From NCBI RefSeq assembly GCF_002982075.1, contig NZ_PUEJ01000008.1:62001-126000 (forward strand): 64,000 bases of DNA, read 5' to 3'. Positions 1 to 64,000 of the stretch are shown here, in pieces; position 1 is the stretch's first letter; each line of letters opens with the position of its first letter. Both the position numbers and the translations under genes were made by a program. Under the pieces are notes generated by a model. It made no database searches. It worked only from the letters and a program-made list of their open reading frames with translations, and was not told the origin of the DNA. Source of the DNA: Labrys okinawensis (lineage in GTDB: Bacteria; Pseudomonadota; Alphaproteobacteria; Rhizobiales; Labraceae).

Positions 1-1
1 T

Positions 2-478
2 GGACATCTTCCCGCGATCGGCGCGGGCGCAGCGCATCCGACTATACCGAACCACAAAACCCGCACGCTCAGTGGGTTGAATCTGAAGCGGCTAGCCGCT
101 GCCCGTCCAGGTGTTTCGAACATTTATCTTGAAGATACGCCGCACGGGGACCTGTCGCTTCCTTGCCATCGCAAGGTCAATGCGAAGCTACAGACGCGGT
201 GCTTTACAGACGTCTACACGCGAATGGATCCCGATCGTCCGTCGCCCACGATTACGACGAAATGCCACAGCATCTCGAACGGCCGTTTCGGTCATTTCGA
301 CGTCGAGCAGCTGCGCGGAATATCTTTGCGCGAAGCGGCCATGCTGCAGTCCTTTCCTGCTAGCTATATCTTTTATCCAACCGATAAAATCGAACCTATT
401 GCCAGGATGATCGGCAATGCTGTGCCTCCGCGGCTGGCGGAATATTTTTCTCGCTATCTCCGTTCGTCGGTTGCGTAA
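2..478 (+). CDS. C5-cytosine DNA methyltransferase (Dcm-type), C-terminal part, truncated by window edge
   Basis: The reading frame is open from the left edge, so the gene begins outside the window and only about 158 C-terminal residues are seen. They contain the target-recognition tail and the last two conserved blocks of C5-cytosine methyltransferases: a PTITT stretch, RGISLREAAMLQSFP (motif IX region) and MIGNAVPP (motif X). The enzyme would transfer methyl groups from SAM to C5 of cytosine in a specific sequence. The catalytic PCQ loop is off-window. A 113-bp gap separates it from the GHKL ATPase gene on the same strand. With an HNH nuclease and a Vsr enzyme nearby, it most likely supplies the self-modification of a restriction-type defence locus. 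Family assignment is firm; target sequence unknown. Confidence 0.9.
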   Translation, partial: GHLPAIGAGAAHPTIPNHKTRTLSGLNLKRLAAARPGVSNIYLEDTPHGDLSLPCHRKVNAKLQTRCFTDVYTRMDPDRPSPTITTKCHSISNGRFGHFDVEQLRGISLREAAMLQSFPASYIFYPTDKIEPIARMIGNAVPPRLAEYFSRYLRSSVA

Positions 479-591
479 GCTGATGTGTGAACAAGCCTGC
501 TCGAGGTATCGAACGGTTCCGGCCTTTCGCGCGAGCCGAGTATCGCGCTGTCGGTGCGCGGTGAAGCGCCACGTACGGATCGGGTTCTATA

Positions 592-3549
592 ATGTCTGAT
601 GTGACCGAGTTCCAGGACGTTCCCGATGGAGCGGGCCTAGAGATCGTTGCATTCAAAACTCGGGCCCGTACGATTGATCATCTGGGGCGCGGGCAGATCG
701 CTGACGCTCCTACGGCGGTCAGCGAGCTGTGGAAGAATGCCTGGGACGCCTACGCCACGCAGGTTTCGCTGAATATTTTCGACGGCGATTCGATCATCGC
801 GGCGGTGTTCGACGACGGTGCGGGAATGTCCGCGCCGGATTTCACAGATCGCTGGCTCGTCGTGGGCACCGAGTCCAAGGTCGACGGCCCGGCGCCGCCC
901 CCACCGAAATTTTTCAAAGGGCCGCCGCGTCAGCGGCAAGGCGAAAAGGGTATCGGCCGGCTCTCCGCTGCTTTCCTTGCTCCGGCCACCCTGGTCCTGT
1001 CTCAGCAAGAAGACGGTGTGCTGTCGGCTGTCCTGGTAGACTGGCGCCTGTTTGAGAACCCTTATCTTTCACTCGACAACATAGCGCTTCCGGTTAGGAC
1101 CTTCGCCGATCCGGCGAGCGTCCTGTCGGGCCTCTCCTCGATGGTTGATGTGCTCCTTGGAAATCTCGGCGCCCTTGATGAGGAGGGCGTTCGGCATCTC
1201 AATCCGGCATGGGAGCGCTATTCAGAGGAGGAATGGCGCGAACATCGCTCCTCCACCGCGGATACGATCGTTAATTTCTGGGCTCGAATGCCGATTGAGC
1301 AGCGCCATCTCGATGAATGGCCAGTCATGGCGCATCTCGACACACACGGTACGGCGCTGTTCATGCTCGGGGCTCACCACGAGCTGTCGGTTTGGCTCGG
1401 CTCCTCACATGAGGATGAAGAGGCTGAAAGGGTGAAGGGCCGGCTCAAGGATATTTTGACGGGCTTCACTGATACCCTAGCGGAAAAGCCCGTAAGGTTC
1501 GAATATGAGGTTCTCGCCTATCGTGGAGAGATTCCCCGCCGGATTTTGGCGTCTTCCGACATTTTCGGTCTGGAGCAGTTTCGGGATCTCGAGCACACGG
1601 TCGAGGGTGCCTTTGATGAAGCGGGCGTCTTCAAGGGAAAAATAAAGGCCTTTGGAAAGGACCTCGGAGAACGGATAATCCCGCCGCCTCGACCGCTACC
1701 GACCGCCCCCAGCGAGCGCCCCGGACCCTTCGACTTTTGCATAGGAACCTTCGAGCAGGTCGCGACCAGTTCGTCGCATAACGCCCGACGTCACAGCGAT
1801 CTCGCCGCTCAAGTGCAGAAATATGGAGGAGTGCGGGTCTACCGAGACGGATTGCGCGTCATGCCGTACGGGTCCGCCGACGCCGACTTCTTTTCGCTCG
1901 AGGAAACGCGCCAGAAGCATGCCGGCCGATATTTCTGGGCGCACAGGCGCAGCTTCGGAAGGCTTGCTTTCACGCGCTCCGCGAATCCCTACTTGCGCGA
2001 CAAAGCAGGCCGAGAAGGACTGGTCGAAAATCGCGCGAGCCGCGAACTGCGAATACTTGTGCAGTCGCTGCTTATCGGTCTTGCCCGGGATTATTTCGGA
2101 ACGGACGCGCCAGAGCGCAGCGAGCGCATCGCCGAAGCTCAGAGCCGTAACGTCAAGGGCAAGAAGGCGGCGGATGATGCCCGTAAGAAGCGCAAAGCCG
2201 AGTTCAACGCTTACCTGAAGGACGCGGTTGCACGCATGCCGATGGTTGCCGCGCGGGCACAGAGCATTTCCGCTCGGATCGATGATTTGAGGGGTGATGT
2301 GGACCGGGAAGCCCTAGCTGTTCTGAGAGGTGAGATAGAGCAGACACGCGCGGAAATCGCTGCTCTCTCCCCCACTGACGTTCCTAGAACGATGGGTGCC
2401 GCAGAGGAGCGGTACCGCAATTTTCGCGACGAGCTAGATGACGCGCGCGAACTCGTCCGTGTCTCCGACGATGTGTTGCGAGGTCTGGAGGCGAAGGAGG
2501 GAGCCTCATCCCCTCGGGAAGTCGCCCGAGCCGTGCAGGTGCGCCATCGGGATGCCTTGAATAAGCAGTTGGACGGATACCAACAGCAAATTCGGGAGAA
2601 TATCCGCGCCGCAACCGGTGTTTGGACTGCGGCCCTGGCCGAGGACAAAGAGCGCTACGAGAAGGCGACAGCACCGTTCTTGCGCAATCTTTCAGCGTCC
2701 ACCAATCTCGCCGATATCCTGTCGCTTCTCGAGCTTAACCGACGCGAACTGGAGAGCGAGTTTTCGGATCGTTACAGGCCATTGATTCGCAATGTCGCCG
2801 CCGTGCTGGAAGGCATCGATGCCGAGACAGCTCTCACTGCGATCGATGACGACCGGGAGGAACTGGAGAGACGCGTTCGCGACCTCACCGCAGTGGCTCA
2901 GCTCGGCATCACCGTCGAGATCATCGCGCACGAGCTTGAGATGCTCGACAGCGAGGTAACCCGAAATCTTGATCGGTTGCCTCCTGAAATCCGTAACGAC
3001 CGCGCCTTTGGCCAAGCGGTAGCGGCCCATCAAGCGCTCACCGAGAAGCTCCGCTTCCTTTCCCCGCTGCAACTGGCTGGCGTGCGGATCAGAGAGCGGA
3101 TAACGGGCGCTCGCATCGCCGACTATGTGCAGGAGTTCTTCGGAGAACTCTTCCAGAGCAATCAGGTAGAATTTTATGCTTCGCCAGCATTTCGGAACAT
3201 CGAATTCACCGAGCTGCCGTCACGAATTTTCCCTGTGTTCGTAAACCTCGTCAACAACTCACTCTACTGGGTAGGACGCCTCGATACACGTTTGATCTAC
3301 TTCGACTTTGTGGACGGGAAAGTCGTGGTCGCTGACAGTGGGCCCGGGGTCGACAAGGATGATGTGGGTCGGCTTTTCCAGCTCTTCTTCACACGGCGAA
3401 ATGCTGGCAGGGGCGTCGGATTATATCTGGCGAGGGTGAATCTGGAGGCCGGACGTCACAACATCCGATACGCCACGGACGAAGATCCGCATGTGCTCCA
3501 GGGCGCGAATTTCATCATTGAGATCAGGGGGGTCTCTGCCGGTGGCTGA
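592..3549 (+). CDS. Dual GHKL ATPase: MORC/Hsp90-like N-terminus plus histidine-kinase-like C-terminus (defence-associated)
   Basis: A 985-aa protein. The N-terminal GHKL ATPase shows motif N (E45, N49 in ELWKNAWDA), the DGxG motif (D75-G-A-G78) and the glycine-rich lid GEKGIGRLS (about 117-125). A long helical, coiled-coil-rich middle follows (about 500-760). Around residue 775 comes an H-box-like IIAHELEML, then a second GHKL fold: NLVNNS (about 885), DSGPG (about 916), GRGVGLYLAR (about 941), as in sensor histidine kinases. The last bases overlap the downstream receiver gene by 8 bp, so the two are co-translated. Prokaryotic MORC-like ATPases linked to methylases, Vsr and HNH genes are known from comparative genomics (Iyer, Abhiman and Aravind). 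Inference: an ATP-driven sensor or loader for the nuclease. The start is the first ATG; its ribosome site is weak. Confidence 0.85.
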   Translation: MSDVTEFQDVPDGAGLEIVAFKTRARTIDHLGRGQIADAPTAVSELWKNAWDAYATQVSLNIFDGDSIIAAVFDDGAGMSAPDFTDRWLVVGTESKVDGPAPPPPKFFKGPPRQRQGEKGIGRLSAAFLAPATLVLSQQEDGVLSAVLVDWRLFENPYLSLDNIALPVRTFADPASVLSGLSSMVDVLLGNLGALDEEGVRHLNPAWERYSEEEWREHRSSTADTIVNFWARMPIEQRHLDEWPVMAHLDTHGTALFMLGAHHELSVWLGSSHEDEEAERVKGRLKDILTGFTDTLAEKPVRFEYEVLAYRGEIPRRILASSDIFGLEQFRDLEHTVEGAFDEAGVFKGKIKAFGKDLGERIIPPPRPLPTAPSERPGPFDFCIGTFEQVATSSSHNARRHSDLAAQVQKYGGVRVYRDGLRVMPYGSADADFFSLEETRQKHAGRYFWAHRRSFGRLAFTRSANPYLRDKAGREGLVENRASRELRILVQSLLIGLARDYFGTDAPERSERIAEAQSRNVKGKKAADDARKKRKAEFNAYLKDAVARMPMVAARAQSISARIDDLRGDVDREALAVLRGEIEQTRAEIAALSPTDVPRTMGAAEERYRNFRDELDDARELVRVSDDVLRGLEAKEGASSPREVARAVQVRHRDALNKQLDGYQQQIRENIRAATGVWTAALAEDKERYEKATAPFLRNLSASTNLADILSLLELNRRELESEFSDRYRPLIRNVAAVLEGIDAETALTAIDDDREELERRVRDLTAVAQLGITVEIIAHELEMLDSEVTRNLDRLPPEIRNDRAFGQAVAAHQALTEKLRFLSPLQLAGVRIRERITGARIADYVQEFFGELFQSNQVEFYASPAFRNIEFTELPSRIFPVFVNLVNNSLYWVGRLDTRLIYFDFVDGKVVVADSGPGVDKDDVGRLFQLFFTRRNAGRGVGLYLARVNLEAGRHNIRYATDEDPHVLQGANFIIEIRGVSAGG

Positions 3550-5347
3550 TGTAGCAGAAGTCGACTACGGCGCTGCGGTCGAGGCGAGCTTTCGCGACCG
3601 TGCGATCCGAACCGCAGTCCTGATCGATGATCAGTTTCCCGACTATCTCCAGATCGGCACCGAAGACGTTGGCGCCTTTAAGGAAACGGCTCGGGCAAAA
3701 AGCATCTACCAGTTCATTCATCGTCGCGGGCTGATCTGCGACGTTCTGAATTGGCGTGAGGTTGGAGAGGCCCGGCTCGAACTGATCGACAAGGTTCGCA
3801 AGAGCGACCTGATCGTGCTCGACTACAAGCTTGACGGGGACAATCCCGAGCCCGCCCTCCAAATTTTGCGTCGGCTCGCCAACACGGACCATTTCAACAT
3901 GGTCGTGCTTTACACCGCTGACGTAACCGCGCCGGTGGCCGTGGCGGTGGCTGCAGCGATGCGTGGGGTATCGCCGCCGGATCAGCGTGCGATGCTAAAA
4001 CCCGCCGAGGAAGAGGCGGCCCACGACTTCCTTGAGGACCCAGTTAATGCGGAGGTCGACGGACCTGCCTTGCTCTCCTGGCTGGTCGACGGGGATGCAC
4101 CGAACGAATGGAAGAAGGATTTCGTGGTCCGCATGCGGGAAGCGGGTGTCGACGTAGGCGTAAACAAGCTGCTCGATACGCTGCGGCGGAGGTGGCTGAA
4201 GCAACTCGTTGGCGACTATGAGCATGAGTCGACCCCGATCCTCAGCATCCGCTCTAGCAGCTATGGAGCCGACGATCTTTGGGTTCAATGCGGCAGCTGT
4301 TTCGTCACGATCGTCAGGAAAGTTAAGGCCGACCAACATGCTGACGAAGGCGAATTGATCTGGACGAAGCTCGGCGCGGCGCTGCGCGCCTGGCACCCGA
4401 ATCTGTACCGGCTGCTACTGTCGGACATCCAAAATGCTCTAGAGCAGGAATCGATCGCGGACCATGCGCGGTGGCTGGCGGATGATCTCTGTGCTGGCCT
4501 CGGCCTCTACCTGTTGCCGAATGATGCCGCGGTGCGTGAAGCGGCGAATGGTGCGGTGCGTCGGGGGGCGATCGAAGACCTGATCGACCGGTTCTTGGAT
4601 ATGATGCGCCATCGGTTGGCGCTCAACGACAGGCTTGCCGCCAGCGGCGCGGACTTGCTGGGAGAGCGGCTGGCACAACCGCTTGCGCCTCGTCCAGCCG
4701 AAAGCGATCGTTATGCCCGAGCCCGTCAACTAGCTCATTGGACGGACGATGCGGAACCAGATTGGCGGGGAAAAGTCGTCACCTCCGTCAACGCCTTCAT
4801 GGTTTCGGACGAATTTCGTGGATCGCATATCACCACCGGCTCGGTGCTGTACGATCCGGCAACTGAGAAATACTGGCTGTGCGTGTCGCCAGCTTGCGAT
4901 CTTGTTCCTCGAGGCGAGGAACTCTCGAGGATCGTTCAGGTCATACAGCTCAATGAAGAGAATGTGGTGGGGGATCTCAGTCGGGGCGACCGTATCGTCG
5001 TCACCGTAAAGGGCGGATCCAAGGTTCTGCGCGTCCTGCACGCGGAGACCCGCCAACCGGACTTGCGCGCGATTTACTTACCCCATGGCACCACCGTACA
5101 GGTCGATGCTGCGTCCGGCGATCCGATGCTTCAAGGCGCGTCGGGAGAGCAGGTTCAGAGGTTGATCGTAGGAGCCGCGGCGGCCGAACTTGTGGACCCA
5201 CAAGGCGACGCGAAGAGAGCACTGGCCGAATTCGGGCTCTCGACCTATCGAGTGGTATCTCAGCTGAGGAGCGCGTTTGCGCTGCGCCTGCTCCATGTGA
5301 CGGGTCATCACTTGTCGCGCGTCGGCGTCGACTTTGTTGATGTCTGA
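3542..5347 (+). CDS. Receiver-domain protein with long uncharacterised C-terminus, partner of the GHKL ATPase
   Basis: I start at GTG 3542, which overlaps the stop of the ATPase gene and follows a purine-rich AGGGGGG; this gives 601 aa. Residues 20-155 look like a complete response-regulator receiver: acidic pair D29/D30, phospho-acceptor D94 in VLDYKL, T125 in LYTAD and K153 in LKP. The remaining 440 residues match nothing I recognise; they hold no clear DNA-binding or nuclease motif. Fully conserved switch residues next to an ATPase with a histidine-kinase-like C-terminus suggest a phosphotransfer switch inside a restriction-type locus. That is inference: receiver-like proteins are known beside such ATPases but a mechanism is not established to my knowledge. 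A longer in-frame ORF begins at 3491 but lies wholly within the ATPase gene. Confidence 0.75.
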   Translation: MADVAEVDYGAAVEASFRDRAIRTAVLIDDQFPDYLQIGTEDVGAFKETARAKSIYQFIHRRGLICDVLNWREVGEARLELIDKVRKSDLIVLDYKLDGDNPEPALQILRRLANTDHFNMVVLYTADVTAPVAVAVAAAMRGVSPPDQRAMLKPAEEEAAHDFLEDPVNAEVDGPALLSWLVDGDAPNEWKKDFVVRMREAGVDVGVNKLLDTLRRRWLKQLVGDYEHESTPILSIRSSSYGADDLWVQCGSCFVTIVRKVKADQHADEGELIWTKLGAALRAWHPNLYRLLLSDIQNALEQESIADHARWLADDLCAGLGLYLLPNDAAVREAANGAVRRGAIEDLIDRFLDMMRHRLALNDRLAASGADLLGERLAQPLAPRPAESDRYARARQLAHWTDDAEPDWRGKVVTSVNAFMVSDEFRGSHITTGSVLYDPATEKYWLCVSPACDLVPRGEELSRIVQVIQLNEENVVGDLSRGDRIVVTVKGGSKVLRVLHAETRQPDLRAIYLPHGTTVQVDAASGDPMLQGASGEQVQRLIVGAAAAELVDPQGDAKRALAEFGLSTYRVVSQLRSAFALRLLHVTGHHLSRVGVDFVDV

Positions 5348-5368
5348 TCTGCCCGATAGGATCGACTC

Positions 5369-6139
5369 ATGCAGCGGTCGGCTGAATTGATGATGGTGGG
5401 ATGCTTCCTATCTCGCTTCGGCGAGATCGGGGCCAACGGGAAAAGTGCTCCTCCTGAGGAAGTCGGGACGTCGACCTGGGCCAACGCCTATCTCTGCTTC
5501 TATCGCAGCCTCTCGGGAGGCCGGTCGATCCGCCAGTTCGGACACGCCTTGAAAAATACGCGCGACGAGTTCGACGGATTCTTTGCGAACGGCCGAGTCG
5601 GTTGGCGTTCTAAGAGTCTGGAACGGGAAGCGCGGCCGCTGACACCCGATATGCAACTCGTCTTCGATCGCTGCTTGAGAATGGACCGTTCAGATCATTG
5701 GCTGCAAATCGCCAAGTACCGCTCGCTGGATTGGTACCTGGCTGAACTCCCGGAAGTCAATCGGCTCAAGGAAAACCCGAACGCGTCCGAACTGGCCGAT
5801 ATCATTTCTCGCACTGAGGGAGGTCGCAAGGTCGCCCTTCTCCAGCGGGTGGAACGCGACCCGCGTCTGCGAGCGCAAGCGATGAAGCTGCATGGACCGG
5901 TGTGTATGGCCTGCGGCTTCGATTTTGAAGCGGTATATGGGTCGTGGGGAGCAGGCTTTTGCGAAGTTCATCACTTGTCTCCCCTCGGAGAGGCCGAGAG
6001 CAAGCCACGCCTGACAAATCCGCTGTACGACTTGGCGGTGGTCTGCGCGAACTGCCATCGCATGATCCATCGGCAACCGGGGATCACGTTGAGCATCGCC
6101 GAGCTGCGTGAGAAGTTACGGGTCGGGAACTGCCGCTGA
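5369..6139 (+). CDS. HNH endonuclease of the defence island
   Basis: 256 aa. The C-terminal third is a zinc-bound HNH nuclease of the McrA type: CMAC (C179, C182), EVHHL (H202-H203), an Asn in the loop (LTNPLYDLAVVC) and CANCHRMIH. The N-terminal 170 residues are an uncharacterised, probably DNA- or substrate-recognising region. The gene starts 21 bp after the receiver gene and reads in the same direction, so it is probably in the same transcript as the methyltransferase, ATPase and receiver genes. It is the best candidate for the cleaving subunit. The last 24 bp overlap the convergent vsr gene. Confidence 0.85.
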   Translation: MQRSAELMMVGCFLSRFGEIGANGKSAPPEEVGTSTWANAYLCFYRSLSGGRSIRQFGHALKNTRDEFDGFFANGRVGWRSKSLEREARPLTPDMQLVFDRCLRMDRSDHWLQIAKYRSLDWYLAELPEVNRLKENPNASELADIISRTEGGRKVALLQRVERDPRLRAQAMKLHGPVCMACGFDFEAVYGSWGAGFCEVHHLSPLGEAESKPRLTNPLYDLAVVCANCHRMIHRQPGITLSIAELREKLRVGNCR

Positions 6140-6646
6140 GGAGGAGGTGTCAGCCGCTCCCTCGGCGAGCACTAGCTGATCGCCACCGCATCTCAGCCAA
6201 TTGTGAATGTGCTCGGCCGCGAATTCCGCACCGAGCCGGTTTTTGCCGAGCAGCGCACATTGCCAAACGGTCGCCACCCGCCAGCCCTCTGCACGCAGCC
6301 GAGCCACTTGCGCCGCGTCGCGATCGGCATTTTTGCCGATCTTTTCAGCCCAGAAATCTACGTTCGATTGCGGTGGTGCTGCGCGCGCGCATTCGTGACC
6401 ATGCCAGAAGCAGCCGTGGACAAATACGACGGCGCGCCAACGCGGCAGCACAATGTCGGGTCGGCCCACCATACGAGCGCCGTGAAGCCGGTATCGCAGG
6501 CCGCGGGCGTGCAAAGCACGGCGCAGCATTATCTCCGGTTTTGTGTCCCGTGATTTCACGCGGCTCATGGCAAAGGATCGCTGCTCGACGCTTAGTTTGT
6601 CACGGCGATTGGCTTGCCCATTATGGGGAACTTCATCAGACATTGC
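6116..6646 (-). CDS. vsr: Very short patch repair (Vsr) endonuclease
   Basis: From the internal ATG at 6646 the protein has 176 aa; upstream in-frame starts at 6655 and 6724 exist but the extra residues are not family-like. It carries the Vsr signature: SRVKSRDTKPE near the start, catalytic D63 in GRPDIVLP, H76 and F79-W80-H81 in FVHGCFWHGHEC, a zinc-type Cys/His set, and a conserved TVWQCAL tail. E. coli Vsr (156 aa) nicks 5' of the thymine in T:G mismatches that arise by deamination of 5-methylcytosine, which explains its linkage to a C5-cytosine methyltransferase. It is transcribed toward the HNH gene and the two 3' ends overlap by 24 bp. In the MORC-type defence clusters Vsr-fold enzymes may also act as effector nucleases; both roles are possible. 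Confidence 0.92.
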   Translation of the reverse strand, partial: AMSDEVPHNGQANRRDKLSVEQRSFAMSRVKSRDTKPEIMLRRALHARGLRYRLHGARMVGRPDIVLPRWRAVVFVHGCFWHGHECARAAPPQSNVDFWAEKIGKNADRDAAQVARLRAEGWRVATVWQCALLGKNRLGAEFAAEHIHNWLRCGGDQLVLAEGAADTSSSAAVPDP

Positions 6647-6724
6647 GGGCATTCGACTTTCTGTCGGCTGTTTTCGGTATTCGGACGGGAGCCACGCTGA
6701 TGATAGCATGCCACCTGTAGCCAA

Positions 6725-6986
6725 ATAGGGACAAACGAGACTTCATGAGCAGTCGGGCCGTCATCGATAGCGATACAAGCAGCAGAGCTGGAATTACGGT
6801 GACAGTGCGTTTTACTGGCGATGCTAAAATCCAGCTGAAATTAAAAGCGCCGCCACCGTAGTTCCCAACGCCAGGTCGGCCCAATGGCTTTCGAACTCCG
6901 CCGGTGATAGGTTGGCGAAATCTATCGGTCAGGCGAGGGTGACAGCGCGGCGGTAACCTAGCTCCGCATCAGCTCGCATTGATGGA
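6725..6986. other. Gap between vsr and tehA: possible transposase remnant, island boundary
   Basis: No convincing gene. A 38-codon ORF starts at 6745 (+) without a good ribosome site. Read on the minus strand, 6835-6960 gives a short peptide containing NLSPAEFESHW, which resembles the extreme C-terminus of IS3-type transposases (LSPAEFE), but the frame is broken just upstream. I read this as a decayed insertion-sequence end marking the transition from the defence island to ordinary chromosome. The match is short and could be chance. Confidence 0.25.
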
Positions 6987-7970
6987 TCAAGCCTTCACCC
7001 CGGTCGGCTGGGTCGGTGGCGGCGGCAGCAATTTGCCGCGGGCCAGAAGATAGAGGCTGCCCACCGCCAGCAGGCCGATCACGATATTGGCGATGGCGAA
7101 CAGGAAGGGCGCGAGCAATTGCGCCGGCGGGCTGGTGCCTTCGGCGGCCAGGCGGATCACGGCGGTCGGCAGGGCGGCGACGCCGAAGCTGAAGCCCCAA
7201 TAGCCGGGCGAGAAGGGCTGGGCCATGATCCAGGGCAGCAGCCGCAGCAGGATCAGGCCCTGCAGGATGGCATAGCCGATCAGCGCCATGGCGAAGACAT
7301 CGACATGCCCGCCGCTGACGTTGAGATAGGCCACCGCGCCCACCGCCGGCGGCGCGAGCTGGATGCCGAGCGTGGGGCGCAGCTTTTCCGGCAGGGCCGG
7401 CCCGTGCAGCAGGCGGTTGATCAAGACCGATTCCAGCGCCAGCCAGGAGAACACGCCGCCGCCGAAGGCGAGCTGGCCCCAGTCCGGCCAGCCGAGGGCC
7501 GACAGCGTCGAGGCCGATACGAAGCTGGCGGCGACGGTCGGCAGATAGAGCACGGCCGTCGCCGTGCCGATGTCCCGCTCGCCGCGCCAGAGGCCTCCCG
7601 AGCGGTAGACGGCGAAGGCGATGGCGCCGAGAGTGCCGATGAGCGCCAGCACGAGGCCGCCCGTGCGGGAATAGGGCAGCAGGGCCTGGGCGGTCAGCAT
7701 CGTCGTCACCGGCGCGAGGCCGATGAAGCAGCACTGGATCGCATCGGCGAATTCGGCGCGCGCATCGCCCGGTGCAAACAGCCATTTGCCGGCGAACAGT
7801 GCGATCAGCAGCGCCCAGACCAGGGCGCCGACGGTGAGGATCGCCTCGGAGATGCCGGCCGGCAGGAGCCAGAGGCGCTCCGCCCCGCGCCAGAGCAGCC
7901 CGAGCGCCAGCAGGCCGAGCGGAATGCCGAAGAAGGCGGCGGGCGGAAAGCGAAAACCGGAAGGCGTCAT
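6987..7970 (-). CDS. tehA: TehA-type C4-dicarboxylate/tellurite-resistance transporter (SLAC1/TDT family)
   Basis: 327 aa, close to E. coli TehA (330 aa). The sequence is almost entirely alternating hydrophobic helices, about ten, starting with GFRFPPAAFFGIPLGLLALG, which matches the first helix of TDT-family anion channels. The C-terminus is a short proline-rich tail. TehA proteins are inner-membrane anion channels of the SLAC1 fold and are associated with tellurite and disinfectant tolerance when overexpressed; the native substrate is uncertain. It is monocistronic here and lies 340 bp upstream of vsr on the same strand. Confidence 0.88.
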   Translation of the reverse strand: MTPSGFRFPPAAFFGIPLGLLALGLLWRGAERLWLLPAGISEAILTVGALVWALLIALFAGKWLFAPGDARAEFADAIQCCFIGLAPVTTMLTAQALLPYSRTGGLVLALIGTLGAIAFAVYRSGGLWRGERDIGTATAVLYLPTVAASFVSASTLSALGWPDWGQLAFGGGVFSWLALESVLINRLLHGPALPEKLRPTLGIQLAPPAVGAVAYLNVSGGHVDVFAMALIGYAILQGLILLRLLPWIMAQPFSPGYWGFSFGVAALPTAVIRLAAEGTSPPAQLLAPFLFAIANIVIGLLAVGSLYLLARGKLLPPPPTQPTGVKA

Positions 7971-8035
7971 GGCTTGTGTCCCACGAGGTGGCGATTCAAA
8001 GGATGGGGTCTGGTATCAACACAGAATAGGTGACT

Positions 8036-8275
8036 CGTCATCCCCGGCCATATCGTCACGAGCTTTGCTCGTGCGTGGTAGCGGAGGAAGGAGATCCAGG
8101 AGCTACAGCGTTTTGCGGCTGCGTGGAATCACCAAGAATCGCAAAGACGCGTCGAACCGGAGAGCCGGAGCAAAACGGCGTCTGCGCCCGAACGCGCCTT
8201 GGTTCTGCGGGCGCGGATTTTGGCCGTGGACTGCCTTCCCGCCGCCTTCTGCGGAACGCGTGCGATGGCGGGGAT
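8036..8275. repeat. Dispersed intergenic repeat R1, copy 1
   Basis: About 240 bp shared with 9397-9695. Matching landmarks in order are GTCATCCCCGGCC, a small hairpin around TCGTCACGAGC/GCTCGTG, ACCAAGAATCGCAAAGACGCG, GAACGCGC and a 3' segment GATTTTGGCCGTGGA followed by a CGCC..GGCG hairpin. It fills most of the gap between tehA and the gene at 8386 and contains no gene of its own. This is a REP-like chromosomal repeat of the sort common in rhizobial intergenic DNA. Confidence 0.75.
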
Positions 8276-8385
8276 AAGCGAGGTCGTTGAAATCCCGTCA
8301 CACTTGTAACTCCCGCAGGGCCCGCCGGCCGGGATAACGTCTTCGTATCGCAGCGCCGGAAACGGCAAATGGCGGAGGAGCGGAA

Positions 8386-8679
8386 ATGACGATGTCCGCA
8401 TCAGCAGGGATGGTCGGTTCGCTGCAAGGGCCCGCTACCGGCATGGCCGGCTGGCTCGGGCTCGCCGCTGCCCCGACTTTCGCCTTGATGGCCGGGATTT
8501 CCGCCGCCGGCTCGCCGGCCATGACGATGTGCTCCGCCGTCTCGACCTTCATCCCGATCAACGACATGGCCCTGATGTACCTGCTGATGAGCCTTTTTCA
8601 CGGTTCGGCGTGGCTGAAATTCCTTTCCGGCCGTTTGCAGCGCCGCAACCTTCCGACCCCCCAAACCGAAGGAGACTGA
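8386..8679 (+). CDS. Small hydrophobic protein of unknown function, upstream of DUF899 gene
   Basis: 97 aa, preceded by a strong ribosome site (GGCGGAGGAG ending 4-5 bp before the ATG). It contains two likely hydrophobic segments rich in Ala, Met and Leu (about 20-45 and 60-80) and ends in a charged tail. The stop lies 2 bp before the start of the DUF899 gene, so the two are probably translated together. I recall similar small membrane-like proteins beside DUF899 genes in rhizobia but know no function. Confidence 0.6.
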   Translation: MTMSASAGMVGSLQGPATGMAGWLGLAAAPTFALMAGISAAGSPAMTMCSAVSTFIPINDMALMYLLMSLFHGSAWLKFLSGRLQRRNLPTPQTEGD

Positions 8680-8681
8680 CG

Positions 8682-9374
8682 ATGCAGAACGCTGTCGTTT
8701 CACACGGTGAATGGCTGAACGCCCGCCGGAATTTCCTCAAGGCGGAAAAGGAGCTCACCCATCTTCGCGACAAGGTCGCCAGGGAGCGGCTCGCCCTCCC
8801 ATGGGTGCGCATCGACAAGGAATATGTGTTCGACACGCCGGATGGCCCGCGCACGCTGGCCGATCTCTTCGACGGCCGATCGCAGCTCCTGGTGCAGCAT
8901 TTCATGTTCGCGCCGGGATGGAAGGAAGGCTGCCCGAGCTGTTCCTACATGGCCGATCACACCGACGGCATGAACAGGCATCTGGCGCATCACGACGTCA
9001 CCATGATCGCCGTCTCGCGCGCGCCGCTCGCCGAGATCGAGCGCTACCGCAAACGCATGAGCTGGCAGTTCAAATGGGTCTCGTCTTTCGGCAGCGACTT
9101 CAACTATGACTTCCGCGTCAGCTTCACGCCCGAGGAGGTCGCCAGCGGGCATATCGACTACAATTTCGGCGAATGGCGGGAGACCGGCGGGGAATGGCCC
9201 GGTGTCAGCGCCTTCTACAAGAACGAGGCGGGCGAGGTCTTCCGCACCTACTCCACCTATGGGCGCGGCGTCGAGGTGATGATGGGCACCTACGCCATGC
9301 TCGATCTCGCACCGAAAGGCCGTAACGAGGCCGAGGGCATGGACTGGGTGCGCCGCCACGACCGCTACGAGTAA
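8682..9374 (+). CDS. DUF899 family thioredoxin-like protein
   Basis: 230 aa from the ATG at 8682, which follows GAAGGAGAC with ideal spacing; the longer in-frame ORF from 8529 runs through the preceding gene and is not used. Hallmarks of the family are a predicted helical N-terminus with WLNARRNFL, then GPRTLADLFDGRSQL, HFMFAPGWKEGCPSCSY (a CxxC-like pair in the thioredoxin-like core), DHTDGMNRHL and WVSSFGSDFNYDF. Members are predicted thioredoxin-fold, possibly redox-active, cytoplasmic proteins of unknown substrate. It pairs with the small hydrophobic gene just upstream. Confidence 0.88.
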   Translation: MQNAVVSHGEWLNARRNFLKAEKELTHLRDKVARERLALPWVRIDKEYVFDTPDGPRTLADLFDGRSQLLVQHFMFAPGWKEGCPSCSYMADHTDGMNRHLAHHDVTMIAVSRAPLAEIERYRKRMSWQFKWVSSFGSDFNYDFRVSFTPEEVASGHIDYNFGEWRETGGEWPGVSAFYKNEAGEVFRTYSTYGRGVEVMMGTYAMLDLAPKGRNEAEGMDWVRRHDRYE

Positions 9375-9396
9375 GACCAACCCACGGAATGCCTGA

Positions 9397-9695
9397 CTTG
9401 TCACCCCTGGCCGTTTCCTCACAAGCCCTGCTTGTGAGGGGCAGCGAGGGGAAGGGGCTATAGCGGTTTGCGATTAGACGGAGTTACCAAGAATCGCAAA
9501 GGCGCGTCGAAACAATGAGTTATACCAGGCTGCATAAAGTTTGACGCACCAGCTTCGCTCGCAATGACGGGGTAGCCTTTATGTTTCCTGGTATCAGAGC
9601 AAATAAGCGTTCATACCTGAACGCGCTTTGCTCTGGCGAGTGCAGATTTTGGCCCTGGATTCCCTTCGCCACCTTCGGCGGCGCCGGAACGACAG
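9397..9695. repeat. Dispersed intergenic repeat R1, copy 2, carrying a nested insertion
   Basis: Second copy of the element at 8036-8275. It shares the GTCACCCCTGGCC start, the hairpin CTCACAAGC/GCTTGTGAG, ACCAAGAATCGCAAAGGCGCG, GAACGCGC and GATTTTGGCCCTGGA. Relative to copy 1 it is interrupted by about 77 bp at 9520-9596. With the palindromic unit at 9815-9905 it makes up most of the 586-bp gene-free stretch 9375-9960, in which I see no coding sequence. Confidence 0.7.
9520..9596. repeat. Small inverted-repeat element nested in repeat R1
   Basis: About 77 bp bounded by imperfect inverted ends, ATACCAGGCTGCATAAAG and CTTTATGTTTCCTGGTAT. The sequence is absent from the homologous position of R1 copy 1 (8155-8175). 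It encodes nothing and resembles a miniature inverted-repeat element. Confidence 0.5.
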
Positions 9696-9814
9696 CCTTC
9701 CGCCTACACGCAACGATCAAGATCCATGACGGGGGGCGAACCGGGAGAATTGCGCCGGAAGCGGTTCGCAAAGGCCTAATGCAGTTCATTTAGGAGGGAA
9801 GCGCTCCGAATTGT

Positions 9815-9905
9815 CATAGCCGGGCTTGACCCGGCTATCCAGAAACCGCCCACGCAATACGGAGATCCAGGTTGGATTGCCGGGTCAAGCCCGGCAATGA
9901 CAAAG
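9815..9905. repeat. Palindromic unit with two GCCGGG-type hairpins
   Basis: Two palindromes, GCCGGGCTTGACCCGGC and GCCGGGTCAAGCCCGGC, are set about 40 bp apart in inverted orientation, flanked by TGTCAT and ATGACA. Units of this kind recur in rhizobial intergenic regions. It lies downstream of the gene ending at 9961 on the minus strand. Confidence 0.7.
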
Positions 9906-9960
9906 GTCGAGCAGACCTGAAGACGCTTGAGTGAACTGCATTGTCCGCAAAGGCCTGGCT

Positions 9961-10377
9961 TCATTTCTGCACCGGTGTGCAGTCCATCACCTTCCTGCCA
10001 TTGGCGGAATTGGTGACCTCCAGGCGCTGCTTTCCGCTTTTCTCGTCCTTGCCGAGATAATAGTGCAGCGTGACGGGCGCCTTGCGTTGTCCGCCGACCT
10101 GCTGGGCCGGAAAGAACTTCTCGTAGGCCTGCCTGTCCTTCCTGAGCCGGGCGACATTGTCCATCGAGACGAGCGCCAGATAGGTTTCGAGATCCGAGGC
10201 GACGACGAGCTTGTCGCCCTTGTCGCCATAGAGCGCCACCAATTGCTGGGTGACCTTCATCGCCGGAAGATGGGTGCAGGAGAAGGTCATGTAGTCGTCC
10301 GGCCGGTCCTGGGCCATCGCCGGCCCGGCCATCAGGGCCGCCAACGCTGCGGCGAGGATGGCTCTCACTGCGGTCAT
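9961..10377 (-). CDS. Secreted protein of unknown function, coupled to heparinase gene
   Basis: 138 aa from the ATG at 10377, whose first bases overlap the stop of the upstream heparinase-like gene (ATGA). The first 22 residues form a signal peptide (AILAAALAALMAGPAMAQ, cleavage after AMA), so the mature protein is periplasmic. The mature part has two Cys (FSCTH and DCTPVQ near the C-terminus) that could form a disulfide. I do not recognise the family. The longer frame starting at 10527 lies inside the upstream gene and is rejected. Confidence 0.7.
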   Translation of the reverse strand: MTAVRAILAAALAALMAGPAMAQDRPDDYMTFSCTHLPAMKVTQQLVALYGDKGDKLVVASDLETYLALVSMDNVARLRKDRQAYEKFFPAQQVGGQRKAPVTLHYYLGKDEKSGKQRLEVTNSANGRKVMDCTPVQK

Positions 10378-12086
10378 ATCGGATCGGCCGGCAGGAAGGC
10401 CCAGCTCATCGTGTGCTCGCCCTCCGGCAGCGTCATCACGATCTGCACGCTGCGGCGCGGCCCTTCGGGATTGGCCAGATGCGCGGTTTCGGCCAAAGTG
10501 AAGGGCACGTCGGCCAGGAACAGCCATTCCTTGCCGCTCGGCAGGGTGATCACGATCTGGGTGTCGCCATTGGCGGGCCGGGCGGCGACGGCGGGGTGGA
10601 GGTGGAAGCGCAGCAGCACCGGCTCCTTGCCCTTCCAGGGCTCGCCCTTGGCGTCGAGGAAGCTGTCGCGGCCCTCGAGCGCGCCGGTGATCTGGCTCAG
10701 CGTCAGCTCGCGCTGGTGGATCAGGCCGAAATCATGGCGGTAGCCGTCATGGGAGGCGGTGATGGTGCTGGCCGCCGGCGTGTTCTCGCGCTGCACCGGC
10801 ACATGCCTGGGGCCGGAGAGGATGGCCCGGCCGCCCAGGCTCGGGGCGGTCGCGCCGGGTTTTCGCGTGCCGCCGGCGAAATGGCTGGAGGAGGCGTCGG
10901 CCACGATGGCGGTGGAATGGGCGCCGGTGGAACGGGCGAGGTGGCGCCAGTTCTCGCGGCCCGGGGCGGGCGCGCCGCAATTGACCACGATGCGGAAATT
11001 GTCGGCCGAGAACTCGAAGGCGAGCGTGCCGGCATGGGCCTCCTGCGAGACGTTCACCGGCGGCGGCTTGCCGGTATCGACCAGCAGCACGGCGCCATTG
11101 GCCTCCAGGCGCTGATAGCCGCCATGGGGGGCGTTCTGCACCGGCTTGCCGCGGGCATCGTCATAGGCGAGCAGCGTCGCGATCAGATGGCTCTGGGTGT
11201 AGCCCATGCCGTTGAAGGCGGCGAAGGCGCCGTCGGCATGGCGGAAGAAGCGCAGCATCGGCATCATGCGGTCGATGGCGCCGATGAGTTCGGGCGGGGC
11301 GACGGCGTTGCGCGCGGCGAAGGATTGGCGCAGGGGCAGGAGGTCGAGCAGCAGCTCGATATTGGCCTGCGGGTTGCGGGAGATATGGATGCCGTCGGCC
11401 AGGATCTGGCGGTTGAGCTCGCTCGTGAGCCAGCGCAGCGCCGGGCGGCGCAGCCCGGATTTGTTGGAGAGGCAGAGACTCACCTGCATCACCGCGATGG
11501 CGCAGAGCAGGCGCGGCATGCCGTCGGTGGTGGAGCGGCCGGCATGCAGGAGATAGCTGGTTTGCCAGGCGACCGAGCGCAGGAAGGCGCGGTAGAAGCC
11601 GCGATCGGCGCCGTCGAGGATCATGGGCGCCATCGAGACCCAGGCGAGCATGCGCCGCGCGGTCAGGAGCGGGTCGAGGGCCTCGGGCTGGAAGCGCAGG
11701 TTCGAGCGCACGAAATCGCCGACCAGACGGCGCGCCACCTGCTTGCCGGCGGTGCCGTCGGCCGCCCTCAGATGCCTCAGCCAGGTGAAGCCGAGCAGCG
11801 TCTCACGCCAGGCCGGCGAGGGCGGGGCGATGGCGAAGGGCGAGACCTCGTTGAGCACGATGGTCTTGGCGACGAAGGTGAAGCGGCCGAGCACCAGTTC
11901 GGCGGCGCGGGTGGGGTCGGCGGCCCTGAGGTCCTGCGGGGCCAGTACCAGCTTTTCGGGATCGCCGCGGCCGAAGCGCCAGCGCATGAAGGGCAGGAGG
12001 TAAAGGCGCGTCAGCACGGCGCGGCCGGATTGCGCGGCAGCAGTGAGGGAGAGACGGAGCTTGGGGCCCAGAGTGCCTCGGCTCAT
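10374..12086 (-). CDS. Heparinase II/III family protein
   Basis: 570 aa. The N-terminal 300 residues are an alpha/alpha-toroid region (including a GRSTTDGMPRLL stretch and a long Trp/Leu-rich helical array) and the C-terminal part is the beta-sandwich of heparinase II/III proteins, with GHRxL-type motifs replaced here by FRIVVNCGAPAPGRENWR and STGAHSTAIV, typical of the bacterial branch found beside rsmB in Rhizobiales. Biochemical substrate is unknown; a role in polysaccharide turnover is inferred from the family. The gene follows rsmB on the same strand after 400 bp and overlaps the secreted-protein gene by 4 bp. Confidence 0.88.
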   Translation of the reverse strand: MSRGTLGPKLRLSLTAAAQSGRAVLTRLYLLPFMRWRFGRGDPEKLVLAPQDLRAADPTRAAELVLGRFTFVAKTIVLNEVSPFAIAPPSPAWRETLLGFTWLRHLRAADGTAGKQVARRLVGDFVRSNLRFQPEALDPLLTARRMLAWVSMAPMILDGADRGFYRAFLRSVAWQTSYLLHAGRSTTDGMPRLLCAIAVMQVSLCLSNKSGLRRPALRWLTSELNRQILADGIHISRNPQANIELLLDLLPLRQSFAARNAVAPPELIGAIDRMMPMLRFFRHADGAFAAFNGMGYTQSHLIATLLAYDDARGKPVQNAPHGGYQRLEANGAVLLVDTGKPPPVNVSQEAHAGTLAFEFSADNFRIVVNCGAPAPGRENWRHLARSTGAHSTAIVADASSSHFAGGTRKPGATAPSLGGRAILSGPRHVPVQRENTPAASTITASHDGYRHDFGLIHQRELTLSQITGALEGRDSFLDAKGEPWKGKEPVLLRFHLHPAVAARPANGDTQIVITLPSGKEWLFLADVPFTLAETAHLANPEGPRRSVQIVMTLPEGEHTMSWAFLPADPI

Positions 12087-12487
12087 TCCTGACGCGGACC
12101 TCCAGAGAAGGGAACGAAGGGACGGGCGCCCGAAGCGGGCATGCCGACGTCGGCGATAGGCTCCTTGTGGCCATTGCGTGAGCTTCGCGCAAGCCTCGGG
12201 CCGGCGATTTCAGCGACATGGCCCCAGTTTTAAGCGGGGCGGAGCGATGGATACGCTGGCTGTTGCCCAGAAAGAGGCGACAAGCCCTCTCCACGAAGTG
12301 GGAGGGTGGCCGAGCGAAGCGAGGTCGGGAGGGGGGTGGCGGGCAGCGCGTTTCCTCCTCGGATGCTTGCGCGACCGTCGTGCCATCTCATTACGCCTGG
12401 TGCGCTGCTCGCCACACCCCATCCGCCCGAACTTTGTTCGGGCACCTTCCCCAGCTTCGTGGGGAAGGCTTCCCGCGCCTTACGCGG
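12087..12487. repeat. Gene-free stretch with inverted, hairpin-rich repeats
   Basis: No gene seen. From about 12280 to 12476 there are two related repeat units in inverted orientation, each with an internal hairpin: CTCCACGAAGTGGGAG at 12290 and CTTCCCCAGCTTCGTGGGGAAG around 12450, each joined to a GGTGGCGGGCAG- or GTTCGGGCACC-like arm. Similar arms occur at 39597-39730 and 21455-21616. The region 12087-12280 should hold the promoter of the heparinase gene, but I see no distinct site. Confidence 0.55.
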
Positions 12488-13822
12488 CTACCCCTTCCGC
12501 CGCATGCGCGCGGCGAAGAAGCCATCCATGCCGGCCATCACCGGATCTGGATCGGGCAGGAGGCTCGGCAGAGTGCGCAGCATGCCCCCGGGGGTGATCG
12601 CCCCCTCGATGCCGCCGATGTCATCGGGTAGCACCGGCTCCAGCGCGAAATCCGCATTGCCTTCGAGGAAGCGGGCGATCTGCGCCTCGCCCTCTTCCTG
12701 CTCCAGCGAGCAGGTGCAGTAGACAAGCAGCCCGCCTGGCTTCACCAGGCCAGCCATGCGGCCGAGCATGCGGCGCTGCAGGTCGGCCACCGCGCCGATG
12801 TCGCGGGCGGATTTGCTCCAGGCGACGTCGGGATGGCGGCGGATGGTGCCGGTGGCGCTGCAGGGGGCATCGAGGATGACGGCGTCGAAGGGCTCGGCCT
12901 TCCAGGCCAGGATGTCGGCCGTCACCACCTCGGCCTTGAGATCGAGGCGCTTGAGATTCTCGCCGAGGCGCTGCAGCCGCGCGGCCGAGCGGTCCACAGC
13001 GGTGACCGTGGCGCCGGCGGCGGCGATCTGGGCGGTCTTGCCGCCGGGCGCGGCGCAGAGATCGGCGACCCGGCGCCCCGCGACATCGCCGAGCAGGCGG
13101 GCAGGCAGGGCGGCGGCGGCATCCTGCACCCACCAGGCCCCGGCCTCATAGCCTTCCAGTGCCCGGATGGGGCCGTTATGGGCGAGGCGCACCGAGCCGG
13201 TGGGCAGGAGGCGGCCGCCGAGCCGTTCGGCCCAGCCGGCGGCATCCGCCTTCACGGTGAGGTCGAGCGAGGGCTCGACGCGCTGCGCCGCCGCCATGGC
13301 GGCCGCCGTCGCCTCGCCATATTGGGCGCTCCAGCGCTTGTAGAGCCAGGAGGGGGTATCGGCTTCCGGCGGGATGGCGGCGAGCAGCTCTTCCTTGCCG
13401 GCCGAGATCTTGCGCAGCACGGCATTGGCGAGGCCCGAAAAGGCCTGGGCGCGATCATCGCCGCGGGCGAGGCGCACGGCCAGATCGACGGCGGCGCGGT
13501 CGGGCACGTCGAGGAAGAGGATCTGGGCCGCGGCGGTGATCAGGATGGCCTCCAGCGGGCCGGACTTGCGCGGCATGCCCTTGGCGAGCAGCTTCTCGAG
13601 CAGCGTGCCGATGGTGCCGTAGCGCCGCATCGAGACGCCGGCGATCATGCGGGCGAGGGCCAGATCGCGGGCTTCGAGCGAGGCGTCGTCGAAGGCGTCT
13701 TCCAGCGCCTGGTCCTGGCCGAGGACGCCCGCCACCGCCTTCGCCGCGAGGGCACGGGCGGCAAGGCCGGGAACGCCGCGCCCGGCGGGCGGATGGCGGG
13801 GAGGGAAAGGGGGCTTGCTCAA
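12488..13822 (-). CDS. rsmB: 16S rRNA m5C967 methyltransferase (RsmB)
   Basis: 444 aa (E. coli RsmB 429). The N-terminal 150 residues are the NusB-like RNA-binding domain. The SAM-binding domain follows with ADLCAAPGGKTAQIA (motif I), the AVDRS acidic strand, LDAPCSATG (motif IV, C321) and VYCTCSLEQEEGE (motif VI). C371 in the last motif matches the catalytic cysteine of the family and C321 the releasing one. It methylates C967 of 16S rRNA before subunit assembly. It is divergent from yaiI and upstream of the heparinase gene. Confidence 0.94.
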   Translation of the reverse strand: MSKPPFPPRHPPAGRGVPGLAARALAAKAVAGVLGQDQALEDAFDDASLEARDLALARMIAGVSMRRYGTIGTLLEKLLAKGMPRKSGPLEAILITAAAQILFLDVPDRAAVDLAVRLARGDDRAQAFSGLANAVLRKISAGKEELLAAIPPEADTPSWLYKRWSAQYGEATAAAMAAAQRVEPSLDLTVKADAAGWAERLGGRLLPTGSVRLAHNGPIRALEGYEAGAWWVQDAAAALPARLLGDVAGRRVADLCAAPGGKTAQIAAAGATVTAVDRSAARLQRLGENLKRLDLKAEVVTADILAWKAEPFDAVILDAPCSATGTIRRHPDVAWSKSARDIGAVADLQRRMLGRMAGLVKPGGLLVYCTCSLEQEEGEAQIARFLEGNADFALEPVLPDDIGGIEGAITPGGMLRTLPSLLPDPDPVMAGMDGFFAARMRRKG

Positions 13823-13949
13823 GGGGCTTCAATCCGATTTGCCGCCTCAATAGAGGATTTGGCCGGCAAGCGGAAAGAATTTTCGGGGGGAGGGGAGGGT
13901 GGTGAGGCCGGCTCTCGCTTTCGCCTCTGCGATGCGCTATCGCCTCACC

Positions 13950-14408
13950 ATGCCCATCGAGATCTTCGTCGACGCCGATGCCTGCCCCGTCAAGGAGGAA
14001 GTGTTCCGCGTGGCCGGGCGGCACGGGCTCAAGACCCATGTCGTCGCCAACAGCTTCATGCGCCTGCCGCGCGACCCGCTGATCGCCTTCGTGCTGGTGC
14101 AGGCCGGACCCGACGCCGCGGATGACTGGATCGCCGAACGCGCCACGCCCGAGGCCGTGGTTGTTACCAACGACATCCCGCTCGCCAGCCGCTGCATCGC
14201 GGCCGGCGCCCAGGTGATCGGCGCCACCGGCAAGCCCTTCACCGAAGCCTCGATCGGCATGGCGCTCGCCACCCGCAACCTGATGGAGCATCTGCGCTCG
14301 ACCGGCGAGATGACCGGCGGCCCCAGGCCGTTCAGCGCCAAGGACCGCTCGGCCTTCCTGCAGGCCCTGGACACGGCGATCATGCGGTTGAAGCGGAAGG
14401 GCGGATAA
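13950..14408 (+). CDS. yaiI: YaiI/YqxD (DUF188) family protein
   Basis: 152 aa from the ATG at 13950. The N-terminus [17 protein letters not shown] is the family signature, followed by [22 protein letters not shown] and the [15 protein letters not shown] tail. The conserved Asp residues form a PIN-like acidic site, so a nuclease role is suspected but unproven. It is transcribed divergently from rsmB, sharing a short intergenic region. Confidence 0.93.
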
Positions 14409-14501
14409 CCCTCTCCCAGGTGAGATTGCGCCTGCGCCACCCTGTCGCTTGGCGCTTCGGCGGTGCGCGCCTATCTAGGGAGGGGCAGCCAGGAGACTTT
14501 C

Positions 14502-15863
14502 ATGTCCGAGCATGACGACGAGGCAAACCGGCTTTCGGCCAGGGCGAGGCGCTATGCCCGGGTCGGCGTCAATGTCGGCGGCGTGGCGGCCCGCATGGCC
14601 GGATCGCGGCTGCTGGGGGGCGGTGGCTCCTCGAGCTCCAATGCGGTGGCGCTGGCCAAGGCGCTAGGCGGGCTGAAGGGGCCGCTGATGAAGGTCGGCC
14701 AGTTGCTCTCCACCATCCCGGACGCGCTGCCGCCCGATTATGCTGCCGAGCTTTCCAAGTTGCAAAGCCAGGCGCCCCCCATGGGCTGGGCCTTCGTCAA
14801 GCGGCGCATGATGGCTGAGCTCGGGCCGGACTGGGCAGGCCGCTTCGCCAGCTTCGAGCATGAGCCGGCGGCAGCGGCCTCCCTAGGCCAGGTGCATCGC
14901 GCCACCGCCAAGGACGGCACCGCGCTCGCCTGCAAGCTGCAATATGCCGACATGCAATCGGCCGTGGAGGCCGATCTCGCGCAGCTCCAGGTGCTGTTCG
15001 CCCTGCACCGGCGCTTCGATCCGGCCATCGACACCCGCGAGATCTACCAGGAGATCGGCGAGCGGGTGCGCGAAGAGCTCGATTATCGCCGCGAGGCCAA
15101 GCATACGGCGCTCTACCGCAACGCCTTCGCCACCCTCGGCATGTCCGACGTGCGGGCGCCGCGCGTGTGGCCCGAGCTTTCCACCGGACGCCTGCTCACC
15201 ATGGACTGGCTCACCGGCGAGCGTATCCTCACCTTCAAGGAAGCCGAGCTGCCGGTGCGCAACCGCCTGGCGGCCGCGATGTTCGCGGCCTGGTGGCAGC
15301 CCTATGCCCATATCGGCATCATCCACGGTGACCCGCATCTGGGCAATTACACCGTGTTCAGCGAGGATGACGAACCCTCGGGCATCAACCTGCTCGATTA
15401 TGGCTGTATCCGCATCTTCCCGCCGGCCTTCGTGGGCGGCGTGGTCGAACTCTATCGCGGCCTGCTGCAAGGCGAGGCCGAGCGGGTGGTGCACGCCTAC
15501 GAGACCTGGGGCTTTAAGAAACTGAGCAAGGACCTGATCGAGACGCTGAACCTGTGGGCGCGTTTCATCTTCGGCCCGCTGCTCGACGACCGCGTGCGCA
15601 CCATCGCCGATGGCGTGGCGCCGTCCGAATATGGCCGCAGGGAAGCCTATGCCGTGCATCAGGCGCTCAAGCAGAAGGGCCCGGTGACGGTGCCGCGCGA
15701 ATTCGTGTTCATGGATCGCGCCGCGATCGGGCTGGGCGGCGTGTTCCTGCATCTGCGGGCGGAACTGAATTTTCACCGCCTCTTCGAGGCGGCGATCGAG
15801 GATTTTTCGGTCGAGACGGTCGCGGCCCGCCAACAGGCCGCGCTCGCCGAGGTCGGTTTGTAG
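14502..15863 (+). CDS. AarF/ABC1/UbiB-like atypical kinase
   Basis: 453 aa from the ATG at 14502, which follows CCAGGAG at good spacing. Features of the ABC1/UbiB kinase-like family are the KxGQ motif (LMKVGQLLS), the Ala-rich loop AAASLGQVHRA replacing the usual P-loop, a catalytic-type HGDPHLGNY and LLDYG as the metal-binding DFG equivalent. These proteins act as ATPases supporting ubiquinone biosynthesis or lipid transport. No C-terminal membrane helices typical of UbiB itself are evident, so I do not call it ubiB. Confidence 0.9.
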   Translation: MSEHDDEANRLSARARRYARVGVNVGGVAARMAGSRLLGGGGSSSSNAVALAKALGGLKGPLMKVGQLLSTIPDALPPDYAAELSKLQSQAPPMGWAFVKRRMMAELGPDWAGRFASFEHEPAAAASLGQVHRATAKDGTALACKLQYADMQSAVEADLAQLQVLFALHRRFDPAIDTREIYQEIGERVREELDYRREAKHTALYRNAFATLGMSDVRAPRVWPELSTGRLLTMDWLTGERILTFKEAELPVRNRLAAAMFAAWWQPYAHIGIIHGDPHLGNYTVFSEDDEPSGINLLDYGCIRIFPPAFVGGVVELYRGLLQGEAERVVHAYETWGFKKLSKDLIETLNLWARFIFGPLLDDRVRTIADGVAPSEYGRREAYAVHQALKQKGPVTVPREFVFMDRAAIGLGGVFLHLRAELNFHRLFEAAIEDFSVETVAARQQAALAEVGL

Positions 15864-15952
15864 GGCGCAACGCCATACCCGGGACAGCCCGGGCATGGCC
15901 GAGTTGGGGCCTCTTTTGGCCACCATTGCAGAAAATACGCCGAGGCTCTTGA

Positions 15953-16258
15953 TCAGGAAGCGGGTGCTTCGCTCCGGTGGTGCAGCGGATGCCGCATGGC
16001 GGCATGGTGCACCCGGCGCTTCGTCACCGGGGCTGCGGGAGCTTCCGCGCCCGGCGCCGTCTCCACCGCCGGGTCGACACCCTGGCCGGCATTGGCGTTC
16101 CACAGGGGCATGGCCGCCGGTGCAACCGGTGTCTTGGCTTCGTCGTAACCGAAGCCGCGCTGGATCGAATAGAAGTCGGTGATGCCGTCGGCCTGGGCGC
16201 AGGAGGCTGCAGCTGCCAGTCCACATGCGGCCAAGACGGAAGTGATCAAAATTCTCAT
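15953..16258 (-). CDS. Small exported protein of unknown function
   Basis: 101 aa with a clear signal peptide (about residues 1-24, ending AQADG). The mature part is low-complexity, with Ala/Pro-rich stretches and a His-rich C-terminus (VHHAAMRHPLHH). A Cys at residue 12 lies inside the hydrophobic core and does not form a lipobox. No family recognised. It stands alone, convergent to the aarF-like gene. Confidence 0.6.
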   Translation of the reverse strand: MRILITSVLAACGLAAAASCAQADGITDFYSIQRGFGYDEAKTPVAPAAMPLWNANAGQGVDPAVETAPGAEAPAAPVTKRRVHHAAMRHPLHHRSEAPAS

Positions 16259-16596
16259 CGTGTCTACCCTTTGGAATATTGCGGTGCTCTCATGTCATCG
16301 CCGCGTCAAAACTAGAGCAAAGCCTTGCCGCAAGTATGGCGCAAACACAGTGTTCGCGAAGTTGTGACGTTTGTTTCTGCCGTGTTGCTGAAATGATTAT
16401 CATTGATTGCTGGAGTTTGAAGGGCGCAACTTCTCATTGAAGAATGAAAACTATTTGTGGTTGCGTCAGGGTGAGAAATTCAACGTATTGGCGGGGTGGT
16501 ATGTGCGTCGCCGAAGCCTGTCCCCGGTGTGGTGGTTGCCATCCCCGACCCATCCGCCTATGACAGTCCTCCCGCCTTCAATGCCCGAATGCCGCC
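16259..16596. other. 338-bp intergenic region upstream of chorismate mutase
   Basis: No gene is supported; an ORF from 16407 is a frame shadow that runs into the chorismate mutase gene. It should contain the divergent promoters of the exported-protein gene and the chorismate mutase gene. It is AT-richer than its surroundings and holds an 11-bp palindrome described separately. Confidence 0.5.
16393..16403. promoter_or_regulatory. Fur/Mur-like palindrome ATGATTATCAT
   Basis: A perfect 11-bp palindrome in an AT-rich setting (TGAAATGATTATCATTGAT), resembling half of a Fur-type site. It lies about 200 bp upstream of the chorismate mutase start and 135 bp upstream of the exported-protein gene. No -10/-35 pair is evident around it. 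A single short palindrome can occur by chance. Confidence 0.25.
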
Positions 16597-17391
16597 ATGA
16601 CCTCGATGCAACCGGCCGCCGACCTTGCCGATCTTCGCAAAGAAATCGATCGCATCGATGCCGCTATGCACCGCCTCCTGATGGAGCGCGGCGAGATCAT
16701 CGACCAGCTCATCGCCATCAAGCGTTCGCAGGCCTCCGGTTCGGCCTTCCGGCCTGGGCGGGAAGCCTCGATGATGCGCGAGATCGTCGGACGCCATCAC
16801 GGCATCCTGCCGGTCGACATCGTCGAATCGATCTGGCGCGTGATCATCGCCACCTTCACCCATGTGCAGGCGCCCTATACGGTGCATGGCGACATCTCGC
16901 TCGGAAATGCGGCGATGCGTGACGTCGCCCGCTTCCATTTCGGCTTCGTGGTGCCTTATGAGACGCACGACGATGCCGGCGACGTCATCCACGCGCTCAC
17001 CCATTCGCGTGGCGATCTCGGCCTGGTGCCGGTGGCCGCTCCCGGTGCCTGGTGGCGGGCCCTCGAAGGCGAGACGGCGCCCAAGATCATTGCCAGGCTG
17101 CCCTTCGTCGAGCGGGCCGACCATCCGGCCGCGCTGCCGACCTATGTGCTGTCCAAGCCGATCGACGAGCCGCTATCGCCCGGCGATGTCAGGCTGATTT
17201 CGGCCGTGCTGCCGACGGCCCTTCCGGCGCTGCCCCAGGGCTGGAGCATCCCCGCCCATGCCGGTGCGGCCCTGCTGGTCGCGCTGCATCCGGGCCAGAC
17301 CATCGTCGCGCTCGCCGAAGCCCTGCCTTCGGGCACCAGTTTCGAGCCGATCGGCTCCCATGCGCCGGCTTTCGTCCTGCCTCTCAAGTAA
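16597..17391 (+). CDS. Chorismate mutase (AroQ type) with C-terminal extension
   Basis: 264 aa. Residues 10-95 are an AroQ-fold chorismate mutase: LADLRKEIDRIDAAMHRLL, an R/K-rich second helix (IKRSQ) and ESIWRVIIATF. This converts chorismate to prephenate. A further 165 residues form a second, uncharacterised alpha/beta region that commonly follows the mutase in Rhizobiales. It is the first gene of a run with hisC 18 bp downstream and, after the glutathione transferase, tyrC, which together cover prephenate formation and tyrosine synthesis. Confidence 0.88.
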   Translation: MTSMQPAADLADLRKEIDRIDAAMHRLLMERGEIIDQLIAIKRSQASGSAFRPGREASMMREIVGRHHGILPVDIVESIWRVIIATFTHVQAPYTVHGDISLGNAAMRDVARFHFGFVVPYETHDDAGDVIHALTHSRGDLGLVPVAAPGAWWRALEGETAPKIIARLPFVERADHPAALPTYVLSKPIDEPLSPGDVRLISAVLPTALPALPQGWSIPAHAGAALLVALHPGQTIVALAEALPSGTSFEPIGSHAPAFVLPLK

Positions 17392-17409
17392 CCTTCGGAA
17401 TCCCTAGAC

Positions 17410-18501
17410 ATGAACGGTCCCGTTCCCCGCAAGGGCATCCTCGACATCGATGCTTATGTGCCCGGCAAGTCGGCGGCGCCCGCCGGCGTCAAGCTCTGGA
17501 AATTGTCGTCCAACGAGACGCCGCTCGGTCCGAGCGCCCACGCCAAGGCCGCCTATGCCGCTGCCGGCGAGAAGCTCGAACTCTATCCCGATGGTGCTTC
17601 CTCTGCCCTGCGGACGGCAATCGCGGCGCGCTACGGCCTGGACCCCGCTTGGTTGATCTGCGGCGCCGGTTCGGACGAACTTCTCTCGCTGCTGGCCTAT
17701 ACCTATCTCGGCCCGGGAGACGAGGCCGTTTACAGCGAGCACGGCTTCCTGGTCTACAAGATCGCTACGCTCGCCGCCGGTGCGACGCCGGTGGTGGCGC
17801 CCGAGAAGAACTACACCGCCGATGTCGATGCCCTGCTGGCGCGGGTGACGGCGAAGACGAAGATCGTCTTCCTCGCCAACCCTAACAACCCGACTGGCAC
17901 CTATCTGCCCTTCGACGAGGTCAAGCGGCTGCATGCCGGACTGCGCTCCGACATCCTCCTGGTGCTCGATGCCGCCTATGCCGAATATGTGCGGGCGAAT
18001 GACTATGAATCCGGCCTTGAACTGGTCGCGACCAGCCCCAACGTGGTGATGGCCCGCACTTTCTCGAAGATCTATGGCCTGGCCAATCTGCGTCTGGGCT
18101 GGATGGTGGGCCCGCCCGCTGTAATCGACGCGGTCAACCGCATCCGTGGCCCCTTCAACGTTTCCGGCCCGGCCATGGCGGCCGGCATCGCGGCCATCCA
18201 GGATGACGGCCATGTGGCCGATGCCATCGCGCACAACGACAAATGGCTCGCTTTCCTCACCAAGGAACTCACCGGCCTCGGCCTTGGCGTGACGCCATCG
18301 GTCGGCAATTTCCTGCTGGTGCATTTCCCGAAGGAAGCCGGCAAGAGTGCCAGGGATGCCGATGCCTTCTTGACCGAACGCGGGCTCATCCTCAGGCGTG
18401 TCGACGCCTATGGCCTGCCCGATGCCCTGCGCCTGACTATCGGTCCTGAGGAGGCCAACCGCCTGGTGGTCGAAACGTTGCGCGAGTTTCTGAGCAAATA
18501 A
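17410..18501 (+). CDS. hisC: Histidinol-phosphate/aromatic aminotransferase
   Basis: 363 aa class I/II PLP aminotransferase of the HisC branch: [11 protein letters not shown] at the N-terminus, [20 protein letters not shown] and the Schiff-base lysine K220 in [16 protein letters not shown]. Start ATG at 17410, 18 bp after the chorismate mutase gene. Placed between chorismate mutase and tyrC, it may act on prephenate or phenylpyruvate-type keto acids as well as imidazole-acetol phosphate; HisC paralogues in such clusters often have aromatic specificity. That is inference from context. Confidence 0.9.
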
Positions 18502-18567
18502 CCTAAATTTCTCTTTTTCCGCCAACCCCTTTCCTGTTCCCGGAGAGGGAGCCAATCCGGAGCCGTC

Positions 18568-19272
18568 ATGTCCGATCTTTCCGCCTTCCCGATCACCAGG
18601 CGCTGGCCGGCCCAGCATCCCGATCGCATCCAGCTCTACTCGCTGCCCACGCCCAATGGCGTGAAGGTATCGATCATGCTGGAGGAGACCGGCCTCACCT
18701 ATGAGCCGCATCTCATCGACATCGGCAAGAACGAGACCTGGGGGCCAGAATTCCTGTCGCTCAATCCTAATGGCAAGATCCCGGCGATCATCGATCCCGA
18801 CGGCCCGGGTGGCAAGCCCCTCGGCCTGTTCGAATCCGGCGCCATCCTGCTCTATCTCGCCGAGAAGACCGGCAGGTTCCTGCCGGCCGATGCCGCTGCC
18901 CGCTACGAGACCATCCAATGGGTGTTCTTCCAGATGGCGGCGATCGGACCGATGTTCGGCCAACTCGGCTTCTTCCACAAATTCGCCGGCCGCGAGATCG
19001 AGGACAAGCGTCCGCTCGAACGCTACCGTGCCGAATCCAAGCGCCTGCTCGGCGTGCTCGAAACGCGCCTGGAGGGGCGCGACTGGCTGATGGGCGCCGA
19101 GTACACCATCGCCGACATCGCCACGCTGGGTTGGGTGCGCAACCTCGTCGGTTTCTATGGTGCAGGCGAACTGGTCGACTATGCCAGCCTAAAGCAAGTG
19201 CCGGCCTGGCTCGAGCGCGGCCTCGCCCGCCCCGCCGTGCAGCGTGGGCTGGAAATTCCGAAGAGAGGCTGA
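18568..19272 (+). CDS. Glutathione S-transferase (YfcG/YghU-like)
   Basis: 234 aa. It has the N-terminal extension RRWPAQHPDRIQLYSLPTPN before the thioredoxin-like domain, NPNGKIPAIID with the cis-proline, ESGAILLYLAEKTG for glutathione binding, and a helical C-domain with YTIADIATLGW. This pattern belongs to the Nu-class YfcG/YghU disulfide-bond reductases. It lies 66 bp after hisC and ends 54 bp before a strong terminator, which would end the transcript. Confidence 0.9.
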   Translation: MSDLSAFPITRRWPAQHPDRIQLYSLPTPNGVKVSIMLEETGLTYEPHLIDIGKNETWGPEFLSLNPNGKIPAIIDPDGPGGKPLGLFESGAILLYLAEKTGRFLPADAAARYETIQWVFFQMAAIGPMFGQLGFFHKFAGREIEDKRPLERYRAESKRLLGVLETRLEGRDWLMGAEYTIADIATLGWVRNLVGFYGAGELVDYASLKQVPAWLERGLARPAVQRGLEIPKRG

Positions 19273-19326
19273 AGCCCCCGACAGGACTGGTCTTCTGCCG
19301 TCTCTTCACTGCCGATGACATGAAAA

Positions 19327-19366
19327 AAAGCGACGCGGCCGTTTCCGGCCGCGTCGCTTTTCATTT
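19327..19366. terminator. Bidirectional rho-independent terminator after the GST gene
   Basis: Perfect 15-bp stem (19327-19341 with 19346-19360) containing GCGACGCGGCCG, loop TTTC, flanked by an A-run on the left and TTTTCATTTT on the right. It can stop transcription rightward from the GST gene and, through the A-run, leftward. Confidence 0.9.
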
Positions 19367-19467
19367 TGGACGTCCAGCTTCGAGTGTCAGTGAGGGGCGC
19401 TGTCCCAGGGAGGATTTGCCTTCCCCGGCCTCATCGTGCACAGAAGTCGAAAATTTCCAGGGTTCCC

Positions 19468-20397
19468 ATGTCTGACGCTCCTTTTCTCTTCGACCGGCTC
19501 TGCGTGATCGGAATCGGCCTGATCGGCTCCTCCATCCTGCGGGCGGCCCGCAGCTACGGGCTTTCCCGGACATTGGTGGCGGCAGACCTTTCTCAAAAGG
19601 TGATCGGCCGCGTCGAGGAACTCGGTATCGCCGATGTCGCCACCACGGATTTCGGCGCTGCCGTCACGGACGCCGATTGCGTCATTCTCTGCGTGCCCTC
19701 GGGCGCCTTCGGCGTGGTGACCGAGATCATCGCTCCGCATCTCAAGCCAGGCGCCGTCATATCCGACTCCGGCTCGGTCAAGGGCGCCGTGGTGGCGCAG
19801 ATGTCGCCTTTCCTCCCATCGGGCGTGCACTTTATCCCGGCTCATCCCGTGGCCGGCACCGAGCATTCGGGGCCTGATGCCGGTTTTGCCGAATTGTTCG
19901 AGAACCGCTGGTGCATCTTCACACCGGCCGAGAACATCGACGCCGAGGCGCTGGCGCGCTATCGCGCCTTCTGGGAGAGGCTCGGCTCCAAGGTGGAGCG
20001 CATGACACCGGAGCATCACGACCTCGTGCTCGCCGTTACCAGCCATGTCCCGCATCTCATTGCCTACAACATCGTGGGCACCGCCGACGATCTGGAGACG
20101 GTGACTCAGTCGGAGGTGATCAAGTTTTCCGCCGGCGGCTTCCGCGACTTCACGCGCATCGCCGCCTCAGACCCCACCATGTGGCGCGATGTCTTCCTCA
20201 ACAACAAGAAGGCCGTGCTGGAAGTGCTCGGCCGCTTCTCGGAGGATCTGGCCTATCTGCAGCGGGCGATCCGCTGGGGAGAGGGCGACAAATTGTTCGA
20301 TCTTTTCACCCGCACCAGGGCGGTGCGCCGCTCGATCATCGACCAGGGGCAGGAGACGGCTGCTCCCGATTTCGGCCGCCCGCACGGCAAGCACTGA
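19468..20397 (+). CDS. tyrC: Prephenate/arogenate (cyclohexadienyl) dehydrogenase
   Basis: 309 aa from the ATG at 19468; the longer frame from 19366 begins inside the terminator region. NAD-binding fold at the N-terminus (VIGIGLIGSSI), then SGSVKGAVV, HPVAGTEHSG with the catalytic His, and TSHVPHLIAYN, all characteristic of TyrA/TyrC dehydrogenases. It makes 4-hydroxyphenylpyruvate or tyrosine from prephenate or arogenate. It lacks a fused mutase domain, consistent with the separate chorismate mutase nearby. Confidence 0.92.
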   Translation: MSDAPFLFDRLCVIGIGLIGSSILRAARSYGLSRTLVAADLSQKVIGRVEELGIADVATTDFGAAVTDADCVILCVPSGAFGVVTEIIAPHLKPGAVISDSGSVKGAVVAQMSPFLPSGVHFIPAHPVAGTEHSGPDAGFAELFENRWCIFTPAENIDAEALARYRAFWERLGSKVERMTPEHHDLVLAVTSHVPHLIAYNIVGTADDLETVTQSEVIKFSAGGFRDFTRIAASDPTMWRDVFLNNKKAVLEVLGRFSEDLAYLQRAIRWGEGDKLFDLFTRTRAVRRSIIDQGQETAAPDFGRPHGKH

Positions 20398-20538
20398 AGC
20401 CCGTTGCCAATCGGCCTATCGCATAGCCGCCATCAGCCTCGTCAGGGCCGCCAAATCCTGTCGTTTGCAGGCTAGCGGCTGGCTCGGTTGCGACCTTAAT
20501 TAGCAGGTGACTTCTCTCCAAGGCGGAACGGAAAGACC

Positions 20539-21444
20539 ATGACCGAAACGGTTATTACTTCGGAAAAGCAAAAGGTCGTGCTGGGCTTCGACAAGCGCTT
20601 CGTCATGATCGGCGAACGCATCAACCCGACGGGCCGTAAGCTGCTCGCCGCGGAGATGGCGGCCGGCGACTATTCGCGTGTCGTCTCCGACGCGATCGCC
20701 CAGGTCGAGGCCGGTGCCCAGATGCTGGACGTGAATGCCGGCATCCCGCTCGCCGACGAGCCCAAGATCCTGGCCGAATGCGTCAAGCTGGTGCAGGACA
20801 CCGTGCCGGTGCCGCTCTCGATCGACTCATCCATCGTGGAAGCGCTGGAGGCCGGCCTTTCCGTCTACAAGGGCAAGCCCTTGGTCAATTCCGTCACCGG
20901 CGAGGAAGAGCGCCTCGAGCGCGTGCTGCCGCTGGTGAAGAAATACAATGCTGCCGTCGTCGCCATTTCGAACGACGAAACCGGTATCTCTGAAGATCCC
21001 GATGTGCGCTATGAAGTTGCCAAGAAGATCGTCGAGCGCGCCGCCGACTACGGCATCCCGCGTGAGGACATCGTGGTCGACCCGCTGGTGATGCCGGTTG
21101 GCGCTATCAACGATGCCGGCCGCAAGCTGATGCACCTCCTGCGCCGTCTGCAGACCGAACTGAAGGTTAACACCACCTGCGGCGCCTCCAACTTCTCCTT
21201 CGGCCTGCCGAACCGCCGCGGCCTCAATGCCTCCTTCCTGCCGATGATGATCGGCGCCGGCATGACGTCGGCGATCATGAATCCCCTCCACCTGGAGGAC
21301 ATTCAGGCCATTCTCGGCGCCGACGTGGTGATGGGCCATGATCCCAACTGCATGAGCTGGATCAAGAAGTTCCGCGAGCCGCAGCCGGAAGCCGCCGAGG
21401 GCGCCGGTGCCGGCCGCCGCGAGCGTCGCCGCGCGCGGGCATAA
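20539..21444 (+). CDS. Methyltetrahydrofolate:corrinoid methyltransferase (pterin-binding)
   Basis: 301 aa, a TIM barrel of the dihydropteroate-synthase/pterin-binding family: MIGERINPTGRK at the start, AQMLDVNAGIP, PLSIDSS, VNSVTG, and NTTCGASNFSFGLPNR. It matches the methyl-THF-binding module of MetH and of corrinoid-dependent methyltransferase systems. The basic C-terminal tail (GRRERRRARA) is low-complexity. The next gene encodes a RamA-like reactivase with a similar basic tail, so the pair probably serves a split, B12-dependent methyl transfer, as in split methionine synthases. No corrinoid-binding or homocysteine-binding gene is in the window. Confidence 0.88.
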   Translation: MTETVITSEKQKVVLGFDKRFVMIGERINPTGRKLLAAEMAAGDYSRVVSDAIAQVEAGAQMLDVNAGIPLADEPKILAECVKLVQDTVPVPLSIDSSIVEALEAGLSVYKGKPLVNSVTGEEERLERVLPLVKKYNAAVVAISNDETGISEDPDVRYEVAKKIVERAADYGIPREDIVVDPLVMPVGAINDAGRKLMHLLRRLQTELKVNTTCGASNFSFGLPNRRGLNASFLPMMIGAGMTSAIMNPLHLEDIQAILGADVVMGHDPNCMSWIKKFREPQPEAAEGAGAGRRERRRARA

Positions 21445-21454
21445 GGCGCGCACC

Positions 21455-21616
21455 CCTTCTCCCGAGCGGGAGTGGTTTGGGGTGAGGGAGGTATCCCGAA
21501 TATCCTGGCCAAGGCCTCCAGCCCTTTCGCTTGCGGCTCTGGCAAAGACGAATACTTAAAGGGTTATGGATAAACCCTCACCCCACCCCCTCTCCCGAAC
21601 CGGGAGAGGGGAGCTT
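21455..21616. repeat. Inverted intergenic repeat between corrinoid-system genes
   Basis: Two related arms in opposite orientation: TCTCCCGAGCGGGAGTGG-GGTGAGGGAGG at 21458-21491 and CCCTCACCCCACCCCCTCTC-CCGAACCGGGAGAGGG at 21575-21613. The rightmost CTCTCCCGAACCGGGAGAG is itself a hairpin. It occupies most of the 189-bp gap and may attenuate read-through into the reactivase gene. Confidence 0.65.
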
Positions 21617-21633
21617 GTTCCAAGGCCCCGCCG

Positions 21634-23646
21634 ATGACCAATCCGCTCGTCTTCTTCGCTCCCTCCGGCAAGCGTGGCCGTTTTCCCGAAGGCACTTCTG
21701 TCCTCGAGGCGGCGCGCAAGCTCGGCGTCGACCTCGATTCGGTCTGCGGCGGACGCGGCATTTGCGGGCGCTGCCAGGTCGAGGTCGGTGACGGTAAGTT
21801 CCCCAAGCTCGGCATCGTCTCGGCGCCTGACCATGTCACCGAATGGAACGCGGTGGAGGAGCGCTACGTCTCCAAGCGGGGGCCGCTCGCCGAGGGCCGG
21901 CGCCTCGGCTGCCAGGCCAAATTGTGCAGCGACGTCGTCATCGATGTGCCGCCCGATAGCCAGGTCCACCGTCAGGTGGTACGCAAGAGTGCTGCGATCC
22001 GCAACATCGCCATCGAACCGGTAGTGGCGCTGCATTATGTCGAGGTGCGCGAGCCCGACATGCACGAGCCTTCCAGCGATTTCCGCCGCCTGCAGGAGGC
22101 GCTGGAACAGCAATGGGGCCTCAAGGACATCACGGCGCCCTTGGAGTCGCTGCGCTTGCTGCAATGGTCGCTGCGCCAGGGCCAGTGGTCGGTGACGGTG
22201 GCCATCAGGCACAAGCGCGAGATCGTCGGCATCTGGCCCGGCCTGCACGAGCAGGGAGTGGGCCTTGCCGTCGACATCGGCTCCACGACCATCGCCGCGC
22301 ATCTGTGCGATCTCGCCAGCGGCGAGGTGCTGGCGTCCTCCGGCATCATGAACCCGCAGATCCGCTTCGGCGAGGATGTGATGAGCCGCGTCTCCTATGT
22401 GATGATGAATCCGGGCGGCGATATCGAACTCACCACGGCGGTGCGCGAGGCCATTGCCGAGCTTGCCGTGTCCGTCACCAAGGAGGTCGGCCTCAGCTCC
22501 AACGACATTCTGGAGATGACCGTGGTCGCCAACCCGATCATGCATCATCTCTTCCTCGGCCTCGATCCAACCGAACTCGGCGGCGCGCCCTTCGCGCTCA
22601 CCATCGACGGCGCCTATCAGACGCGGGCGGCCCATCTCAACCTGCCGCTCTCTAGCGGAGCCTATGTCTATGTGCTGCCCTGCATCGCCGGCCATGTCGG
22701 CGCTGACACGGCCGGCGTGGTGCTCTCGGAAGGGCCTTATCTCAGGCCGGAAGTGTCGCTGGTGGTCGATGTCGGTACCAATGCCGAGATCGTGCTGGGC
22801 AATCGCGAGCGCCTGCTCGCCTGCTCCTCGCCCACCGGCCCCGCCTTCGAAGGCGGCCAGATTTCTTCGGGCCAGCGAGCCGCCCCCGGCGCCATCGAGC
22901 GCGTACGCATTGATCCCGTCACGCTGGAGCCGCGCTACAAGGTGATCGGCTCCGACCTGTGGTCGGATGAGCCGGGCTTCGACAAGGCGGTGGTTCGCAC
23001 CGGTGTCACCGGCATCTGCGGTTCGGGCATCATCGAGGCGATCGCCGAGATGCTGCTGGCGGGCCTGATCACGCCGGACGGCGTGGTCGACGGCGCCATG
23101 GCGGCCCGCTCTCCGCGCGTCGAGGAAGACGGGCGCACCTTCAAATATCTCATCCGCGAGGGCGAGCCGCGCATCGCCATCACCCAGAACGACGTGCGTG
23201 CCATTCAGCTCGGCAAGGCCGCGCTCTATGCCGGTGTGCGCCTCCTGATGGACCGCTACGGCGTCACCGCCGTCGACCGCATCACGCTGGCGGGCGCATT
23301 CGGCAGCCATATCGACGTGAAGCACGCCATGATCCTGGGCCTGGTGCCCGATTGCGAGCTCGACAAGGTCGGCTCGGCCGGCAATGCCGCCGGTACCGGC
23401 GCACGCATCGCCCTGCTCAATGCCTCGGCCCGCACCGAGATTGAGGATGTGGTACGGCGCATCGAGAAGGTGGAAACGGCGATCGAGCCTTCCTTCCAGG
23501 CCCATTTCGTCGGTGCCATGGCAATCCCGCACAAATCCGATCCGTTCCCGCATCTGGAGGCGGCGCTTGGCGTCACCTTCAAGCGTGGCGGTGGTGAGGG
23601 CGAGGGGGGCGGTGGCGGCCGGGAGCGGCGGCGCCGGCGGGGCTGA
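21634..23646 (+). CDS. RamA/RACE-like corrinoid reactivation protein (2Fe-2S plus ASKHA, DUF4445)
   Basis: 670 aa. The N-terminal 90 residues form a plant-type 2Fe-2S ferredoxin domain with C38, C44 and C47 (CGGRGICGRC) and a fourth Cys near residue 93. A linker domain precedes an ATPase of the acetate kinase/Hsp70/actin type, with GLAVDIGSTTIAAHLCDL (phosphate 1), VVDVGTNAEIVLGN and TLAGAFGSHID. Proteins of this type use ATP and a low-potential electron to reactivate oxidised cob(II)alamin on corrinoid proteins, and have been linked to split methionine synthases in alphaproteobacteria. It follows the methyl-THF methyltransferase on the same strand. Confidence 0.88.
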   Translation: MTNPLVFFAPSGKRGRFPEGTSVLEAARKLGVDLDSVCGGRGICGRCQVEVGDGKFPKLGIVSAPDHVTEWNAVEERYVSKRGPLAEGRRLGCQAKLCSDVVIDVPPDSQVHRQVVRKSAAIRNIAIEPVVALHYVEVREPDMHEPSSDFRRLQEALEQQWGLKDITAPLESLRLLQWSLRQGQWSVTVAIRHKREIVGIWPGLHEQGVGLAVDIGSTTIAAHLCDLASGEVLASSGIMNPQIRFGEDVMSRVSYVMMNPGGDIELTTAVREAIAELAVSVTKEVGLSSNDILEMTVVANPIMHHLFLGLDPTELGGAPFALTIDGAYQTRAAHLNLPLSSGAYVYVLPCIAGHVGADTAGVVLSEGPYLRPEVSLVVDVGTNAEIVLGNRERLLACSSPTGPAFEGGQISSGQRAAPGAIERVRIDPVTLEPRYKVIGSDLWSDEPGFDKAVVRTGVTGICGSGIIEAIAEMLLAGLITPDGVVDGAMAARSPRVEEDGRTFKYLIREGEPRIAITQNDVRAIQLGKAALYAGVRLLMDRYGVTAVDRITLAGAFGSHIDVKHAMILGLVPDCELDKVGSAGNAAGTGARIALLNASARTEIEDVVRRIEKVETAIEPSFQAHFVGAMAIPHKSDPFPHLEAALGVTFKRGGGEGEGGGGGRERRRRRG

Positions 23647-23656
23647 TCGGTAGGAA

Positions 23657-23712
23657 GCGCGGACATGGCAGCGACAGGCCTTCATGTCGCGATGCGTGTT
23701 CCTCTCTTGGAA
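23657..23712. repeat. REP-like palindrome, chromosomal copy
   Basis: GCGGACATGG-CAGCGACAGGCCTTCATGTCGCG-GCGT..CCTCTCTTGGA, closely matching 48510-48563 in the prophage. The core CGACA..TTCATGTCG is an imperfect hairpin. It lies between the reactivase gene and the DUF2461 gene. Confidence 0.6.
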
Positions 23713-23742
23713 ATATCATTCCTTCCACGATAGGAAGGGGTG

Positions 23743-24465
23743 ATGTCAGGATTCCAGGGATTGCCCATGCCCGCTTCTTTCACCGGCTTCGGCGAGAAGG
23801 CGCTGCCCTTCTTCAAAGCGCTCAAATTCCACATGAGCCGCGACTGGTTCCAGGAGAATCGCGATCTCTATGACAGCCACGTGCTGGCGCCCTTTTCGGC
23901 CCTGATCGAGGCGGTCAACGCGGCCTGCATCGCCAAGGGGCTGCCGATGCGCGGTACGCCCAAGAGCGCACTCTTCCGCATTCATCGCGATGTGCGCTTC
24001 GCCAAGGACAAGCGCCCCTACAAGACCCATGCCGGCGCCGTGATGACACGCTCGGGCGCCAAGAACGACCCGGGCCTTACCTATATCCACATCTCCCCCG
24101 AGGGGTGCTTTGCCGCTGTCGGCTTCTACGACCTCGAGCCCAAGCAGCTTGCCGCCTTCCGTCAGGCGATCATCGCCGTCCCCGAGCGCTTCCGTGCCAT
24201 GAGTGCAGAGCTCGCCGCAGCCGGGCTCGCCTTCGATCCGCAATGGAGCCTCAAGCGCCCGCCACGCGAGGCCGCCGGCATCGAAGATGCCGATCTCGTC
24301 GCGGCCCTTAAGCTGAAATCGATCGTGGTGAAGCGGCCCCTGCCGGACACCCTGATCCGTAGCCCGCAACTGGTGGACGCCTGCACGGGCCTGATTGAAG
24401 ATGCTTTGCCGCTGCTCGATTTCGGGTGGTCGGCTCTGGCGGCGCTGGCACCGGAACGTGGTTAA
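23743..24465 (+). CDS. DUF2461 family protein
   Basis: 240 aa from the ATG at 23743, immediately after AGGAAGGGG; another ATG at 23767 has its own AGGGA site and is equally plausible. Family features: FSG-like N-terminus (SFTGFGEKALPFFKALK), RDWFQENRDLYDSHV, FRIHRDVRFAKDKRPYKTH and a G-Y-Y-like FYDLEPKQL. The function of DUF2461 is unknown; the conserved Arg/Asp/Lys cluster suggests a binding or catalytic site. It has no obvious functional link to its neighbours. Confidence 0.88.
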   Translation: MSGFQGLPMPASFTGFGEKALPFFKALKFHMSRDWFQENRDLYDSHVLAPFSALIEAVNAACIAKGLPMRGTPKSALFRIHRDVRFAKDKRPYKTHAGAVMTRSGAKNDPGLTYIHISPEGCFAAVGFYDLEPKQLAAFRQAIIAVPERFRAMSAELAAAGLAFDPQWSLKRPPREAAGIEDADLVAALKLKSIVVKRPLPDTLIRSPQLVDACTGLIEDALPLLDFGWSALAALAPERG

Positions 24466-24510
24466 AGACTGCACAGAGATAGAGTCGGGGATAATACATT
24501 GGGGAGCCGA

Positions 24511-24816
24511 ATGACGAGCGCTGATTCTGTCCGCTATCGCGCCGTTGCCGGCCTCGAGCGGACACTGCTGCCGGATGGTTGTGCGGTCTATGACCGCGGC
24601 AGGCGGGAAATCCACTATCTGAACCCGGCTGCGACGGCGATCCTGGCGCTTTGCGGAACGGCGAATGACAGAGAGAGCATCGCCGAGGCCTTGCAGGGAT
24701 TATTCAATCTGCCTGCCGCTCCGTCGGAGGACGTCGGTGCCTGCATCGACACCCTGGCGGAGAAGGGTCTGATCGAAATCCAAATCGACCCATTTGGGCG
24801 AACCGATCGGACATAG
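24511..24816 (+). CDS. PqqD-like peptide chaperone
   Basis: 101 aa from ATG 24511, with GGGGAG 4 bp upstream. The sequence follows the PqqD winged-helix pattern: hydrophobic strand GCAVYDRGRREIHYLNPAATAIL, the ALCG turn, a helical middle and DTLAEKGLIEI. PqqD-family proteins bind ribosomally made precursor peptides for modifying enzymes, and also occur in HPr-kinase-linked gene sets without peptides. No radical-SAM enzyme or precursor peptide is nearby. Its stop lies 13 bp before the start of the GT10 gene, so they may share a transcript. Confidence 0.75.
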   Translation: MTSADSVRYRAVAGLERTLLPDGCAVYDRGRREIHYLNPAATAILALCGTANDRESIAEALQGLFNLPAAPSEDVGACIDTLAEKGLIEIQIDPFGRTDRT

Positions 24817-24829
24817 GAAGCGAGTCGCC

Positions 24830-25753
24830 ATGCTGATTCTGATCTTCGACGCCCATTGGGGGCATCCCCTTGGCCAGGAGGATACGATCGAAGGCGTAGA
24901 AATCACCACGGACCGGTCGCGCTTTGCTGAAGCGGATGTCGTCATCTGCCACCTGCCCGAATGGAAAGAGGATCGGATAACCGCCATCAGGCCCTGGAGT
25001 TGGGAGCTCAAGCCGAAAAAGCGGCCTGGCCAGATCTGGGTTGGCTGCTCTTTGGAATGCGAGGACCATTATCCGGTCATGCGCGATGCGCGATTCATGC
25101 AGCATTTCGACTTGACCATGACTTATCGCCTGGATTCGGACATTCCCACCACCTACGCCATTCCGTTCGGTTCTGTGGCTAACATGCTGAGCGCGCTCCG
25201 CCGGCCGCCCCCGCCCAAGACCGAAGACGCGCCGCTGGTGTCCTTCATCTCGAGCGATGTCGACCGCAATGACCGGCGCGCTTATCTCTACGAACTGAGC
25301 CGCTATATTGCGATCGATTCCTACGGCAAGTTCCTGAACAACAGGCGGCTTCCAACCGACAGGGGCCGGGAATCGAAGTTGGATGTGATCGGCGCTTATA
25401 GATTTACCATTGCCTTCGAGAACGCTCGCAGCAACGACTATGTAACCGAGAAACTCTTCGACGCTTTTTGGGCCGGATCGGTGCCCGTCTATTTCGGAGC
25501 GCCGAATGTCGAGAAATTCGTGCCGGGAAGCAATTGCTATATCGATGCATCACGCTTCGCGGATCCGAAGGATTTGGCCGAGCATCTCAAGCGGCTTGCC
25601 AGCGACGAAGCCGCCTATCAGCGCCTGTTCGCCTGGAAACAACGGCCCTTGCGCAGCCATTTCCTCACGCTGATTGAACGTGAGGCGCGCCCGCCACTGA
25701 CTCGCTTGAGCGAGTTGATTTTGGGAAGGCTCGGGGATTGCGCTGCGTTGTAA
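24830..25753 (+). CDS. Glycosyltransferase family 10 (alpha-1,3/4-fucosyltransferase-like)
   Basis: 307 aa from ATG 24830, with AGGAAG about 8 bp upstream. The C-terminal half carries the GT10 donor-binding signature: RFTIAFENARSNDYVTEK, then AGSVPVYFGAPN and NCYIDASRF. The N-terminal half is divergent, with DVVICHLPEW and CSLECEDHYP. GT10 enzymes transfer L-fucose from GDP-fucose to surface glycans; GDP-fucose synthesis genes are not in the window, so the donor could differ. Just upstream of the phage-bearing tRNA gene. Confidence 0.88.
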   Translation: MLILIFDAHWGHPLGQEDTIEGVEITTDRSRFAEADVVICHLPEWKEDRITAIRPWSWELKPKKRPGQIWVGCSLECEDHYPVMRDARFMQHFDLTMTYRLDSDIPTTYAIPFGSVANMLSALRRPPPPKTEDAPLVSFISSDVDRNDRRAYLYELSRYIAIDSYGKFLNNRRLPTDRGRESKLDVIGAYRFTIAFENARSNDYVTEKLFDAFWAGSVPVYFGAPNVEKFVPGSNCYIDASRFADPKDLAEHLKRLASDEAAYQRLFAWKQRPLRSHFLTLIEREARPPLTRLSELILGRLGDCAAL

Positions 25754-26015
25754 ATGGCGCTGCCGTGGGATAGCATGATGCCCAGAGAACTCGAGTCCAA
25801 GCTGGAGAAAGTGGATGCCGTCTACGAGCGATGAAGTTCTGGTGCCGAGCACGGTGGATGTTCATTCGGCCGTAGACGCGCAGATTGCGGCGCAGGATCT
25901 GTTGGCCGCACTAAAGCAGGTTTGTGCTGACCACTATCAATCGCCCGCAGTCGTTTCCTTCCCGATCAACGGAGCGACAGTCCTGGACGCTATGGCTGTA
26001 ACCGGGAATTTCTAA
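25753..26015 (+). other. Small ORFs of doubtful status before the tRNA
   Basis: The GT10 stop overlaps an ATG (TAATG) that opens a 26-codon ORF to 25833, and a 66-codon ORF overlaps it from 25815 to 26015. Neither matches a family I know. The coupling at TAATG is suggestive, but coding potential is weak; these may be fragments of a gene cut off near the tRNA. From 26016 to 26162 I see nothing. Confidence 0.2.
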
Positions 26016-26162
26016 GACACCGAATTGAATGAGGAGCTTGGTTCTCGCTGCTTCCTGCGCGAGCATGCCGCTGCGGGCATTCATTCAAGCACAAACAAGA
26101 CCAGGTGCTACCGAAAGGACTTGACCTTTCCCGTGCGAACGGGTTTTCGTGGCGCCCAGGCT

Positions 26163-26239
<77 letters not shown>

Positions 26240-26361
26240 CGCACCTATATGGTTCGTCTGCTTCATTCGGTGGCATATCAGGTGGCCGGACAGCGAGCTG
26301 AGTTATCCGAAAACTCACGGATCGAAGACCCCAAAAAGCCTTCCCGCAGAATGCTGATCGG

Positions 26362-26676
26362 TCAGCGAGGACTGATGGTTCTCGATGGTAGTTTGTCATC
26401 GATGAGGCGATCGAGCTTGGCCTCGATGCGGCGTGTGGTTTCGACGAAGGCCTGCATCGTGGTCTCGGCTCTTGCAAAGCGCTCGCGAACCTCGGAACTG
26501 CCGTCCTTGAGCTTGCCGATCTCGACCTCGAGCTTGAGGTTGCGTTCCTCGATGACTGTGACGCGGCTGTTGAGCTGGCTCGACCACCAGACGACGCCGC
26601 CGGTCTGGACGAAGAGGGCGATTACCAAGGCGAGCGGGATCTTCTTGTCCACGCTCCAGCTTTCCCTTTCGCTCAT
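26362..26676 (-). CDS. Small membrane-anchored coiled-coil protein of the lysis region
   Basis: 104 aa from the ATG at 26676, which overlaps the o-spanin stop by 4 bp. One transmembrane helix (about 13-32, IPLALVIALFVQTGGVVWW) is followed by a long coiled coil and a basic tail. It could be a holin or an accessory spanin-like protein; the single N-terminal helix with a coiled-coil periplasmic or cytoplasmic tail does not decide. It is the last phage gene before the tRNA. Confidence 0.6.
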   Translation of the reverse strand: MSERESWSVDKKIPLALVIALFVQTGGVVWWSSQLNSRVTVIEERNLKLEVEIGKLKDGSSEVRERFARAETTMQAFVETTRRIEAKLDRLIDDKLPSRTISPR

Positions 26677-26900
26677 GGCCAGCACCCTGCCGCCCGGCCG
26701 CCCTCATAGTGGATCGCCAGGCGGCGATTGCCCTCGCGGGAGACGGCCTGAACGTCCCGCAGGCTGTCGGTGATCACGCCGCAGGGGCGGTCAACGGGCG
26801 CCACGCTTGCACACCCGCTCAAAGCGGTCCCAATCGCCACCAGCGCTGTAGCAGCGGTCGACAGCCTCACGGGCCTCGACGAAACGCTCCTTGGCCACAT
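26673..26900 (-). CDS. o-spanin-like lipoprotein (Rz1-like)
   Basis: 75 aa with an N-terminal signal and lipobox LSGC (Cys about residue 30), followed by a short, soluble tail. It lies largely out of frame within the end of the upstream coiled-coil gene (overlap 26791-26900), the classic Rz/Rz1 arrangement. The mature lipoprotein would sit in the outer membrane and join the i-spanin to fuse inner and outer membranes at lysis. Confidence 0.65.
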   Translation of the reverse strand: MWPRSVSSRPVRLSTAATALVAIGTALSGCASVAPVDRPCGVITDSLRDVQAVSREGNRRLAIHYEGGRAAGCWP

Positions 26901-27060
26901 GATTTGCCCTTTCGATGTTGGCGGCGGCTCGCTGCGTTGCAGCCTGCTCGCGGTCTTGGATGAAAAGCCAGAGCGCCATCAAGGCGGCGACGATTGCCAG
27001 CGCTCTCAGCAACAGGTGCGGCGGGATCAGGCGGAAGAGGGCGAGGGCGGCGGCGATCAT
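26791..27060 (-). CDS. i-spanin-like protein (Rz-like)
   Basis: 89 aa: N-terminal transmembrane helix (about 15-35, LLLRALAIVAALMALWLFI), then a charged helical segment (QAATQRAAANIERANHVAKE) as in inner-membrane spanins. Its ATG overlaps the endolysin stop by 4 bp, and its 3' part overlaps the lipoprotein gene in another frame. Function inferred from size, topology and gene order. Confidence 0.65.
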   Translation of the reverse strand: MIAAALALFRLIPPHLLLRALAIVAALMALWLFIQDREQAATQRAAANIERANHVAKERFVEAREAVDRCYSAGGDWDRFERVCKRGAR

Positions 27061-27860
27061 GCCGACGCCTCCCGATGCCTCGCCTGCCGATAGGCGATAA
27101 CGACGAGGCCGGCGATCGCCGCGACGCTGCCGCCTGCGACCAGCAGGGCGAAGACGATATCGACCACGCCGCCATTGCCGGTGATCGGCTGCAAGGCGTC
27201 CTTGGCCGCGCCGATGGTGGCGCTGGCCGTGCCGATCGTCGCCACGATGGTGCCTTTGCCTGTGATGGTCGAGGAGACCTTGGCATCTGCGGGAGTGGCG
27301 GTCTCCAGGCCGGCAGGCGGCTGAGGGATGGCCGTGGCGACGCCACCGGCGAGGTGCAGCGCAGTCTCCCGAACATGGGCGATACGGGCGCTCCAGCCCT
27401 TGCCGAAGGTCGGCCAGGTTTTGAGGCCACGCAGGAACCGCAAGCGGGCGTCCTGCAAACTATCGATGAGGCCGGCTATCTCGTGCTTGCGGATGGCCTC
27501 CAGCGTCTTCAGGCCCAGAATGCCATCGGCCTCGACGGCGAGAAGGCGCTGAAGCGTCTTCACGGCCTGGGCCGGGCCGGAATTCACGGCGTAATCGAAC
27601 AAGGCATAATCCAGGCCGGCCGGCAGTTCCCGATAGCGCAGCGGCTGTGCATATTGCCTGTCCAGGATCCGGGCTGCCTCCGCCAGCGTCAGGCCTTTGA
27701 CTTCATCCGGTGTCGCCTTGCGGCCGAGCCGGCGCGCGGCGCCCAGGGTAGCCGCGGTGATCCCATATTTGGTGGCGCCGCCCGGATCGCGCGGATGGTT
27801 CACATAGCCGCCTTCGGAGCCAAAGACGAGCTTGATGGTTTGGGCGAGAGTTTCGCTCAT
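27057..27860 (-). CDS. Endolysin, glycoside hydrolase family 108 with C-terminal membrane segment
   Basis: 267 aa. The N-terminal 165 residues match GH108 N-acetylmuramidases, with the catalytic Glu in SEGGYVNHPRDPGGATKYGI and the paired C-terminal peptidoglycan-binding helix (VKTLQRLLAVEADGILGLKT). Unusually, after a Thr/Ala-rich linker there is a hydrophobic segment near residues 235-257, so the enzyme may be membrane tethered. ATG 27860 is preceded by GGAG, itself just after a terminator hairpin. It cleaves the glycan chains of host peptidoglycan at lysis. Confidence 0.9.
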   Translation of the reverse strand: MSETLAQTIKLVFGSEGGYVNHPRDPGGATKYGITAATLGAARRLGRKATPDEVKGLTLAEAARILDRQYAQPLRYRELPAGLDYALFDYAVNSGPAQAVKTLQRLLAVEADGILGLKTLEAIRKHEIAGLIDSLQDARLRFLRGLKTWPTFGKGWSARIAHVRETALHLAGGVATAIPQPPAGLETATPADAKVSSTITGKGTIVATIGTASATIGAAKDALQPITGNGGVVDIVFALLVAGGSVAAIAGLVVIAYRQARHREASA

Positions 27861-27871
27861 GTGAGAGCTCC

Positions 27872-27897
27872 AAAAAGAAAGCTCCCCAGAGGGGAGC
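27872..27897 (-). terminator. Rho-independent terminator just upstream of the endolysin gene
   Basis: Stem GCTCCCC/GGGGAGC (27881-27897) with a 3-nt loop; on the minus strand it is followed by TTTCTTTTT and, 12 bp later, by the endolysin start. It ends transcription from the glycosyltransferase gene. Confidence 0.8.
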
Positions 27898-27941
27898 CTG
27901 TGTTCAGTTCATCAAAGGCGATTTCATTTGTTGAGCAAGAG

Positions 27942-28853
27942 TTAGCCTGGGAAGGCCTTTTTGGATGTGTAAGGCTTTCTTCCCATTACCTTGCAAGCAA
28001 GCGAGATTATCTTGTCCCGTAGATCCGGAAAGACATCGACCGCGCCTCTGGGGTAGTGCCATTTCAACCATTCAAAGAGCTTGCGTGGCGGTGATCCAGG
28101 GGCCGCGTGAGCATCGACTCCCCAGCATCGTTTTACGAGGCGCTTCCGTTTTCGCCAGCTGCCACAGGTATATTGGATCGTGCGATTGTCAGCGATCAGG
28201 AGCCCTTCTTGTTCGGCAAGCCGGAAGGTTTGGCTCTTTGGCCAATCCCCAGGCAACCATCGCCCTCCGAAACGATCGACGATAACGGGCTTCAGCCCTC
28301 TGGCAACAATCTGCTTTGTCATTCCATTAGGACCAGCCTCAAAATTGTTGCCGTCAAATAAGGTTTCCTGAGGACCGGTGTCGAGCGAGTTGAAGATCTC
28401 TGTTCGAATCATAAACGCGTTAGACCTAATGCCTACATTGGGAAACGGTGTAGTTTCATTGAGGCATTCGTATCCACCTGTCGCTCCAACAATCCCACAA
28501 TCGGGCAAGCTGTCGAAAGCCGACAAATAATAAGACAGCCAATTTGGAGCGAGAATTCGGCTCCATGAAATCAGCGGGAGAACAAACTCTGTTCTGCAAG
28601 AAGATGCAATTTTTAGAAAGATGGCGGTTGGAGGTATCTGGTCAGAGAAACGTAAAATTCTGACATTGGAAGAGGGGATTGATGACAGAATATTTTGGCA
28701 CACAACTGGCTCGCTAGAGCCGTATCCTTTGGCGGCAATAACCAAATCGTAAACTTCTCCGGCCGGATAATTCTTTAGACTTCTAAAGAATGCGTGTGCA
28801 TACCTTGGGTCGTTAATTTTTCTCCACAAGAATATTACAGTAACTCGCGCCAT
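27942..28853 (-). CDS. Glycosyltransferase-like protein (phage cargo)
   Basis: 303 aa. The N-terminal 130 residues have the outline of a GT-A fold (TVIFLWRKINDPRYAHAFFRSL, YDLVIAAKGYG, ILRFSDQIPP, WLSYYLSAF), but a textbook DxD is not obvious; GIVGATGGYECLN and WLPGDWPK occupy the acceptor-side region. I place it near GT2-like enzymes with moderate certainty. Lower GC than the phage backbone. It is the leftmost gene of a four-gene glycan cargo and is divergent from the methyltransferase gene. Confidence 0.6.
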   Translation of the reverse strand: MARVTVIFLWRKINDPRYAHAFFRSLKNYPAGEVYDLVIAAKGYGSSEPVVCQNILSSIPSSNVRILRFSDQIPPTAIFLKIASSCRTEFVLPLISWSRILAPNWLSYYLSAFDSLPDCGIVGATGGYECLNETTPFPNVGIRSNAFMIRTEIFNSLDTGPQETLFDGNNFEAGPNGMTKQIVARGLKPVIVDRFGGRWLPGDWPKSQTFRLAEQEGLLIADNRTIQYTCGSWRKRKRLVKRCWGVDAHAAPGSPPRKLFEWLKWHYPRGAVDVFPDLRDKIISLACKVMGRKPYTSKKAFPG

Positions 28854-28995
28854 CGATATCTGAAAATCCTTACATTTTTTTAGTGATATATCATGGACAT
28901 GTCTATGCTTCCATACCTAGCCCAGGATGAATTGTGGCGAGCTTGTTTTCAAAGCGACGACACGCTAGCGTCGTTCGCATATGAGGGGAAAATCA

Positions 28996-29676
28996 ATGCG
29001 TAAGACCAAGCCAGCAGGTAGTCGCGATAGTATCATCCAAGCCGTCGAAGAGGCGGGGTCGTCAGATGCAATATTCTTTGGTTATCCTCTCCGCGAAAAT
29101 GGCCTCTTCCTGCAGCAGGATCCCGAGGAATTTGGATCGTTTGTCCATTACATGGCTACTAAGATAAAGCCCGCCGAATATAGCATGGATATTGGTATTG
29201 CTTCGGGCGGGCAGACCAAATTCCTGCGGGATTATTATTCGACTGATAAGACCATCGTGGTTGACGTGGGTACGCACCCTGTCTTTCCACATTGGGCTCG
29301 CATAAAAAAGGACCTGAACAGCGATCTCGTCGAGGAGATTATTTCCGATTCCCATTCACCAGAAGTTCGTCAGCGGTTGTTGAAGTACGAAAACAAAATC
29401 GATTTCGCCTTTGTTGACGGTGATCATACCTATCATGGTCTGCGCAAAGACATCTTCCTGACCAAGGAACTGATGAGGGTCGGCGGATACATGGTCCTCC
29501 ACGACACGCTTGGAGTGTGGGATTGCAAGCGTGTCTTCGATGATTTGATCCAGGCTAAAGACTTCATTTTGGTCCGCAATTTCGCAATTCGATTCGGTAT
29601 CTCGATCTGGCAGTTGCAGCGGAAAAAGAGGATTCCCACGGCCTTCAATCGTGCCACTGGGCGCGGAAAGCTTTGA
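28996..29676 (+). CDS. Class I SAM-dependent methyltransferase (phage cargo)
   Basis: 226 aa from ATG 28996 (an upstream ATG at 28981 lacks a site; AGGGGA precedes 28996). The core runs YSMDIGIASGGQTKFLRD (motif I-like), IVVDVGTHPVFPHW, KIDFAFVDGDHTYHGLRKD and GGYMVLHDTLG, as in Methyltransf_24-type enzymes that modify sugars or small molecules. It faces opposite to the phage late genes, so it has its own promoter and may be expressed in the lysogen. Confidence 0.82.
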   Translation: MRKTKPAGSRDSIIQAVEEAGSSDAIFFGYPLRENGLFLQQDPEEFGSFVHYMATKIKPAEYSMDIGIASGGQTKFLRDYYSTDKTIVVDVGTHPVFPHWARIKKDLNSDLVEEIISDSHSPEVRQRLLKYENKIDFAFVDGDHTYHGLRKDIFLTKELMRVGGYMVLHDTLGVWDCKRVFDDLIQAKDFILVRNFAIRFGISIWQLQRKKRIPTAFNRATGRGKL

Positions 29677-29860
29677 CAACTTCAGGGATCCTTCCATCTT
29701 TAGAAAGTAGTTAAGCGATAGGCCTTTCCCCCGCAAAAATTGGCATTGCCGTGACACCAGCATGATAATATTGTTTCTAATCACGCATTGTTAAGTAAGC
29801 GCCTTTCCGGCGCATCGCTTTCCAGAGTACGTTGAAATAAGGAAATTAGGGATTAAGCTG

Positions 29861-30625
29861 GTGGTATACAAAAGAAATCACAATTTAATTATATTTGCAG
29901 ATGACGTGGTAGGATTTGAAATCATAAAGTTCGCTATTTCGAATTTTAAGAAAAATATATCTGCGGTAGTTGTCGCCGATACTGGTAATGATATTTCTAA
30001 TTTTGTTCGGTCAACAGCCAAAGACATTGAAATTTTGAAGTGGAGGGAGCCTGACTCACAAAATTTTGTGACGAAGTTGCGTGATATTGAGGCGGAGATA
30101 TTTCTTCTTGCTTGGTGGCCATACATCATCAAGGATGAGCTCAATTGTGGTCAGGCCGTCACCTTAAATTTTCATCCCAGCTTATTGCCTTATTGCCGCG
30201 GTAAAAATCCGAACTTCTGGAGCTTGGCTTCCGGCGAGCCTTACGGCGTTTCCATTCATCATGTCGTTTCTGAAATTGATGCTGGGGCTATCGCCTTTCA
30301 ATGGGAGATACCTTACAGCTGGTCAGACACAGGTGGCTCACTCTATCGAAAGGGCCAAGAATCTATAGTGGAGCTATTCAAAGCCAACTACGAACGCATC
30401 CTTGCGCTTGATATTCCTGCGGTGCCGCAAAGCCTCGAACTCGGCAGTTTTCACTGGGCGAGGGAACTCGATCCGAAATCGCAGATCGACCTCGATGCCC
30501 CGACGACAGCAAGAGAGCTGTTCAACCGACTTCGTGCTCGCACGTTTCCGCCCCACCGTGGTTGCAGGTTCACAGACGCTAACAATACCTATGAAGTCAG
30601 GATCGAGATCACTAAGGTCGTCTAG
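29861..30625 (+). CDS. Formyltransferase-family enzyme, probable sugar N-formyltransferase (phage cargo)
   Basis: 254 aa, GTG start with a GGAAATTAGGG site upstream. The formyl-transferase signature is present: catalytic Asn and His in LNFHPSLLP, CRGKNPNFW, and the Asp of SEIDAGAIA, which together form the Asn-His-Asp triad of 10-formyl-THF-dependent enzymes. Length and lack of a methionyl-tRNA-binding domain point to amino-sugar N-formylation, as in O-antigen synthesis. Its stop overlaps the end of the convergent glycosyltransferase by 4 bp. Confidence 0.82.
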   Translation: MVYKRNHNLIIFADDVVGFEIIKFAISNFKKNISAVVVADTGNDISNFVRSTAKDIEILKWREPDSQNFVTKLRDIEAEIFLLAWWPYIIKDELNCGQAVTLNFHPSLLPYCRGKNPNFWSLASGEPYGVSIHHVVSEIDAGAIAFQWEIPYSWSDTGGSLYRKGQESIVELFKANYERILALDIPAVPQSLELGSFHWARELDPKSQIDLDAPTTARELFNRLRARTFPPHRGCRFTDANNTYEVRIEITKVV

Positions 30626-31506
30626 GATACAACAGTCGATCTAAACTTCGCTTTCATGCGCCGTAATTTTCGTGCCGAATAGACGCGGTGGTCGATATAC
30701 CAGTGCGCGAGATAGTCAAACATCTGGCGCTCTGCCCAGCCTCCACCGAGTCGCTGGCGCTTTTCGTTAAAATAGCGCTGGGCATCCTGGCGATATGCAA
30801 TAAGCGTCGATATACGATTACTCAAGTAGTCATCCTGGCTCTTGTAGTCGCGCTGGATGATTCGCTGATAAAAAGAAGTTTTATTCGAGCCAACGACCCG
30901 CCCACGGAAAAGTGTGTCAAACATCAGCATAAAGTCGCCGCCCCAGGAATGGGGATACGATCTTAAGACTTCTTGCCAAGCAATCTTGATGGCTTGAGTC
31001 CGCCACAGTCCATAGAACCAACTGGCGTGGGCGCCTTTTACTGCGCGATAACCCGCCCATAGGCCACGGCCTAGGTTCTTCGGTGCTGCAGTATGTCTAG
31101 TTGTTTGTTTGCGACCGGTACGCAAACTGGTCACCCGGCCAACTGCAAGATCAAAATCCTGATGCTCGTCTAGAAGTGCAACGAGTTCTTCCAGAAAGTT
31201 GGCGTCGGTATAATCGTCATAAGCACGCCAAATGAAATACTCACTTTGGGCCGCTTCAAGAAGTGCGCCAAAATTTCGCCAAGAGCCAATATTCTCAGAA
31301 TTTAAATGGTACTCAAAGCGGGGATCACGTTCGGCTAGTTCTCGTGCAATTTGGGGTGTTTCATCGGTTGAAACATTGTCAAAGATGAGAACTTTGAAAT
31401 CCTGAAACGACTGTACTCTGAGATTCTCCAGACAGTCGCGGAACATGTCGCCGCCGTTATAGATCGGCATACCGATTGTTACTCTTGGTCCACGCTGCAA
31501 CTTCAC
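30622..31506 (-). CDS. Family 2 glycosyltransferase (phage cargo)
   Basis: 294 aa GT-A enzyme: VTIGMPIYNGGDMFRDCLENL, VLIFDNVSTDETPQIARE, NIGSWRNFGALLEAA and the metal-binding RAYDDYTD. The C-terminal 90 residues are basic and helical. It is convergent with the formyltransferase gene, and just downstream of the Gly-rich tail gene. Together with the other cargo genes it probably alters lipopolysaccharide or capsule of the lysogen. Confidence 0.87.
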   Translation of the reverse strand: MKLQRGPRVTIGMPIYNGGDMFRDCLENLRVQSFQDFKVLIFDNVSTDETPQIARELAERDPRFEYHLNSENIGSWRNFGALLEAAQSEYFIWRAYDDYTDANFLEELVALLDEHQDFDLAVGRVTSLRTGRKQTTRHTAAPKNLGRGLWAGYRAVKGAHASWFYGLWRTQAIKIAWQEVLRSYPHSWGGDFMLMFDTLFRGRVVGSNKTSFYQRIIQRDYKSQDDYLSNRISTLIAYRQDAQRYFNEKRQRLGGGWAERQMFDYLAHWYIDHRVYSARKLRRMKAKFRSTVVS

Positions 31507-31636
31507 CTCCTCGACATAGGTGACCTTTCAATAGCGCGCTAAAGCACGAAATTGAAAGGCTCGATGTGGGGGTTATGCGCCGATAATTTCTCCCGGTGCA
31601 TGAAGTAGGGCTACGGGCTGTCGAAATGAATGAGGA

Positions 31637-32437
31637 TTATGCGATTCCTAGATATGTGATGACGATAAGGCCGCTGCCGCCGTTGCCGCCTGCGAAGGTT
31701 CCCCCTGAACGAGAACCACCGCCGCCGCCGCCATAAACACCGCCATTTGCACCGACGGCGTTGACCGGCGTGTTGTATCCCCCTGCTCCGCCGCCGGAAC
31801 CATGAGTGGCATCCCACTCGGTGCCATTGCCACCTGCCCCAGGAGATGCACCTGTCGCACCTCCTAGCCCCCCATAGCCAGCATCACCAGATCCTCCGAC
31901 GCCTGACGCACCGGTACTGCCTGCGCCGTTCAGGCCGGCGGCACCACCGCCAGCACCCGAAAAGGGATTTGCGCCGGCGGAGCCGTCACCGCCGCTGTAT
32001 TTGACTGTGCCCGTGCCAAGGGCTGCATCGCCACCTAGACCAGCCTGGGCACTACCTCCGGAGGAGCCGCCGCCGACACCTCCCTTCGAACCGACCATAG
32101 ACGCTCCTAGCGTGGTAGCGCCGAACCAAGTATCGCCACCCGAACCGGCGATGTTACCTGACGAAGTAGCAACCCCACCTGCGCCCACTGAGAAATCTAT
32201 GAGTGCGCCGGGGGATAGATTGAGATTATCGACGCGGGAATATGCGCCACCGCCACCGCCGCCGCCATACGAGTTGCTGGCGCGAGCGCCGGCTCCGCCG
32301 CCGCCAATGCACTCGACCCTGTTGCCATTCGGTTGCCAGTCGTACGGAACGGTCCATGTACCGACGCCCGGCGTCGCCAGATACACGCGTTTGCTGACAT
32401 AGGAGCGTGGAACGATAGTAGCGAGGCCCGGCAACAT
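31637..32437 (-). CDS. Glycine-rich putative tail adhesin
   Basis: 266 aa from ATG 32437, one base after the stop of the tail-fibre gene. About 200 residues are Gly/Ser/Ala-rich with repeated GGxG and GAGG runs, framed by an N-terminal WTVPYDWQP and the C-terminal strand GLIVITYLGIA. Gly-rich collagen-like or polyglycine-sandwich tips of this kind occur on phage tail fibres and appendages as receptor-binding elements. Translational coupling to the fibre supports a joint assembly. Confidence 0.72.
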   Translation of the reverse strand: MLPGLATIVPRSYVSKRVYLATPGVGTWTVPYDWQPNGNRVECIGGGGAGARASNSYGGGGGGGAYSRVDNLNLSPGALIDFSVGAGGVATSSGNIAGSGGDTWFGATTLGASMVGSKGGVGGGSSGGSAQAGLGGDAALGTGTVKYSGGDGSAGANPFSGAGGGAAGLNGAGSTGASGVGGSGDAGYGGLGGATGASPGAGGNGTEWDATHGSGGGAGGYNTPVNAVGANGGVYGGGGGGSRSGGTFAGGNGGSGLIVITYLGIA

Positions 32438-32438
32438 A

Positions 32439-34808
32439 TTAGATCCCCCTAACAATGCCGGTGTAGACGAACTTGTTTGTCCCTCGGCAGACAAAGCAAA
32501 CGAGATCAACAGCCCCCGCGGCTGTAGAGAGCGCTGGAGCGCCCCCAACGCCGAAGGAGAAGTTCGGCCCCCACGACACAGTTCGGCTACCGGTACCGTC
32601 CTGCGTAATCTCGATATTGAGCGGCCAACCTGGTTTGGCATTGGTCGGGCTCGAAATGGTCCGGTTACCACCAATGGTGACTGCACGGTTGACTCCACCT
32701 GCATGGTCGACGGCGATCGTTGCGGCGTCGGTTAGGGCAACCCATCCCATCGCAGAAAGTACGACATCCATCGTTGGAATGAAGGCAGCGCCGGCCTGCA
32801 CGTTAGCTGTTGTTGCCAGCGCTGTTGCTCCAGTGCCGCCATTGGCAACAGACAGGGTGCCGCTTACATGTGTTGTCAGGCCGACCTTGCCCCATGAGGG
32901 CGCCACTCCCACACCGCCCGAGCGAAGCACATTGCCTCCCGCCACACCGGCTAGCTTGGCAAGTGTGGTTGTGGTGTCCGCATAAAGAATATCTCCGACA
33001 GCAAAGCCAGCGTTGAGTCCTGCAAGTACCTTTGGAGGAATAACAATCGCGTTGGACGCAAGCCAGCTGCCGCCGCAGACATCCCATTCCGTTCCACCGC
33101 GGTTGAGTAGCACGACATCTTCGCCGGGGCGGAGGATTAAGGAAGTGTTGGCCCCTCCGAGTCCAGCCGGGGGGCAATAGATGAAATCGCTCCCCTGCCG
33201 AACGATGGTGACGTCAGCGGTGCCGTGATTGAAGACATGGATCGCCGGGCCGGCAAGCCCCGCACCCCATGCGCCGCCAGCAGGAAGAGCGATGTTGAAG
33301 GGGCTGGCCGCACTCGCCTGAATGGCCTTGCCATGGTCGGCGGCTGTTAAAGCGATGTTGGCATTCGCAAAGACGAAACCGGCGAAATTGCCCAGAACTG
33401 CCTTCACAAAGGCTGTCGTCGTGATACTAGTGTCATTGTCGCCGGCTTGTGGTGTCGGTGCAGTAGGATTCCCGGTGAATGCGGGGCTATCCCTACCAAC
33501 AATACTTCCGGTTGAATAAAAGTAGTTGAATAAATCGAAAACATACTTTGTACTGGCAACATCATTGCTGCCAATTGGATTGGCGGCGGGATCTGATGAT
33601 ATGGTTTGTGCGCCGACGGAAAAGGTTGGTTTCGTCGTCCAGGTCTGCACCGCATTGATCTTCGCAACATTCGCGATTTGAATGCCGCTACCCTTGATCA
33701 GCTTGCCGGTGGCTCCATCGAACAGCACGACCTCATTCGCTGCCACGCCACCGGCAGGCCCGGTGACATCGCCACCGACAGCCGAGCCAACCGCAGTTAC
33801 CTTGGGGTGAAGCGGATCGGTATTGTCGATCTCGATATTCAGGCCCGCCTGCAATCCCTGCACGGCAGTGTCGGCCTTTGCTCCCTGTGCCGCGGTGGCG
33901 AACGCCGTCGACGGCTGGAACGCTGCCGATCCAAGGGAGGAGGTATTCGCTTTTAGGTCGAGAGCGGCCTGCGTGGCGGTGCTGATCGGCTTGTTGAGGT
34001 CGGAGGTGTTGTCGACGTTCCCCAGGCCGACACTAGCCTTGTTGGCCTTGCTGTCCGTGTAGGCCTTGGCGCTGTTCAGTGTTGCGGTGTCGGCGGCAGC
34101 CTGGGCGCTGGAAACGGGCTTGTTCGTGTCTGCGGTATTGTCGACATTGCCGAGTCCTACATCAGCCTTTGCACCGGAGAAGGCCACCGCCGCAAGCGCG
34201 GAGGTGTTGGCCTTGGTGTTCAGCGCGGCCTGCGTCGCCGTCGAAATCGGTTTGTTGAGGTCGCTGATATTGTCGACGTTTCCGAGGCTGACATCACCTT
34301 TGACGAGGGTCACGGCGCCCGTCTTGCCAGCAACCGACGTCACGGTGTTGACCTGCGCGCCAGCTTGAATCCCATCGAGCTTCGCCTTGTCGGCGGGCGA
34401 CATCAGGCCGGCCGCCGTTTGGTTCGCCAGGGCGCCGAGGGCGACGACCTGTTCTTTCAGCCTCTGACCCCACATGGTGATGCGATCGAGCGCCCGGTTG
34501 ATCGTTGGCGCCGGCAGAGGGCCGCCATCCTGCAGATCGACCGATTGAGTGAGCGGCACGTCGCGGTAGATGATCAGCGTGGTGCCCGTTGTCGGCGCGG
34601 CCGTCATGGTCACGCTGCCGCCTGCAGGTGAACCGGCGCCGGCCGCCATATAGTCCATGCCGAGCGTCTTGGTGACGGTCGCCCCGTCTGCGGCCTGAAT
34701 CTGCACCACAAGATCGGTGTTGGCCGTAAACGGGGGCGGGAAAGCGAAGGCGGTTGTGCTGCCGTCGCCCGCATAGGTACGGCGATTGTCATAGCTGGGA
34801 ATGGTCAT
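32439..34808 (-). CDS. Tail fibre protein
   Basis: 789 aa. The N-terminus has the T7 gp17-like baseplate-attachment pattern (TYAGDGSTTAFAFPPPFTANTDL, then IIYRDVPLTQ). Residues about 150-300 contain repeats of the form VGLGNVDNTxDxNKPIST-AAL and a KAD/ALNTKA linker, typical of trimeric phage fibres. The C-terminal half has VALTDAATIAVDHAGG and ITQDGTGSRTVSWGPNFSF, likely a beta-rich receptor tip. Start ATG 34808 has a GGAG site; a small hairpin lies just before it. Confidence 0.88.
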   Translation of the reverse strand: MTIPSYDNRRTYAGDGSTTAFAFPPPFTANTDLVVQIQAADGATVTKTLGMDYMAAGAGSPAGGSVTMTAAPTTGTTLIIYRDVPLTQSVDLQDGGPLPAPTINRALDRITMWGQRLKEQVVALGALANQTAAGLMSPADKAKLDGIQAGAQVNTVTSVAGKTGAVTLVKGDVSLGNVDNISDLNKPISTATQAALNTKANTSALAAVAFSGAKADVGLGNVDNTADTNKPVSSAQAAADTATLNSAKAYTDSKANKASVGLGNVDNTSDLNKPISTATQAALDLKANTSSLGSAAFQPSTAFATAAQGAKADTAVQGLQAGLNIEIDNTDPLHPKVTAVGSAVGGDVTGPAGGVAANEVVLFDGATGKLIKGSGIQIANVAKINAVQTWTTKPTFSVGAQTISSDPAANPIGSNDVASTKYVFDLFNYFYSTGSIVGRDSPAFTGNPTAPTPQAGDNDTSITTTAFVKAVLGNFAGFVFANANIALTAADHGKAIQASAASPFNIALPAGGAWGAGLAGPAIHVFNHGTADVTIVRQGSDFIYCPPAGLGGANTSLILRPGEDVVLLNRGGTEWDVCGGSWLASNAIVIPPKVLAGLNAGFAVGDILYADTTTTLAKLAGVAGGNVLRSGGVGVAPSWGKVGLTTHVSGTLSVANGGTGATALATTANVQAGAAFIPTMDVVLSAMGWVALTDAATIAVDHAGGVNRAVTIGGNRTISSPTNAKPGWPLNIEITQDGTGSRTVSWGPNFSFGVGGAPALSTAAGAVDLVCFVCRGTNKFVYTGIVRGI

Positions 34809-34830
34809 GGAGGCTCCGGCAAACAGAATT

Positions 34831-34845
34831 CCGCCTGTGAGGCGG
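34831..34845 (-). terminator. Small hairpin upstream of the tail-fibre gene
   Basis: CCGCC/GGCGG stem with 5-nt loop; on the minus strand followed by AATTCTGTTTG and then the fibre ribosome site. Weak as a terminator, but in the same position as those before other phage genes. Confidence 0.4.
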
Positions 34846-35147
34846 GACTTTGGGGGCGGATGTGGAGTTGAGGAGCGGACGGAGAGGGCACGAAACGAGA
34901 TGTCCTCGGCGGTGAATCGAGATAGGTGGCGTGGGCATCGTCGCCGAGCTCAACGGCCGGCGCTTATAGTGCCTGGCATACAGAAGGCGTGATCGGGCGA
35001 TGTTCGCTGGTGGCTGCAACATGTGACGCCCTCGCCGTACGCAGAGCCTGGAACCCGGTCTTCCACTCTTCCGGGCTGACGGCAGGCGATCTATCCAAAC
35101 GGAAGAGCATCCTCATCAATGTTAGGCCTGCGTCTTTCGCCGGAAGG
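34846..35147. other. Intergenic stretch between tail-fibre and internal-protein genes
   Basis: About 300 bp in which I see no well-supported gene. A 50-codon minus-strand ORF from 35116 to 34964 (starting MRMLF) is possible but has no recognisable family. Confidence 0.4.
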
Positions 35148-35669
35148 TCAAGCCGTTTTTCCCAATCGCCCCAGGCCGCCGAACAAGCTGCCGGCTGCAT
35201 TGAAGTATCCGCCGGTCTGGGCATTCCTGCCGGCGATGTTGGCGAGCCTGGCCTGGTAGTTCAGATTGTTGGCCTGGTTCTTGGCGTTCCAGCGAATGGC
35301 GGCGATGTCGAGCGCGCCTTCGCTGGCGGTCGAGCCGATGACGTCGGAGGGCGAGCCGTCGAGATTGACGCCGGAGCCGCCGGTAAGCGCGGTTTGCGTG
35401 CCGATGGTGCTGTCGATCTGGTCCTGCTTGCGGCTGGCCTGGTACTCGCCTGTCATCGTCTCGATCTGGGCCTGGCGGCGATAAACCTCGGCCTGGGCGT
35501 CGGCCTGGGCCTTGGCGGCGTTGCCCTGCTGGATGGCGCCGATGGTCGACAGGCCGGTGCCGGCGATCGAGGCTGCCGTGCCAAGGCCGATGCCCGAAAT
35601 GGCGGAGCCGGCGGCGGAGGCCGCGGAAGCCAGTCCGGCTCCGATGGCTGCAAAAAGCGGTGGGCACAT
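35148..35669 (-). CDS. Internal/virion protein of podovirus tail region
   Basis: 173 aa from ATG 35669, two bases after the stop of the nozzle gene. Gly/Ala/Ser-rich hydrophobic N-terminus (about 1-50, AIGAGLASAASAAGSAISGIG), then a Gln/Ala-rich helical part (NAAKAQADAQAEVYRRQAQ) and a Gly-rich tail. This layout is common among small internal proteins ejected with podovirus DNA (T7 gp14-like). The assignment rests on composition and position. Confidence 0.65.
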   Translation of the reverse strand: MCPPLFAAIGAGLASAASAAGSAISGIGLGTAASIAGTGLSTIGAIQQGNAAKAQADAQAEVYRRQAQIETMTGEYQASRKQDQIDSTIGTQTALTGGSGVNLDGSPSDVIGSTASEGALDIAAIRWNAKNQANNLNYQARLANIAGRNAQTGGYFNAAGSLFGGLGRLGKTA

Positions 35670-35671
35670 GG

Positions 35672-38137
35672 TCAGGGCTCCGGATCGGTGTTGAGTGTGA
35701 TGGAACGGATCGTCGCCGGCAGCGGGCCGTCGGCGATCAGCATGAGTTCGCCTTTGTCGCCCCAACTCGTTTGCGGACGGGCGTCGTAGAAGCCGGTGGC
35801 GAGCGGGGCGGCTGCGCCGAGATCGTCATTGGTATGGCGCAGGGTGATCTCCTCGGCTGTCGCTTCGTCCCGGCCTGCGCGCAGCGAGCCGGTAGAGAGG
35901 AAGTCGATCTTGGCGAAGACGATCTTCTTGCGCCGCCCCAGGCCCGAACCATCGCCGGCCGAGGCGGGGGAGGGCATCAGGCGGGCGCGTGAGAGGTAAG
36001 GCAGGCCAACGGTGATCGTGCTGGCCGGCCGCCCCGAGGCAAGCGAAACGGCGCCGCCGGCGACGATCTGGTCGGTTTCCCGCGCGCCATCCGCCAGGAT
36101 CGCGACGCGCTGGCCCTCGAGGTGGCCAAGTCCGGTGACGCCGGTGGCGGGGGCGCCGCCATACTGCAGAGCACAGTCGAGATACCATGCCTTGTCGGGC
36201 GTAGCGGTCGCCGCCTCGAAGGGCGCCGCCATGCGCTCGATATAGCGTCTGCTCACGCCGCCGATCATGCGCCGGACGATCAGCCACACCTCGTTCCTGC
36301 CTTGGCCGGGCATGGTGGCGCAGCTCTCGACGAAACCGCTGCCGCCCATAAGATGGCGATGCAGGCCAGCCATGGACTGGTCCTTTTCATAAGTGAGGCC
36401 GATCAGTTCGCCTTTGCCGTTGGGCAGCCACACCACGCTGTCGGGCTCCTGGGCATAGGAGAGCTCAGCGATTCCGGCAGCGAACAGGTGATCCGAAAGC
36501 ACGGAGATATCGGGTGTCGCATAGCCGGCTCCGCTGTCGCCCTGGACAAATTCGCGGAGCGCCTTACCGAAGCTGGAGACGAAGACCGTCGAGCTTCCAA
36601 CCTTCACGGGCCGGATCGCTTGCGAGCCATAGGTCGAGGCGAGGGCCTGCCGGAAATTGTTGGCCGAGAAGGGCAGGTTCGGGCTATCGCGTCCCATCGT
36701 GCGGGCTGCGCCGGCCGTGCCAATCAGGAGATCCGCGCCTTCGGCGATCCACTGGATTTCGTTGACATCGGTAAGAGTGAAGGAAATCGCGTCGTCGTCC
36801 TTCACCGGAACGGAGACGGAGAAGTCCAGCTCGCGCCCGTAACCGCCGGTCTTGGTCGCCCAGATGCCGGAGGGTTGGGTGTTGGTGCGGGCATAGACCT
36901 TACGCTGCTCGAAAGTGGCGACATGCGCCGGCCATCCCGGTGTTTTGCCCCAAGCACCGAGACGCCATTGCAAAGTACCTTGCGCAATAGGGAGCGGAGC
37001 ATCATCAAGCTTGGCCTGCACAACAGTGGTCGAGGTGACGGCGGTTATGACGAAGGCGCGATAAACTGCGTTTGTTCCGAGCAGCGCAATGATGCGCCCG
37101 ACGTCGTCCGTCGTGAAACCGGCTCCTGCGTTGATGCCTGTCGTCGACGAGGCTGTGATTGTTATGGCTGGCGCTGTAGCCATGTCTTCGGTGAAGGCTA
37201 GATCACCCACGGTGATGACGGTACCGCCGTTATTGGTTGAGACGTTCAACCTATAGCCGGTATAGGCCGTTGTATTGGTGAATCTGAAATAACGGGTCTC
37301 TCCGGCTGACCAATTGCTTTGCGCGAATTGACTATCAAGTACCGTCCAGTTCGTACCATCGTTTGACCCTTCAAAGGTCCAAGACTTCGGCGCGCGATCA
37401 GTGACAGGGGTAGCAGCCACAAGACCGGCATAAGCCGAAACTGAATACCCGACGACGATCTTCGTGCTGGGAAAAGTGTAGGAGACCCACTCGTTTGAGG
37501 GGGTATTGCTGTGCCAGGCTGTGCCAGAATCACGATCGAAAGCGTTCCACGGCGCACCTAGCCCTGTACTGCCGGCGGCGGCCGTTCCGCTCGGTGCGGT
37601 GTTACTCGTCATCTTCGGGACCGGATTTCCCGTCGCGGAAGGCGTCAGCGTAGTTGCCGTGTCATTCACTGGCAAAAAAGGGCCAAACCGAAAGTTTACG
37701 GTCTCGATCGACCATGACGTGTCGCTCAGCCGCTTCACTCGCCGCGGTTGGTAGCCCTTGTGCGTGATGTCGAGCACGTCGTTGGTTTGGTCGAAATCGA
37801 GCTGGAACAGGTCCGCATCGGCATAGGGATGGGTTACTTCCACGCTGCCGACCCGCCCGCCCAGCGTGTAGACCCTGAATACGCCGGCGTTGAACACCAG
37901 CATATAGGCCTGGCTCGCCGAGAAGATGAAGGGAATGAAGCGGGCGGGGCGGGAGGAATCCTTCACCTCCTGCACGAATTGCGTGCCGGGGCGGCGGGTG
38001 AGGCCGCCCTGGCGCATCACCATGAAGTTCTGGCATTCCTTCAGCCCGGTCTTGAAATGCTCGAGATCGGCGCGGCTGTGCAGCTTGGGAGAAAGCTCGC
38101 CGCGCGAGAAGACCGGCTTGAGTTCATAAGCGCCCAT
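35672..38137 (-). CDS. Tail tubular/nozzle protein (T7 gp12-like) with inserted discoidin-like domain
   Basis: 821 aa. The N-terminus KPVFSRGELSPKLHSRADL and the TRRPGTQFV and FIFSASQAYMLVF strands match T7 gp12-type nozzle proteins of podoviruses. Residues about 190-317 form an F5/8 type C (discoidin) domain: NAFDRDSGTAWHS, WVSYTFPSTKIVVGY, SWTFEGSNDGTNW, YRLNVSTNNGGTVI. That segment has visibly lower GC than its flanks. Its start overlaps the stop of the gp11-like gene by one base (TGATG). The discoidin domain probably binds surface carbohydrate. Confidence 0.85.
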   Translation of the reverse strand: MGAYELKPVFSRGELSPKLHSRADLEHFKTGLKECQNFMVMRQGGLTRRPGTQFVQEVKDSSRPARFIPFIFSASQAYMLVFNAGVFRVYTLGGRVGSVEVTHPYADADLFQLDFDQTNDVLDITHKGYQPRRVKRLSDTSWSIETVNFRFGPFLPVNDTATTLTPSATGNPVPKMTSNTAPSGTAAAGSTGLGAPWNAFDRDSGTAWHSNTPSNEWVSYTFPSTKIVVGYSVSAYAGLVAATPVTDRAPKSWTFEGSNDGTNWTVLDSQFAQSNWSAGETRYFRFTNTTAYTGYRLNVSTNNGGTVITVGDLAFTEDMATAPAITITASSTTGINAGAGFTTDDVGRIIALLGTNAVYRAFVITAVTSTTVVQAKLDDAPLPIAQGTLQWRLGAWGKTPGWPAHVATFEQRKVYARTNTQPSGIWATKTGGYGRELDFSVSVPVKDDDAISFTLTDVNEIQWIAEGADLLIGTAGAARTMGRDSPNLPFSANNFRQALASTYGSQAIRPVKVGSSTVFVSSFGKALREFVQGDSGAGYATPDISVLSDHLFAAGIAELSYAQEPDSVVWLPNGKGELIGLTYEKDQSMAGLHRHLMGGSGFVESCATMPGQGRNEVWLIVRRMIGGVSRRYIERMAAPFEAATATPDKAWYLDCALQYGGAPATGVTGLGHLEGQRVAILADGARETDQIVAGGAVSLASGRPASTITVGLPYLSRARLMPSPASAGDGSGLGRRKKIVFAKIDFLSTGSLRAGRDEATAEEITLRHTNDDLGAAAPLATGFYDARPQTSWGDKGELMLIADGPLPATIRSITLNTDPEP

Positions 38138-38724
38138 CAGGAACGAGCCTCGATCCAGAAATTGTCTTCGGGGTCATCCGGCGTGCCTTCCAGTGCGTCG
38201 ATCGCCTGCGCTTCGGAAAGGGCGACCTGCGTCTTCTGCCCGAGGGATTCGGCATAGGAGGCCTTGCCGGTGACGAAATGCGCCGCCTTCTGCGCCAGGG
38301 CCAGGGCGAGCACATCGGTGAATTGCTGGTCGAACTGGCCGGTATTGTCGACACGCCTGACATAGCGGACGGGGCGCGGGGCCGGCTCGTCGGTGAGGAT
38401 CTGGCTGCCCTCGATCTTGTGCGGAACGGTCTTGCCGCTCTCCGTCCCGTCCGCGGTCAGCGGCATCACGCGCAGGCAGTCCACCGGCAGCTCGTAGGCG
38501 TGGGCCCAACCAAAGGCCGGCGGCGTCGCCGATTCCGGCAGGAGGGTGCGTGCCATCGCGAAATTCCAGGGATGGCGGCGCATCAGGCTCCAGGCCATCG
38601 GCCAGAAATTGCGCCGAAACCAGCGCGCCACGGCCGAATTGTCGTCGATGGAGGCCAGAGGCGCCTCATCGAGATAATCCAGGGCGAGGTTGCAGATCTC
38701 GGTGATGTCGAGATTGACGGACAT
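38137..38724 (-). CDS. Tail tubular/gatekeeper protein (T7 gp11-like)
   Basis: 195 aa: EICNLALDYLDEAPLASIDD, WSLMRRHPWNFAMARTLLP and the helical C-terminal part match podovirus gp11-like head-to-tail adaptors. It joins the portal ring to the nozzle. It sits directly upstream of the gp12-like gene with a one-base overlap. Confidence 0.82.
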   Translation of the reverse strand: MSVNLDITEICNLALDYLDEAPLASIDDNSAVARWFRRNFWPMAWSLMRRHPWNFAMARTLLPESATPPAFGWAHAYELPVDCLRVMPLTADGTESGKTVPHKIEGSQILTDEPAPRPVRYVRRVDNTGQFDQQFTDVLALALAQKAAHFVTGKASYAESLGQKTQVALSEAQAIDALEGTPDDPEDNFWIEARS

Positions 38725-38758
38725 GGGGCCTCCAGGCCGCGAAAAATTGGTCTCGTCG

Positions 38759-38792
38759 GGGCGGCGCGGACGCGAAACATCGCGCGCCGCCC
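38759..38792 (-). terminator. Strong hairpin upstream of the gp11-like gene
   Basis: Perfect 10-bp stem GGGCGGCGCG/CGCGCCGCCC with 14-nt loop; on the minus strand AATTTTTC follows after about 13 bases, then the GGAGG site of the gp11-like gene. Possible terminator or processing site. Confidence 0.5.
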
Positions 38793-38813
38793 GGTCGGAT
38801 CTGAAGCGTGGCC

Positions 38814-39113
38814 TTACCTGAAGGCGTTGGCCTGCTTGTATTCGGCGAGCCGGCGGGTCACGATCTCGATCGGCGTCGCCTCGTCGATCGCGCTGCCGGC
38901 ATCGTCGACGAGCTTGGCCTTGACCGCCTCGGCACGGATGGCGGCATCGACGTCCTCGGCCTCCTTCCGTGCCTCACGCTCATTGGCCTTGTCCGGGACG
39001 AGCTCGAGATGCTCGTCCTCCTCGCGGACCTTGCCGACGAGCTCGACTTCCTCGCCCGCCTCGATGATGCGGCCATCGACATAGGCCTTGGCCTTGACGA
39101 GATAGCGCGCCAT
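38814..39113 (-). CDS. Small head-region protein of unknown function
   Basis: 99 aa from ATG 39113, directly after the cement-protein stop. An N-terminal small beta domain (VKAKAYVDGRIIEAGEEVEL, as in short head-decoration proteins) is followed by an acidic/basic helix rich in Glu, Ala and Lys. Its place between cement protein and gp11-like gene is typical for BPP-1-type phages. Confidence 0.65.
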   Translation of the reverse strand: MARYLVKAKAYVDGRIIEAGEEVELVGKVREEDEHLELVPDKANEREARKEAEDVDAAIRAEAVKAKLVDDAGSAIDEATPIEIVTRRLAEYKQANAFR

Positions 39114-39114
39114 C

Positions 39115-39555
39115 TCAGAAGCCCCCCACATTCAGGCCGGAGGGGTAGTTGACGATCGCCTCGCGGTCGGCGACGAGGCCCGCCGTCACCGTGCCGGCGG
39201 CGAAGGTGCCGGCCACGGTGTACTGCACGCCGAGATAGCGCTGGCGCTGGGCGTCGAGCGAGAGCGCGGGCACCTGCACGCGCAGCCATTCCGAACCGGC
39301 GGTGAGGCTGGCAGCGGGGATGGCCGGCGTCTGTACGATGACGCTGGGAGACGACAGGTCCGCACTGGCCGACGTGATATAGGCGAACTGCACGGAGGTG
39401 CCGCCGGTGAGTGCGGTATTGACGCGGATCACCAGTTCCAGGCTGTCGCCAGGGCCGAGATCGCGGGGCTGGGTGAGGTCGATGGTGTTGGTCGAGACGG
39501 CGCTGGCGGTGATCGCCTGCTTGTCCGACAGCAGAAGTTGCTGGTCCAGGATCAT
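39115..39555 (-). CDS. Bbp16-like capsid cement protein
   Basis: 146 aa from ATG 39555; the longer frame from 39699 lies in a repeat. The sequence (DQQLLLSDKQAITASAVSTNTIDLT, LELVIRVNTALTGGTSVQF, YLGVQYTVAGTF) matches the jelly-roll cement protein Bbp16 of phage BPP-1, which trimerises on the capsid surface. It follows the major capsid gene after a repeat-filled 200-bp gap. Confidence 0.82.
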   Translation of the reverse strand: MILDQQLLLSDKQAITASAVSTNTIDLTQPRDLGPGDSLELVIRVNTALTGGTSVQFAYITSASADLSSPSVIVQTPAIPAASLTAGSEWLRVQVPALSLDAQRQRYLGVQYTVAGTFAAGTVTAGLVADREAIVNYPSGLNVGGF

Positions 39556-39596
39556 GGACTTGGCTCCGATGATGGGAAGGAAAGGGAAGGACGCGT

Positions 39597-39730
39597 GAAG
39601 CGTGGCAATCCCTCCCCGGTTTCGGGGAGGATGGCCCGAAGGCCGGCAGGGGAAGCGTGGCGCTACTCTCCCCCTCCCGTCGCTGCCCTGCAGCGACACC
39701 TTCCCCGCAGCCGGGGAAGGATTGAGCGCC
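39597..39730. repeat. Hairpin-rich repeat between capsid and cement genes
   Basis: CCTCCCCGGTTTCGGGGAGG (hairpin), then GGCCCGAAGGCC, and CCTTCCCCGCAGCCGGGGAAGG (hairpin), the same kind of elements as at 12280-12476 on the chromosome. Such repeats inside a phage structural operon suggest host repeats have invaded the prophage. Confidence 0.6.
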
Positions 39731-39753
39731 TCATTCTGAAAGGCAGGCGGATC

Positions 39754-40755
39754 TCAGACCACGCGGGCCTCGGTGTTGAGAAGCTGGTCGGTCAGGCGCA
39801 CCGGGATGCCGCGGAACGAGAGGAAAGGCTGGCCCTGGGCGTCCGTCACCGTCTGGAAGGCGAGGGTGGACTTTTCCATGGCCTGGATGTCGCCCCAGGT
39901 CTTCACGGCTCGGTTCACATAGAAGGCGGGCTTGCCCATCTTGAGCGAGGGGATCTTGTTGATCGCCCGCACCATCAGGCGGTAGAGGTTGGGCGGCGTC
40001 GCCGACTGCAGGCCGCCGGCGGCCGTGGTGGTGTCGATATTGGCGATGCGCACGGCATAGCGCCAGTCGCGCACGGTCAGCCCGCACTTCCACTGGTATT
40101 TGGTCTGGTAGGCCTGGTAGCGCCCGCCATTGGGGTCGAGGATCGGCGCCGAGGTGGTGACGTCCTGGTGGGTGAGCCCGGCCGTGGTGCCCTTGGGATA
40201 GATGCCGTGGATGGTGTTCGGCCCCCACACCACCAGCCAGATCGAGGTGTTGGAGGCGCCGGTGCCGCCGGCATCGATGACGTTGACGCCGTTGCCGGCG
40301 CTGAGGCTCGAATAGCGCGGCGACAGGCCGGTGATGCGGTCGGGGTTGACGCCCACCGATTCATAGAACAGCGCCTGGGCGAATTGCTGGTTCATCGCCT
40401 CGATGAAGGCGGTGTCCTCGGTCAGGCGGAAGGCGGCGGTGTTGCCGTTGAGATCGGCGAGGTCCTTGTCGATCACTGAATAGGTTTCCAGCATGCCGCA
40501 GACATCGGTGATCTGGGCCGTGGTGCTCTTGGCCGGCGGCACGCCGTAATTGAGGCGCCGCCAGGTCGCCTGCGGCAGGCCGGTGCGGATCGTGGTCTTG
40601 TGCCCGGTGGGCAGGTTGCCCTCGATCCAGGGAATGTCCTGCAGGGGTTCGTTGAGCTGGGACAGGAGCTCGGCCACCACGGCGGGCTTGCCGTTGGGGT
40701 CGAGGCGCTTGGTGACATCCACCAGCGTAGGATAGGAATTGCCGATGACGGCCAT
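39754..40755 (-). CDS. Major capsid protein (Bbp17-like)
   Basis: 333 aa. The sequence (NSYPTLVDVTKRLDPNGK, IPWIEGNLPTGHKTTIRTGLP, VVWGPNTIHGIYPKG, GIPVRLTDQLLNTEARVV) fits the HK97-fold capsid protein of the BPP-1 group. ATG 40755 is preceded by AAGGAAG. It lies between scaffold and cement genes, as in that group. Confidence 0.87.
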   Translation of the reverse strand: MAVIGNSYPTLVDVTKRLDPNGKPAVVAELLSQLNEPLQDIPWIEGNLPTGHKTTIRTGLPQATWRRLNYGVPPAKSTTAQITDVCGMLETYSVIDKDLADLNGNTAAFRLTEDTAFIEAMNQQFAQALFYESVGVNPDRITGLSPRYSSLSAGNGVNVIDAGGTGASNTSIWLVVWGPNTIHGIYPKGTTAGLTHQDVTTSAPILDPNGGRYQAYQTKYQWKCGLTVRDWRYAVRIANIDTTTAAGGLQSATPPNLYRLMVRAINKIPSLKMGKPAFYVNRAVKTWGDIQAMEKSTLAFQTVTDAQGQPFLSFRGIPVRLTDQLLNTEARVV

Positions 40756-40779
40756 GGTCTGCTTCCTTGAAAAAAGGTC

Positions 40780-41595
40780 TCACCGCCGGAACGGATCGAC
40801 CGGATAAAGGGTCTCGGCTGCCGATCTCGACTGAGCCGCCACACCGCCGGTTGCGAACTGGTCTTCCGCGTAGAGCGCCCGGCCCGCCCGCGCCATGGCC
40901 TGGGCCAGAGCGGGGGAGAGCACATAGCCGTCGGGCGACAACAGCCCGTTCGACTTGAGCTCGCCGATCAGCGCCTCGCCGCCGTTCTGGCGGATGAAGC
41001 GATCGGCGAACTCGACATTCTGGCGGAAGGCCTGCGAATTCCTGTCGCCCCAGGCCTTGGTCAGGGCTGCCTGCGCGGCCTCGCCGCGCTCCACGATGGC
41101 CTGCACATAGGTCGATTGCTGCCCGGCCTGGTGCTGCACGAAGCGATCGTGGAGGGACTGGGCCTGCCTCGGCGTGAGGCCGGCCTCATGCGCCCAGCTC
41201 CGATAGGCGCCGGCGCTGTCGCTGTCATAGGCGAAACCCTCGGGCAGGCCCTGGGGCATGCGGAATTCATAGCCTTCGGCCGTCTCGGGCCGGCCGAGCC
41301 TGGCATGGAAGGCCTGCCATTCCTCGGGCCCGGCATCGGCGGCCGGCGGTATGAGGGCCCTGGCCTTGAGCTCGTTGTACTCCGTCTGGAGCCTGTCGGC
41401 GTGACGCGCCGACTCGACCAGGGGATCAAGCGCCTTGTAGCCTTTGCTTTCGACCCATTGCCGGCTTTCTGCATTGCGCAGGCCCGCAAGGAAGTCCGTC
41501 GCGCCGCCGGCCGGCGACCCGTCATTGGCCGGAGGAACGGTGGCGTCTGCCGGGGTTCCCGCCATGGCGGCCCCAGGGTTTGCCGGATCCATCAT
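40780..41595 (-). CDS. Capsid assembly scaffolding protein
   Basis: 271 aa (or one less from ATG 41592). Acidic N-terminus rich in Pro and Ala, a long helical middle (ESARHADRLQTEYNELKARALIP, AYRSWAHEAGLTPRQAQSLHDRFV) and FADRFIRQNGGEALIGELKSNG near the end, as in scaffolding proteins upstream of podovirus capsid genes. It overlaps the Bbp19-like gene by a base. Confidence 0.82.
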   Translation of the reverse strand: MMDPANPGAAMAGTPADATVPPANDGSPAGGATDFLAGLRNAESRQWVESKGYKALDPLVESARHADRLQTEYNELKARALIPPAADAGPEEWQAFHARLGRPETAEGYEFRMPQGLPEGFAYDSDSAGAYRSWAHEAGLTPRQAQSLHDRFVQHQAGQQSTYVQAIVERGEAAQAALTKAWGDRNSQAFRQNVEFADRFIRQNGGEALIGELKSNGLLSPDGYVLSPALAQAMARAGRALYAEDQFATGGVAAQSRSAAETLYPVDPFRR

Positions 41596-41960
41596 CAGAT
41601 GATGCCCTCGTTGGAACTGGCGATGGCCTCGGTGCGCGCGGCTTGCACCAGCGCGGCCTTCTCCTCGTCAGTCAGGTTGAGAAAACGAAAAAGCCGCCCG
41701 AAGGCGGCCCGCTTGCCATCCGAAAACGCGCGGTCGTCGGGTGGGATACCTTCCCCGTTCACCCGGTAGAAGCCGGTGTAGTCGGCGAGGTCGGCGAGGA
41801 CGATCTGCACGTCCTCGTTCCTGATATCGAAGACGTTGTGATAGGCGAGCGCCAGCTTGAGCGCGGCTTCGCCGCCGCGGGCGCGCCGGAACAGCCTGGC
41901 GAGCGCCAGCCAGTTGATCGCAAGGGCGGCGCGCGCGGGGCCGCCGGAGGGATTGGGCAT
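41595..41960 (-). CDS. Bbp19-like phage protein
   Basis: 121 aa from ATG 41960 (GGAAG 6 bp upstream). The core YHNVFDIRNEDVQIVLADLADYTGFYR resembles Bbp19 of phage BPP-1 and relatives, a conserved small protein encoded just before the scaffold gene with unknown role. A strong terminator lies immediately upstream. Confidence 0.72.
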   Translation of the reverse strand: MPNPSGGPARAALAINWLALARLFRRARGGEAALKLALAYHNVFDIRNEDVQIVLADLADYTGFYRVNGEGIPPDDRAFSDGKRAAFGRLFRFLNLTDEEKAALVQAARTEAIASSNEGII

Positions 41961-41983
41961 GCGGGGCTTCCGATTTGGACAAT

Positions 41984-42003
41984 AAAAAACCCGCCGAAGC
42001 GGG
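41984..42003 (-). terminator. Rho-independent terminator between toxin block and head genes
   Basis: CCCGC stem with TTCG tetraloop (41990-42003) followed on the minus strand by TTTTTTATTG, then the ribosome site of the Bbp19-like gene. It separates the VanY/metalloprotease block from the head operon. Confidence 0.88.
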
Positions 42004-42178
42004 GCGGGGTACGAAGACTGACTAGAGGGCGCCGGCAGCCGTGTGCTGGCCGCGATCATGGTTTGGAACTCTCGCTGGTTCCGGTGGCACGTGCGAGCGG
42101 CAAACCTTGCTTGGATTTCCGCGCCTGTGAGGGAGGAGGAATATCGCGGCTAGGCTTGACGTGTGAGCCCCGGGATAG

Positions 42179-42285
42179 CCCCAAACGAAAAGCGCCCGGC
42201 TGTGTGTGCCAGGCGCAATTTCTTATGCTCTTAATATGCCATGAAGGCCAGACTTCGTCAATCCTGTAGTCGGCAAAATTTTTGT
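42179..42285 (-). repeat. Conserved block-end element, copy A (contains terminator hairpin)
   Basis: About 105 bp, roughly 80 percent identical by eye to 49166-49271 and more distantly related to 58285-58392. From low to high coordinates: CCCCAAACGAAAAGC, a 9-bp hairpin GCGCCCGGC/GCCAGGCGC, AATTTCTTATG, ATATGCC, GTCAATC and TGTAGTCGGCAAAA. On the minus strand the hairpin is followed by TTTTCGTTT, so it is a terminator for the block starting at 46236. Confidence 0.75.
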
Positions 42286-42389
42286 TTTTTATCGTCGCGC
42301 TTGAGCTCGACGCTCAGGAAAAGGCCGAGTCGAGAAGGGCTGCGGGCACCCGGTGGCACTGCCAATACGGACTTCGTCCCGTTGGGCTG

Positions 42390-43058
42390 TCACCGCAATT
42401 TTGTAGCTGCATTACACTCAAGTGCCTTGTCGGCGTTGAGCCACCCCGCCTCGACAGACTGCTCAACCAGTTGGGAAGGAGGTTTTGGCATTGAGGGTCT
42501 TGTCGATAGGGCGCCTCGGGCAATGCGTTTTGCCTTGTCCAATGTCATGCCCATACGCCGAAGTACAGCACCCGCAAACATGTTGGCCTCGCGCTCGGGT
42601 CGCCAGTCGTCAAAAGTAACGTCGAAAGCATGGGAACCTAGATGATGACGGCAACGAAAATGACCGATCTCGTGCGCGATCAGAGCGCTGATTTCCCCGT
42701 TATCTGCGATTTCTGGGATATTCTTGAATATGACAACCAAATTTCCATCGTCGATACCCCCCAGGGCATTATTCCCTATTGGAGCAGTTTGCGGAAAAAT
42801 CAAACAATTTTGATCGGAAAAACCAGCTAGATCGCAAATATTGGACAATAAAAATGCTGTATGCTCGTTCGCTGGCTCAACCAAATAACGCTTACTTCCA
42901 TTAGGCATGTGAAATGTTTTTATCGAATCTCCAAAAATTACCAATCGCCTTTCTTCGGCTCTCGCAATAAATGAGAAAAATATTTGTATTGCAGTTAGTA
43001 TAAATATAATTATCAAATTATATTTGAAGTTCTTGCATACTTTGTTCGATTCTTTCAT
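42390..43058 (-). CDS. Exported M48-like zinc metalloprotease homologue in the immunity-gene position
   Basis: 222 aa from ATG 43058. Signal peptide or anchor at about 12-32 (NLIIIFILTAIQIFFSFIARA), mature part with the zinc motif AHEIGHFRCRHH (HExxH) and a downstream Glu in REANMFAG, as in M48-type gluzincins. A Cys pair (NICD..QNCL) may be oxidised. It starts 50 bp after the stop of the VanY-tailed protein, where a polymorphic toxin would have its immunity gene. It may be an immunity or processing protein, or a second effector. Strongly AT-rich compared with the phage. Confidence 0.7.
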   Translation of the reverse strand: MKESNKVCKNFKYNLIIIFILTAIQIFFSFIARAEERRLVIFGDSIKTFHMPNGSKRYLVEPANEHTAFLLSNICDLAGFSDQNCLIFPQTAPIGNNALGGIDDGNLVVIFKNIPEIADNGEISALIAHEIGHFRCRHHLGSHAFDVTFDDWRPEREANMFAGAVLRRMGMTLDKAKRIARGALSTRPSMPKPPSQLVEQSVEAGWLNADKALECNAATKLR

Positions 43059-43107
43059 TATATTGCTATAATCGTGCAAGAAGACGGCTTTCCGAAGAAA
43101 ATTTCGT

Positions 43108-46100
43108 TCATTTTTTTCGAGTCCGTGCTCCAACAAGCTCGATATGCCACGGCTCGTTCGTAAGCGGAAATATAAGGCCATATTTCCTTGCATTGGCATG
43201 CATCCAATTTTTCGCAATGAGCCCAGCAGCAGAAATCCTTGCCCCGTTCTTAGCACTCGAATGATCATATGAGAGATCCATTGCGTTGCCAAATCCATGT
43301 TGCGATTTGCCTGGTGGTGCAACCCAACGACGTGCAACTGCAGCGGAGCCATATTTGATCAGTGCTTGATCCCAGAGTTCCTTTTGCCTTTTTGGCGAAC
43401 GATACCCAGACACAATAGACAGAGCTTTTCGTACTTCGGGTGGTGCATCGTGAAGCATTGCAGCAAGTTGCTTTCGTAACGCCGGCGCCATGCCAAGCAC
43501 ATGCGATTTGTTTTGTCCCTTTCGAAGAATTTTCAAGAGTTCGCCCGTTTCTGCGGAGGCGGCGCGCGCATTTCCTTCCGAACCGAGTTCTCCACGAGAT
43601 GTCGTGTCAAAATCCATATCTTTCGGAACACCTGGCGGAAGTTTTCTGGCGCCGTCGACGATATCTTTTTGATCCAATCTGGCCGAGCGCGATGTGTCGA
43701 CCGATGTCTGGAAATCCATTTCCATCTCGGGAGCATTCTCAATGAGATAAGAGATGACGTCCTGACCAATAGGAAATGTGTCGAATCTGGATTTTGTACC
43801 CATATTTTGGGCGCCGTTGCCCATCTGCCCATTAGCTATTCCGATCAAGTTGCTGGTGGTTGCGGTTGTCGGGCTAGCATGCGCTATTTGGGCCACTTGA
43901 ACCGGCGCCACCCCTTCTGGCTCCCGTACAAACATCCCTGGTACCCAACCATCCTCTTCCAGGCTGGCTCGGTCTCGATCAGTCTGCGCGATAGCAGCGA
44001 GGCGGTCGCGGCCGTTATTGCGCATGGCATTCTCGATCATGCGGGTCCGAACGGTTTCGGCGCGGCTGGTGCGCTCGTCGCCGGTAAGGCTGGAGCCGAG
44101 GGCCTGGGCGGCGGCGGTGCCGAGATCGATGGCGGGACCGGAGAGGGAGCGCATTGGGGCCGGGCCGGCGGGGGTGTTGGCTGCGGCGGCCGGGCTGGCG
44201 AAGGAGGCATCATCAGCGCCACCCGTCGCCTTGCCGCCGGTGCCGAGTGCGGCGGCAGCGAAGCGTTCTGCCAGGGGCGCGTTGCCTTTGGCATAGGCGA
44301 TGGCGGCATATTCCAGCGCCGGCGGCAGGCCCGCCGATACCATCTGGCCGAAGATCGCTTGCTGCGCCCCGGGGTCGGCGCTGGCGGAAAGCGCGGCGCG
44401 CAGGGGTACCAGCCGCTCGGCCAGCGACTTGCTGCGATCGCCGAAGGCCGAGAGCGCCTGATCCACCATCGCTTTGGGCAGCAGCGCCCGTCCCTCGGTG
44501 GGCATGCCCAGCCTGTCCATGGCGGCATTGGTGGCTGCAAGCGCCGCCCTCAACCGCTCGGGCGAAGTACCCGCGTCGGTCCACAGCCGGTCGATCTGAG
44601 GATGCAGGCTGCGGACATAGCCATTCGGATCCTTGCGGCGGAATGCCTGGTCGAGGGCGATGGCCTTGATGCCCCGCTCATGGAGCTGGCGCTGCGTCTC
44701 AAAGGCGGGGCCTTCGCCTTTCGGCGCGCGGGCGGCGAGCCAGACGGTCTGCTCGGCCGGCGTCATCGCCCGGATGGCGCTGATGTCGGCGCCGAGGCTC
44801 ACCGTGCGCTGGAAGTCGCTGTAGCGGCGCGCGCCGTCCTGCGGGCCATAGCTGGCGGTGAACTCGGCCTGGGTCGGCAGCTGGCCGTCATAGCGGCCGA
44901 TGGTGGTCAGGGCCTGCGTGGCGTCCTGGATACGCGGTTCCAGGTCGCCCTGGGCCACGGCCTGACCTTGGCTGCGCTGGCCCCGGGCGTAAGCGACCAG
45001 CCCGTCGCGCTGATCCGGCGCCAGGGAGGTGACGACCGGATCGGGCGCCTTCTCCTCGACCTCGCCCGGCTTGTAGTCGCCTGCGGCCAGGCGGCGCGCT
45101 TGGTTGCGCCTGTTGTCCCAGCCATGCGAGGCGGCGGCGCCGCCCTGCGATCCGGCCGGGCGCTCATAGTCGGTCACGAACACGCCGGCGGCCTCGTCGG
45201 CCGTATTGGTGGCCCGCAGCCTGGCCTTCACGCCTGCATAGTCCGTGTTCAGCTCGTGATCGACGAAAGCGAGCTGCACGGAAAGATCGCGCCAATCCTT
45301 GCCCCTGTCGGCCGCGAAGGCCTTGAGGCTCTTGGCGCGGGTGCCGTTCCACTGGGCGATGCCGACACTGTCGGAGCCGTCCGAACCGTCGCCGGGGTTG
45401 CGGCTCGAGGGGGCCAGGCCTGCGCTCTCATGCACGAGATTGCCGACGATGCCGGCCGCCTGCTCCCGGCTGTAGCCGCGCCCGATGAAATAGGACATCG
45501 CGGCGGATTCACGGTCCGCCTGGGCCGGGCCGATCGCGCCTTTGGGAATCGTGGTCTTGGCGCCCCAGACGAGCTCGTGCATCCTGTCCGGATCGCTGCC
45601 GGCCATGCCCTTCGCCCATTCGATCGAGGAACCGGCGGCGATGTCCCGCTTCAGCCGCGCCCTGTCGGCGGCGGGGATCGAGGTGGCGCCGTCGATCTTG
45701 GCATTGAGTGCGGCGAGCGCCTGATCGCGCCGAGAGGGATTGCTTCGGATGCCGACGAGGGAGGCCTGGTAGGCGGCGGTGATCGCATTGGTTTCGTAGG
45801 TGCCGCGCCCCTTATATTCGAACTGGCTGGCCTCGTTCATCAGGCCGTCATTGAAGATCTGGAGGTCGGCGGCGACACGCTCGCGATTGCCGGTTGAAAT
45901 GCTGCCGAGAAAGGCGGCGTCGGCCTTGGCGCCCGTCTTGGCGAAGCCGGCGGTAAAACCGGTCGCTTCCGCCGGCATCGTCTTGGCGGCCTCGGCAAGC
46001 GCGGCCTGCCGCTGCTGCTTGTAGAGGCCGAGCTTGTTGTCGTCGTCGAAGGCGGCTTCCTGCCGGGCGCGCTTTTGATAATGCGCGAGGCCGATAGCCG

Positions 46101-46236
46101 CCTCGCTCAGGCCGCTGCCGAGCGCCTGCAGGCCCTGGCCGATCGCCTCGGCGCCGGTGCGCACCTGCGGCGTGGCGCCGGGCGTGAGGCCGATTTCGGC
46201 GCGATAGTCGGGAAAACGGGGCATGGCGGGATCCAT
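43108..46236 (-). CDS. Giant lysozyme-containing phage protein with C-terminal VanY/M15 peptidase (toxin-module paralogue 1)
   Basis: 1042 aa. Residues 1-230: PDYRAEIGL..TPQVRTGAEAIGQGLQALGSGL and a coiled-coil region, as in phage internal or ejected proteins. About 235-375: a phage-tail-lysozyme domain (AAGIVGNLVHESAGL with catalytic Glu about 269; SVGIAQWNG). About 400-830: a region shared with the other two paralogues (e.g. RLWTDAGTSPERLRAAL, SAGLPPALEYAAIAYAKG). About 905-1042: a D-Ala-D-Ala carboxypeptidase-type M15 domain (SGYRSPKRQKELW, QHGFGNAMDLSYD, EPWHIEL), the exchangeable tip. A terminator lies 6 bp upstream of the ATG and no ribosome site is visible. The next gene is an exported metalloprotease homologue. 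Confidence 0.82.
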   Translation of the reverse strand: MDPAMPRFPDYRAEIGLTPGATPQVRTGAEAIGQGLQALGSGLSEAAIGLAHYQKRARQEAAFDDDNKLGLYKQQRQAALAEAAKTMPAEATGFTAGFAKTGAKADAAFLGSISTGNRERVAADLQIFNDGLMNEASQFEYKGRGTYETNAITAAYQASLVGIRSNPSRRDQALAALNAKIDGATSIPAADRARLKRDIAAGSSIEWAKGMAGSDPDRMHELVWGAKTTIPKGAIGPAQADRESAAMSYFIGRGYSREQAAGIVGNLVHESAGLAPSSRNPGDGSDGSDSVGIAQWNGTRAKSLKAFAADRGKDWRDLSVQLAFVDHELNTDYAGVKARLRATNTADEAAGVFVTDYERPAGSQGGAAASHGWDNRRNQARRLAAGDYKPGEVEEKAPDPVVTSLAPDQRDGLVAYARGQRSQGQAVAQGDLEPRIQDATQALTTIGRYDGQLPTQAEFTASYGPQDGARRYSDFQRTVSLGADISAIRAMTPAEQTVWLAARAPKGEGPAFETQRQLHERGIKAIALDQAFRRKDPNGYVRSLHPQIDRLWTDAGTSPERLRAALAATNAAMDRLGMPTEGRALLPKAMVDQALSAFGDRSKSLAERLVPLRAALSASADPGAQQAIFGQMVSAGLPPALEYAAIAYAKGNAPLAERFAAAALGTGGKATGGADDASFASPAAAANTPAGPAPMRSLSGPAIDLGTAAAQALGSSLTGDERTSRAETVRTRMIENAMRNNGRDRLAAIAQTDRDRASLEEDGWVPGMFVREPEGVAPVQVAQIAHASPTTATTSNLIGIANGQMGNGAQNMGTKSRFDTFPIGQDVISYLIENAPEMEMDFQTSVDTSRSARLDQKDIVDGARKLPPGVPKDMDFDTTSRGELGSEGNARAASAETGELLKILRKGQNKSHVLGMAPALRKQLAAMLHDAPPEVRKALSIVSGYRSPKRQKELWDQALIKYGSAAVARRWVAPPGKSQHGFGNAMDLSYDHSSAKNGARISAAGLIAKNWMHANARKYGLIFPLTNEPWHIELVGARTRKK

Positions 46237-46242
46237 CGGGGC

Positions 46243-46273
46243 AAAAGAAAAGCCCCGCCTGGAAGGGCGGGGC
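46243..46273 (-). terminator. Terminator directly upstream of toxin paralogue 1
   Basis: GCCCCGCC/GGCGGGGC stem, 6-nt loop, T-run TTTTCTTTT on the minus strand ending 6 bp before the start codon at 46236. Nearly identical to 54077-54107. Confidence 0.85.
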
Positions 46274-46284
46274 TGGGGGAGATT

Positions 46285-46373
46285 TTCCTGGGACCGCCGG
46301 CTTTCAGCCGGCTCTTGCTTGTCCGCGAGCGGAGCGATTCCAGAGGCCGACTGAAAGCCGGCGGTCCCAGGAA
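46285..46373. repeat. Long inverted repeat between portal and toxin paralogue 1
   Basis: Perfect 23-bp arms (46285-46307 and 46351-46373) containing GGGACCGCCGGCTTTCAG, separated by 43 bp. The GGGACCGC core recurs in the inverted repeat at 48432-48518. Not a terminator shape; looks like a mobile palindromic element. Confidence 0.8.
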
Positions 46374-46386
46374 GAAAACGGCCGCC

Positions 46387-48120
46387 TTATTCCGGCGCGC
46401 CGGCCATACCGTTGCCGAGAATGGCGGCAGCCTGGCCGACCGCCGGCATCAGGTTCTTGGCCGCCTCGCCGCCGGTCTTGGCCATTTCGAGGGCGGCCTG
46501 GGCCTGCTGCATCTGCTGCTTGGCCTGCCTGATGGCGTCGCGCTCCTCGGTGGTCTTGAGGATCCTGTGGGGGGCGCCCTCGATCTCGGTGACGGTCCGT
46601 GCGATGGCGTCGAGGTCGAAATTGTCGACCACGCTGGGATCGACCTGCGCCAGCGGCAGCACGGTGGAGAGCGTGCGCTGAATGCCGATGCCCTCCTGGC
46701 TGCGGCGCAGGCGATCGAGCGGAGAGGTGAAGCGCGCGCCGAACTCCCGGCCCTTGAGGCTGTCGGGCGGCTCCAGCGGCGAGCCGGCCTGCATCGCGCC
46801 CTTGCGCTCCATGATGCCGGCCAGGCGGTCGACGTCGCGCCCCATGGCGATCTGGATGCGCCCGCCGGCTGGCCCCAGCAATTCGCCCTTTTCATTAGCC
46901 CGGATCATCGCCTCCGTCGCCGTCATGTTCGGGTTCTGGATCAGGATCTGGAACAGCGAGACATAGAGGCTGTCATTGATGGACTGGCGCTCGGCCGCCA
47001 GGATCTCGTTGACGAAATCGGGCCGGGCGCCGGGCTGGAGCGGGACGATCAGCTGCCGGCCGTCCTGGCTGACCGCGCGGTAGTTGATCTTGCCCGGATT
47101 GAGGTTGGGCCGGTTCATCACCCCGTCATGGGCGACGCCCCAGGGCGGGTCCATATAGCCCTGCAGCCCGCGCAGCGAGAGCTTGCGGATGGCGTTGAGG
47201 CCCTTGATGTCGGCCATGGCCAGCATCACCGGCGACTGGGCATAGGGGCCGTCGACATCCACCGGCGCCCAGTAATAGACGATGAAGGGGAACTCGTAGA
47301 AACCGCTCTCGCCGATCAGCTTCATGTGGTCGCGGTCGACATAGAAGGAGGCGAAGGGCGCCTTGCGGTTGGTGCCGCCACCGGAGCCGGCGCCCATTCC
47401 GGTTTCCCGGCGCGGCTGCACGGCATGGATGACGGTGAAGGCGCGATCCTTCTCCGCCTGGTTCTCGGCCGCCCTCACGACCTGGTCGGCAAGCTTGTCC
47501 GGCCCGAATTGCTGCACCATCTGGCGGGCCGTCATGGTGAACTTGCGATAGAGCGTGTCGGGCTCGCCCTGGGCATCGACGGCGAGATAGCACTGGCTGA
47601 GCGGCAGATGGCGGTAGAGCACCGGCGCGGCGGCGCTGCCCGCGCCGAGATTCTCCTCGGCGAAGGAAATGCCGGTGCCGAGCGCGATGGCCGAGCGCAG
47701 CGCCTTCTGGTGGGCGCCGATGAAGCCGGAACGCGGGTTGTAGCGCACGGCGAACATGTAGTCGCGATAGCGCTCGAAATACTCCTTCTCCTCGTCGCTT
47801 TCCTCGGGCGCGAGCGGATCGGTGGCCGCCAGCCCGTGCCATTTCTCGGACTGGGGCGTCACCAGGCTTTCCATGCCCGAGGCCAGCCGGTCGACGGCGC
47901 GCATGGCGGTGTCGTCGAAGCGCTGGCGCCCGCGCTCCACCGCAACCGGCGCCTGGGCAAAATTGTCATAGGCGCTGGGATTGAGGGAGGAGGAGCCGGG
48001 CAGGAAGCGATAGGTGTCGGGCAGGCAATAGGTGGCGATCTCCTGCCAGACCGCCTCCCATTGCGTGCGCTGGTTGGCGAGCGCATCCAGGCGCTGCACG
48101 AGGTCGTTCTCGATGCTCAT
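46387..48120 (-). CDS. Portal (head-to-tail connecting) protein
   Basis: 577 aa from ATG 48120. Matches the podovirus head-tail connector family: TQWEAVWQEIATYCLPD, RFDDTAMRAVDRLASGMESLVTP, EKWHGLAATDP, ALGTGISFAEENLG, FPFIVYYWAP and a C-terminal Gln/Ala-rich helix. The dodecameric portal nucleates head assembly and passes DNA. The toxin paralogue 1 gene lies immediately downstream instead of the usual scaffold gene. Confidence 0.92.
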   Translation of the reverse strand: MSIENDLVQRLDALANQRTQWEAVWQEIATYCLPDTYRFLPGSSSLNPSAYDNFAQAPVAVERGRQRFDDTAMRAVDRLASGMESLVTPQSEKWHGLAATDPLAPEESDEEKEYFERYRDYMFAVRYNPRSGFIGAHQKALRSAIALGTGISFAEENLGAGSAAAPVLYRHLPLSQCYLAVDAQGEPDTLYRKFTMTARQMVQQFGPDKLADQVVRAAENQAEKDRAFTVIHAVQPRRETGMGAGSGGGTNRKAPFASFYVDRDHMKLIGESGFYEFPFIVYYWAPVDVDGPYAQSPVMLAMADIKGLNAIRKLSLRGLQGYMDPPWGVAHDGVMNRPNLNPGKINYRAVSQDGRQLIVPLQPGARPDFVNEILAAERQSINDSLYVSLFQILIQNPNMTATEAMIRANEKGELLGPAGGRIQIAMGRDVDRLAGIMERKGAMQAGSPLEPPDSLKGREFGARFTSPLDRLRRSQEGIGIQRTLSTVLPLAQVDPSVVDNFDLDAIARTVTEIEGAPHRILKTTEERDAIRQAKQQMQQAQAALEMAKTGGEAAKNLMPAVGQAAAILGNGMAGAPE

Positions 48121-48139
48121 GGTGTGGTGCTCACTTGCT

Positions 48140-48349
48140 CTATTGCGTGCGGCCGAGCTGCTGGACATTGACGTTCTGGCCGTAATTGGGATCGCCGAGC
48201 CCGCCGGTGAGCTGGGTCTGAGCGGCGCCGTTCTGGTTGCGCACGCGGCGCAGGGCCGTCTGCACGGCGGCCTGGTTGGCGTCGTCCTGGCGGTTCGGCA
48301 CCGGCGGCGGCGGAGGCAGAGGCGGGGGCTTGGGCGCGCTGAAGCACAT
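48140..48349 (-). CDS. Small proline-rich phage protein
   Basis: 69 aa from ATG 48349: CFSAPKPPPLPPPPPVPNRQ then a short polar tail (NGAAQTQLTGGLGDPNYGQN). Proteins of this composition are regularly encoded just upstream of podovirus portal genes; role unknown. Ends 20 bp before the portal start. Confidence 0.65.
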   Translation of the reverse strand: MCFSAPKPPPLPPPPPVPNRQDDANQAAVQTALRRVRNQNGAAQTQLTGGLGDPNYGQNVNVQQLGRTQ

Positions 48350-48370
48350 GGTCTGGCCTTTCGTTGGGGG

Positions 48371-48609
48371 CGGATGCACGGGCGTCTCGCCCGTTCTTGG
48401 AGGTGATGTGTATGACGGGAAGAGGCGGACGAGACGTCCGCGGTCCCAGCCTCGGCGTTTTCTGAGCAAACTTTCCCGGCATCGCGCATGAAGCGATGCG
48501 GCTGGGACCGCGGACGTCACAGCGACATGTCTGCATGTCGCGGCGTCCGCCTCTTGGAGAGACTGCCTGCCGGAAAGGCGGAATGCGCGAGACGCCCGTG
48601 CACCCGGCT
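48371..48609. repeat. Cluster of REP-like palindromes upstream of the GNAT-like gene's 3' end
   Basis: Contains TGCACGGGCGTCTCGCCCG-TTCTTGGA (48377-48402, also at 58207-58233), a perfect 19-bp inverted repeat (48433-48451 with 48500-48518; core GTCCGCGGTCCCAGCC), and CAGCGACATG..GCATGTCGCGGCGTCC (48520-48555, matching 23657-23712). No gene. Confidence 0.75.
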
Positions 48610-49083
48610 TCAGGAGCGACTTCCCGTTGCCGCGTAAGTCACGAAATCGAGGCCGCCGCGACCGTAGTCGAGGGCAATTCCTTCCCGCCGAAAGCCCAGG
48701 CCTTCCAGCCAGCGATGCGAGAGATCATGGTCGATGGCGGTGCGCACCTCGATGCGGCGGAAGCCCTCCGCAATCAGCAACCGCCGCACGCTGCTTCTGG
48801 CGAAGCGGGTGACGGCGGGAATGGCCCGGCGCATCCGGCGCGTGCCATAGGCCCAGCCGGAGCCGAGGCCGGGAAACAGGCGGGTGACGCCGAAGGCGGC
48901 GACGGGATCGCCTTCGATCCAGGCCGTCCAGGCGAGATCGGTGGAGGAATGGAACAGCATGGTGCCGATGGCCGTATCGCTTTCCTCGATCACGGCGCGG
49001 ATCTCCCGCCTGTCCTGGTCACGCATGGTAGCGGCGATAAAGGTCATGTCCCGCAGCGTGGCGGGGCGAATGGTGACGGACAT
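48610..49083 (-). CDS. GNAT-fold phage protein (T7 gp13-like)
   Basis: 157 aa from ATG 49083. Features of the GNAT fold: SVTIRPATLRDMTFIA, AAFGVTRLFPGLGSGWAYG, RRLLIAEGFRRIEVRT and HRWLEGLGFRREG. GNAT-like proteins are encoded in this position in T7-like and related phages (internal virion protein A/gp13-type) and may be structural rather than enzymatic. Located between the toxin paralogue 2 block and the small proline-rich gene. Confidence 0.75.
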   Translation of the reverse strand: MSVTIRPATLRDMTFIAATMRDQDRREIRAVIEESDTAIGTMLFHSSTDLAWTAWIEGDPVAAFGVTRLFPGLGSGWAYGTRRMRRAIPAVTRFARSSVRRLLIAEGFRRIEVRTAIDHDLSHRWLEGLGFRREGIALDYGRGGLDFVTYAATGSRS

Positions 49084-49165
49084 GCTATCGGAAGCCTTGC
49101 TTGGGACCTCCGCGCTCACGGGGAGGACGAATGCTGCGACCAGGCCTGGCACAGGAGCGCCGGCA

Positions 49166-49271
49166 CCCCAAACGCAAAGCGCCCAGCCTTGTGAGCCGGG
49201 CGCAATTTCTTATGGTCGTAGTATGCCAAGAATGCGGGCGTCGGTCAATCTTGTAGTCGGCAAAGTTTTAG
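49166..49271 (-). repeat. Conserved block-end element, copy B (contains terminator hairpin)
   Basis: Homologous to 42179-42285: CCCCAAACGCAAAGC, hairpin GCGCCCAGCC/GGCCGGGCGC-type stem, AATTTCTTATGG, GTATGCC, GTCAATC, TGTAGTCGGCAAAG. It begins about 65 bp downstream of the immunity gene ending at 49336 and is oriented as a minus-strand terminator (TTTGCGTTT). Confidence 0.8.
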
Positions 49272-49335
49272 CAATTTTACAGCTGCTTACGATGCACCAT
49301 CAACCAGATTCGCCATCAGCGTAACCCTATGACCA

Positions 49336-49779
49336 TCATTTGGGTTTGGGGGGCCATGTCAGCAGCGGTGAGGTCACGTTCTGCGTTTCAAGAAACTCCT
49401 TGAACATCTGGCGGATCGGCGGGAAGTCTTGGGTGATGCAGCGTTCATTCCAATCATGCTCATCGGGAAAGTCGATTATACCGGCTGGCCTTGCTTCATC
49501 GAACATGCAACGATATACGCGCTCTCCATCGACGACATCGTAGAATTCTATTTGAAAATTTCCTTGATGCGCTTCGACATTCAGCATTTTGTCGAGCGTC
49601 TTGCTGTCATTATCGTTGGCGTCGAGCCTGACATTTCCTGTGCCTTGCTGTTCGAGCATCGTTAGTTTCTCAAGCACTCGATCCCAAGGGGGATTGCGAA
49701 TGGAACGATGACCATATTGGTCGTCATCCAAATGCCAGCTAAGGCTTAGATGTTTGCGCAGTATTTCTGGCATCTTCAA
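49336..49779 (-). CDS. Putative immunity protein for the 49.8-kb deaminase toxin
   Basis: 147 aa. Its ATG overlaps the toxin stop by 4 bp (ATGA). Acidic and aromatic-rich, as usual for immunity proteins that neutralise a basic toxin: SLSWHLDDDQYG, YRCMFDEARPAGI, DWNERCITQDFPPIRQMFKEFL. It aligns by eye with the protein at 60689-61099 (WxxVLxKLxxL, NVxLxxxxxxxKxL, FDE, DWxxRxIxxD, MFKEFLETxNVxSP), and both follow the same type of toxin. I think it belongs to a DUF6911-like group but cannot confirm. Confidence 0.72.
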   Translation of the reverse strand: MKMPEILRKHLSLSWHLDDDQYGHRSIRNPPWDRVLEKLTMLEQQGTGNVRLDANDNDSKTLDKMLNVEAHQGNFQIEFYDVVDGERVYRCMFDEARPAGIIDFPDEHDWNERCITQDFPPIRQMFKEFLETQNVTSPLLTWPPKPK

Positions 49780-52700
49780 TCTCCGTCCGATGCGGTGAAT
49801 TTTGGATCTCCGCTCTTCCAGTATAGTGTCTTGCCGCTAGTTTGTTCGTAGATCGTCCATTCCTTCAATCCGGCTTTCTCGGCGGCTGCGGGAAGGTGCT
49901 CACGGCAGGAGGGGCATAGATCGCGTCCTGACACGACCATCCTCAAGCTCCTGCCTTGTGTGCGGCCTTGGTCGTAAAGCTGCTGCAAAACATATAGCTC
50001 AGCATGCGCATCATACATTGTCTCATTCGGCCTTGTACCGTCGCGAGAGGGTGGTCTGTTCTCTCTTCGTACGGAGTCTGCAGCCAGTGAGTCTTTATTC
50101 TTATCGCCTCGATCAGGCCTGGATCCCGGATTGACGGAGTAGATCGGAGGGCCATCAGTCTGACCGATAGTAAATACGTCTGGCTGTGGCAGTGTTCTGT
50201 TGTTGTTTTTTTGATAATGGAGAGCTTTGGTTGCCCAATCTTCCTTAACGCCTGCTAGTTTCTCAAGAAAATCTTTGACCCAATCGGTTTCCGGTGTCAC
50301 CCTTCGCGGTGGCGGTGACTGGCCGCCACCGCTGGCGCTAAAGCTTCCCCCTGAGCTGGGATTATCCGTCCGAGTTCGATAGGCGGCTTTGGCGACCTCC
50401 AAAGCAAGTGCCGAGTTACCTGTTCGTTTTAGCTCGGAGTCATAAGTGACCTCGTCATAGGGATTGTCCTTGGTCCAGACAGGGCGATGGATCGCTGGCT
50501 CTTTGGCTGGCGAGGCATTGGGGATGCCTGGTGTGCCGATTGGGATCGGATCCGATTGCGGCGCATCGGCCTCCCATAAAGGCTTGGGCGGCGTCCCCCA
50601 CCATGCTCCGGGCATCGGGTCTTTTTGGCCGATTGCCTGCTGAACCCAGTTGGTCAACCGCCCACGCGGGCGTATGGCTGTGACCGTGACCGTGCCGTCT
50701 GCTTCTTTCTCCGGTGCAAAGGCGATGTCGTAGCTGAGGCCGTCCCAGCTGGTCGCCGTATAGTAGGGCTGCGGATCTCCCTGACGTTCGGCACGCATGA
50801 GCTGGAACCGGGCGTCCTGTATCGCGGAGTTCACATTGCCGATTTCGATGGAGAGGGAACGCTCCTTGAATTCCGCCGGAAGATCGGGAGCAAAATCCTT
50901 TTGGCCGTCCAGAAAGAGGCGCGTTATCGCGGGCGGTACAAGAACCTTGCCGAGCGGATCGACCGGGACGTAGTAGCTTTTGGGAATTGAGGTATCGGGA
51001 TAATTTTCGGAGCCTTCCTCGGGTTGAGGCCAGATGCTGTTGCTGATCTCGCCGCCAATTATGCCCAGGAGCCCTGCTCCGAGCCCCTTTCCAATCTTGG
51101 ATTTCCCTCCCGGGAGCGGAGCTGGCATTCGGCTTGCGCCATCGCTTTGAGTCGCACCAGGAAAGGCTGGATTGTTCTCGGTGTTCTGGAAGGCCAACTG
51201 CGTACCGGCGCCGGCCATGGGTGCCCGCATGAACATCCCCGGCGCCCAGCCATCCCCTTGCAGGCTGGCAAGATCCCGGTCGGTCTGGGCAATGGCGGCG
51301 GGGCGGTCGCCGCCATTGCTGCGCATGGCGTCTTCGATCATGCGGGTCCGAACGGTTTCGGCGCGGCTGGCCCGCTCGTCGCCGGTGAGGCTGGAGCCGA
51401 GGGCCTGGGCGGCGGCGGGGCCGAGATCAATGGCGGGGCCGGAGAGGGAGCGCATCGGGGCCGGGCCAGCGGGGGCGTTGGCTGCGGCGGCCGGGCTGGC
51501 GAAGGAGGCATCCGCCGGGTCGCCCGTCGTCTTGTCGCCGGCGTCGAGGCTACGGAGCGCGGCCGTGGCAAAGCGTTCTGCCAAAGGCGCGTCGCCCTTG
51601 GCATAGGCGATGGCGGCATATTCCAGCGCCGGCGGCAGGCCCGCCGATACCATCTGGCCGAAGATCGCTTGCTGCGCCCCGGGATCGGCGCCGGCGACGA
51701 TCGCAGCACGCAAGGGCGCCAGCCGCTCGGCCATCGGCTTGCTGCGATCGCCGAAGGCGGCGAGCGCCTGGTCGACCATCGCCTTGGGTATGAGGCGGCG
51801 CTCTTCCACCGGCATGCCCAGCCTGTCCATGGCGGCATTGGTGGCCGACAGGGCCGCCTTCAACCGTTCGGGCGAATTGCCTGCCTCTTGCCAAAGCCGG
51901 TCGATCCGGGGATTGAGCGCCCTGACATAGGCATTGGGGTCCTTCGACCGGAAGGCGAGATTGAGGGCGATGGCCTGCCGGGCCCTGGCGTAGCGATCCC
52001 GTGCGCCATCCGGATCGGGGCCATCGCCCTGGGGGGTGAAGCGGGCGAGCCAGGCGCTCTGCTCGGCCGGCGTCATTGCCTTAATGGCATCGATATCGGC
52101 GCCGAGGCTGACGATGCGCTGGAAGTCGGCATAGCGCTGTGCGCCCGCCTGCGGGCCATAGGCCTTGGTGAAATCGGCGATGCCGGGCAGCGGGCCGTCA
52201 TGGCGGCCGATGGTGGTCAGGTCCAGCGTGGCATCCCGTACGCCGGATTCGAGGGCGCCGCGCGACAGCGATTCGCCCTCCCTCCTGCGGGCGGCAGCCT
52301 GGTTGAGCAGCCGGTCCTGTTCCCGTGGCGGGATGTCGGCAAAGGCAGGATCGGCCGGGGCGTCGGCATAGCCGGGACCGGCGGAATAGATGGGCTGGCC
52401 GGCATCGGCGCCGAACATAGCGGTCTGGCGCCGATAGACCTCGGCGAGCGAGCGGGCGCCGCCGCTGTTGTGGTCGTAGAACACCCCCTTGTTGCTGGCG
52501 GCCGCCGCCGGGAACAGCTCGGCGGCCGATTGCTCCGGGTTTTCCCGCAAGGCCTGCAGGAATTTCACAGCGCCGGTAGCGCCGAGGAAATGCGCCATAT
52601 AGGTGTTGGCGCCGGTGATCGGCAGCCCAGCCTTGGCAAGAGCGGCCTGGTTGTCGGCCGTCAGGGCCCGCATTGCCCTTTCCTGCTGGTCGGGATCGCC

Positions 52701-53315
52701 GCGGCCATCGGCGGAGAGCTCGAGGCCGGGATGTTTTTGCGCCAGCGCTGCCCAGGTTCCGGCGGTGAACTGATAGCGGCCCACGGCGACGGTCTGCCCG
52801 TCCGGGCCCCGGCTTGCCGCCTGGTCGTTGCCGCCGCTCTCGTGCTGGCGCACCAGACCGAAATAATCGAGGGCGCCGGGCGAGGCCGCGACCGGGGTCT
52901 CGCCGAAGGCGGGAAGCGGCAGGGTGCCCACCGGTTCGCCATAGAGCCTCTGCAGTGTCGGCCTGGCCCAGGCCGGGGCCTTGGCGAGCGTGGCCTCGAT
53001 GTCGGGCGTGCCGTCCGGCTTCTTCAGGCCGCGATAGGCATCGGCCTCATCGAGCCCCCACACGGTGGGCGCCTGGCGGGTATCGACATGCAGGGACCTG
53101 CCGCCGGCATAAAGGCCGATGCCGCGGGCGCCGCTGGCGACGGCGGCCGCCAGGATGGCAGCCTTCTCAGCGTCCGACTTGCCGGCGATGTCGATGTCGA
53201 GCGCATTGCCGGCAAGATGCTGCGAGCCCCTGGCACCGCCCGCGGCGGCATTGGCGGCCTGGTCGCGCCGGCCGGACTTGACCTTGAGCTCGGGCACGAC
53301 GCCGGCCGCCACCAT
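49776..53315 (-). CDS. Giant peptidase/lysozyme phage protein with cytidine-deaminase-like toxin tip (toxin-module paralogue 2, main ORF)
   Basis: 1179 aa as an ORF, but the frame stays open to about 53489 and the true N-terminus is in the -1 related ORF to 54070. Order: M15-like peptidase fold (SQHLAGNALDID and LHVDTR at DNA 53085-53230), lysozyme-like domain (LVRQHESGGNDQAASRG, VGRYQFTAGTW at 52430-52880), the region shared with paralogues 1 and 3 (51300-52300), a PYDxxxYD-type repeat (50372-50465), and a deaminase domain with zinc ligands HAE and CPSC (49790-50010). The tip is a typical polymorphic toxin deaminase acting on nucleic acid or nucleotides. An immunity gene overlaps by 4 bp. 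Confidence 0.8.
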   Translation of the reverse strand: MVAAGVVPELKVKSGRRDQAANAAAGGARGSQHLAGNALDIDIAGKSDAEKAAILAAAVASGARGIGLYAGGRSLHVDTRQAPTVWGLDEADAYRGLKKPDGTPDIEATLAKAPAWARPTLQRLYGEPVGTLPLPAFGETPVAASPGALDYFGLVRQHESGGNDQAASRGPDGQTVAVGRYQFTAGTWAALAQKHPGLELSADGRGDPDQQERAMRALTADNQAALAKAGLPITGANTYMAHFLGATGAVKFLQALRENPEQSAAELFPAAAASNKGVFYDHNSGGARSLAEVYRRQTAMFGADAGQPIYSAGPGYADAPADPAFADIPPREQDRLLNQAAARRREGESLSRGALESGVRDATLDLTTIGRHDGPLPGIADFTKAYGPQAGAQRYADFQRIVSLGADIDAIKAMTPAEQSAWLARFTPQGDGPDPDGARDRYARARQAIALNLAFRSKDPNAYVRALNPRIDRLWQEAGNSPERLKAALSATNAAMDRLGMPVEERRLIPKAMVDQALAAFGDRSKPMAERLAPLRAAIVAGADPGAQQAIFGQMVSAGLPPALEYAAIAYAKGDAPLAERFATAALRSLDAGDKTTGDPADASFASPAAAANAPAGPAPMRSLSGPAIDLGPAAAQALGSSLTGDERASRAETVRTRMIEDAMRSNGGDRPAAIAQTDRDLASLQGDGWAPGMFMRAPMAGAGTQLAFQNTENNPAFPGATQSDGASRMPAPLPGGKSKIGKGLGAGLLGIIGGEISNSIWPQPEEGSENYPDTSIPKSYYVPVDPLGKVLVPPAITRLFLDGQKDFAPDLPAEFKERSLSIEIGNVNSAIQDARFQLMRAERQGDPQPYYTATSWDGLSYDIAFAPEKEADGTVTVTAIRPRGRLTNWVQQAIGQKDPMPGAWWGTPPKPLWEADAPQSDPIPIGTPGIPNASPAKEPAIHRPVWTKDNPYDEVTYDSELKRTGNSALALEVAKAAYRTRTDNPSSGGSFSASGGGQSPPPRRVTPETDWVKDFLEKLAGVKEDWATKALHYQKNNNRTLPQPDVFTIGQTDGPPIYSVNPGSRPDRGDKNKDSLAADSVRRENRPPSRDGTRPNETMYDAHAELYVLQQLYDQGRTQGRSLRMVVSGRDLCPSCREHLPAAAEKAGLKEWTIYEQTSGKTLYWKSGDPKFTASDGD

Positions 53316-54070
53316 GCCGTCGAGCAGGGCCTTCGTGGCGGGGCTGAGTCCGTCGATATCCGTCCCGGCGCCGCTGACCAGCCGGGTCTGGAATCGTCCC
53401 GTCGGTACCGGGCCGCGGCCGAAGGCGGCGGCGCCGGCTTCGGGATCCTCCCCATAGCGGGCATTCCAGGCCGTGGCGGCGAAGCCCTGCCGACCTGTTT
53501 TTGCGCCAGGGGCAGGCCGGAGCGATCGATCTGCTCGAAATAGCGGCGCTGCTCATCGGCGCGCGCGGCAGGATTGCGGGAGATGGCCTGTTCGGCCTCG
53601 GCACGCGAGCCCTCGATTTCCTGGGCCTCGTAGCCGGCGCGGTATTGCTGCTCGTAGATGGCCGCCTTCTCGGCGTCGAGCTCGCGCTGGGCGGAGAGCC
53701 TGGCGGCGAAGGCGGGGCGATTGCCCGGCGAAGTCTTCGCGATCAGCGCGCTGTCGCCTTTCTGTGTGGCTTGCAGATAGCGAGCGGCAAAGCCGCCGCC
53801 GCCCGGAGGCATGTTTCGGGTCGCCGCCTCGAATTCGGCCTGGCGTTCCCGGTTGCGCTGGGCGAAGCGCGCTTCGTCGTCGAAGGCGTTCTCGCGCGCG
53901 GCTTTGGCCTGGTAGGCCGCAAGACCCTCGCCAGCGGCGGTGAGGCCGCTGCCGAGGGCCTGCAGGCCCTGGCCGATCGCCTCGGCGCCGGTGCGCACCT
54001 GAGGCGTGGAGCCGGGGTTGAGGCCGATCTCGGCTCGATAGTCGGGAAAACGAGGCATGGCGGGATCCAT
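53024..54070 (-). CDS. N-terminal part of toxin-module paralogue 2, separated by a -1 frameshift
   Basis: The first about 194 codons from ATG 54070 are colinear with paralogue 1 (PDYRAEIGL, TPQVRTGAEAIGQGLQALGSGL, then an Ala/Glu-rich coiled coil). Near 53489, at a run of five A (minus strand CAAAAACAGG), homology moves to the -1 frame, where QGFAATAWNARYGEDPEAG continues into the main ORF; the rest of this ORF (to 53024) is a shadow. One extra A would restore a single reading frame of about 1430 codons. A classical slippery heptamer in phase is not present. Terminator immediately upstream of the ATG. Confidence 0.65.
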   Translation of the reverse strand: MDPAMPRFPDYRAEIGLNPGSTPQVRTGAEAIGQGLQALGSGLTAAGEGLAAYQAKAARENAFDDEARFAQRNRERQAEFEAATRNMPPGGGGFAARYLQATQKGDSALIAKTSPGNRPAFAARLSAQRELDAEKAAIYEQQYRAGYEAQEIEGSRAEAEQAISRNPAARADEQRRYFEQIDRSGLPLAQKQVGRASPPRPGMPAMGRIPKPAPPPSAAARYRRDDSRPGWSAAPGRISTDSAPPRRPCSTAWWRPASCPSSRSSPAGATRPPMPPRAVPGARSILPAMRSTSTSPASRTLRRLPSWRPPSPAAPAASAFMPAAGPCMSIPARRPPCGGSMRPMPIAA

Positions 54071-54076
54071 CGGGGC

Positions 54077-54107
54077 AAAAGAAAAGCCCCGCCTGGAGGG
54101 GCGGGGC
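54077..54107 (-). terminator. Terminator directly upstream of toxin paralogue 2
   Basis: GCCCCGCC/GGCGGGGC stem with 6-nt loop and TTTTCTTTT on the minus strand, ending 6 bp before ATG 54070. Copy of 46243-46273; the flanking bases ATCCATCGGGGC are also identical. Confidence 0.85.
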
Positions 54108-54187
54108 TGGGGATGAAGATGCGTGAAAAGAGCGTGGAGGCGCGTCGTTGGGGGCCTGTTCTCTTTCCAGGGGGCTTGCGGAAGCCT

Positions 54188-56020
54188 CTAGAAGCTGCTC
54201 AGAGCAGCACGTTTCCAGCTATTGGGAGCCACGCAGACATAAACATAGTTGGCATCGGCTTGCTGCGTACCCGCGGTGCAGGGAGCGCTCGATGAGGCTG
54301 GTGTAGCAAGCTGAGCGGTCAAGTGACCCGTAAAAGTTGCGTTGCCATCATCATCAAGTGTGAACGGCACCTTCTGGCCGGCGGTGTAAGCCAGCGCGCC
54401 TTTGCCAACCCAGGTCGAATAACGCAGCGTGTGTTGATTGATGGTCGATGCATCCGGGTTGTCTTTGAGACTCGCTCGACTTGTAAAATCAATCGTCTGA
54501 TCAGGAGCTAAGCGAATGGCCGCTGCTTTGGAATCGAGCTTAAATCCCGAGGTGTCCAAAACGGCATTGCCAATTCTTGAATTGCCGCCAAACACGGTGG
54601 CGGCTTTTACATCTCCGTTGAAAAAGAAAGCATGGCTTACTTCGAGGTCGAAAGTGTTGCCAAATGACCAGATTACGTCGTTGTCTGGAATCTGCGGTGC
54701 AGCAAACATGCCGCCGGACTTGGAGTTACCGCCAGTATTATTCAAAGTATAAGTGCCAATTCCTCCGGTTGTACCGGAAGTCTGCGCCACTATCTTCAGA
54801 GGAATGGTAAAGCCAGGCGCGGAAATGTAGCTATCAGCCGCGAGAGAACCCGCCACGAGAGAAGTCACTTCGAGCTGGTCGCCTGTAATCTTTCCAACGA
54901 ATCTTGCCGGTTCGGGCCAGTGTGGCTGCGTCACTCCCGTTGTGCCGCCTTTCGTGCAATACCAAGTGTAGGTATTGCCGTCCGCGGCCGTTATTTTCAC
55001 GACGCTCGCGCCCTTCCTTGTATCTGGGCTCGAGGTTTCGTCAAGCGAATGGACGGGCTTGTTCGAAAACCAGCGCCAGTTCCCTTCATTGGTTGGATCT
55101 GCTGGATTCCACAGATCCATTGGCATGAAACTCAGATAAAATCCGACCCGGCCGCCGGCGACCCCAGCGTTATAATATTTGGAATCCCAAGGCATCCAGT
55201 CATATCCATTTGCCTTGATGTTCCCCTCTTCCATCCAGTTGGAAAAAGCTTGAGGCAACCGACCGGTGAAATCGTAGCTCTGGTTAACGAAACCCCAGGT
55301 CGAATTCTGGCCATAGCGGTTGGTTTCAAGCATGGCCGTCACATCGTACGCAGCAGACGGGTGTTGTCCGAAAGAGTCCAATTTGCCGTATATTGCGCTG
55401 GTGTTGCCCGTAGACGTCGGGCCTGTGACTGCAACGCTGTTGGACGCCGAATATTGCTGGTAATTTCCTGACCATGGGCCAAGAAAGTTTTTATCCATGT
55501 TCCAAAGAAAAAAACTCGCTGGGTAGTTGAATTTCTTCGTATTAATAAGACTTTTTGCTGCGTAAAAAGAGGCATTATTATAACTTAGCGTTAGGTCGCC
55601 ATCTCCTACAGGGGGCGGGTAGGCGCCCGGCTGAGTTCCATTGAAAATCCAAGTTTCTATTTTATTCGGATCCGTTGCGATGATTGTGCCGTTCCATAGG
55701 CTGGTGTGAGGCACCTGGATAACGGAACCCGAGGGCAGGACATTGTCGTAGATATTTTGGACCGTGATCTGATCACTGGCGGAGCCGTCGAGTTTGGCGC
55801 CGAGCTTGGAGAGATTGACCATGTCCTCCGGCAAGTTTGCCCGCGGGACGCGAGCCGACCCGTCGAGGGGCGCTACGCCGTTTGCCGCGCCAACGGATGA
55901 TTGTGGCACATATTGCGCGAGTGCGGGCGTGCTCAAAAGCGTCGTAAGTAGCAATATGAACCTTGCCGCGCTCGCGCGGCTGGCAGGATAAAGACAGCGG
56001 AGTTTTGGGTTATAGGTCAT
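54188..56020 (-). CDS. Tail-spike/fibre-like protein with signal peptide
   Basis: 610 aa. The N-terminus after a basic start is a hydrophobic stretch ending TLLSTPALAQYVPQ, a convincing signal peptide. The body is beta-rich and polar (WIFNGTQPGAYPPPVGDGDLTL, FVNQSYDFTGRLP, WFSNKPVHSLDETSSPD, DNDVIWSFGNTFDLEVSH), as in phage spikes or surface glycan-binding proteins; the C-terminus (CTAGTQQADANYVYVCVAPNSWKRA) is seen at the ends of prophage tail spikes. A Sec signal is odd for a virion protein. Lower GC than neighbours. Located between terminase and toxin paralogue 2. Confidence 0.62.
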   Translation of the reverse strand: MTYNPKLRCLYPASRASAARFILLLTTLLSTPALAQYVPQSSVGAANGVAPLDGSARVPRANLPEDMVNLSKLGAKLDGSASDQITVQNIYDNVLPSGSVIQVPHTSLWNGTIIATDPNKIETWIFNGTQPGAYPPPVGDGDLTLSYNNASFYAAKSLINTKKFNYPASFFLWNMDKNFLGPWSGNYQQYSASNSVAVTGPTSTGNTSAIYGKLDSFGQHPSAAYDVTAMLETNRYGQNSTWGFVNQSYDFTGRLPQAFSNWMEEGNIKANGYDWMPWDSKYYNAGVAGGRVGFYLSFMPMDLWNPADPTNEGNWRWFSNKPVHSLDETSSPDTRKGASVVKITAADGNTYTWYCTKGGTTGVTQPHWPEPARFVGKITGDQLEVTSLVAGSLAADSYISAPGFTIPLKIVAQTSGTTGGIGTYTLNNTGGNSKSGGMFAAPQIPDNDVIWSFGNTFDLEVSHAFFFNGDVKAATVFGGNSRIGNAVLDTSGFKLDSKAAAIRLAPDQTIDFTSRASLKDNPDASTINQHTLRYSTWVGKGALAYTAGQKVPFTLDDDGNATFTGHLTAQLATPASSSAPCTAGTQQADANYVYVCVAPNSWKRAALSSF

Positions 56021-56197
56021 GCTTCAGGGCTCCTCTGAAAAGGTGAGCGTTGAGATGTCGGGGGATGCGTTCCAGGAAACACGGGGCTGGCCAAAAAAGG
56101 GGGGCGAGAGCGAGCGTGTTACGCAGGAAAGGAGGCGCTATCCCAGGGGAGGGGTGCGGAGGAAAAGGGGAGACGCGGCTCTCCTCACCTCTACCAC

Positions 56198-57643
56198 TCA
56201 ATAACTCAGCGGGTCGTAAGGCTGCGGTTCCGGGCGCATCAGGTCCAGGGCGGCCGGGTTCATTGTCGCAAACCTCAACATCATGATCAGGTACCGCGTG
56301 GCGCTCATCAGGTCGTCGCGCTCCTTCACCACCTTGCCGTCTTTGCGGTGATAGAGGCGGAACTCCTCCCACCACTCGTGGAGGTGGCGCGAGACCTTCA
56401 GGCGGCCGGTGCGCATGCGGTCGAGCAGCAGCATCAGCCCGGCCTCGACGCCGTTGGAGCCGTCCTCGAAGCGGGCGTGCTCGGGAAGCATCGCGAGGCC
56501 CTGGCGGCGATATTGCTCGGCGAGCTGTTCGCCCGAGCCCTTGTCGTGCTGCAACCCGTCATGCGGCCAGGCCCAGGGCAGCCAGTCGCCCCAGGCCCTG
56601 AGCGCCCCGGCATGCAGGAGCGGTGTCTGCTCGCGCGCCCGGAAGGCCCGGGTGAGATAGACCACGTCGGCGTCGCGGTCGTGATAGCCCATCACCGCGG
56701 CGAAGGGGTGGTCCCAGCCGAAATCCATGGCGCCGAGCGCCGGCCAGAACGGCTCGGGCCGGATCTGGTCGACGGCGATCATCGCCTCCTCCACCGGGAA
56801 GATGCGGCCCGAGCCGAGGATGGGAATGCCCTTGGCCCGGGCCTCGCGCTCGTGGACGGGATAGGCGGCGACGATGCGAGCCCGCATTTCGGGGGAATAA
56901 TGGCCGGCATCGTCGATCGTCATGGTGGTGACGCTGCGGTCCCGGCTCGCCTCCGAGAGGAAGCGCCGCACCACCTCGGACATGCCGAGCAGCGGCGTGA
57001 AGGTCATCCAGGCGATGCCGCCGGTGGCGTTGGTGCGGGTGAGGCCCTCGGTATAGATGTCCTCGGGCGGCTCCTCGTCGAACCACAGCCAGTCGAGCGT
57101 CTCCCCCTGCCATTTCTCGCGGCCCTGCTCGTAGGATTTGAGCCCGATGGTGGAGGTGCCGCCGCTGACGTGGCGGACGCGGATGGAATCGATCAGCCCG
57201 GGCGTCGAGCGCGCCGAGACCAGGCCGACGATGTCGGCCCCGGGGATGGTGCCCGTGCCCACGGCCTCGGCGCGCCCCACCAGCATGCGCTGCACGGTGT
57301 CCCGCGTGGCGAGGCCGGTGACGCCGGCGGCCCAGGCAATCGTCGGCTTGTCGAAGCGCCGGCCCTGCCACCAGGGCGGATATTTTCCGGTGGCATGCAT
57401 CGCCGCCTCGGCGCCGCCCGAATAGGTCTTGCCGAGCTGGTTGCCCGCCATGAACAGGCGTTCGCGATGCCCGGCGCCGGCCTGGTGGAAATCGGCCTGG
57501 CGCGGATAAGGCCGGTAGCGGGGCAGCCAGTCCGTGTCGAAGCGGCGCTTCTTCTCAGCGAGCAGCCTGAGCAGTTCCGATTTCAAGGCCGGCGCTCTGG
57601 CATTGGCGGAGGATTTCGCCGATGCGCCTGTCGAGTTCTTCAT
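56198..57643 (-). CDS. Terminase large subunit
   Basis: 481 aa. Walker A-like AGNQLGKT, DWLWFDEEPP (Walker B with catalytic acid), a C-motif region TFTPLLGMSE and, in the nuclease half, GAMDFGWDHPFAAV and HDGLQHDKGSGEQL. It pumps phage DNA into the prohead and cuts it. The start overlaps the small upstream gene by 89 bp. Confidence 0.93.
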   Translation of the reverse strand: MKNSTGASAKSSANARAPALKSELLRLLAEKKRRFDTDWLPRYRPYPRQADFHQAGAGHRERLFMAGNQLGKTYSGGAEAAMHATGKYPPWWQGRRFDKPTIAWAAGVTGLATRDTVQRMLVGRAEAVGTGTIPGADIVGLVSARSTPGLIDSIRVRHVSGGTSTIGLKSYEQGREKWQGETLDWLWFDEEPPEDIYTEGLTRTNATGGIAWMTFTPLLGMSEVVRRFLSEASRDRSVTTMTIDDAGHYSPEMRARIVAAYPVHEREARAKGIPILGSGRIFPVEEAMIAVDQIRPEPFWPALGAMDFGWDHPFAAVMGYHDRDADVVYLTRAFRAREQTPLLHAGALRAWGDWLPWAWPHDGLQHDKGSGEQLAEQYRRQGLAMLPEHARFEDGSNGVEAGLMLLLDRMRTGRLKVSRHLHEWWEEFRLYHRKDGKVVKERDDLMSATRYLIMMLRFATMNPAALDLMRPEPQPYDPLSY

Positions 57644-57893
57644 CGCTCAATCCGCGCTCGTCGAGGGGGGAGGCGACGTCCTTGGGCAGCAGGGCGTCGC
57701 ATAGCTTGATGTAGGCGGTGGGGTTGTCGAGGCGCACGCGCTCGATCGCCCCGGCGCCGTGAGCGAGGAAATCGGCATGGAGGGCGGCGAGAAAGGCTTC
57801 GCCCAGGCCCGTGCTGGCCGATTTGGGCGCCGTGCCCGGCCTGCGCCGGGGGCTGCGTGGCCTTCCGGACGGGTTGCCATCAGCGTCGGTCAT
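57555..57893 (-). CDS. Putative small terminase subunit
   Basis: 112 aa from ATG 57893. Basic, Pro/Arg-rich N-terminus (SGRPRSPRRRPG) followed by helices (GLGEAFLAALHADFLAHG, NPTAYIKLCDALLPKD, DEELDRRIGEILRQC). The position just upstream of the large subunit and the overall pattern suggest the DNA-recognition subunit; I see no definitive motif. Confidence 0.65.
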   Translation of the reverse strand: MTDADGNPSGRPRSPRRRPGTAPKSASTGLGEAFLAALHADFLAHGAGAIERVRLDNPTAYIKLCDALLPKDVASPLDERGLSDEELDRRIGEILRQCQSAGLEIGTAQAAR

Positions 57894-58080
57894 CGCCGCG
57901 GTCCCGGGCCGGTTCGGCCGTCCTGGCGATGAGCTGCCAATGCTCATAGCTCACGCGCTGGGGTCCCGGCCCGAACAGGGCTTCGGGCACCCCGGCGAGG
58001 AGATCGGCGAGGGCGGGATCCTCGGCCCGCTCGCGTTCCAGCCAGGCCTTGGCAAGGGCGAGTTCATGGTTCTCGGGCAT
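57880..58080 (-). CDS. Small phage protein upstream of terminase
   Basis: 66 aa from ATG 58080 with a strong GGAGG site; overlaps the putative small terminase by 14 bp. Helical, charged (HELALAKAWLERERAEDPALADLL). Role unknown. A terminator precedes it. Confidence 0.65.
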   Translation of the reverse strand: MPENHELALAKAWLERERAEDPALADLLAGVPEALFGPGPQRVSYEHWQLIARTAEPARDRGDDRR

Positions 58081-58096
58081 CGATATACCTCCAATG

Positions 58097-58125
58097 AAAA
58101 ACCCGCCGCGGCGGAGCCGGGCGGG
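58097..58125 (-). terminator. Terminator upstream of the terminase gene group
   Basis: CCCGCC/GGCGGG stem with an internally pairing 12-nt loop; TTTTTCATT on the minus strand, then the GGAGG site and ATG 58080. Separates the toxin modules at 58.6-64 kb from the terminase genes. Confidence 0.8.
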
Positions 58126-58284
58126 CGGGGTGGGAATGGATGGGGCGTTTGCTCTATGAGTCCAGGTGTGGCAGATTTCGGCCTTGGCTATCGACGATTT
58201 CCCCGGCTGCACGGACGTCTCGTCCGTTCTTGGAAACGACGCCTTTGAAGGAAAGGCCGGCGTGGAGCAGATGGCTCTCGGAAA

Positions 58285-58392
58285 GGGCCACGAAGAAAAC
58301 ATTCGGCCTTTTAGACCGGACGCAATGTCTCAGGTTCACAATATGCCGGGAGACGATGTCTGTCAGTCGTATAACCGGCAAAAGACATTCGA
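58285..58392 (-). repeat. Conserved block-end element, copy C (diverged)
   Basis: Aligns with copies A and B: GAAAAC, a hairpin of the form CGGCC..GACCGG, ACGCAATGTCTCAGG, ATATGCC, GTCAGTC and TATAACCGGCAAAAG. On the minus strand TTTTCTTCG follows the stem. It ends the block of orphan toxin and immunity genes at 58.6-61.1 kb. The adjoining 58203-58240 has the TGCACGGACGTCTCGTCCG repeat. Confidence 0.6.
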
Positions 58393-58585
58393 TCGGCGGT
58401 GCGGGTCGTTGAACTTGAAGTTGCAACGGTTCCTTGTCCAACTCCCAGTCCAGCCAACCCTCGCGATGCCCGAGTGTTCGTGAGCTAGGCTGGGCGGTCC
58501 ATACTGGGTTCTGATTAATCTGCTATCGGCATGACCAAGTCGCGCGCTCGATTACAAAAAATTCCATTGCAATTGCGCAATCCTG

Positions 58586-59032
58586 TCAACTCTCAGGCAG
58601 TTTCAATTGCTTGCGCCATTCACCCAGCAGCACGTCGGACAAAAGCTCCGAGACGACTCCACTGGAAATGTCGCCGATATCCTCGCCATCGAGCGTGAAC
58701 TCGATTTCGGCGGAATATCGGAAAGACTCATCGGTCAGGAAGTCGATGATGCTCTTGACATCATGGTAGCTTCTGATGTCGTCGTCCCTGTCGACGTTGC
58801 CTTTCAAGGTATCGAATATCTTTAGTTCCCCGCCAATAATAAAAGGACCTTCTTCTTCGCCTTCGTCGCCGTCTTCTCTCTGGAACAGGATTGGAGGATT
58901 GATGGCCCAGCTTCGGCTTTCCGTGAATGCCTCGAATTTTTCAGAAAAAGCCTCGACAAAATTCTCGAAGATCTCTCCAAAAACAAAAAACGAAAAGAAG
59001 CAAAATTTTGTTTTCTTGAAGGAAGGTTTCAT
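58586..59032 (-). CDS. Candidate orphan immunity protein
   Basis: 148 aa; ATG 59032 has a perfect GGAGG site. Basic and phenylalanine-rich N-terminus (KKTKFCFFSFFVFGEIF), then an acidic middle (REDGDEGEEEGPF) and DRDDDIRSYHDVKSIIDFL, acidic like many immunity proteins. I recognise no family. No toxin precedes it directly, so it may protect against a toxin tip encoded elsewhere, or be a leftover of cassette exchange. Confidence 0.5.
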   Translation of the reverse strand: MKPSFKKTKFCFFSFFVFGEIFENFVEAFSEKFEAFTESRSWAINPPILFQREDGDEGEEEGPFIIGGELKIFDTLKGNVDRDDDIRSYHDVKSIIDFLTDESFRYSAEIEFTLDGEDIGDISSGVVSELLSDVLLGEWRKQLKLPES

Positions 59033-59126
59033 ATCACCTCCGTTGACATGAAGTGACCCGTGGGGAGTTCATAGACCGATAATAGATAAAATCGGATTGT
59101 GGAGATGTGATCGTTGCTTCGCCACC

Positions 59127-59396
59127 CTATGGATCATCTCTAGGAAAAACCTGATCTTCCGGGTCTAATTCCACACCGTCACGATAAACAGTGGCGATGC
59201 TATTTGGCCATGCATGCACCATTACGTATTTTCCTGCGTATTGAATTTCAAAGTTGTCACCAGGTTCGCCGCCGACACCCGTAATTGTTAAGTGTTCATC
59301 TGGCTCCAATGTAAAAAATTCAGCAAATGGTTCTAGTATGACGAGAAGATTGTGTTTTGCGCTATTAACGATGTGAAGATCTGTTTTGTATTCCAT
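59127..59396 (-). CDS. Candidate immunity protein for the orphan toxin fragment
   Basis: 89 aa, starting 4 bp after the toxin fragment's stop, with a GGGAGGA site. Small, acidic beta-rich protein (HLTITGVGGEPGDNFEIQY, YVMVHAWPNSIATVYRDG) that ends EDQVFPRDDP. Family not known to me; its position and size fit an immunity gene. Confidence 0.55.
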   Translation of the reverse strand: MEYKTDLHIVNSAKHNLLVILEPFAEFFTLEPDEHLTITGVGGEPGDNFEIQYAGKYVMVHAWPNSIATVYRDGVELDPEDQVFPRDDP

Positions 59397-59400
59397 TTCA

Positions 59401-60559
59401 TTAATCCTCCCAGTAATTTAAGATCGTCTGCATCAATTTCATTCTTGTGGGGGCGACGTAGTTGTTGTTGTTTCTCGAGAAATCATTCTGATATATATTA
59501 AACCAATATTCAATCATGGACTTTGTTGTACCTGCTGCTTTCATGCGTTCGATCTCGGAAGCGTTGATTTCAGACTTTCGCCTAAGTATTTCATCAGGGG
59601 AGCCTCTCCATTTCAGCACTTTATCCCCGAAATCAGTTCTGCTCATTCCTGGTGGGTGCGGGCGGTCCTTCAGTTTTGGAATCTGGGGGCTTGTGACACC
59701 TTTGCCCCGCTTGGTTGGCCTATCCTGGTCAGCTGAGAAATTTGATGTGCCTTCCTCGTTTCCAGGCGAAATACTGGGAAAGATGCCCCGCTTTCTTTGT
59801 TGGAAAGCTCCTTTGAGGCCTCATATGCAACTTCGCCTGAATGGCCTTCCCTGGTGAGGCGATCATAGTCGCGGCGATCATAAGGCTCGTCCGTAGAAGA
59901 TGGCGGAGGTTGAAAGTCTGGGTTATTTAATGTTCTTGTTTTGTTCTTGTCAAGATTGCTGTTTGTGTCATTCACATTGAAGATTTCGGAGCCACCGTCG
60001 TGATTGCGATAATTATTGATTGCCGTCGCTAGGGCCTGCCGTCTGTTAAGTCCTGCCTTTCGGGCAGCATAGTAATCGCCGGGATCGAAAGGCTGATCCG
60101 GGCTTGAGGCGGGAAGCGGCTCGACGAGAGGCTCGGAGCCGTTTTCGCCGTCATCGCCGCCTGCGGGTGAGCTCAGGTCCGGAGGCTGCGCGGTGGCAGG
60201 GAATATGCCGAAGGTACCGAGAGAGGAGGCTCGCGGTTGCTCCGGCGGGGGCTTTCCAATTCTGGCCAGGGCTGGATCGCCCTCGGGGATGAACCAGCGC
60301 GTTTCCCAAGCAGCCTGACGTCCTTCCTGTCCTTCCGGAGTCGGTTTGGCTTGGGCCCCTTGCTGGACCGCCTGCATGGTGCGGGCAATGGAGTAGGCAT
60401 AGGCCGGATTGCCGCCGGGGATGTGTACAGGCTGTCATAGACCGCCTGGTCATAAGGTGCCGCGGCGGTCTGGGGAGGGCGAGGTATCGGACCCGCCTGT
60501 CCGCCATCGAAGGATGGCCACACATCCGGTTCTCCGGACGTCGGCGTCCGGCGCGCCAT
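59401..60559 (-). pseudogene. Degenerate orphan toxin cassette (repeats plus DUF4951-like tip), two frameshifts
   Basis: Three ORFs form one degenerate coding region. From ATG 60559: PYDQAVYDSLYTS, then a -1 shift at a CCCC run (about 60418) into GGNPAYAYSIART and the ORF 59670-60377, with PFDPGDYYAARKAGLNRRQAL and PYDRRDYDRLTREGHSG repeats; a second -1 shift at a GGGG run (about 59790) leads into PKLKDRPHPPGMSRTDFGDKVLKW, which fits the DUF4951-like domain of bacterial toxins, ending at 59401. No transport or lysozyme domain is present, so it is an orphan C-terminal cassette. One extra C and one extra G would repair it. Confidence 0.65.
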
Positions 60560-60688
60560 GACGATCCGCGCTGGCTCACCTGGTTTGGCGCCCGGCGAGA
60601 GGATAAAAGTCTACTCAGGCAGTCCGCATCCGATGGAAGGCGCCAGTCGGAGTATCATCGGAGCACGTCGGCTATGGTACCGCTCATC

Positions 60689-61099
60689 TCACGGGTAGAG
60701 CCGTGGTGAGACGACGTTTAGAGTGTCGAAAAACTGCTTGAACACGTCATAGACCAAATCGTAGTCGGTAAAGATGATACGAGCATCCCAATCGGCGCCT
60801 TGCATTTCGTATTCGCTCCATGGGATATTTTCGTCGAACGATACACGGCGAAATGGTTCGCCATTCTCTCGATCATTGAAGACGATAAAGAAATGATCGT
60901 TCTGCGCATAGGCACTTAAGGATTTTCTATATTCCCGTTTTCCATTATCATATTTTAACGTTACCGAGCCGTCCTCATGATGTAAGGATTCCAATTTACT
61001 CAGTACTAAGTTCCAATCACAATTTGACTGACCACCTCCACCCTCTGGACGAGGAATGTCACGAATGAACCAACTAATATAGAAACCATTCTTGATCAT
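60689..61099 (-). CDS. Putative immunity protein for the 61.1-kb deaminase toxin
   Basis: 136 aa from ATG 61099, overlapping the toxin stop by 4 bp; the longer frame from 61147 runs into the toxin. Homologous by eye to the immunity protein at 49336-49779: CDWNLVLSKLESLHHEDGSV, FRRVSFDENIPW, DWDARIIFTDYDLVYDVFKQF. Both follow the same class of deaminase tip but are diverged, as expected for specific toxin-immunity pairs. Confidence 0.72.
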   Translation of the reverse strand: MIKNGFYISWFIRDIPRPEGGGGQSNCDWNLVLSKLESLHHEDGSVTLKYDNGKREYRKSLSAYAQNDHFFIVFNDRENGEPFRRVSFDENIPWSEYEMQGADWDARIIFTDYDLVYDVFKQFFDTLNVVSPRLYP

Positions 61100-64000
61100 T
61101 GGGAGTTTTCCTCTGCTTGCATAATTTCTTCCATATCGGGATGCCAATATTTGGTATGCCCTGTCGCCGTTTCATAGATGATCACACCTTTGAGCTTTGC
61201 AGCGCTTGCGGCCCTAGGGATGTCGCGCTCACACCATCCGCAAACATCGCGTCCGTTGACGACCAAGTAGAGAAGTTTACCTTCAGTTTGACCTGCCTCG
61301 TGAAGTTTCTGGATTACGACGATTTCTCCGTGACTGTTTTTCAGTGCCTCATTCGTCATCGGCCTGCCGCCGAATTTATCTCGTCTTGCCTTATCGAGCC
61401 GAACTTCATCCGCAGCAAGACTGTCTTGGTCAGCAGCATTGTAGTCGAAACGAGCCTTTTGACTCATGCTGAAGACTGGCGCACCGTCAGTGACGCCGGC
61501 GACTGTAACGTCAGGTTGTCTTTGTTGGATACCGGTTTCGATTTGCTGTTGGCGTTCTCTAACCGTCCAGTCGGCATAGCCCTGAATGATTGCTGCCCGG
61601 AGAAAACGGACCCAGGATGTTTCGTCATTGGCTGGCTTTGGCGCTTCTCCGTCGAGCGGATAGTCGGCTACCGTTGGCGCCGCCCCGCCCTGACTGGCAT
61701 CCTTGATCCGTTTTTGCAAATCGGCTTTGGCAGCCTCCAAGGCATCAGCCGTATTCATTTTCGCGTCCCGATGGTAGCTGTAATCCGCCATGTCGATATG
61801 TTCGCCCGGACCAAGAACAGGTGGGGGATATGACGGGCTTTTCGGTGACTTGTTAGAAACAGTTGGGACGGGAAGGCCATCTGTGCCTTTATTTGGAGGT
61901 GCGGAGCGATAGGCATTCCTGGCCGCTTTGAGGGCTGCTCGGGGACTGCCGGTTAATATCAATTCGCTGTCATACTTCTTCTCATCATAAGGATCGCTTG
62001 GATCTTGAGGAGGGCGAGGTGGCACAGTCGGAGGTGAGGCGCCGCCCTTGTAGGTTTCGAACCCACTTCCCTTGTTGCGATAGTTACTGATCGCGGTGTC
62101 TAGAGCCTGTTGTCTAGTCAGACCCGCCTTACGGGCGGCATAGTAGTCGCTAGGGAAGAAGGGCTGATCCGGGGGCGAGGGCGGAAGCGGCTCGACGAGA
62201 GGCTCTGGGCCGTTTTCGCCATCTTCGCCGCCGGCAGGTGAGTTCAGGATCGGAGGCTGCGCGGGAGTGGGGAATATCCCGAAGGCGCCGAGAGGGGAAT
62301 TTCGCTGTTGCTCCGACTGGGGGATCTTGGGTATTCTTTGCGAGCCAAGTGGTACCGTCCCTAGCTTCGGTTCCGTGGCCGGAGCGGGCTCTATCTCCGG
62401 CGCTGGCGTGCCGGACCACGGACCGGCTGGGGCACCTTCGTCGTGGACGAACCACCCGGAAAACCAGGCAGCTTCACGCTTGGATTTCCGCACTGCGACG
62501 ACTGTTGCTTCGCTATCGGCGTTAGGCCCACGAGCGAAGGAGAAGTCGTAGTCACCGACCGTGTAGTACGGTCGGTAGCTGCCGTCGACCTGATCGGCAA
62601 ACAGGTCTCTTCGTGCTGCAACGAGCGCGGTGTTGAAGTCGCCGAACTCTGCGGACTTCGCATGCGCATCCATCCCCACATCATCCCGGCGCGGAAGTGC
62701 CTCGACCTGGCGCTGTATGAAGCCCGTTATGGCGGGTCCGATGCGTGTCCCACCGAAGGGAGAAAGCGAATAACTCGATGGTACCGGCGAGTCGGGATAG
62801 GGTGCCGAGGCGTCTTGGGGCCGCTTGGCTTCATCGAACAGCAGCAAGCCCAAGGGATCTGCTCCGCGGCTACCCGGATTTCGTCGGAGCATTTCATTCG
62901 CTGACGGGGGCAGGGAACGCGGCTGCGTGGAGCGCTGACGATCTGGGTTTGCTGGGCGAGGCTGCGGAGGCAGTGTCTTGAGCGCGTTGTCATTCACTGG
63001 CTTGGCGGTTGTGGCGCCTGGCCTTTGGATGACCGCCTTGCCGGCATTGTCGACGGTGGCGCCGGGCGATGCGGGTATTGCAGGGGCGGTATTGACATTG
63101 GCCGGCTTGCCCGACCCCTCGGGGATCTCGAAGGGCGGATTGGCAGGCTTATTCGGGGTCGACCCCGTTACGCGGGCACCGCCATTGTCCTGAGCCATGC
63201 CGACGCCCGGCTGTACGTCGGTGACGGTCCTTGGCTGGGCAGCGGCATAGAGCGAGGGGCTGGCCCGGCGGATGGCCTGGCTGGCCCGGGCAACGGCGTC
63301 GTAGGGGTCGCCACCGTTCAGGGACAGGGTGTTCTGGACTATATTATCAAATAATTTGGCTGTGAGGGGATCGAGACCATTCCTGCCGGCTGCTTGCAGC
63401 CTCGCCAGTTCGCTGGCCATGGCGGGGCCGAGATCGATGGCGGTGTCGGTGCGCACCGGCTGCCAGGCGGCACGGGTGCCGGCAGCACCCGCTCCGCCGC
63501 GCAGGGCGAGCGGGCTCGTCGGCGCGGTGGAGGCGGCCGAGTCGGCGGGCTGGGCGAGCTTCGCGCCGGCGGCCGGCTGTGGGTGCCGGTTGCCGAAGGC
63601 GGTATTGGTGCCGAAGGCCGCGAGGAGCAGGCGAGCGGCGTTGTCGTCGTCGCCCCTGCCATAGGCGGCGAGCGCCGGCGCGGCGAGGCGCGGCAGGCCG
63701 AGTCGCATGGCCTGGGCGAACAAGCCGGCCTGCTGGGCGGGATCGTCGGGCGCGGTGATCAGGGCGCGGAAGGGAGCGATGCGTTCGGAGAGCGGCCTGG
63801 CGGTGTCGCCGAAGCGCATCAGCGCCTTGTCGATCATCGCCTTGGGCAGCACGGCGCGGCCCTGGGCGGGCAGGCCCAGCCCGTCCATGGCGGCGTTGGT
63901 GGCCGCCAGCGCTGCCTTCAGCCTGTCAGGCGAATTCTCCGCCTCGGTCCAGAGCTTGTCGATGGCGGGATAGACGGCCCTGACATAGGCGTTGGGGTTC
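61096..64000 (-). CDS. Giant phage protein with cytidine-deaminase-like toxin tip (toxin-module paralogue 3), 5' end outside window
   Basis: The frame is open to the right edge, with NPNAYVRAVYPAIDKLW and LKAALAATNAAMDGLG matching paralogues 1 and 2, so the N-terminus is missing; at least 967 residues are visible. After the shared helical region (63300-64000) comes a Pro-rich linker (TAIDLGPAMASELARLQ; GIFPTPAQPPILNSPAG), three PYD-type repeats (62080-62165, 61905-61998, 61715-61800) and the deaminase tip with zinc ligands HGE and CGWC (61115-61340; GRDVCGWCERDIP). The tip resembles that of paralogue 2. Its immunity gene overlaps by 4 bp. GC falls sharply in the tip. Confidence 0.78.
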   Translation of the reverse strand, partial: NPNAYVRAVYPAIDKLWTEAENSPDRLKAALAATNAAMDGLGLPAQGRAVLPKAMIDKALMRFGDTARPLSERIAPFRALITAPDDPAQQAGLFAQAMRLGLPRLAAPALAAYGRGDDDNAARLLLAAFGTNTAFGNRHPQPAAGAKLAQPADSAASTAPTSPLALRGGAGAAGTRAAWQPVRTDTAIDLGPAMASELARLQAAGRNGLDPLTAKLFDNIVQNTLSLNGGDPYDAVARASQAIRRASPSLYAAAQPRTVTDVQPGVGMAQDNGGARVTGSTPNKPANPPFEIPEGSGKPANVNTAPAIPASPGATVDNAGKAVIQRPGATTAKPVNDNALKTLPPQPRPANPDRQRSTQPRSLPPSANEMLRRNPGSRGADPLGLLLFDEAKRPQDASAPYPDSPVPSSYSLSPFGGTRIGPAITGFIQRQVEALPRRDDVGMDAHAKSAEFGDFNTALVAARRDLFADQVDGSYRPYYTVGDYDFSFARGPNADSEATVVAVRKSKREAAWFSGWFVHDEGAPAGPWSGTPAPEIEPAPATEPKLGTVPLGSQRIPKIPQSEQQRNSPLGAFGIFPTPAQPPILNSPAGGEDGENGPEPLVEPLPPSPPDQPFFPSDYYAARKAGLTRQQALDTAISNYRNKGSGFETYKGGASPPTVPPRPPQDPSDPYDEKKYDSELILTGSPRAALKAARNAYRSAPPNKGTDGLPVPTVSNKSPKSPSYPPPVLGPGEHIDMADYSYHRDAKMNTADALEAAKADLQKRIKDASQGGAAPTVADYPLDGEAPKPANDETSWVRFLRAAIIQGYADWTVRERQQQIETGIQQRQPDVTVAGVTDGAPVFSMSQKARFDYNAADQDSLAADEVRLDKARRDKFGGRPMTNEALKNSHGEIVVIQKLHEAGQTEGKLLYLVVNGRDVCGWCERDIPRAASAAKLKGVIIYETATGHTKYWHPDMEEIMQAEENSQ

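What the first reader, a model, noticed from the sequence alone, without database searches (positions are those of the whole stretch)
592..5347. Apparent phosphotransfer switch inside a restriction-type system
The ATPase carries two GHKL folds: a MORC/Hsp90-like one at the start and one at the end with an H-box-like IIAHELEML. The next gene holds a receiver with every switch residue (D29, D30, D94, T125, K153). Together they look like a two-component relay coupled to an ATP-driven DNA machine.
Basis: inference. Interest (0 to 1): 0.7.

Follow-up and report, generated by a model that had tools for sequence, protein, structure and literature searches.

The report
Predicted His-Asp relay beside DNA methylase
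This is a horizontally acquired gene cassette in which a DNA-clamp-like ATPase fused to a signalling kinase sits next to its predicted phosphate-receiving partner and a DNA methylase; the family was described from sequence in 2021, its function is untested, and this copy looks intact.

Summary
The 985-aa protein has a MORC/Hsp90-like ATPase half and a complete histidine-kinase half (H780). The next protein has a receiver domain.

The kind is not new. Bellieny-Rabelo et al. [quoted passage not shown] I found no experiment on it in the library searched.

Not seen in that paper: the displaced lysine, a conserved unknown output domain (G…C-x4-CD…R-x-G), a probable exchange of methylases between lineages, an 8.2-kb low-GC cassette at a site occupied by other genes in relatives, and copies on predicted viruses. 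Phosphotransfer and coupling to DNA cleavage remain inference.

The parts
1..478 (+). 3' end of a C5-cytosine DNA methylase gene. The whole gene starts 749 bases upstream of the window (L002:6252-7478, G000:C21:61252-62478, 408 aa). It is the only C5-methylase match in the held genome
   Evidence: Pfam DNA_methylase 135.8 bits; only PF00145 gene in G000
592..3549 (+). 985-aa paraMORC-type ATPase fused to a histidine kinase (HATPase_c_3 + coiled coil + HEF_HK + HATPase_c)
   Evidence: dN/dS about 0.04 against L007, dS saturated
712..1047 (+). N-terminal GHKL ATPase domain (residues 41-152; E45, N49, D74, GxKGIGR invariant in 28/28)
2899..3072 (+). HEF_HK / DHp dimerisation and phospho-acceptor helices; H780 codon at 2929-2931
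3220..3525 (+). C-terminal HATPase_c kinase domain: N885, N889, G917, G939, G941, G943 invariant; D915 is Asp in 21 and Asn in 7 of 28
3491..5347 (+). 618-aa response-regulator-like protein (likely real start GTG at 3542, overlapping the kinase gene)
   Evidence: dN/dS about 0.07 against L007, dS saturated
3602..3961 (+). receiver domain, strands 1-4 (residues 38-157): D46, D47, D111 (phospho-acceptor, codon 3821-3823), T142
4280..4393 (+). displaced end of the receiver: strand 5 and helix 5 (residues 264-301) with invariant K277 (codon 4319-4321), after an insert of about 110 residues
4790..5326 (+). unknown output domain (residues 434-612) with invariant G450, C469-D470 and nearly invariant C464, R610, G612
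   Evidence: no Pfam or PDB sequence match to this part
5369..6139 (+). HNH endonuclease gene, 21 bases after the receiver gene; accessory, also present in the closest relative L007
   Evidence: HNH 21.1 bits against cut-off 21.4; PADLOC mREase_IV 2e-6
6116..6724 (-). Vsr mismatch endonuclease gene, convergent with and overlapping the HNH gene
   Evidence: Pfam Vsr 112.6 bits; TIGR00632 141.7 bits, cut-off 97.85

Best explanation
This is a member of the HEF_HK / Response_reg_2 family: a soluble His-Asp signalling pair whose sensor half is a MORC/MutL-like DNA-clamp ATPase, encoded with a C5-cytosine methylase and accessory nucleases on a mobile defence-type cassette. Proposed working, step by step. 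(1) The methylase marks the cell's own DNA (inferred from its family). (2) The N-terminal GHKL module closes on ATP and DNA, as MORC and MutL do, and acts as the sensor of foreign or unmethylated DNA (inferred). (3) This changes the coiled coil and the DHp helices, and the C-terminal kinase domain phosphorylates H780 (machinery shown in sequence and model; activity inferred). (4) The phosphoryl group passes to D111 of the adjacent receiver (residues shown; transfer inferred). (5) The phosphorylated partner switches its C-terminal C-x4-CD output domain, which licenses restriction by the kinase/regulator complex and whichever nuclease is present (inferred). Step 4 is the most likely to be right, step 5 the least. 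The stated confidence is for the whole chain through to control of restriction or anti-phage defence; I put the relay itself (steps 3-4) at about 0.8 and family identity at about 0.97.
For: Family: Pfam matches over all cut-offs; same architecture and neighbours as in PMC8011034. Kinase: H780, E/D781, N885, N889 and the G-box glycines conserved in 28/28 and, in the later set, 22/22; profile alignment with the family's His-Glu on that of ThkA; DHp helix pair in the model; fold matches to FixL, ZraS and HK853-RR468. Clamp: fold matches to SMCHD1 (3e-10), MORC2 with DNA, MORC3, Hsp90. Receiver: D, D, D, T and K conserved. Pairing: a receiver gene follows the kinase gene in all 28 core pairs, in 7 of 7 divergent plasmid versions, and wherever a downstream ORF was found in the viral versions examined. 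Kinase and receiver trees both give the same two clades. System context: methylase adjacent in 27 of 28, the exception being at a contig end. Low-GC 8.2-kb cassette at a site that in relatives holds a reverse transcriptase of the DRT type or a NACHT-like NTPase.
Against: No biochemical or genetic result exists for any member that I could find in the library. A recognisable nuclease is not a constant part: Pseudoalteromonas and Pantoea loci are annotated with methylase, kinase and receiver alone, so the cleaving enzyme, if any, is unknown there. The output domain has no recognised relative. D915 of the kinase G1 box is Asn in 7 of 28, though ThkA also has Asn there. The model is of low confidence around H780 itself (block pLDDT 48 for 771-780, 66 for 781-790). 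The receiver fold matches are individually weak (best receiver E 8e-3), and the model of the receiver protein is moderate (mean pLDDT 66.7) and poor in the insert.
Confidence: 0.5

Rival explanations
1. An ordinary transcriptional two-component system: the receiver protein, once phosphorylated, changes expression of the methylase and nuclease genes (or other genes) and does not act on DNA cleavage directly. This is close to what the 2021 authors speculated.
For: Kinase and receiver machinery as above. Proposed as signalling controlling, directly or indirectly, R-M systems in PMC8011034.
Against: No DNA-binding domain was recognised in the receiver protein. In this locus and its two closest relatives a small MerR/HTH-like gene precedes the methylase, with a perfect 16-bp palindrome just upstream of it in this locus, so the operon seems to have its own regulator.
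Confidence: 0.2
2. The signalling residues are vestigial: the protein is a structural double-ATPase of a restriction complex and the receiver is only a docking domain.
For: Response-regulator-like proteins that are not phosphorylated are known (own knowledge). G1-box Asp is Asn in 7 of 28.
Against: H780, the kinase Asn residues and the G-box glycines, and the acceptor Asp, are unreplaced in all intact sequences examined, in proteins down to about 10% (receiver) and 23% (kinase) pairwise identity. dN/dS is about 0.04 and 0.07 against L007 (dS saturated).
Confidence: 0.13
3. A signalling pair unrelated to defence (for example sensing nucleotide levels) that merely travels with R-M genes on mobile cassettes.
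For: Plasmid versions in Rhizorhabdus and Polaromonas have no methylase among the annotated neighbours.
Against: Methylase next to it in 27 of 28 core loci and in all 14 full-length viral-contig loci; site shared with DRT-type and NACHT-like genes in relatives.
Confidence: 0.12

Closest known systems
HEF_HK (PF19191) / Response_reg_2 (PF19192) two-component-like pair, Bellieny-Rabelo et al. 2021, PMC8011034
   Same: Architecture HATPase_c_3 + HEF_HK + HATPase_c (their group 1), adjacent Response_reg_2 gene, C5-methylase, HNH and Vsr neighbours; Sphingomonas is listed there among genera with Vsr in the neighbourhood
   Different: In this clade the receiver's fifth strand and Lys lie far beyond the end of the Pfam match (residue 187), after an insert of about 110 residues
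paraMORC ATPases of restriction-modification operons, Iyer et al. 2008, PMC2292703
   Same: N-terminal GHKL plus following transducer region, methylase/Vsr/HNH neighbourhood
   Different: A second GHKL domain with a DHp turns it into a kinase; no superfamily II helicase was seen beside this copy
HgiDII/BbrUII-family restriction enzymes (NF050001)
   Same: N-terminal GHKL domain matches (residues 26-147)
   Different: No match beyond that domain; 59.6 bits against a cut-off of 550
Canonical two-component systems such as ThkA/TrrA and HK853/RR468
   Same: DHp and catalytic core and receiver residues
   Different: The sensor half is a MORC-like ATPase instead of a membrane or PAS sensor; the output domain is unknown, not a recognised DNA-binding domain
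HATPase + REC system listed among unvalidated predictions of DefensePredictor (Science 2026, PMC13092281)
   Same: The figure legend names HATPase and receiver domains among predicted defence systems not yet validated
   Different: The figure itself is not held, so whether it is this family could not be checked
Detocs (own knowledge, Rousset et al. 2023)
   Same: A two-component-like design used in anti-phage defence
   Different: None of the proteins tested matched a Detocs model in PADLOC-DB v2.0.0 (whether that version holds one was not checked); no methylase is part of Detocs as I know it

Membership tests
HEF_HK / Response_reg_2 pair (PMC8011034) | Protein with HATPase_c_3, HEF_HK and HATPase_c in that order | tested here: met
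   47.1, 27.0 and 44.7 bits, all over cut-off
HEF_HK / Response_reg_2 pair (PMC8011034) | Adjacent gene with Response_reg_2 | tested here: met
   90.1 bits, cut-off 27; genes overlap
HEF_HK / Response_reg_2 pair (PMC8011034) | C5-methylase upstream, R-M genes nearby | tested here: met
HEF_HK / Response_reg_2 pair (PMC8011034) | Soluble, no membrane segment | tested here: met
   Best 19-residue hydropathy 1.50 in the kinase, below the usual 1.6; no dedicated predictor was run
Two-component system | DHp His with intact kinase motifs | tested here: met
Two-component system | Receiver with acidic pair, acceptor Asp, Thr/Ser and Lys | tested here: met
   D46, D47, D111, T142, K277
Two-component system | Phosphotransfer from His to Asp | not testable with these tools
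   needs biochemistry
paraMORC | N-terminal GHKL ATPase with the MORC-type transducer region | tested here: met
   Foldseek matches to SMCHD1, MORC2, MORC3 modules, E 3e-10 to 7e-8 over about 500 columns
paraMORC | ATP-dependent DNA clamping or looping | not testable with these tools
   needs biochemistry
Type II restriction-modification | Methylase plus a cognate endonuclease of the same sequence specificity | tested here: inconclusive
   Methylase present; HNH gene just under Pfam cut-off and not constant in the family; specificity unknown
HgiDII/BbrUII restriction enzymes | Full-length match to NF050001 | tested here: not met
   59.6 bits against 550
Detocs | Match to Detocs component models | tested here: inconclusive
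   No Detocs hit in PADLOC-DB, but the presence of such models in that version was not verified

The most novel reading that the evidence does not exclude
A His-Asp phosphorelay directly gates an immune effector: the MORC-like clamp senses non-self (wrongly methylated) DNA, and the phosphorylated receiver protein is itself the effector or its switch through a new catalytic output domain (C-x4-CD with a distal R-x-G). That would explain loci that consist of methylase, kinase and receiver alone.
Probability: 0.2. Interest if true: 0.8.

Novelty: new member of a known kind. Interest (0 to 1): 0.42.

Why it matters
If the relay works, it would couple two-component signalling to a MORC/MutL-type DNA machine in bacterial DNA defence, and would give a bacterial system in which the poorly understood mechanics of MORC ATPases could be read out as a phosphorylation signal. 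The family has been named since 2021; I found no experimental test in the library, and the residues to mutate (H780, D111, K277, C469, D470, plus E45/N49 in the clamp) are now well supported.

Tried and rejected
D915N as a sign of a dead kinase: weakened, since ThkA carries Asn at the aligned place. Chance resemblance to a receiver: rejected. HgiDII-type restriction enzyme: only the first domain matches. Output domain identity: no match in Pfam or by sequence in the PDB; Foldseek hits for the whole protein are receivers and unspecific folds. PHROGs gave only families without a useful function. E. coli search with a divergent gammaproteobacterial query found nothing; this does not show absence, since the 2021 paper lists E. 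coli members. Phages and plasmids by protein with the window's receiver: none; other queries found plasmid versions. One of my own computations is discarded: the methylase dN/dS, because the L007 slice was out of frame. An Rfam search of the cassette was empty. No DCA-type coevolution between kinase and receiver was attempted: 28 pairs are too few.

Full report
What is there. The window begins inside a cassette. Upstream sequence from the same genome (L002) shows a 408-aa C5-methylase that ends at window position 478, then the 985-aa ATPase/kinase (592-3549), the 618-aa receiver protein (3491-5347), an HNH gene (5369-6139) and a convergent Vsr gene (6116-6724, minus strand). A 68-aa HTH/MerR-like gene lies just before and overlaps the methylase start; it is 81% and 55% identical in the two closest relatives, its Pfam matches are below cut-off, and a perfect 16-bp palindrome lies just upstream of it.

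Check of the claim. All four domain matches are over the Pfam cut-offs. I collected 28 kinase/receiver pairs from whole genomes, genome contigs and plasmids. Mean pairwise identity is 33% for the kinase and 21% for the receiver protein. H780 is 28/28, followed by Glu or Asp in all; N885, N889 and G917, G939, G941, G943 are 28/28; D915 is 21 Asp, 7 Asn. In the N-terminal ATPase, E45, N49, D74 and GxKGIGR are 28/28. In the receiver D46 and D111 are 28/28, D47 26/28, T142 27/28. A later scan of viral contigs was used as a set fetched after these columns were chosen: H 22/22, kinase Asn and Gly residues 22/22, first acidic Asp and acceptor Asp 15/15 where the segment is intact, Thr/Ser 16/16. The rows of that set are not all independent: L103 and L104 are near-identical and L104's receiver gene is split.

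The lysine. In the predicted model strands 1-4 run to residue 142, then helix 4 (146-157), then a mostly low-confidence stretch, then strand 270-276 and helix 286-301. K277 ends that strand and is invariant in the 17 members of this clade; the other 11 members have an invariant Lys (K180 in L025) without the long insert. Pfam's match ends at residue 187 and so misses this part.

The kinase. A family profile finds histidine kinases in the PDB over the whole DHp and catalytic core (ThkA 3a0r, E=1e-19, profile positions 746-970), with the family's His-Glu on that of ThkA. The model (mean pLDDT 78.8) has helices 744-794 and 804-821 and a catalytic domain 835-977; the segment around H780 itself has low confidence (block pLDDT 41-48 for 741-780, 66 for 781-790). 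Foldseek ranks SMCHD1 (3e-10), MORC2, MORC3 and Hsp90 for the front half and FixL, ZraS, CpxA and HK853-RR468 for the back half.

The output domain. The last third of the receiver protein carries G450, C469-D470 and nearly invariant C464, R610, G612. In the later set G450, C469, D470, R610 and G612 are 16/16 and C464 is 14/16. No Pfam, PDB-sequence or PHROG function was found. More distant kinase neighbours on plasmids (Campylobacter, Allorhizobium, Rhizorhabdus, Devosia, Polaromonas, Deinococcus) are receiver-like proteins, and 6 of 7 share an xxCD motif in a similar setting, as do several viral-contig versions. These distant similarities are by motif and weak profile scores, so common descent of the output domain is likely, not proven.

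How the module evolves. Kinase and receiver trees both separate the same two clades with SH-aLRT 100 (quick trees without bootstrap). The methylase tree does not: the methylase of this locus and three relatives groups with the other clade's methylases (starred branches; AU test p=0.039), but long branches meet there, so exchange of the methylase is likely, not certain. Distances correlate between kinase and receiver (r=0.83) more than between kinase and methylase (r=0.52). Nucleases differ between loci: HNH here and in L007, Mrr_cat in L031, NOV_C in L053 and L058, while Pseudoalteromonas and Pantoea loci are annotated with none. Not every neighbour of every locus was scanned.

Mobility. The stretch that differs from relatives lies between L002 5807 and 14011 (8205 bases); its GC is 0.590 against 0.681 to the left and 0.639 to the right. 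Two same-genus genomes match the flanks. In G002 the sequence beyond the left flank holds a reverse transcriptase of the DRT type; its contigs end there, so what joins the two flanks is not fully seen. In G003 a 1370-aa NTPase with sub-threshold NACHT/AAA matches stands there, with a larger deletion on the right. Full-length versions lie on 14 predicted viral contigs. The family is sparse: 5 of 385 class-level and 11 of 398 phylum-level genomes. One genome (G352) has a broken copy.

Known or new. Bellieny-Rabelo et al. 2021 described these two domains, their linkage (91.6% of 644 regions), the methylase, HNH and Vsr neighbours, the paraMORC origin and the two-component idea. This copy is a new member. 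I did not see in that text the displaced lysine in this clade, the conserved output domain, the likely methylase exchange or the shared insertion site; I read five of its seven parts, not its supplements. My literature search covered only the open-access library, so an experiment in a subscription journal could exist.

Verdict. Identity is close to certain; a working relay is likely; coupling to restriction is a reasonable inference from gene neighbourhood and MORC/MutL analogy and is untested.

Noticed in passing
L002:6049-6255 and 6015-6030 (746 to 986 bases upstream of the window start): Small HTH/MerR-like gene overlapping the methylase start, with the perfect palindrome GTTGACTATAGTCAAC just before it; homologues at the same place in L007 and L008. 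A candidate operon regulator.
   Followed up: partly
L002:5807-14011; G002:C58 end (L090); G003:C1 (L087:3316-7428): Same chromosomal site holds this cassette, a DRT-type reverse transcriptase or a 1370-aa NACHT-like NTPase in different genomes of the genus: a possible defence hotspot.
   Followed up: partly
L002:4200-4293 and L002:15100-15202 (window about 8100-8202): Two dispersed repeats of about 90-100 bases with dozens of matches in most genomes of the genus; the first also matches on both strands at several places (palindromic).
   Followed up: no
L063:5992-10442 and about 40 Campylobacter plasmid records: Conjugative Campylobacter plasmids carry a shorter version: paraMORC-kinase (731 aa), receiver protein (340 aa) with the same CD motif, and a C5-methylase on the opposite strand.
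   Followed up: partly
L065:4541-9508 (Deinococcus gobiensis plasmid P2): Related kinase between an Eco57I-type methylase and a 215-aa receiver protein, then an HNH gene: the pair is not tied to C5-methylases.
   Followed up: partly
L020:3972-13099 (G352) and L047:7001-10824 (Pseudomonas syringae plasmid): Decayed copies: frames broken in G352, split and IS5-interrupted in the P. syringae plasmid; loss of the module is tolerated.
   Followed up: no
L030:3105-6308 and L060: Further paraMORC/kinase-like ORFs near or outside the core family, partners not examined.
   Followed up: no
L053:4610-5464 and L058:8924-9751: NOV_C proteins next to the module; L053's is a strong match to the candidate defence protein PDC-S36 of PADLOC.
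   Followed up: no

Follow-up and report, generated by a model that had tools for sequence, protein, structure and literature searches.

The window analysed here is a 64,000-nt stretch of the genome of the soil bacterium Labrys okinawensis (GCF_002982075.1, contig NZ_PUEJ01000008.1, positions 62,001-126,000), and all coordinates refer to it. It holds a podovirus-like element with three large genes, named carriers A, B and C, which lie on the minus strand, as do all the other genes and domains of the window given with coordinates below. The genes of the element include a gp14-like internal virion protein (35148..35765; phrog_418, E=5e-24), a tail tubular protein B type (35672..38137; phrog_376 'tail protein', E=1.3e-168), the major head protein (39754..40755; phrog_212, E=3.1e-86), a protease/scaffold-type gene (40780..41595), the portal or head-tail connector (46387..48489; phrog_332, E=6.3e-122), a small internal virion protein (48610..49152; phrog_308, E=5.2e-14) and the terminase large subunit (56198..57643; phrog_2, E=7e-36). 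The first-pass annotation had placed the carriers between portal, terminase and scaffold genes. Portal and terminase were confirmed; the scaffold assignment follows from position only, the gene itself being matched by phrog_3742 and phrog_458 ('protease').

The element occupies one chromosomal site, both flanks being found in one relative and a single flank in another. In an empty-site comparison, its two flank genes were far apart in G004 and one of them was not found in G003. A tRNA-Arg gene adjoins the lysis end. When att repeats were sought between the tRNA-Arg end and 65–72 kb, no common word of 10 or more bases was seen, and none of 14 or more out to 80 kb. Recombinases of the PF00589 and PF00239 families were absent from contig C21, from G001 between 1.951 and 2.006 Mb and from G002 C112. 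An ordinary tRNA-integrated prophage was rejected, as the tRNA-Arg end has no repeat across the element and these two recombinase families are absent nearby. Compared with both relatives, the major head protein, portal and terminase had dN/dS values of 0.045-0.10, and the scaffold-type gene 0.10 and 0.37.

Architecture of the three carriers

Pairwise sequence matches confirmed that A, B and C are paralogues with a common N-terminal region and a helical middle. Over the N-terminal ~180 residues, identity is 45% between A and B and 48% between B and C; A compared with C and with C's counterparts gave 36-38%. In the middle, A and B are 69% and A and C 38-45% identical. The lysozyme and peptidase domains, first described as the common N-terminal region, turned out to be an optional insert between that region and the middle. 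In this place A has Phage_lysozyme2, B has M15_3 with a transglycosylase-like domain, and C has no insert. Carriage of the tips on hydrolases, as first described, thus applies to A and B with their lytic inserts but not to C, which has no hydrolase. The C-terminal tips were named correctly, with Pfam VanY in A (E=1.5e-18) and Deam_C in B and C (E=4.9e-50 and 1e-49). An NCBIfam scan of eight proteins returned no toxin name.

Carrier A (43108..46236, 1042 aa) consists of the N-terminal region, the Phage_lysozyme2 insert at residues 243-382 (45091..45510; PF18013, E=4e-32), the middle and the VanY tip (43129..43485), which has the motifs QHGFGNAMD and EPWH and a GC content of 0.49 as against 0.69 in the carrier. 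This tip has no partner gene of the DUF6911, DUF6985, SUKH or DUF7945 kind. About 50 bp after A lies a Peptidase_M48-like gene with a hydrophobic N-terminus (42390..43058; GC 0.44), possibly a periplasmic partner of the VanY tip. When seven window proteins or tips were run through PADLOC, the sole match was a weak one to capP, for the M48-like protein. Among 50,697 phage records, A was matched through the lysozyme or VanY domain only and no record spanned 80% of it; plasmid records gave lysozyme-only matches (best 20 of 25).

Carrier B (49776..54070) is interrupted near 53490 by a frameshift. Its N-terminal ORF (53024..54070) has the common N-terminal region and is out of frame with the remainder past ~53490. 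The C-terminal frame (49776..53552) encodes M15_3, the transglycosylase-like domain, the middle, a pre-toxin region and Deam_C; it is open from 53552 and contains an ATG-started ORF at 49776-53315. A programmed frameshift as the origin of the split found no support, as the slot B gene of Labrys WJW is split at a different place and that of another relative is in a single frame. The pre-toxin region of B (50574..51113, ~180 aa) ends in a WWGTP motif, and the tip (49788..50189) has the motifs HAE and CPSC. This tip had no match among the 50,697 phage records, which include no isolated phage recognised as having this carrier. It is followed by a DUF6911 gene (49336..49779), probably an immunity gene, which overlaps B by 4 bp.

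Carrier C (61096..65037, 1313 aa) has its 5′ part outside the window, the part within being 61096..64000. The order is N-terminal region without enzyme insert, middle, pre-toxin region (62389..62928), linker and Deam_C tip (61114..61527; motifs HGE and CGWC). The DUF6911 gene after C (60689..61099), again a probable immunity gene, had its ATG start set by comparison with a relative; the overlap is 4 bp from this internal ATG at 61099 and 52 bp from a longer TTG ORF. Immunity-type genes overlapping both deaminase tips, as annotated at first, were thus found, both belonging to DUF6911 (Pfam E=1.2e-14 for B and 1.1e-16 for C) with a predicted immunity role.

A degraded orphan tip cassette, missed earlier, lies downstream of C (58586-60377). 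It comprises a copy of the C linker with no in-frame tip (59670..60377; 55% over 143 columns), a DUF4951 ORF (59401..59646; E=8.4e-16), which is a possible orphan tip with a PDB sequence match to the solved relative 2mmb, and a small ORF (59127..59396) and a 148-aa ORF (58586..59032), both possible orphan partner genes with no Pfam family.

Deaminase tips and exchange of tips among Labrys genomes

The predicted model of the deaminase tip had a pLDDT of 90. Its best fold matches by VIA-align were DYW (7o4f, Z 9.8), DddB/BadTF3 (9k3e, Z 8.5) and DddA (6u08, Z 7.0). Of the 50 VIA-align rows, 41 are proteins that we recognise as deaminases, and the other nine are TOD4/TOD6 (four) and BubCD (five) by title. 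Foldseek by itself found nothing at E<=0.001, and PDB sequence searches found nothing for the deaminase tips or for those of G001_1 and G107_1. H-x-E and C-x-x-C are invariant in all six aligned tips. Fold, zinc/catalytic motifs and Pfam matches place the B and C tips in the deaminase-fold (Deam_C) family. Deam_C is rare, with matches in two genomes out of 385 in the class, including the Labrys genome studied here. At both loci inspected outside the element, Deam_C is followed directly by DUF6911, at one of them, in Rahnella, near a CdiA-type gene, the pair lying downstream of this filamentous haemagglutinin gene.

The partners found belong to the Pfam families DUF6911, DUF6985, SUKH and DUF7945; in relatives, WHH/Colicin-DNase tips and DUF6985, DUF7945 and SUKH partners are seen. 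Fourteen tip-partner pairs were listed because a partner-like gene was noticed, and 13 of these overlap, the remaining pair being 2 bp apart.

The slots were then compared among three Labrys genomes, in which each element has three or four carriers. In the two other genomes, the A and C carriers are 86-94% identical to those described here over the first 450-600 residues, and the tips at matching slots are mostly different domains. Carrier A and its Labrys WJW copy share 82-100% identity per 50 residues up to residue 600 and 14-44% thereafter, and identity at the other slots likewise drops toward the C-terminal end. Invariant C-termini, named in the first-pass annotation as an argument against its proposal, were not found; at the same slots the ends diverge sharply. 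Silent divergence follows the same division, with dS of 0.125-0.353 in all four carrier comparisons and of at least 1 or saturated in nine of ten comparisons of tips and partners. The dN/dS values were 0.19-0.27 for carriers (four comparisons of A and C), 0.125 and 0.142 for the two computable tip comparisons, one of them near saturation, and 0.05-0.22 for tips and partners together (four of ten computable). The GC content of tips and partner genes is below that of the carriers.

Tips and partners also occur as orphan modules downstream of the carriers. An orphan tip with its partner is present in G001 (1964450-1965228), and a toxin remnant with a partner in G002 (30640-31343). The orphan partner next to the toxin remnant has 94% identity, dN 0.024 and dS 0.466, and H-x-E has been lost in the remnant. 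The slot B tip of G002 is lytic-looking and has no partner gene of the families listed above; that of Labrys WJW is of lytic type (by eye). A pre-toxin profile built from sequences that included the pre-toxin regions of B and C matched six of 16 held-out proteins, all of them from Labrys and lacking a lytic tip; it did not match the toxin-tipped copies G004b, G107_1 and G107_2.

These results argue strongly for a polymorphic toxin system. The core of the original proposal, tips of toxin type that are exchanged and have genes of immunity type beside them, is well supported by the slot comparison; the description of the tips as riding on podovirus virion-type hydrolases does not extend to C. It is very improbable that the element is a decayed, non-functional prophage in which a hot spot collects foreign cassettes and the tips are functionally meaningless. 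The frameshift in B, the orphan fragments and the lack of an integrase found nearby would agree with such decay, but not the low dN/dS of the major head protein, portal and terminase, the catalytic motifs kept in the tips or the values computed for tips and partners.

Probable kinship of the carriers to podophage ejection proteins

Relatives G395 and G003 of the carriers sit after the tail tubular B and gp14-like genes, and nine more loci are arranged likewise (by eye). The next gene after the gp14-like gene is a tail fibre in the window, whereas in several relatives it is the carrier directly; A, B and C themselves occupy other slots and not the usual ejection-gene position. Relative G195 matched phrog_342 'internal virion protein with endolysin domain' (E=1.9e-11); for A and B, phrog_992 'head protein' and phrog_1044 'endolysin' are listed, not phrog_342. 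The middle of G107 resembles p18 of phiV10 (E=2e-6), which is preceded by two annotated internal virion proteins, and the lytic domain and first part of the middle of B resemble internal virion/core proteins from three E. coli phages (E=3e-6). The best VIA row for residues 1-800 of A was the PhiM1 ejectosome (8vb2) at Z 8.9, a value that helical proteins reach by chance, and the model of A is poor (mean pLDDT 55). A PDB sequence search with the carrier middle gave no convincing match, and no relative was found in viral_contigs scanned with the WHH-tipped carrier of G004 and the G395 carrier. The sequence matches, the gene neighbourhood seen in relatives and the weak fold match suggest that the carriers are related to podophage ejection (internal virion) proteins.

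This probable kinship bears on whether the tips could be ordinary prophage toxins that never enter particles and act after lysis or as an element-stabilising toxin-antitoxin pair. The partners do lie directly behind the toxins, as in toxin-antitoxin operons, and the element is at the same site in relatives. A stabilising pair, however, requires neither a 600-residue virion domain nor tip exchange, and the N-terminal region and middle are under purifying selection and probably akin to ejection-type proteins. Such a role is considered quite unlikely.

The known podophage ejection proteins (T7 gp15/gp16, the PhiM1 ejectosome, epsilon15/phiV10) have the same gene position as the relatives of the carriers and likewise have a lytic domain in a helical protein, lysozyme domains being swapped among them (PMC8954989, PMC11440229). 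In contrast, Labrys G000-G002 have multiple copies, which are neighbours of terminase and portal and in most cases terminate in a toxin-type tip followed by a partner gene. The main text of PMC8954989 contains no word that starts with 'toxin'.

Known toxin systems and a possible mode of action

The nearest known kind is the MuF toxins of temperate phages (PMC12226406, PMC11699363). These are polymorphic, occur mainly in Firmicutes prophages (Jamet 2017, PMC5576092) and were proposed to travel in phage heads (PMC3482391, PMC5576092). Like the Labrys carriers, they combine a conserved phage head-module N-terminus, a variable C-terminal toxin and downstream immunity genes (PMC3482391, PMC5576092, PMC12226406 for Apk2, PMC11699363 for Bxa), and both are proposed to be packed into the head and delivered along with the DNA. 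The Labrys carriers differ in being probable ejection-protein relatives, some with lytic inserts, in an alphaproteobacterial podovirus-like element. An identity with MuF toxins was rejected, as the MuF domain (PF04233) is absent from the Pfam matches of A, B and C and had no match genome-wide, the control being positive in 4 of 14. Such carriage had been called undescribed at first. This appears to stand for the ejection-type carrier; since MuF toxins in phage heads have already been described, the new part is the carrier and not the idea. In open-licence papers, none was found that joined internal virion proteins to polymorphic toxins or to toxin domains with immunity.

In contact-dependent inhibition (CdiA-CT/CdiI) and other polymorphic toxins, as in the Labrys system, tips are exchanged, a pre-toxin region and orphan modules are present, the toxin gene overlaps one of immunity type, and the Deam_C-DUF6911 pair occurs; CdiA, however, is a secreted filament and the Labrys carrier a virion-type protein. 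No TpsA-type secretion domain or haemagglutinin repeat was found by Pfam in A, B or the part of C within the window. The WXG-100 polymorphic toxins of Mycobacterium abscessus are likewise prophage-carried with immunity genes, but use type VII export and lie at attachment sites, outside the structural module (PMC8092301). DddA/DddB-type toxins and the Salmonella DeamC T6SS candidate have the same deaminase fold, H-x-E and C-x-x-C; the candidate was related by its authors to DddB (BadTF3), which is also among the best fold matches of the Labrys tip (PMC13304343). The Labrys tips differ in that they would be delivered on a phage carrier.

We propose that the locus probably encodes a polymorphic toxin-immunity system built on a relative of a podophage ejection (internal virion) protein, with tips that would be packaged, injected and toxic and partners that would protect. 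Several versions of the ejection-type protein would be made by the element, and their common N-terminal region and middle would pack into an ejectosome inside the head. The insert of some carriers may open peptidoglycan. The pre-toxin region, toxin and overlapping immunity gene would form a swappable C-terminal cassette, the immunity gene sparing the producer. On binding of the particle to a cell, the ejection proteins would exit the head first and carry in tips that act in the cytoplasm, such as the putative zinc deaminases of B and C; cells lacking the matching immunity gene would be harmed and bearers of the element spared.

Both the VanY tip of A and the tip at slot B of Labrys WJW look lytic rather than poisonous; entry may therefore be the role of some tips. 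Along these lines, the carriers could be entry proteins whose deaminase, nuclease and peptidase tips are infection factors for anti-defence or host take-over, released into the phage's own host, with partners protecting the phage or lysogen against its own factor, as in the logic of polyvalent proteins. Large phage fusions of lysozyme or transglycosylase with effectors are indeed known, some near cassette-like ORFs (one case of such neighbours is described), and the term 'immunity protein' is absent from the main text of that source (PMC5512222). In the Labrys elements, in contrast, toxin-type tips come with partner genes and are swapped while their slots stay the same. Tip exchange and overlapping partners are signs of toxin-immunity rivalry, the orphan partner beside the toxin remnant is under purifying selection, and the Deam_C-DUF6911 pair is also found at a CdiA-type locus; we regard entry factors as an unlikely explanation.

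The toxin-immunity system on an ejection-type carrier looks like an unrecorded delivery route for bacterial toxins. If correct, ejection-protein relatives would be a second class of phage proteins, beside MuF, that carries polymorphic toxins, and the toxin would ride on the first part of the phage to enter the target cell. The system also allows a clear test of two points raised for MuF toxins, namely whether toxins are injected by phage particles at all and to whose benefit. The single chromosomal site, the conserved head genes and the lack of an integrase found suggest that the element may be a domesticated weapon. Tentatively, and with more doubt than conviction, it could be a long-kept, integrase-less Labrys capsid particle that injects toxins into rivals through the ejectosome, with immunity and orphan genes shielding kin. 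Gram-negative bacteria would then have a weapon built on a capsid, the short-tailed equivalent of tailocins and contractile injection systems, present perhaps also in other members of the order, such as the G107-type lineage.

Tip exchange in three carriers of a podovirus-like element

In the 6.5-Mb genome of Labrys okinawensis, a podovirus-like element with minus-strand structural genes extends from about 26.2 kb of the window (C21:62001-126000) past the window end. It contains genes for an endolysin, a tail fibre, a gp14-like internal virion protein (phrog_418), tail tubular proteins B and A, a major head protein, a protease/scaffold-type protein, a portal and a terminase; a CI-like repressor lies outside the window, past its end. 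Three minus-strand paralogues, carriers A (43108-46236), B (49776-54070) and C (61096-65037, the 5′ part past the window end), share two regions, an N-terminal one of roughly 180 residues and a middle of roughly 400. The insert between these two is Phage_lysozyme2 in A and Peptidase_M15_3 plus a transglycosylase-like domain in B; C has none. The tip, or exchangeable C-terminal domain, is VanY in A and Deam_C in B and C. A DUF6911 gene, the partner and probable immunity gene, overlaps each of the two Deam_C genes. An M48-like peptidase gene of low GC with a hydrophobic N-terminus (42390-43058) adjoins the VanY tip about 50 bp after carrier A and had no match in the compared regions of other genomes; its product could be a periplasmic partner of the VanY tip.

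All three carrier positions (slots) are also present in Labrys sp. KNU-23 (G001) and Labrys sp. WJW (G002). Identities between slot counterparts were computed per 50-residue block. Carrier A and its WJW counterpart are 82-100% identical up to residue 600 and 14-44% beyond; with KNU-23 the values are 70-98%, then 16-47%. For C and KNU-23, identity is 60-92% up to residue 600; beyond it, linker blocks reach 76%, and the values from 901 on are 0-34%; for B and KNU-23 it is 56-98% up to about 1000, then 2-24%. Between C and its WJW counterpart the tip family is retained, and identity past residue 550 falls only to 22-74% (15% in the last 13). Slot A, VanY in L. okinawensis, has Deam_C and a DUF6911 gene in both other strains. 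At slot B, Deam_C is replaced in KNU-23 by a tip without family assignment and a partner overlapping by 4 bp, and in WJW by a tip that looks lytic by eye. Slot C ends in Deam_C in L. okinawensis and WJW; in KNU-23 it has a tip without family assignment and a DUF7945 partner, followed by an orphan Deam_C with partner and another Deam_C-tipped carrier piece. At silent sites, carriers A and C gave a dS of 0.125-0.353 in four of four comparisons, and tips and partners a dS of at least 1 or saturation in nine of ten. GC is 0.49-0.52 in tips (likewise low, 0.49, in the VanY tip of A), 0.43-0.49 in partners and 0.69-0.71 in carriers. The sharp identity drops at constant slots, the silent-site divergence and the low GC thus indicate that tips arrive as cassettes.

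The two computable tip comparisons gave dN/dS of 0.125 and 0.142, the second with a dS of 2.1, and H-x-E and C-x-x-C are retained in 6/6 aligned tips; both observations indicate, at sequence level, that the tips have been kept working. The spacing between the motifs is 30 in all six full-length tips checked. Among the 14 tip-partner pairs listed, 13 overlap (overlaps longer than 4 bp hinge on the first start codon) and one is separated by 2 bp. Tip exchange, partner genes and selection are demonstrated here.

Slot B is one open frame in KNU-23. A frameshift near 53490 divides B, and the WJW copy (C112:24117-28354) is split at another place; slot B thus looks as if dispensable.

Deaminase tips, orphan modules and the wider family

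The model of the Deam_C tip is good (pLDDT 90). Foldseek alone returned no match to this tip at E<=0.001. With VIA-align, 41 of 50 rows are titled as, or known to be, deaminases; Z is 9.8 for DYW, 8.5 for DddB/BadTF3, 8.1 for B. subtilis cytidine deaminase and 7.0 for DddA. The other nine rows are titled TOD4/TOD6 or BubCD. A DeamC candidate effector related to DddB is described from a Salmonella type VI cluster (PMC13304343, 2026). In the two records examined outside the element, a Rahnella plasmid and genome G422, a DUF6911 gene comes straight after Deam_C; tip matches occur in four other records. The Rahnella pair lies downstream of a filamentous haemagglutinin gene. On a Rahnella plasmid, PLSDB lists a 300-base 'OXA beta-lactamase' (L111:1682-1981) where a gene of this type ends, probably a false call.

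The region 3′ of C contains a second copy of the C linker without an in-frame tip, a DUF4951 ORF and two small ORFs. In WJW, an 87-residue Deam_C remnant no longer has the H-x-E part in any of the three frames read; its partner is 94% identical to the KNU-23 partner (dN 0.024, dS 0.466). An immunity gene is expected to persist without its own toxin if that toxin is borne by neighbours or by related phages. Upstream of toxin-type tips lies a pre-toxin region of about 180 residues. A profile of it, built from four carriers (C, B, G001_4 and G002_A), was searched against 16 other proteins and matched six, all Labrys copies (G001_1, G001_2, G001_3, G002_C and two of G004). The ten without a match are A (VanY), the lytic-tipped G002_B, an N-terminal piece of G004, G395, G003, G094, G107_3, and G004b, G107_1 and G107_2, the last three of which bear toxin-type tips.

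With a Labrys profile, the middle was detected in 10 of 397 relatives, L. okinawensis counted. A broader profile detected it in 20/397 of the order and 6/385 of the class, each count including L. okinawensis and the sets overlapping. In G004, another Labrys genome, the partner of a WHH/Colicin-DNase tip is DUF6985, and G107, from another family of the order, has three carrier copies, one with a SUKH partner. Among nine loci of the G107 type in IMG/VR, L118 has a WHH tip and L115 an array that includes a SUKH gene; a Pfam scan of the other five carriers, tips or remnants from these loci gave no match. The array, 3′ of one carrier (L115:3056-5344), comprises two look-alike 142-aa ORFs, the SUKH gene and a 155-aa gene, a polyimmunity-like set of partner-type genes. 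Two equal-scoring carrier copies lie far apart on one G004 chromosome (C1:3262769 and C1:5273176), in addition to four others; this genome may contain several such elements. In KNU-23, a REP-associated transposase-like ORF was noted by eye in the stretch that follows slot B (L042, G001:C1:1976240-1976914).

Probable relation of the carriers to ejection proteins

In genomes G395 and G003 the sole copy found comes after a tail tubular B homologue (blastp), and in G395 a phrog_418 protein is immediately upstream. Inspection of 18 further places yielded a carrier ORF in 17. Nine of these come, judged by eye, after genes of the tail tubular B and gp14 types, and in eight of the nine a protein of about 1500-1850 residues comes next (once after a fragment); of the remaining eight, one has a gp14-like gene alone and seven are elsewhere placed, cut or ambiguous. 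In L. okinawensis the tail fibre is immediately after the gp14-like gene, so the multiplied carriers sit away from the usual ejection-gene position.

Relatives in G195 (E=1.9e-11) and G395 (E=3.5e-5) match phrog_342, 'internal virion protein with endolysin domain'; A and B match phrog_992 'head protein' and phrog_1044 'endolysin', not phrog_342. The p18 protein of phiV10, preceded by two annotated internal virion proteins, resembles the middle of G107_1 (E=2e-6). B matches proteins of three E. coli phages that are annotated internal virion protein D or internal core protein (E=3e-6), over the lytic domain and the start of the middle. In the phage collection, A matched solely via its lysozyme or VanY domain among the best 30 of 321 matches, and no record covered 80% of A. 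The model of A residues 1-800 is weak (pLDDT 55). For this model VIA-align ranks the PhiM1 pre-infection ejectosome first, at a Z (8.9 over 189 residues) that helical proteins reach by chance, and a cyanophage pre-ejectosome eighth, at a Z (6.4) likewise attainable by chance; this predicted fold match is a hint only.

Ejection proteins are described as exiting the head before the DNA, as having swapped lysozyme domains and, for T7 gp16, as presumably reaching the cytoplasm with the C-terminus (PMC8954989, PMC11440229). This presumed reach offers a route for C-terminal tips, which would enter the target cell along it. The first-pass annotation had placed polymorphic toxins on phage lysozyme proteins. 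A polymorphic toxin system carried by relatives of ejection proteins and delivered by the particle is the probable reading, in which toxicity, protection, packaging and injection are what we infer. Phage-head delivery of polymorphic toxins has already been proposed for MuF proteins (PMC3482391, PMC5576092), so the carrier is new but the idea of toxin delivery is not. Unlike MuF proteins, the Labrys carrier is probably related to ejection proteins; new here are the carrier itself, in podovirus-like elements of Gram-negative bacteria, and several loaded slots per element.

Residence of the element at one site

DNA similarity between L. okinawensis and KNU-23 spans both flanks of the element, with host sides at 82-92%; in WJW it runs across the right flank, and the contig stops at the other side. 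Contig C21, the KNU-23 region and the WJW contig had no match to tyrosine integrase (PF00589) or serine recombinase (PF00239), and the G107 contig had none to PF00589. A repeat of the tRNA-Arg end was looked for and not found, and the ORFs scanned, which comprised only part of the short ones, included no replication gene. The dN/dS pairs against KNU-23 are 0.007/0.154 for the major head protein, 0.010/0.206 for the portal and 0.016/0.222 for the terminase; against WJW they are 0.005/0.078, 0.005/0.102 and 0.012/0.119. Judged by these values, the three genes are under strong purifying selection. For a DNA-binding gene the comparison, with KNU-23 only, was partial and gave odd values (dN 0.256, dS 0.123). 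Genes of the element have dS values of 0.03-0.75 and host genes at the flanks 0.21-0.74, so the element does not stand out as clearly younger than the DNA around it. These figures fit a long-resident and useful element. Repeated integration at the same site, with an integrase lost or of another kind, would yield similar figures, as would recombination with related phages.

Between the terminase and carrier B, a 610-aa ORF (54188-56020) begins with a signal-like N-terminus, matches tail fibres weakly and has no counterpart in the KNU-23 or WJW regions. Adjoining the tail fibre, a low-GC block (27942-32704) of sugar-type genes (methyltransferase, formyltransferase and glycosyltransferase by Pfam) and a glycine-rich protein recurs only in part among Labrys relatives; its genes are perhaps surface-changing.
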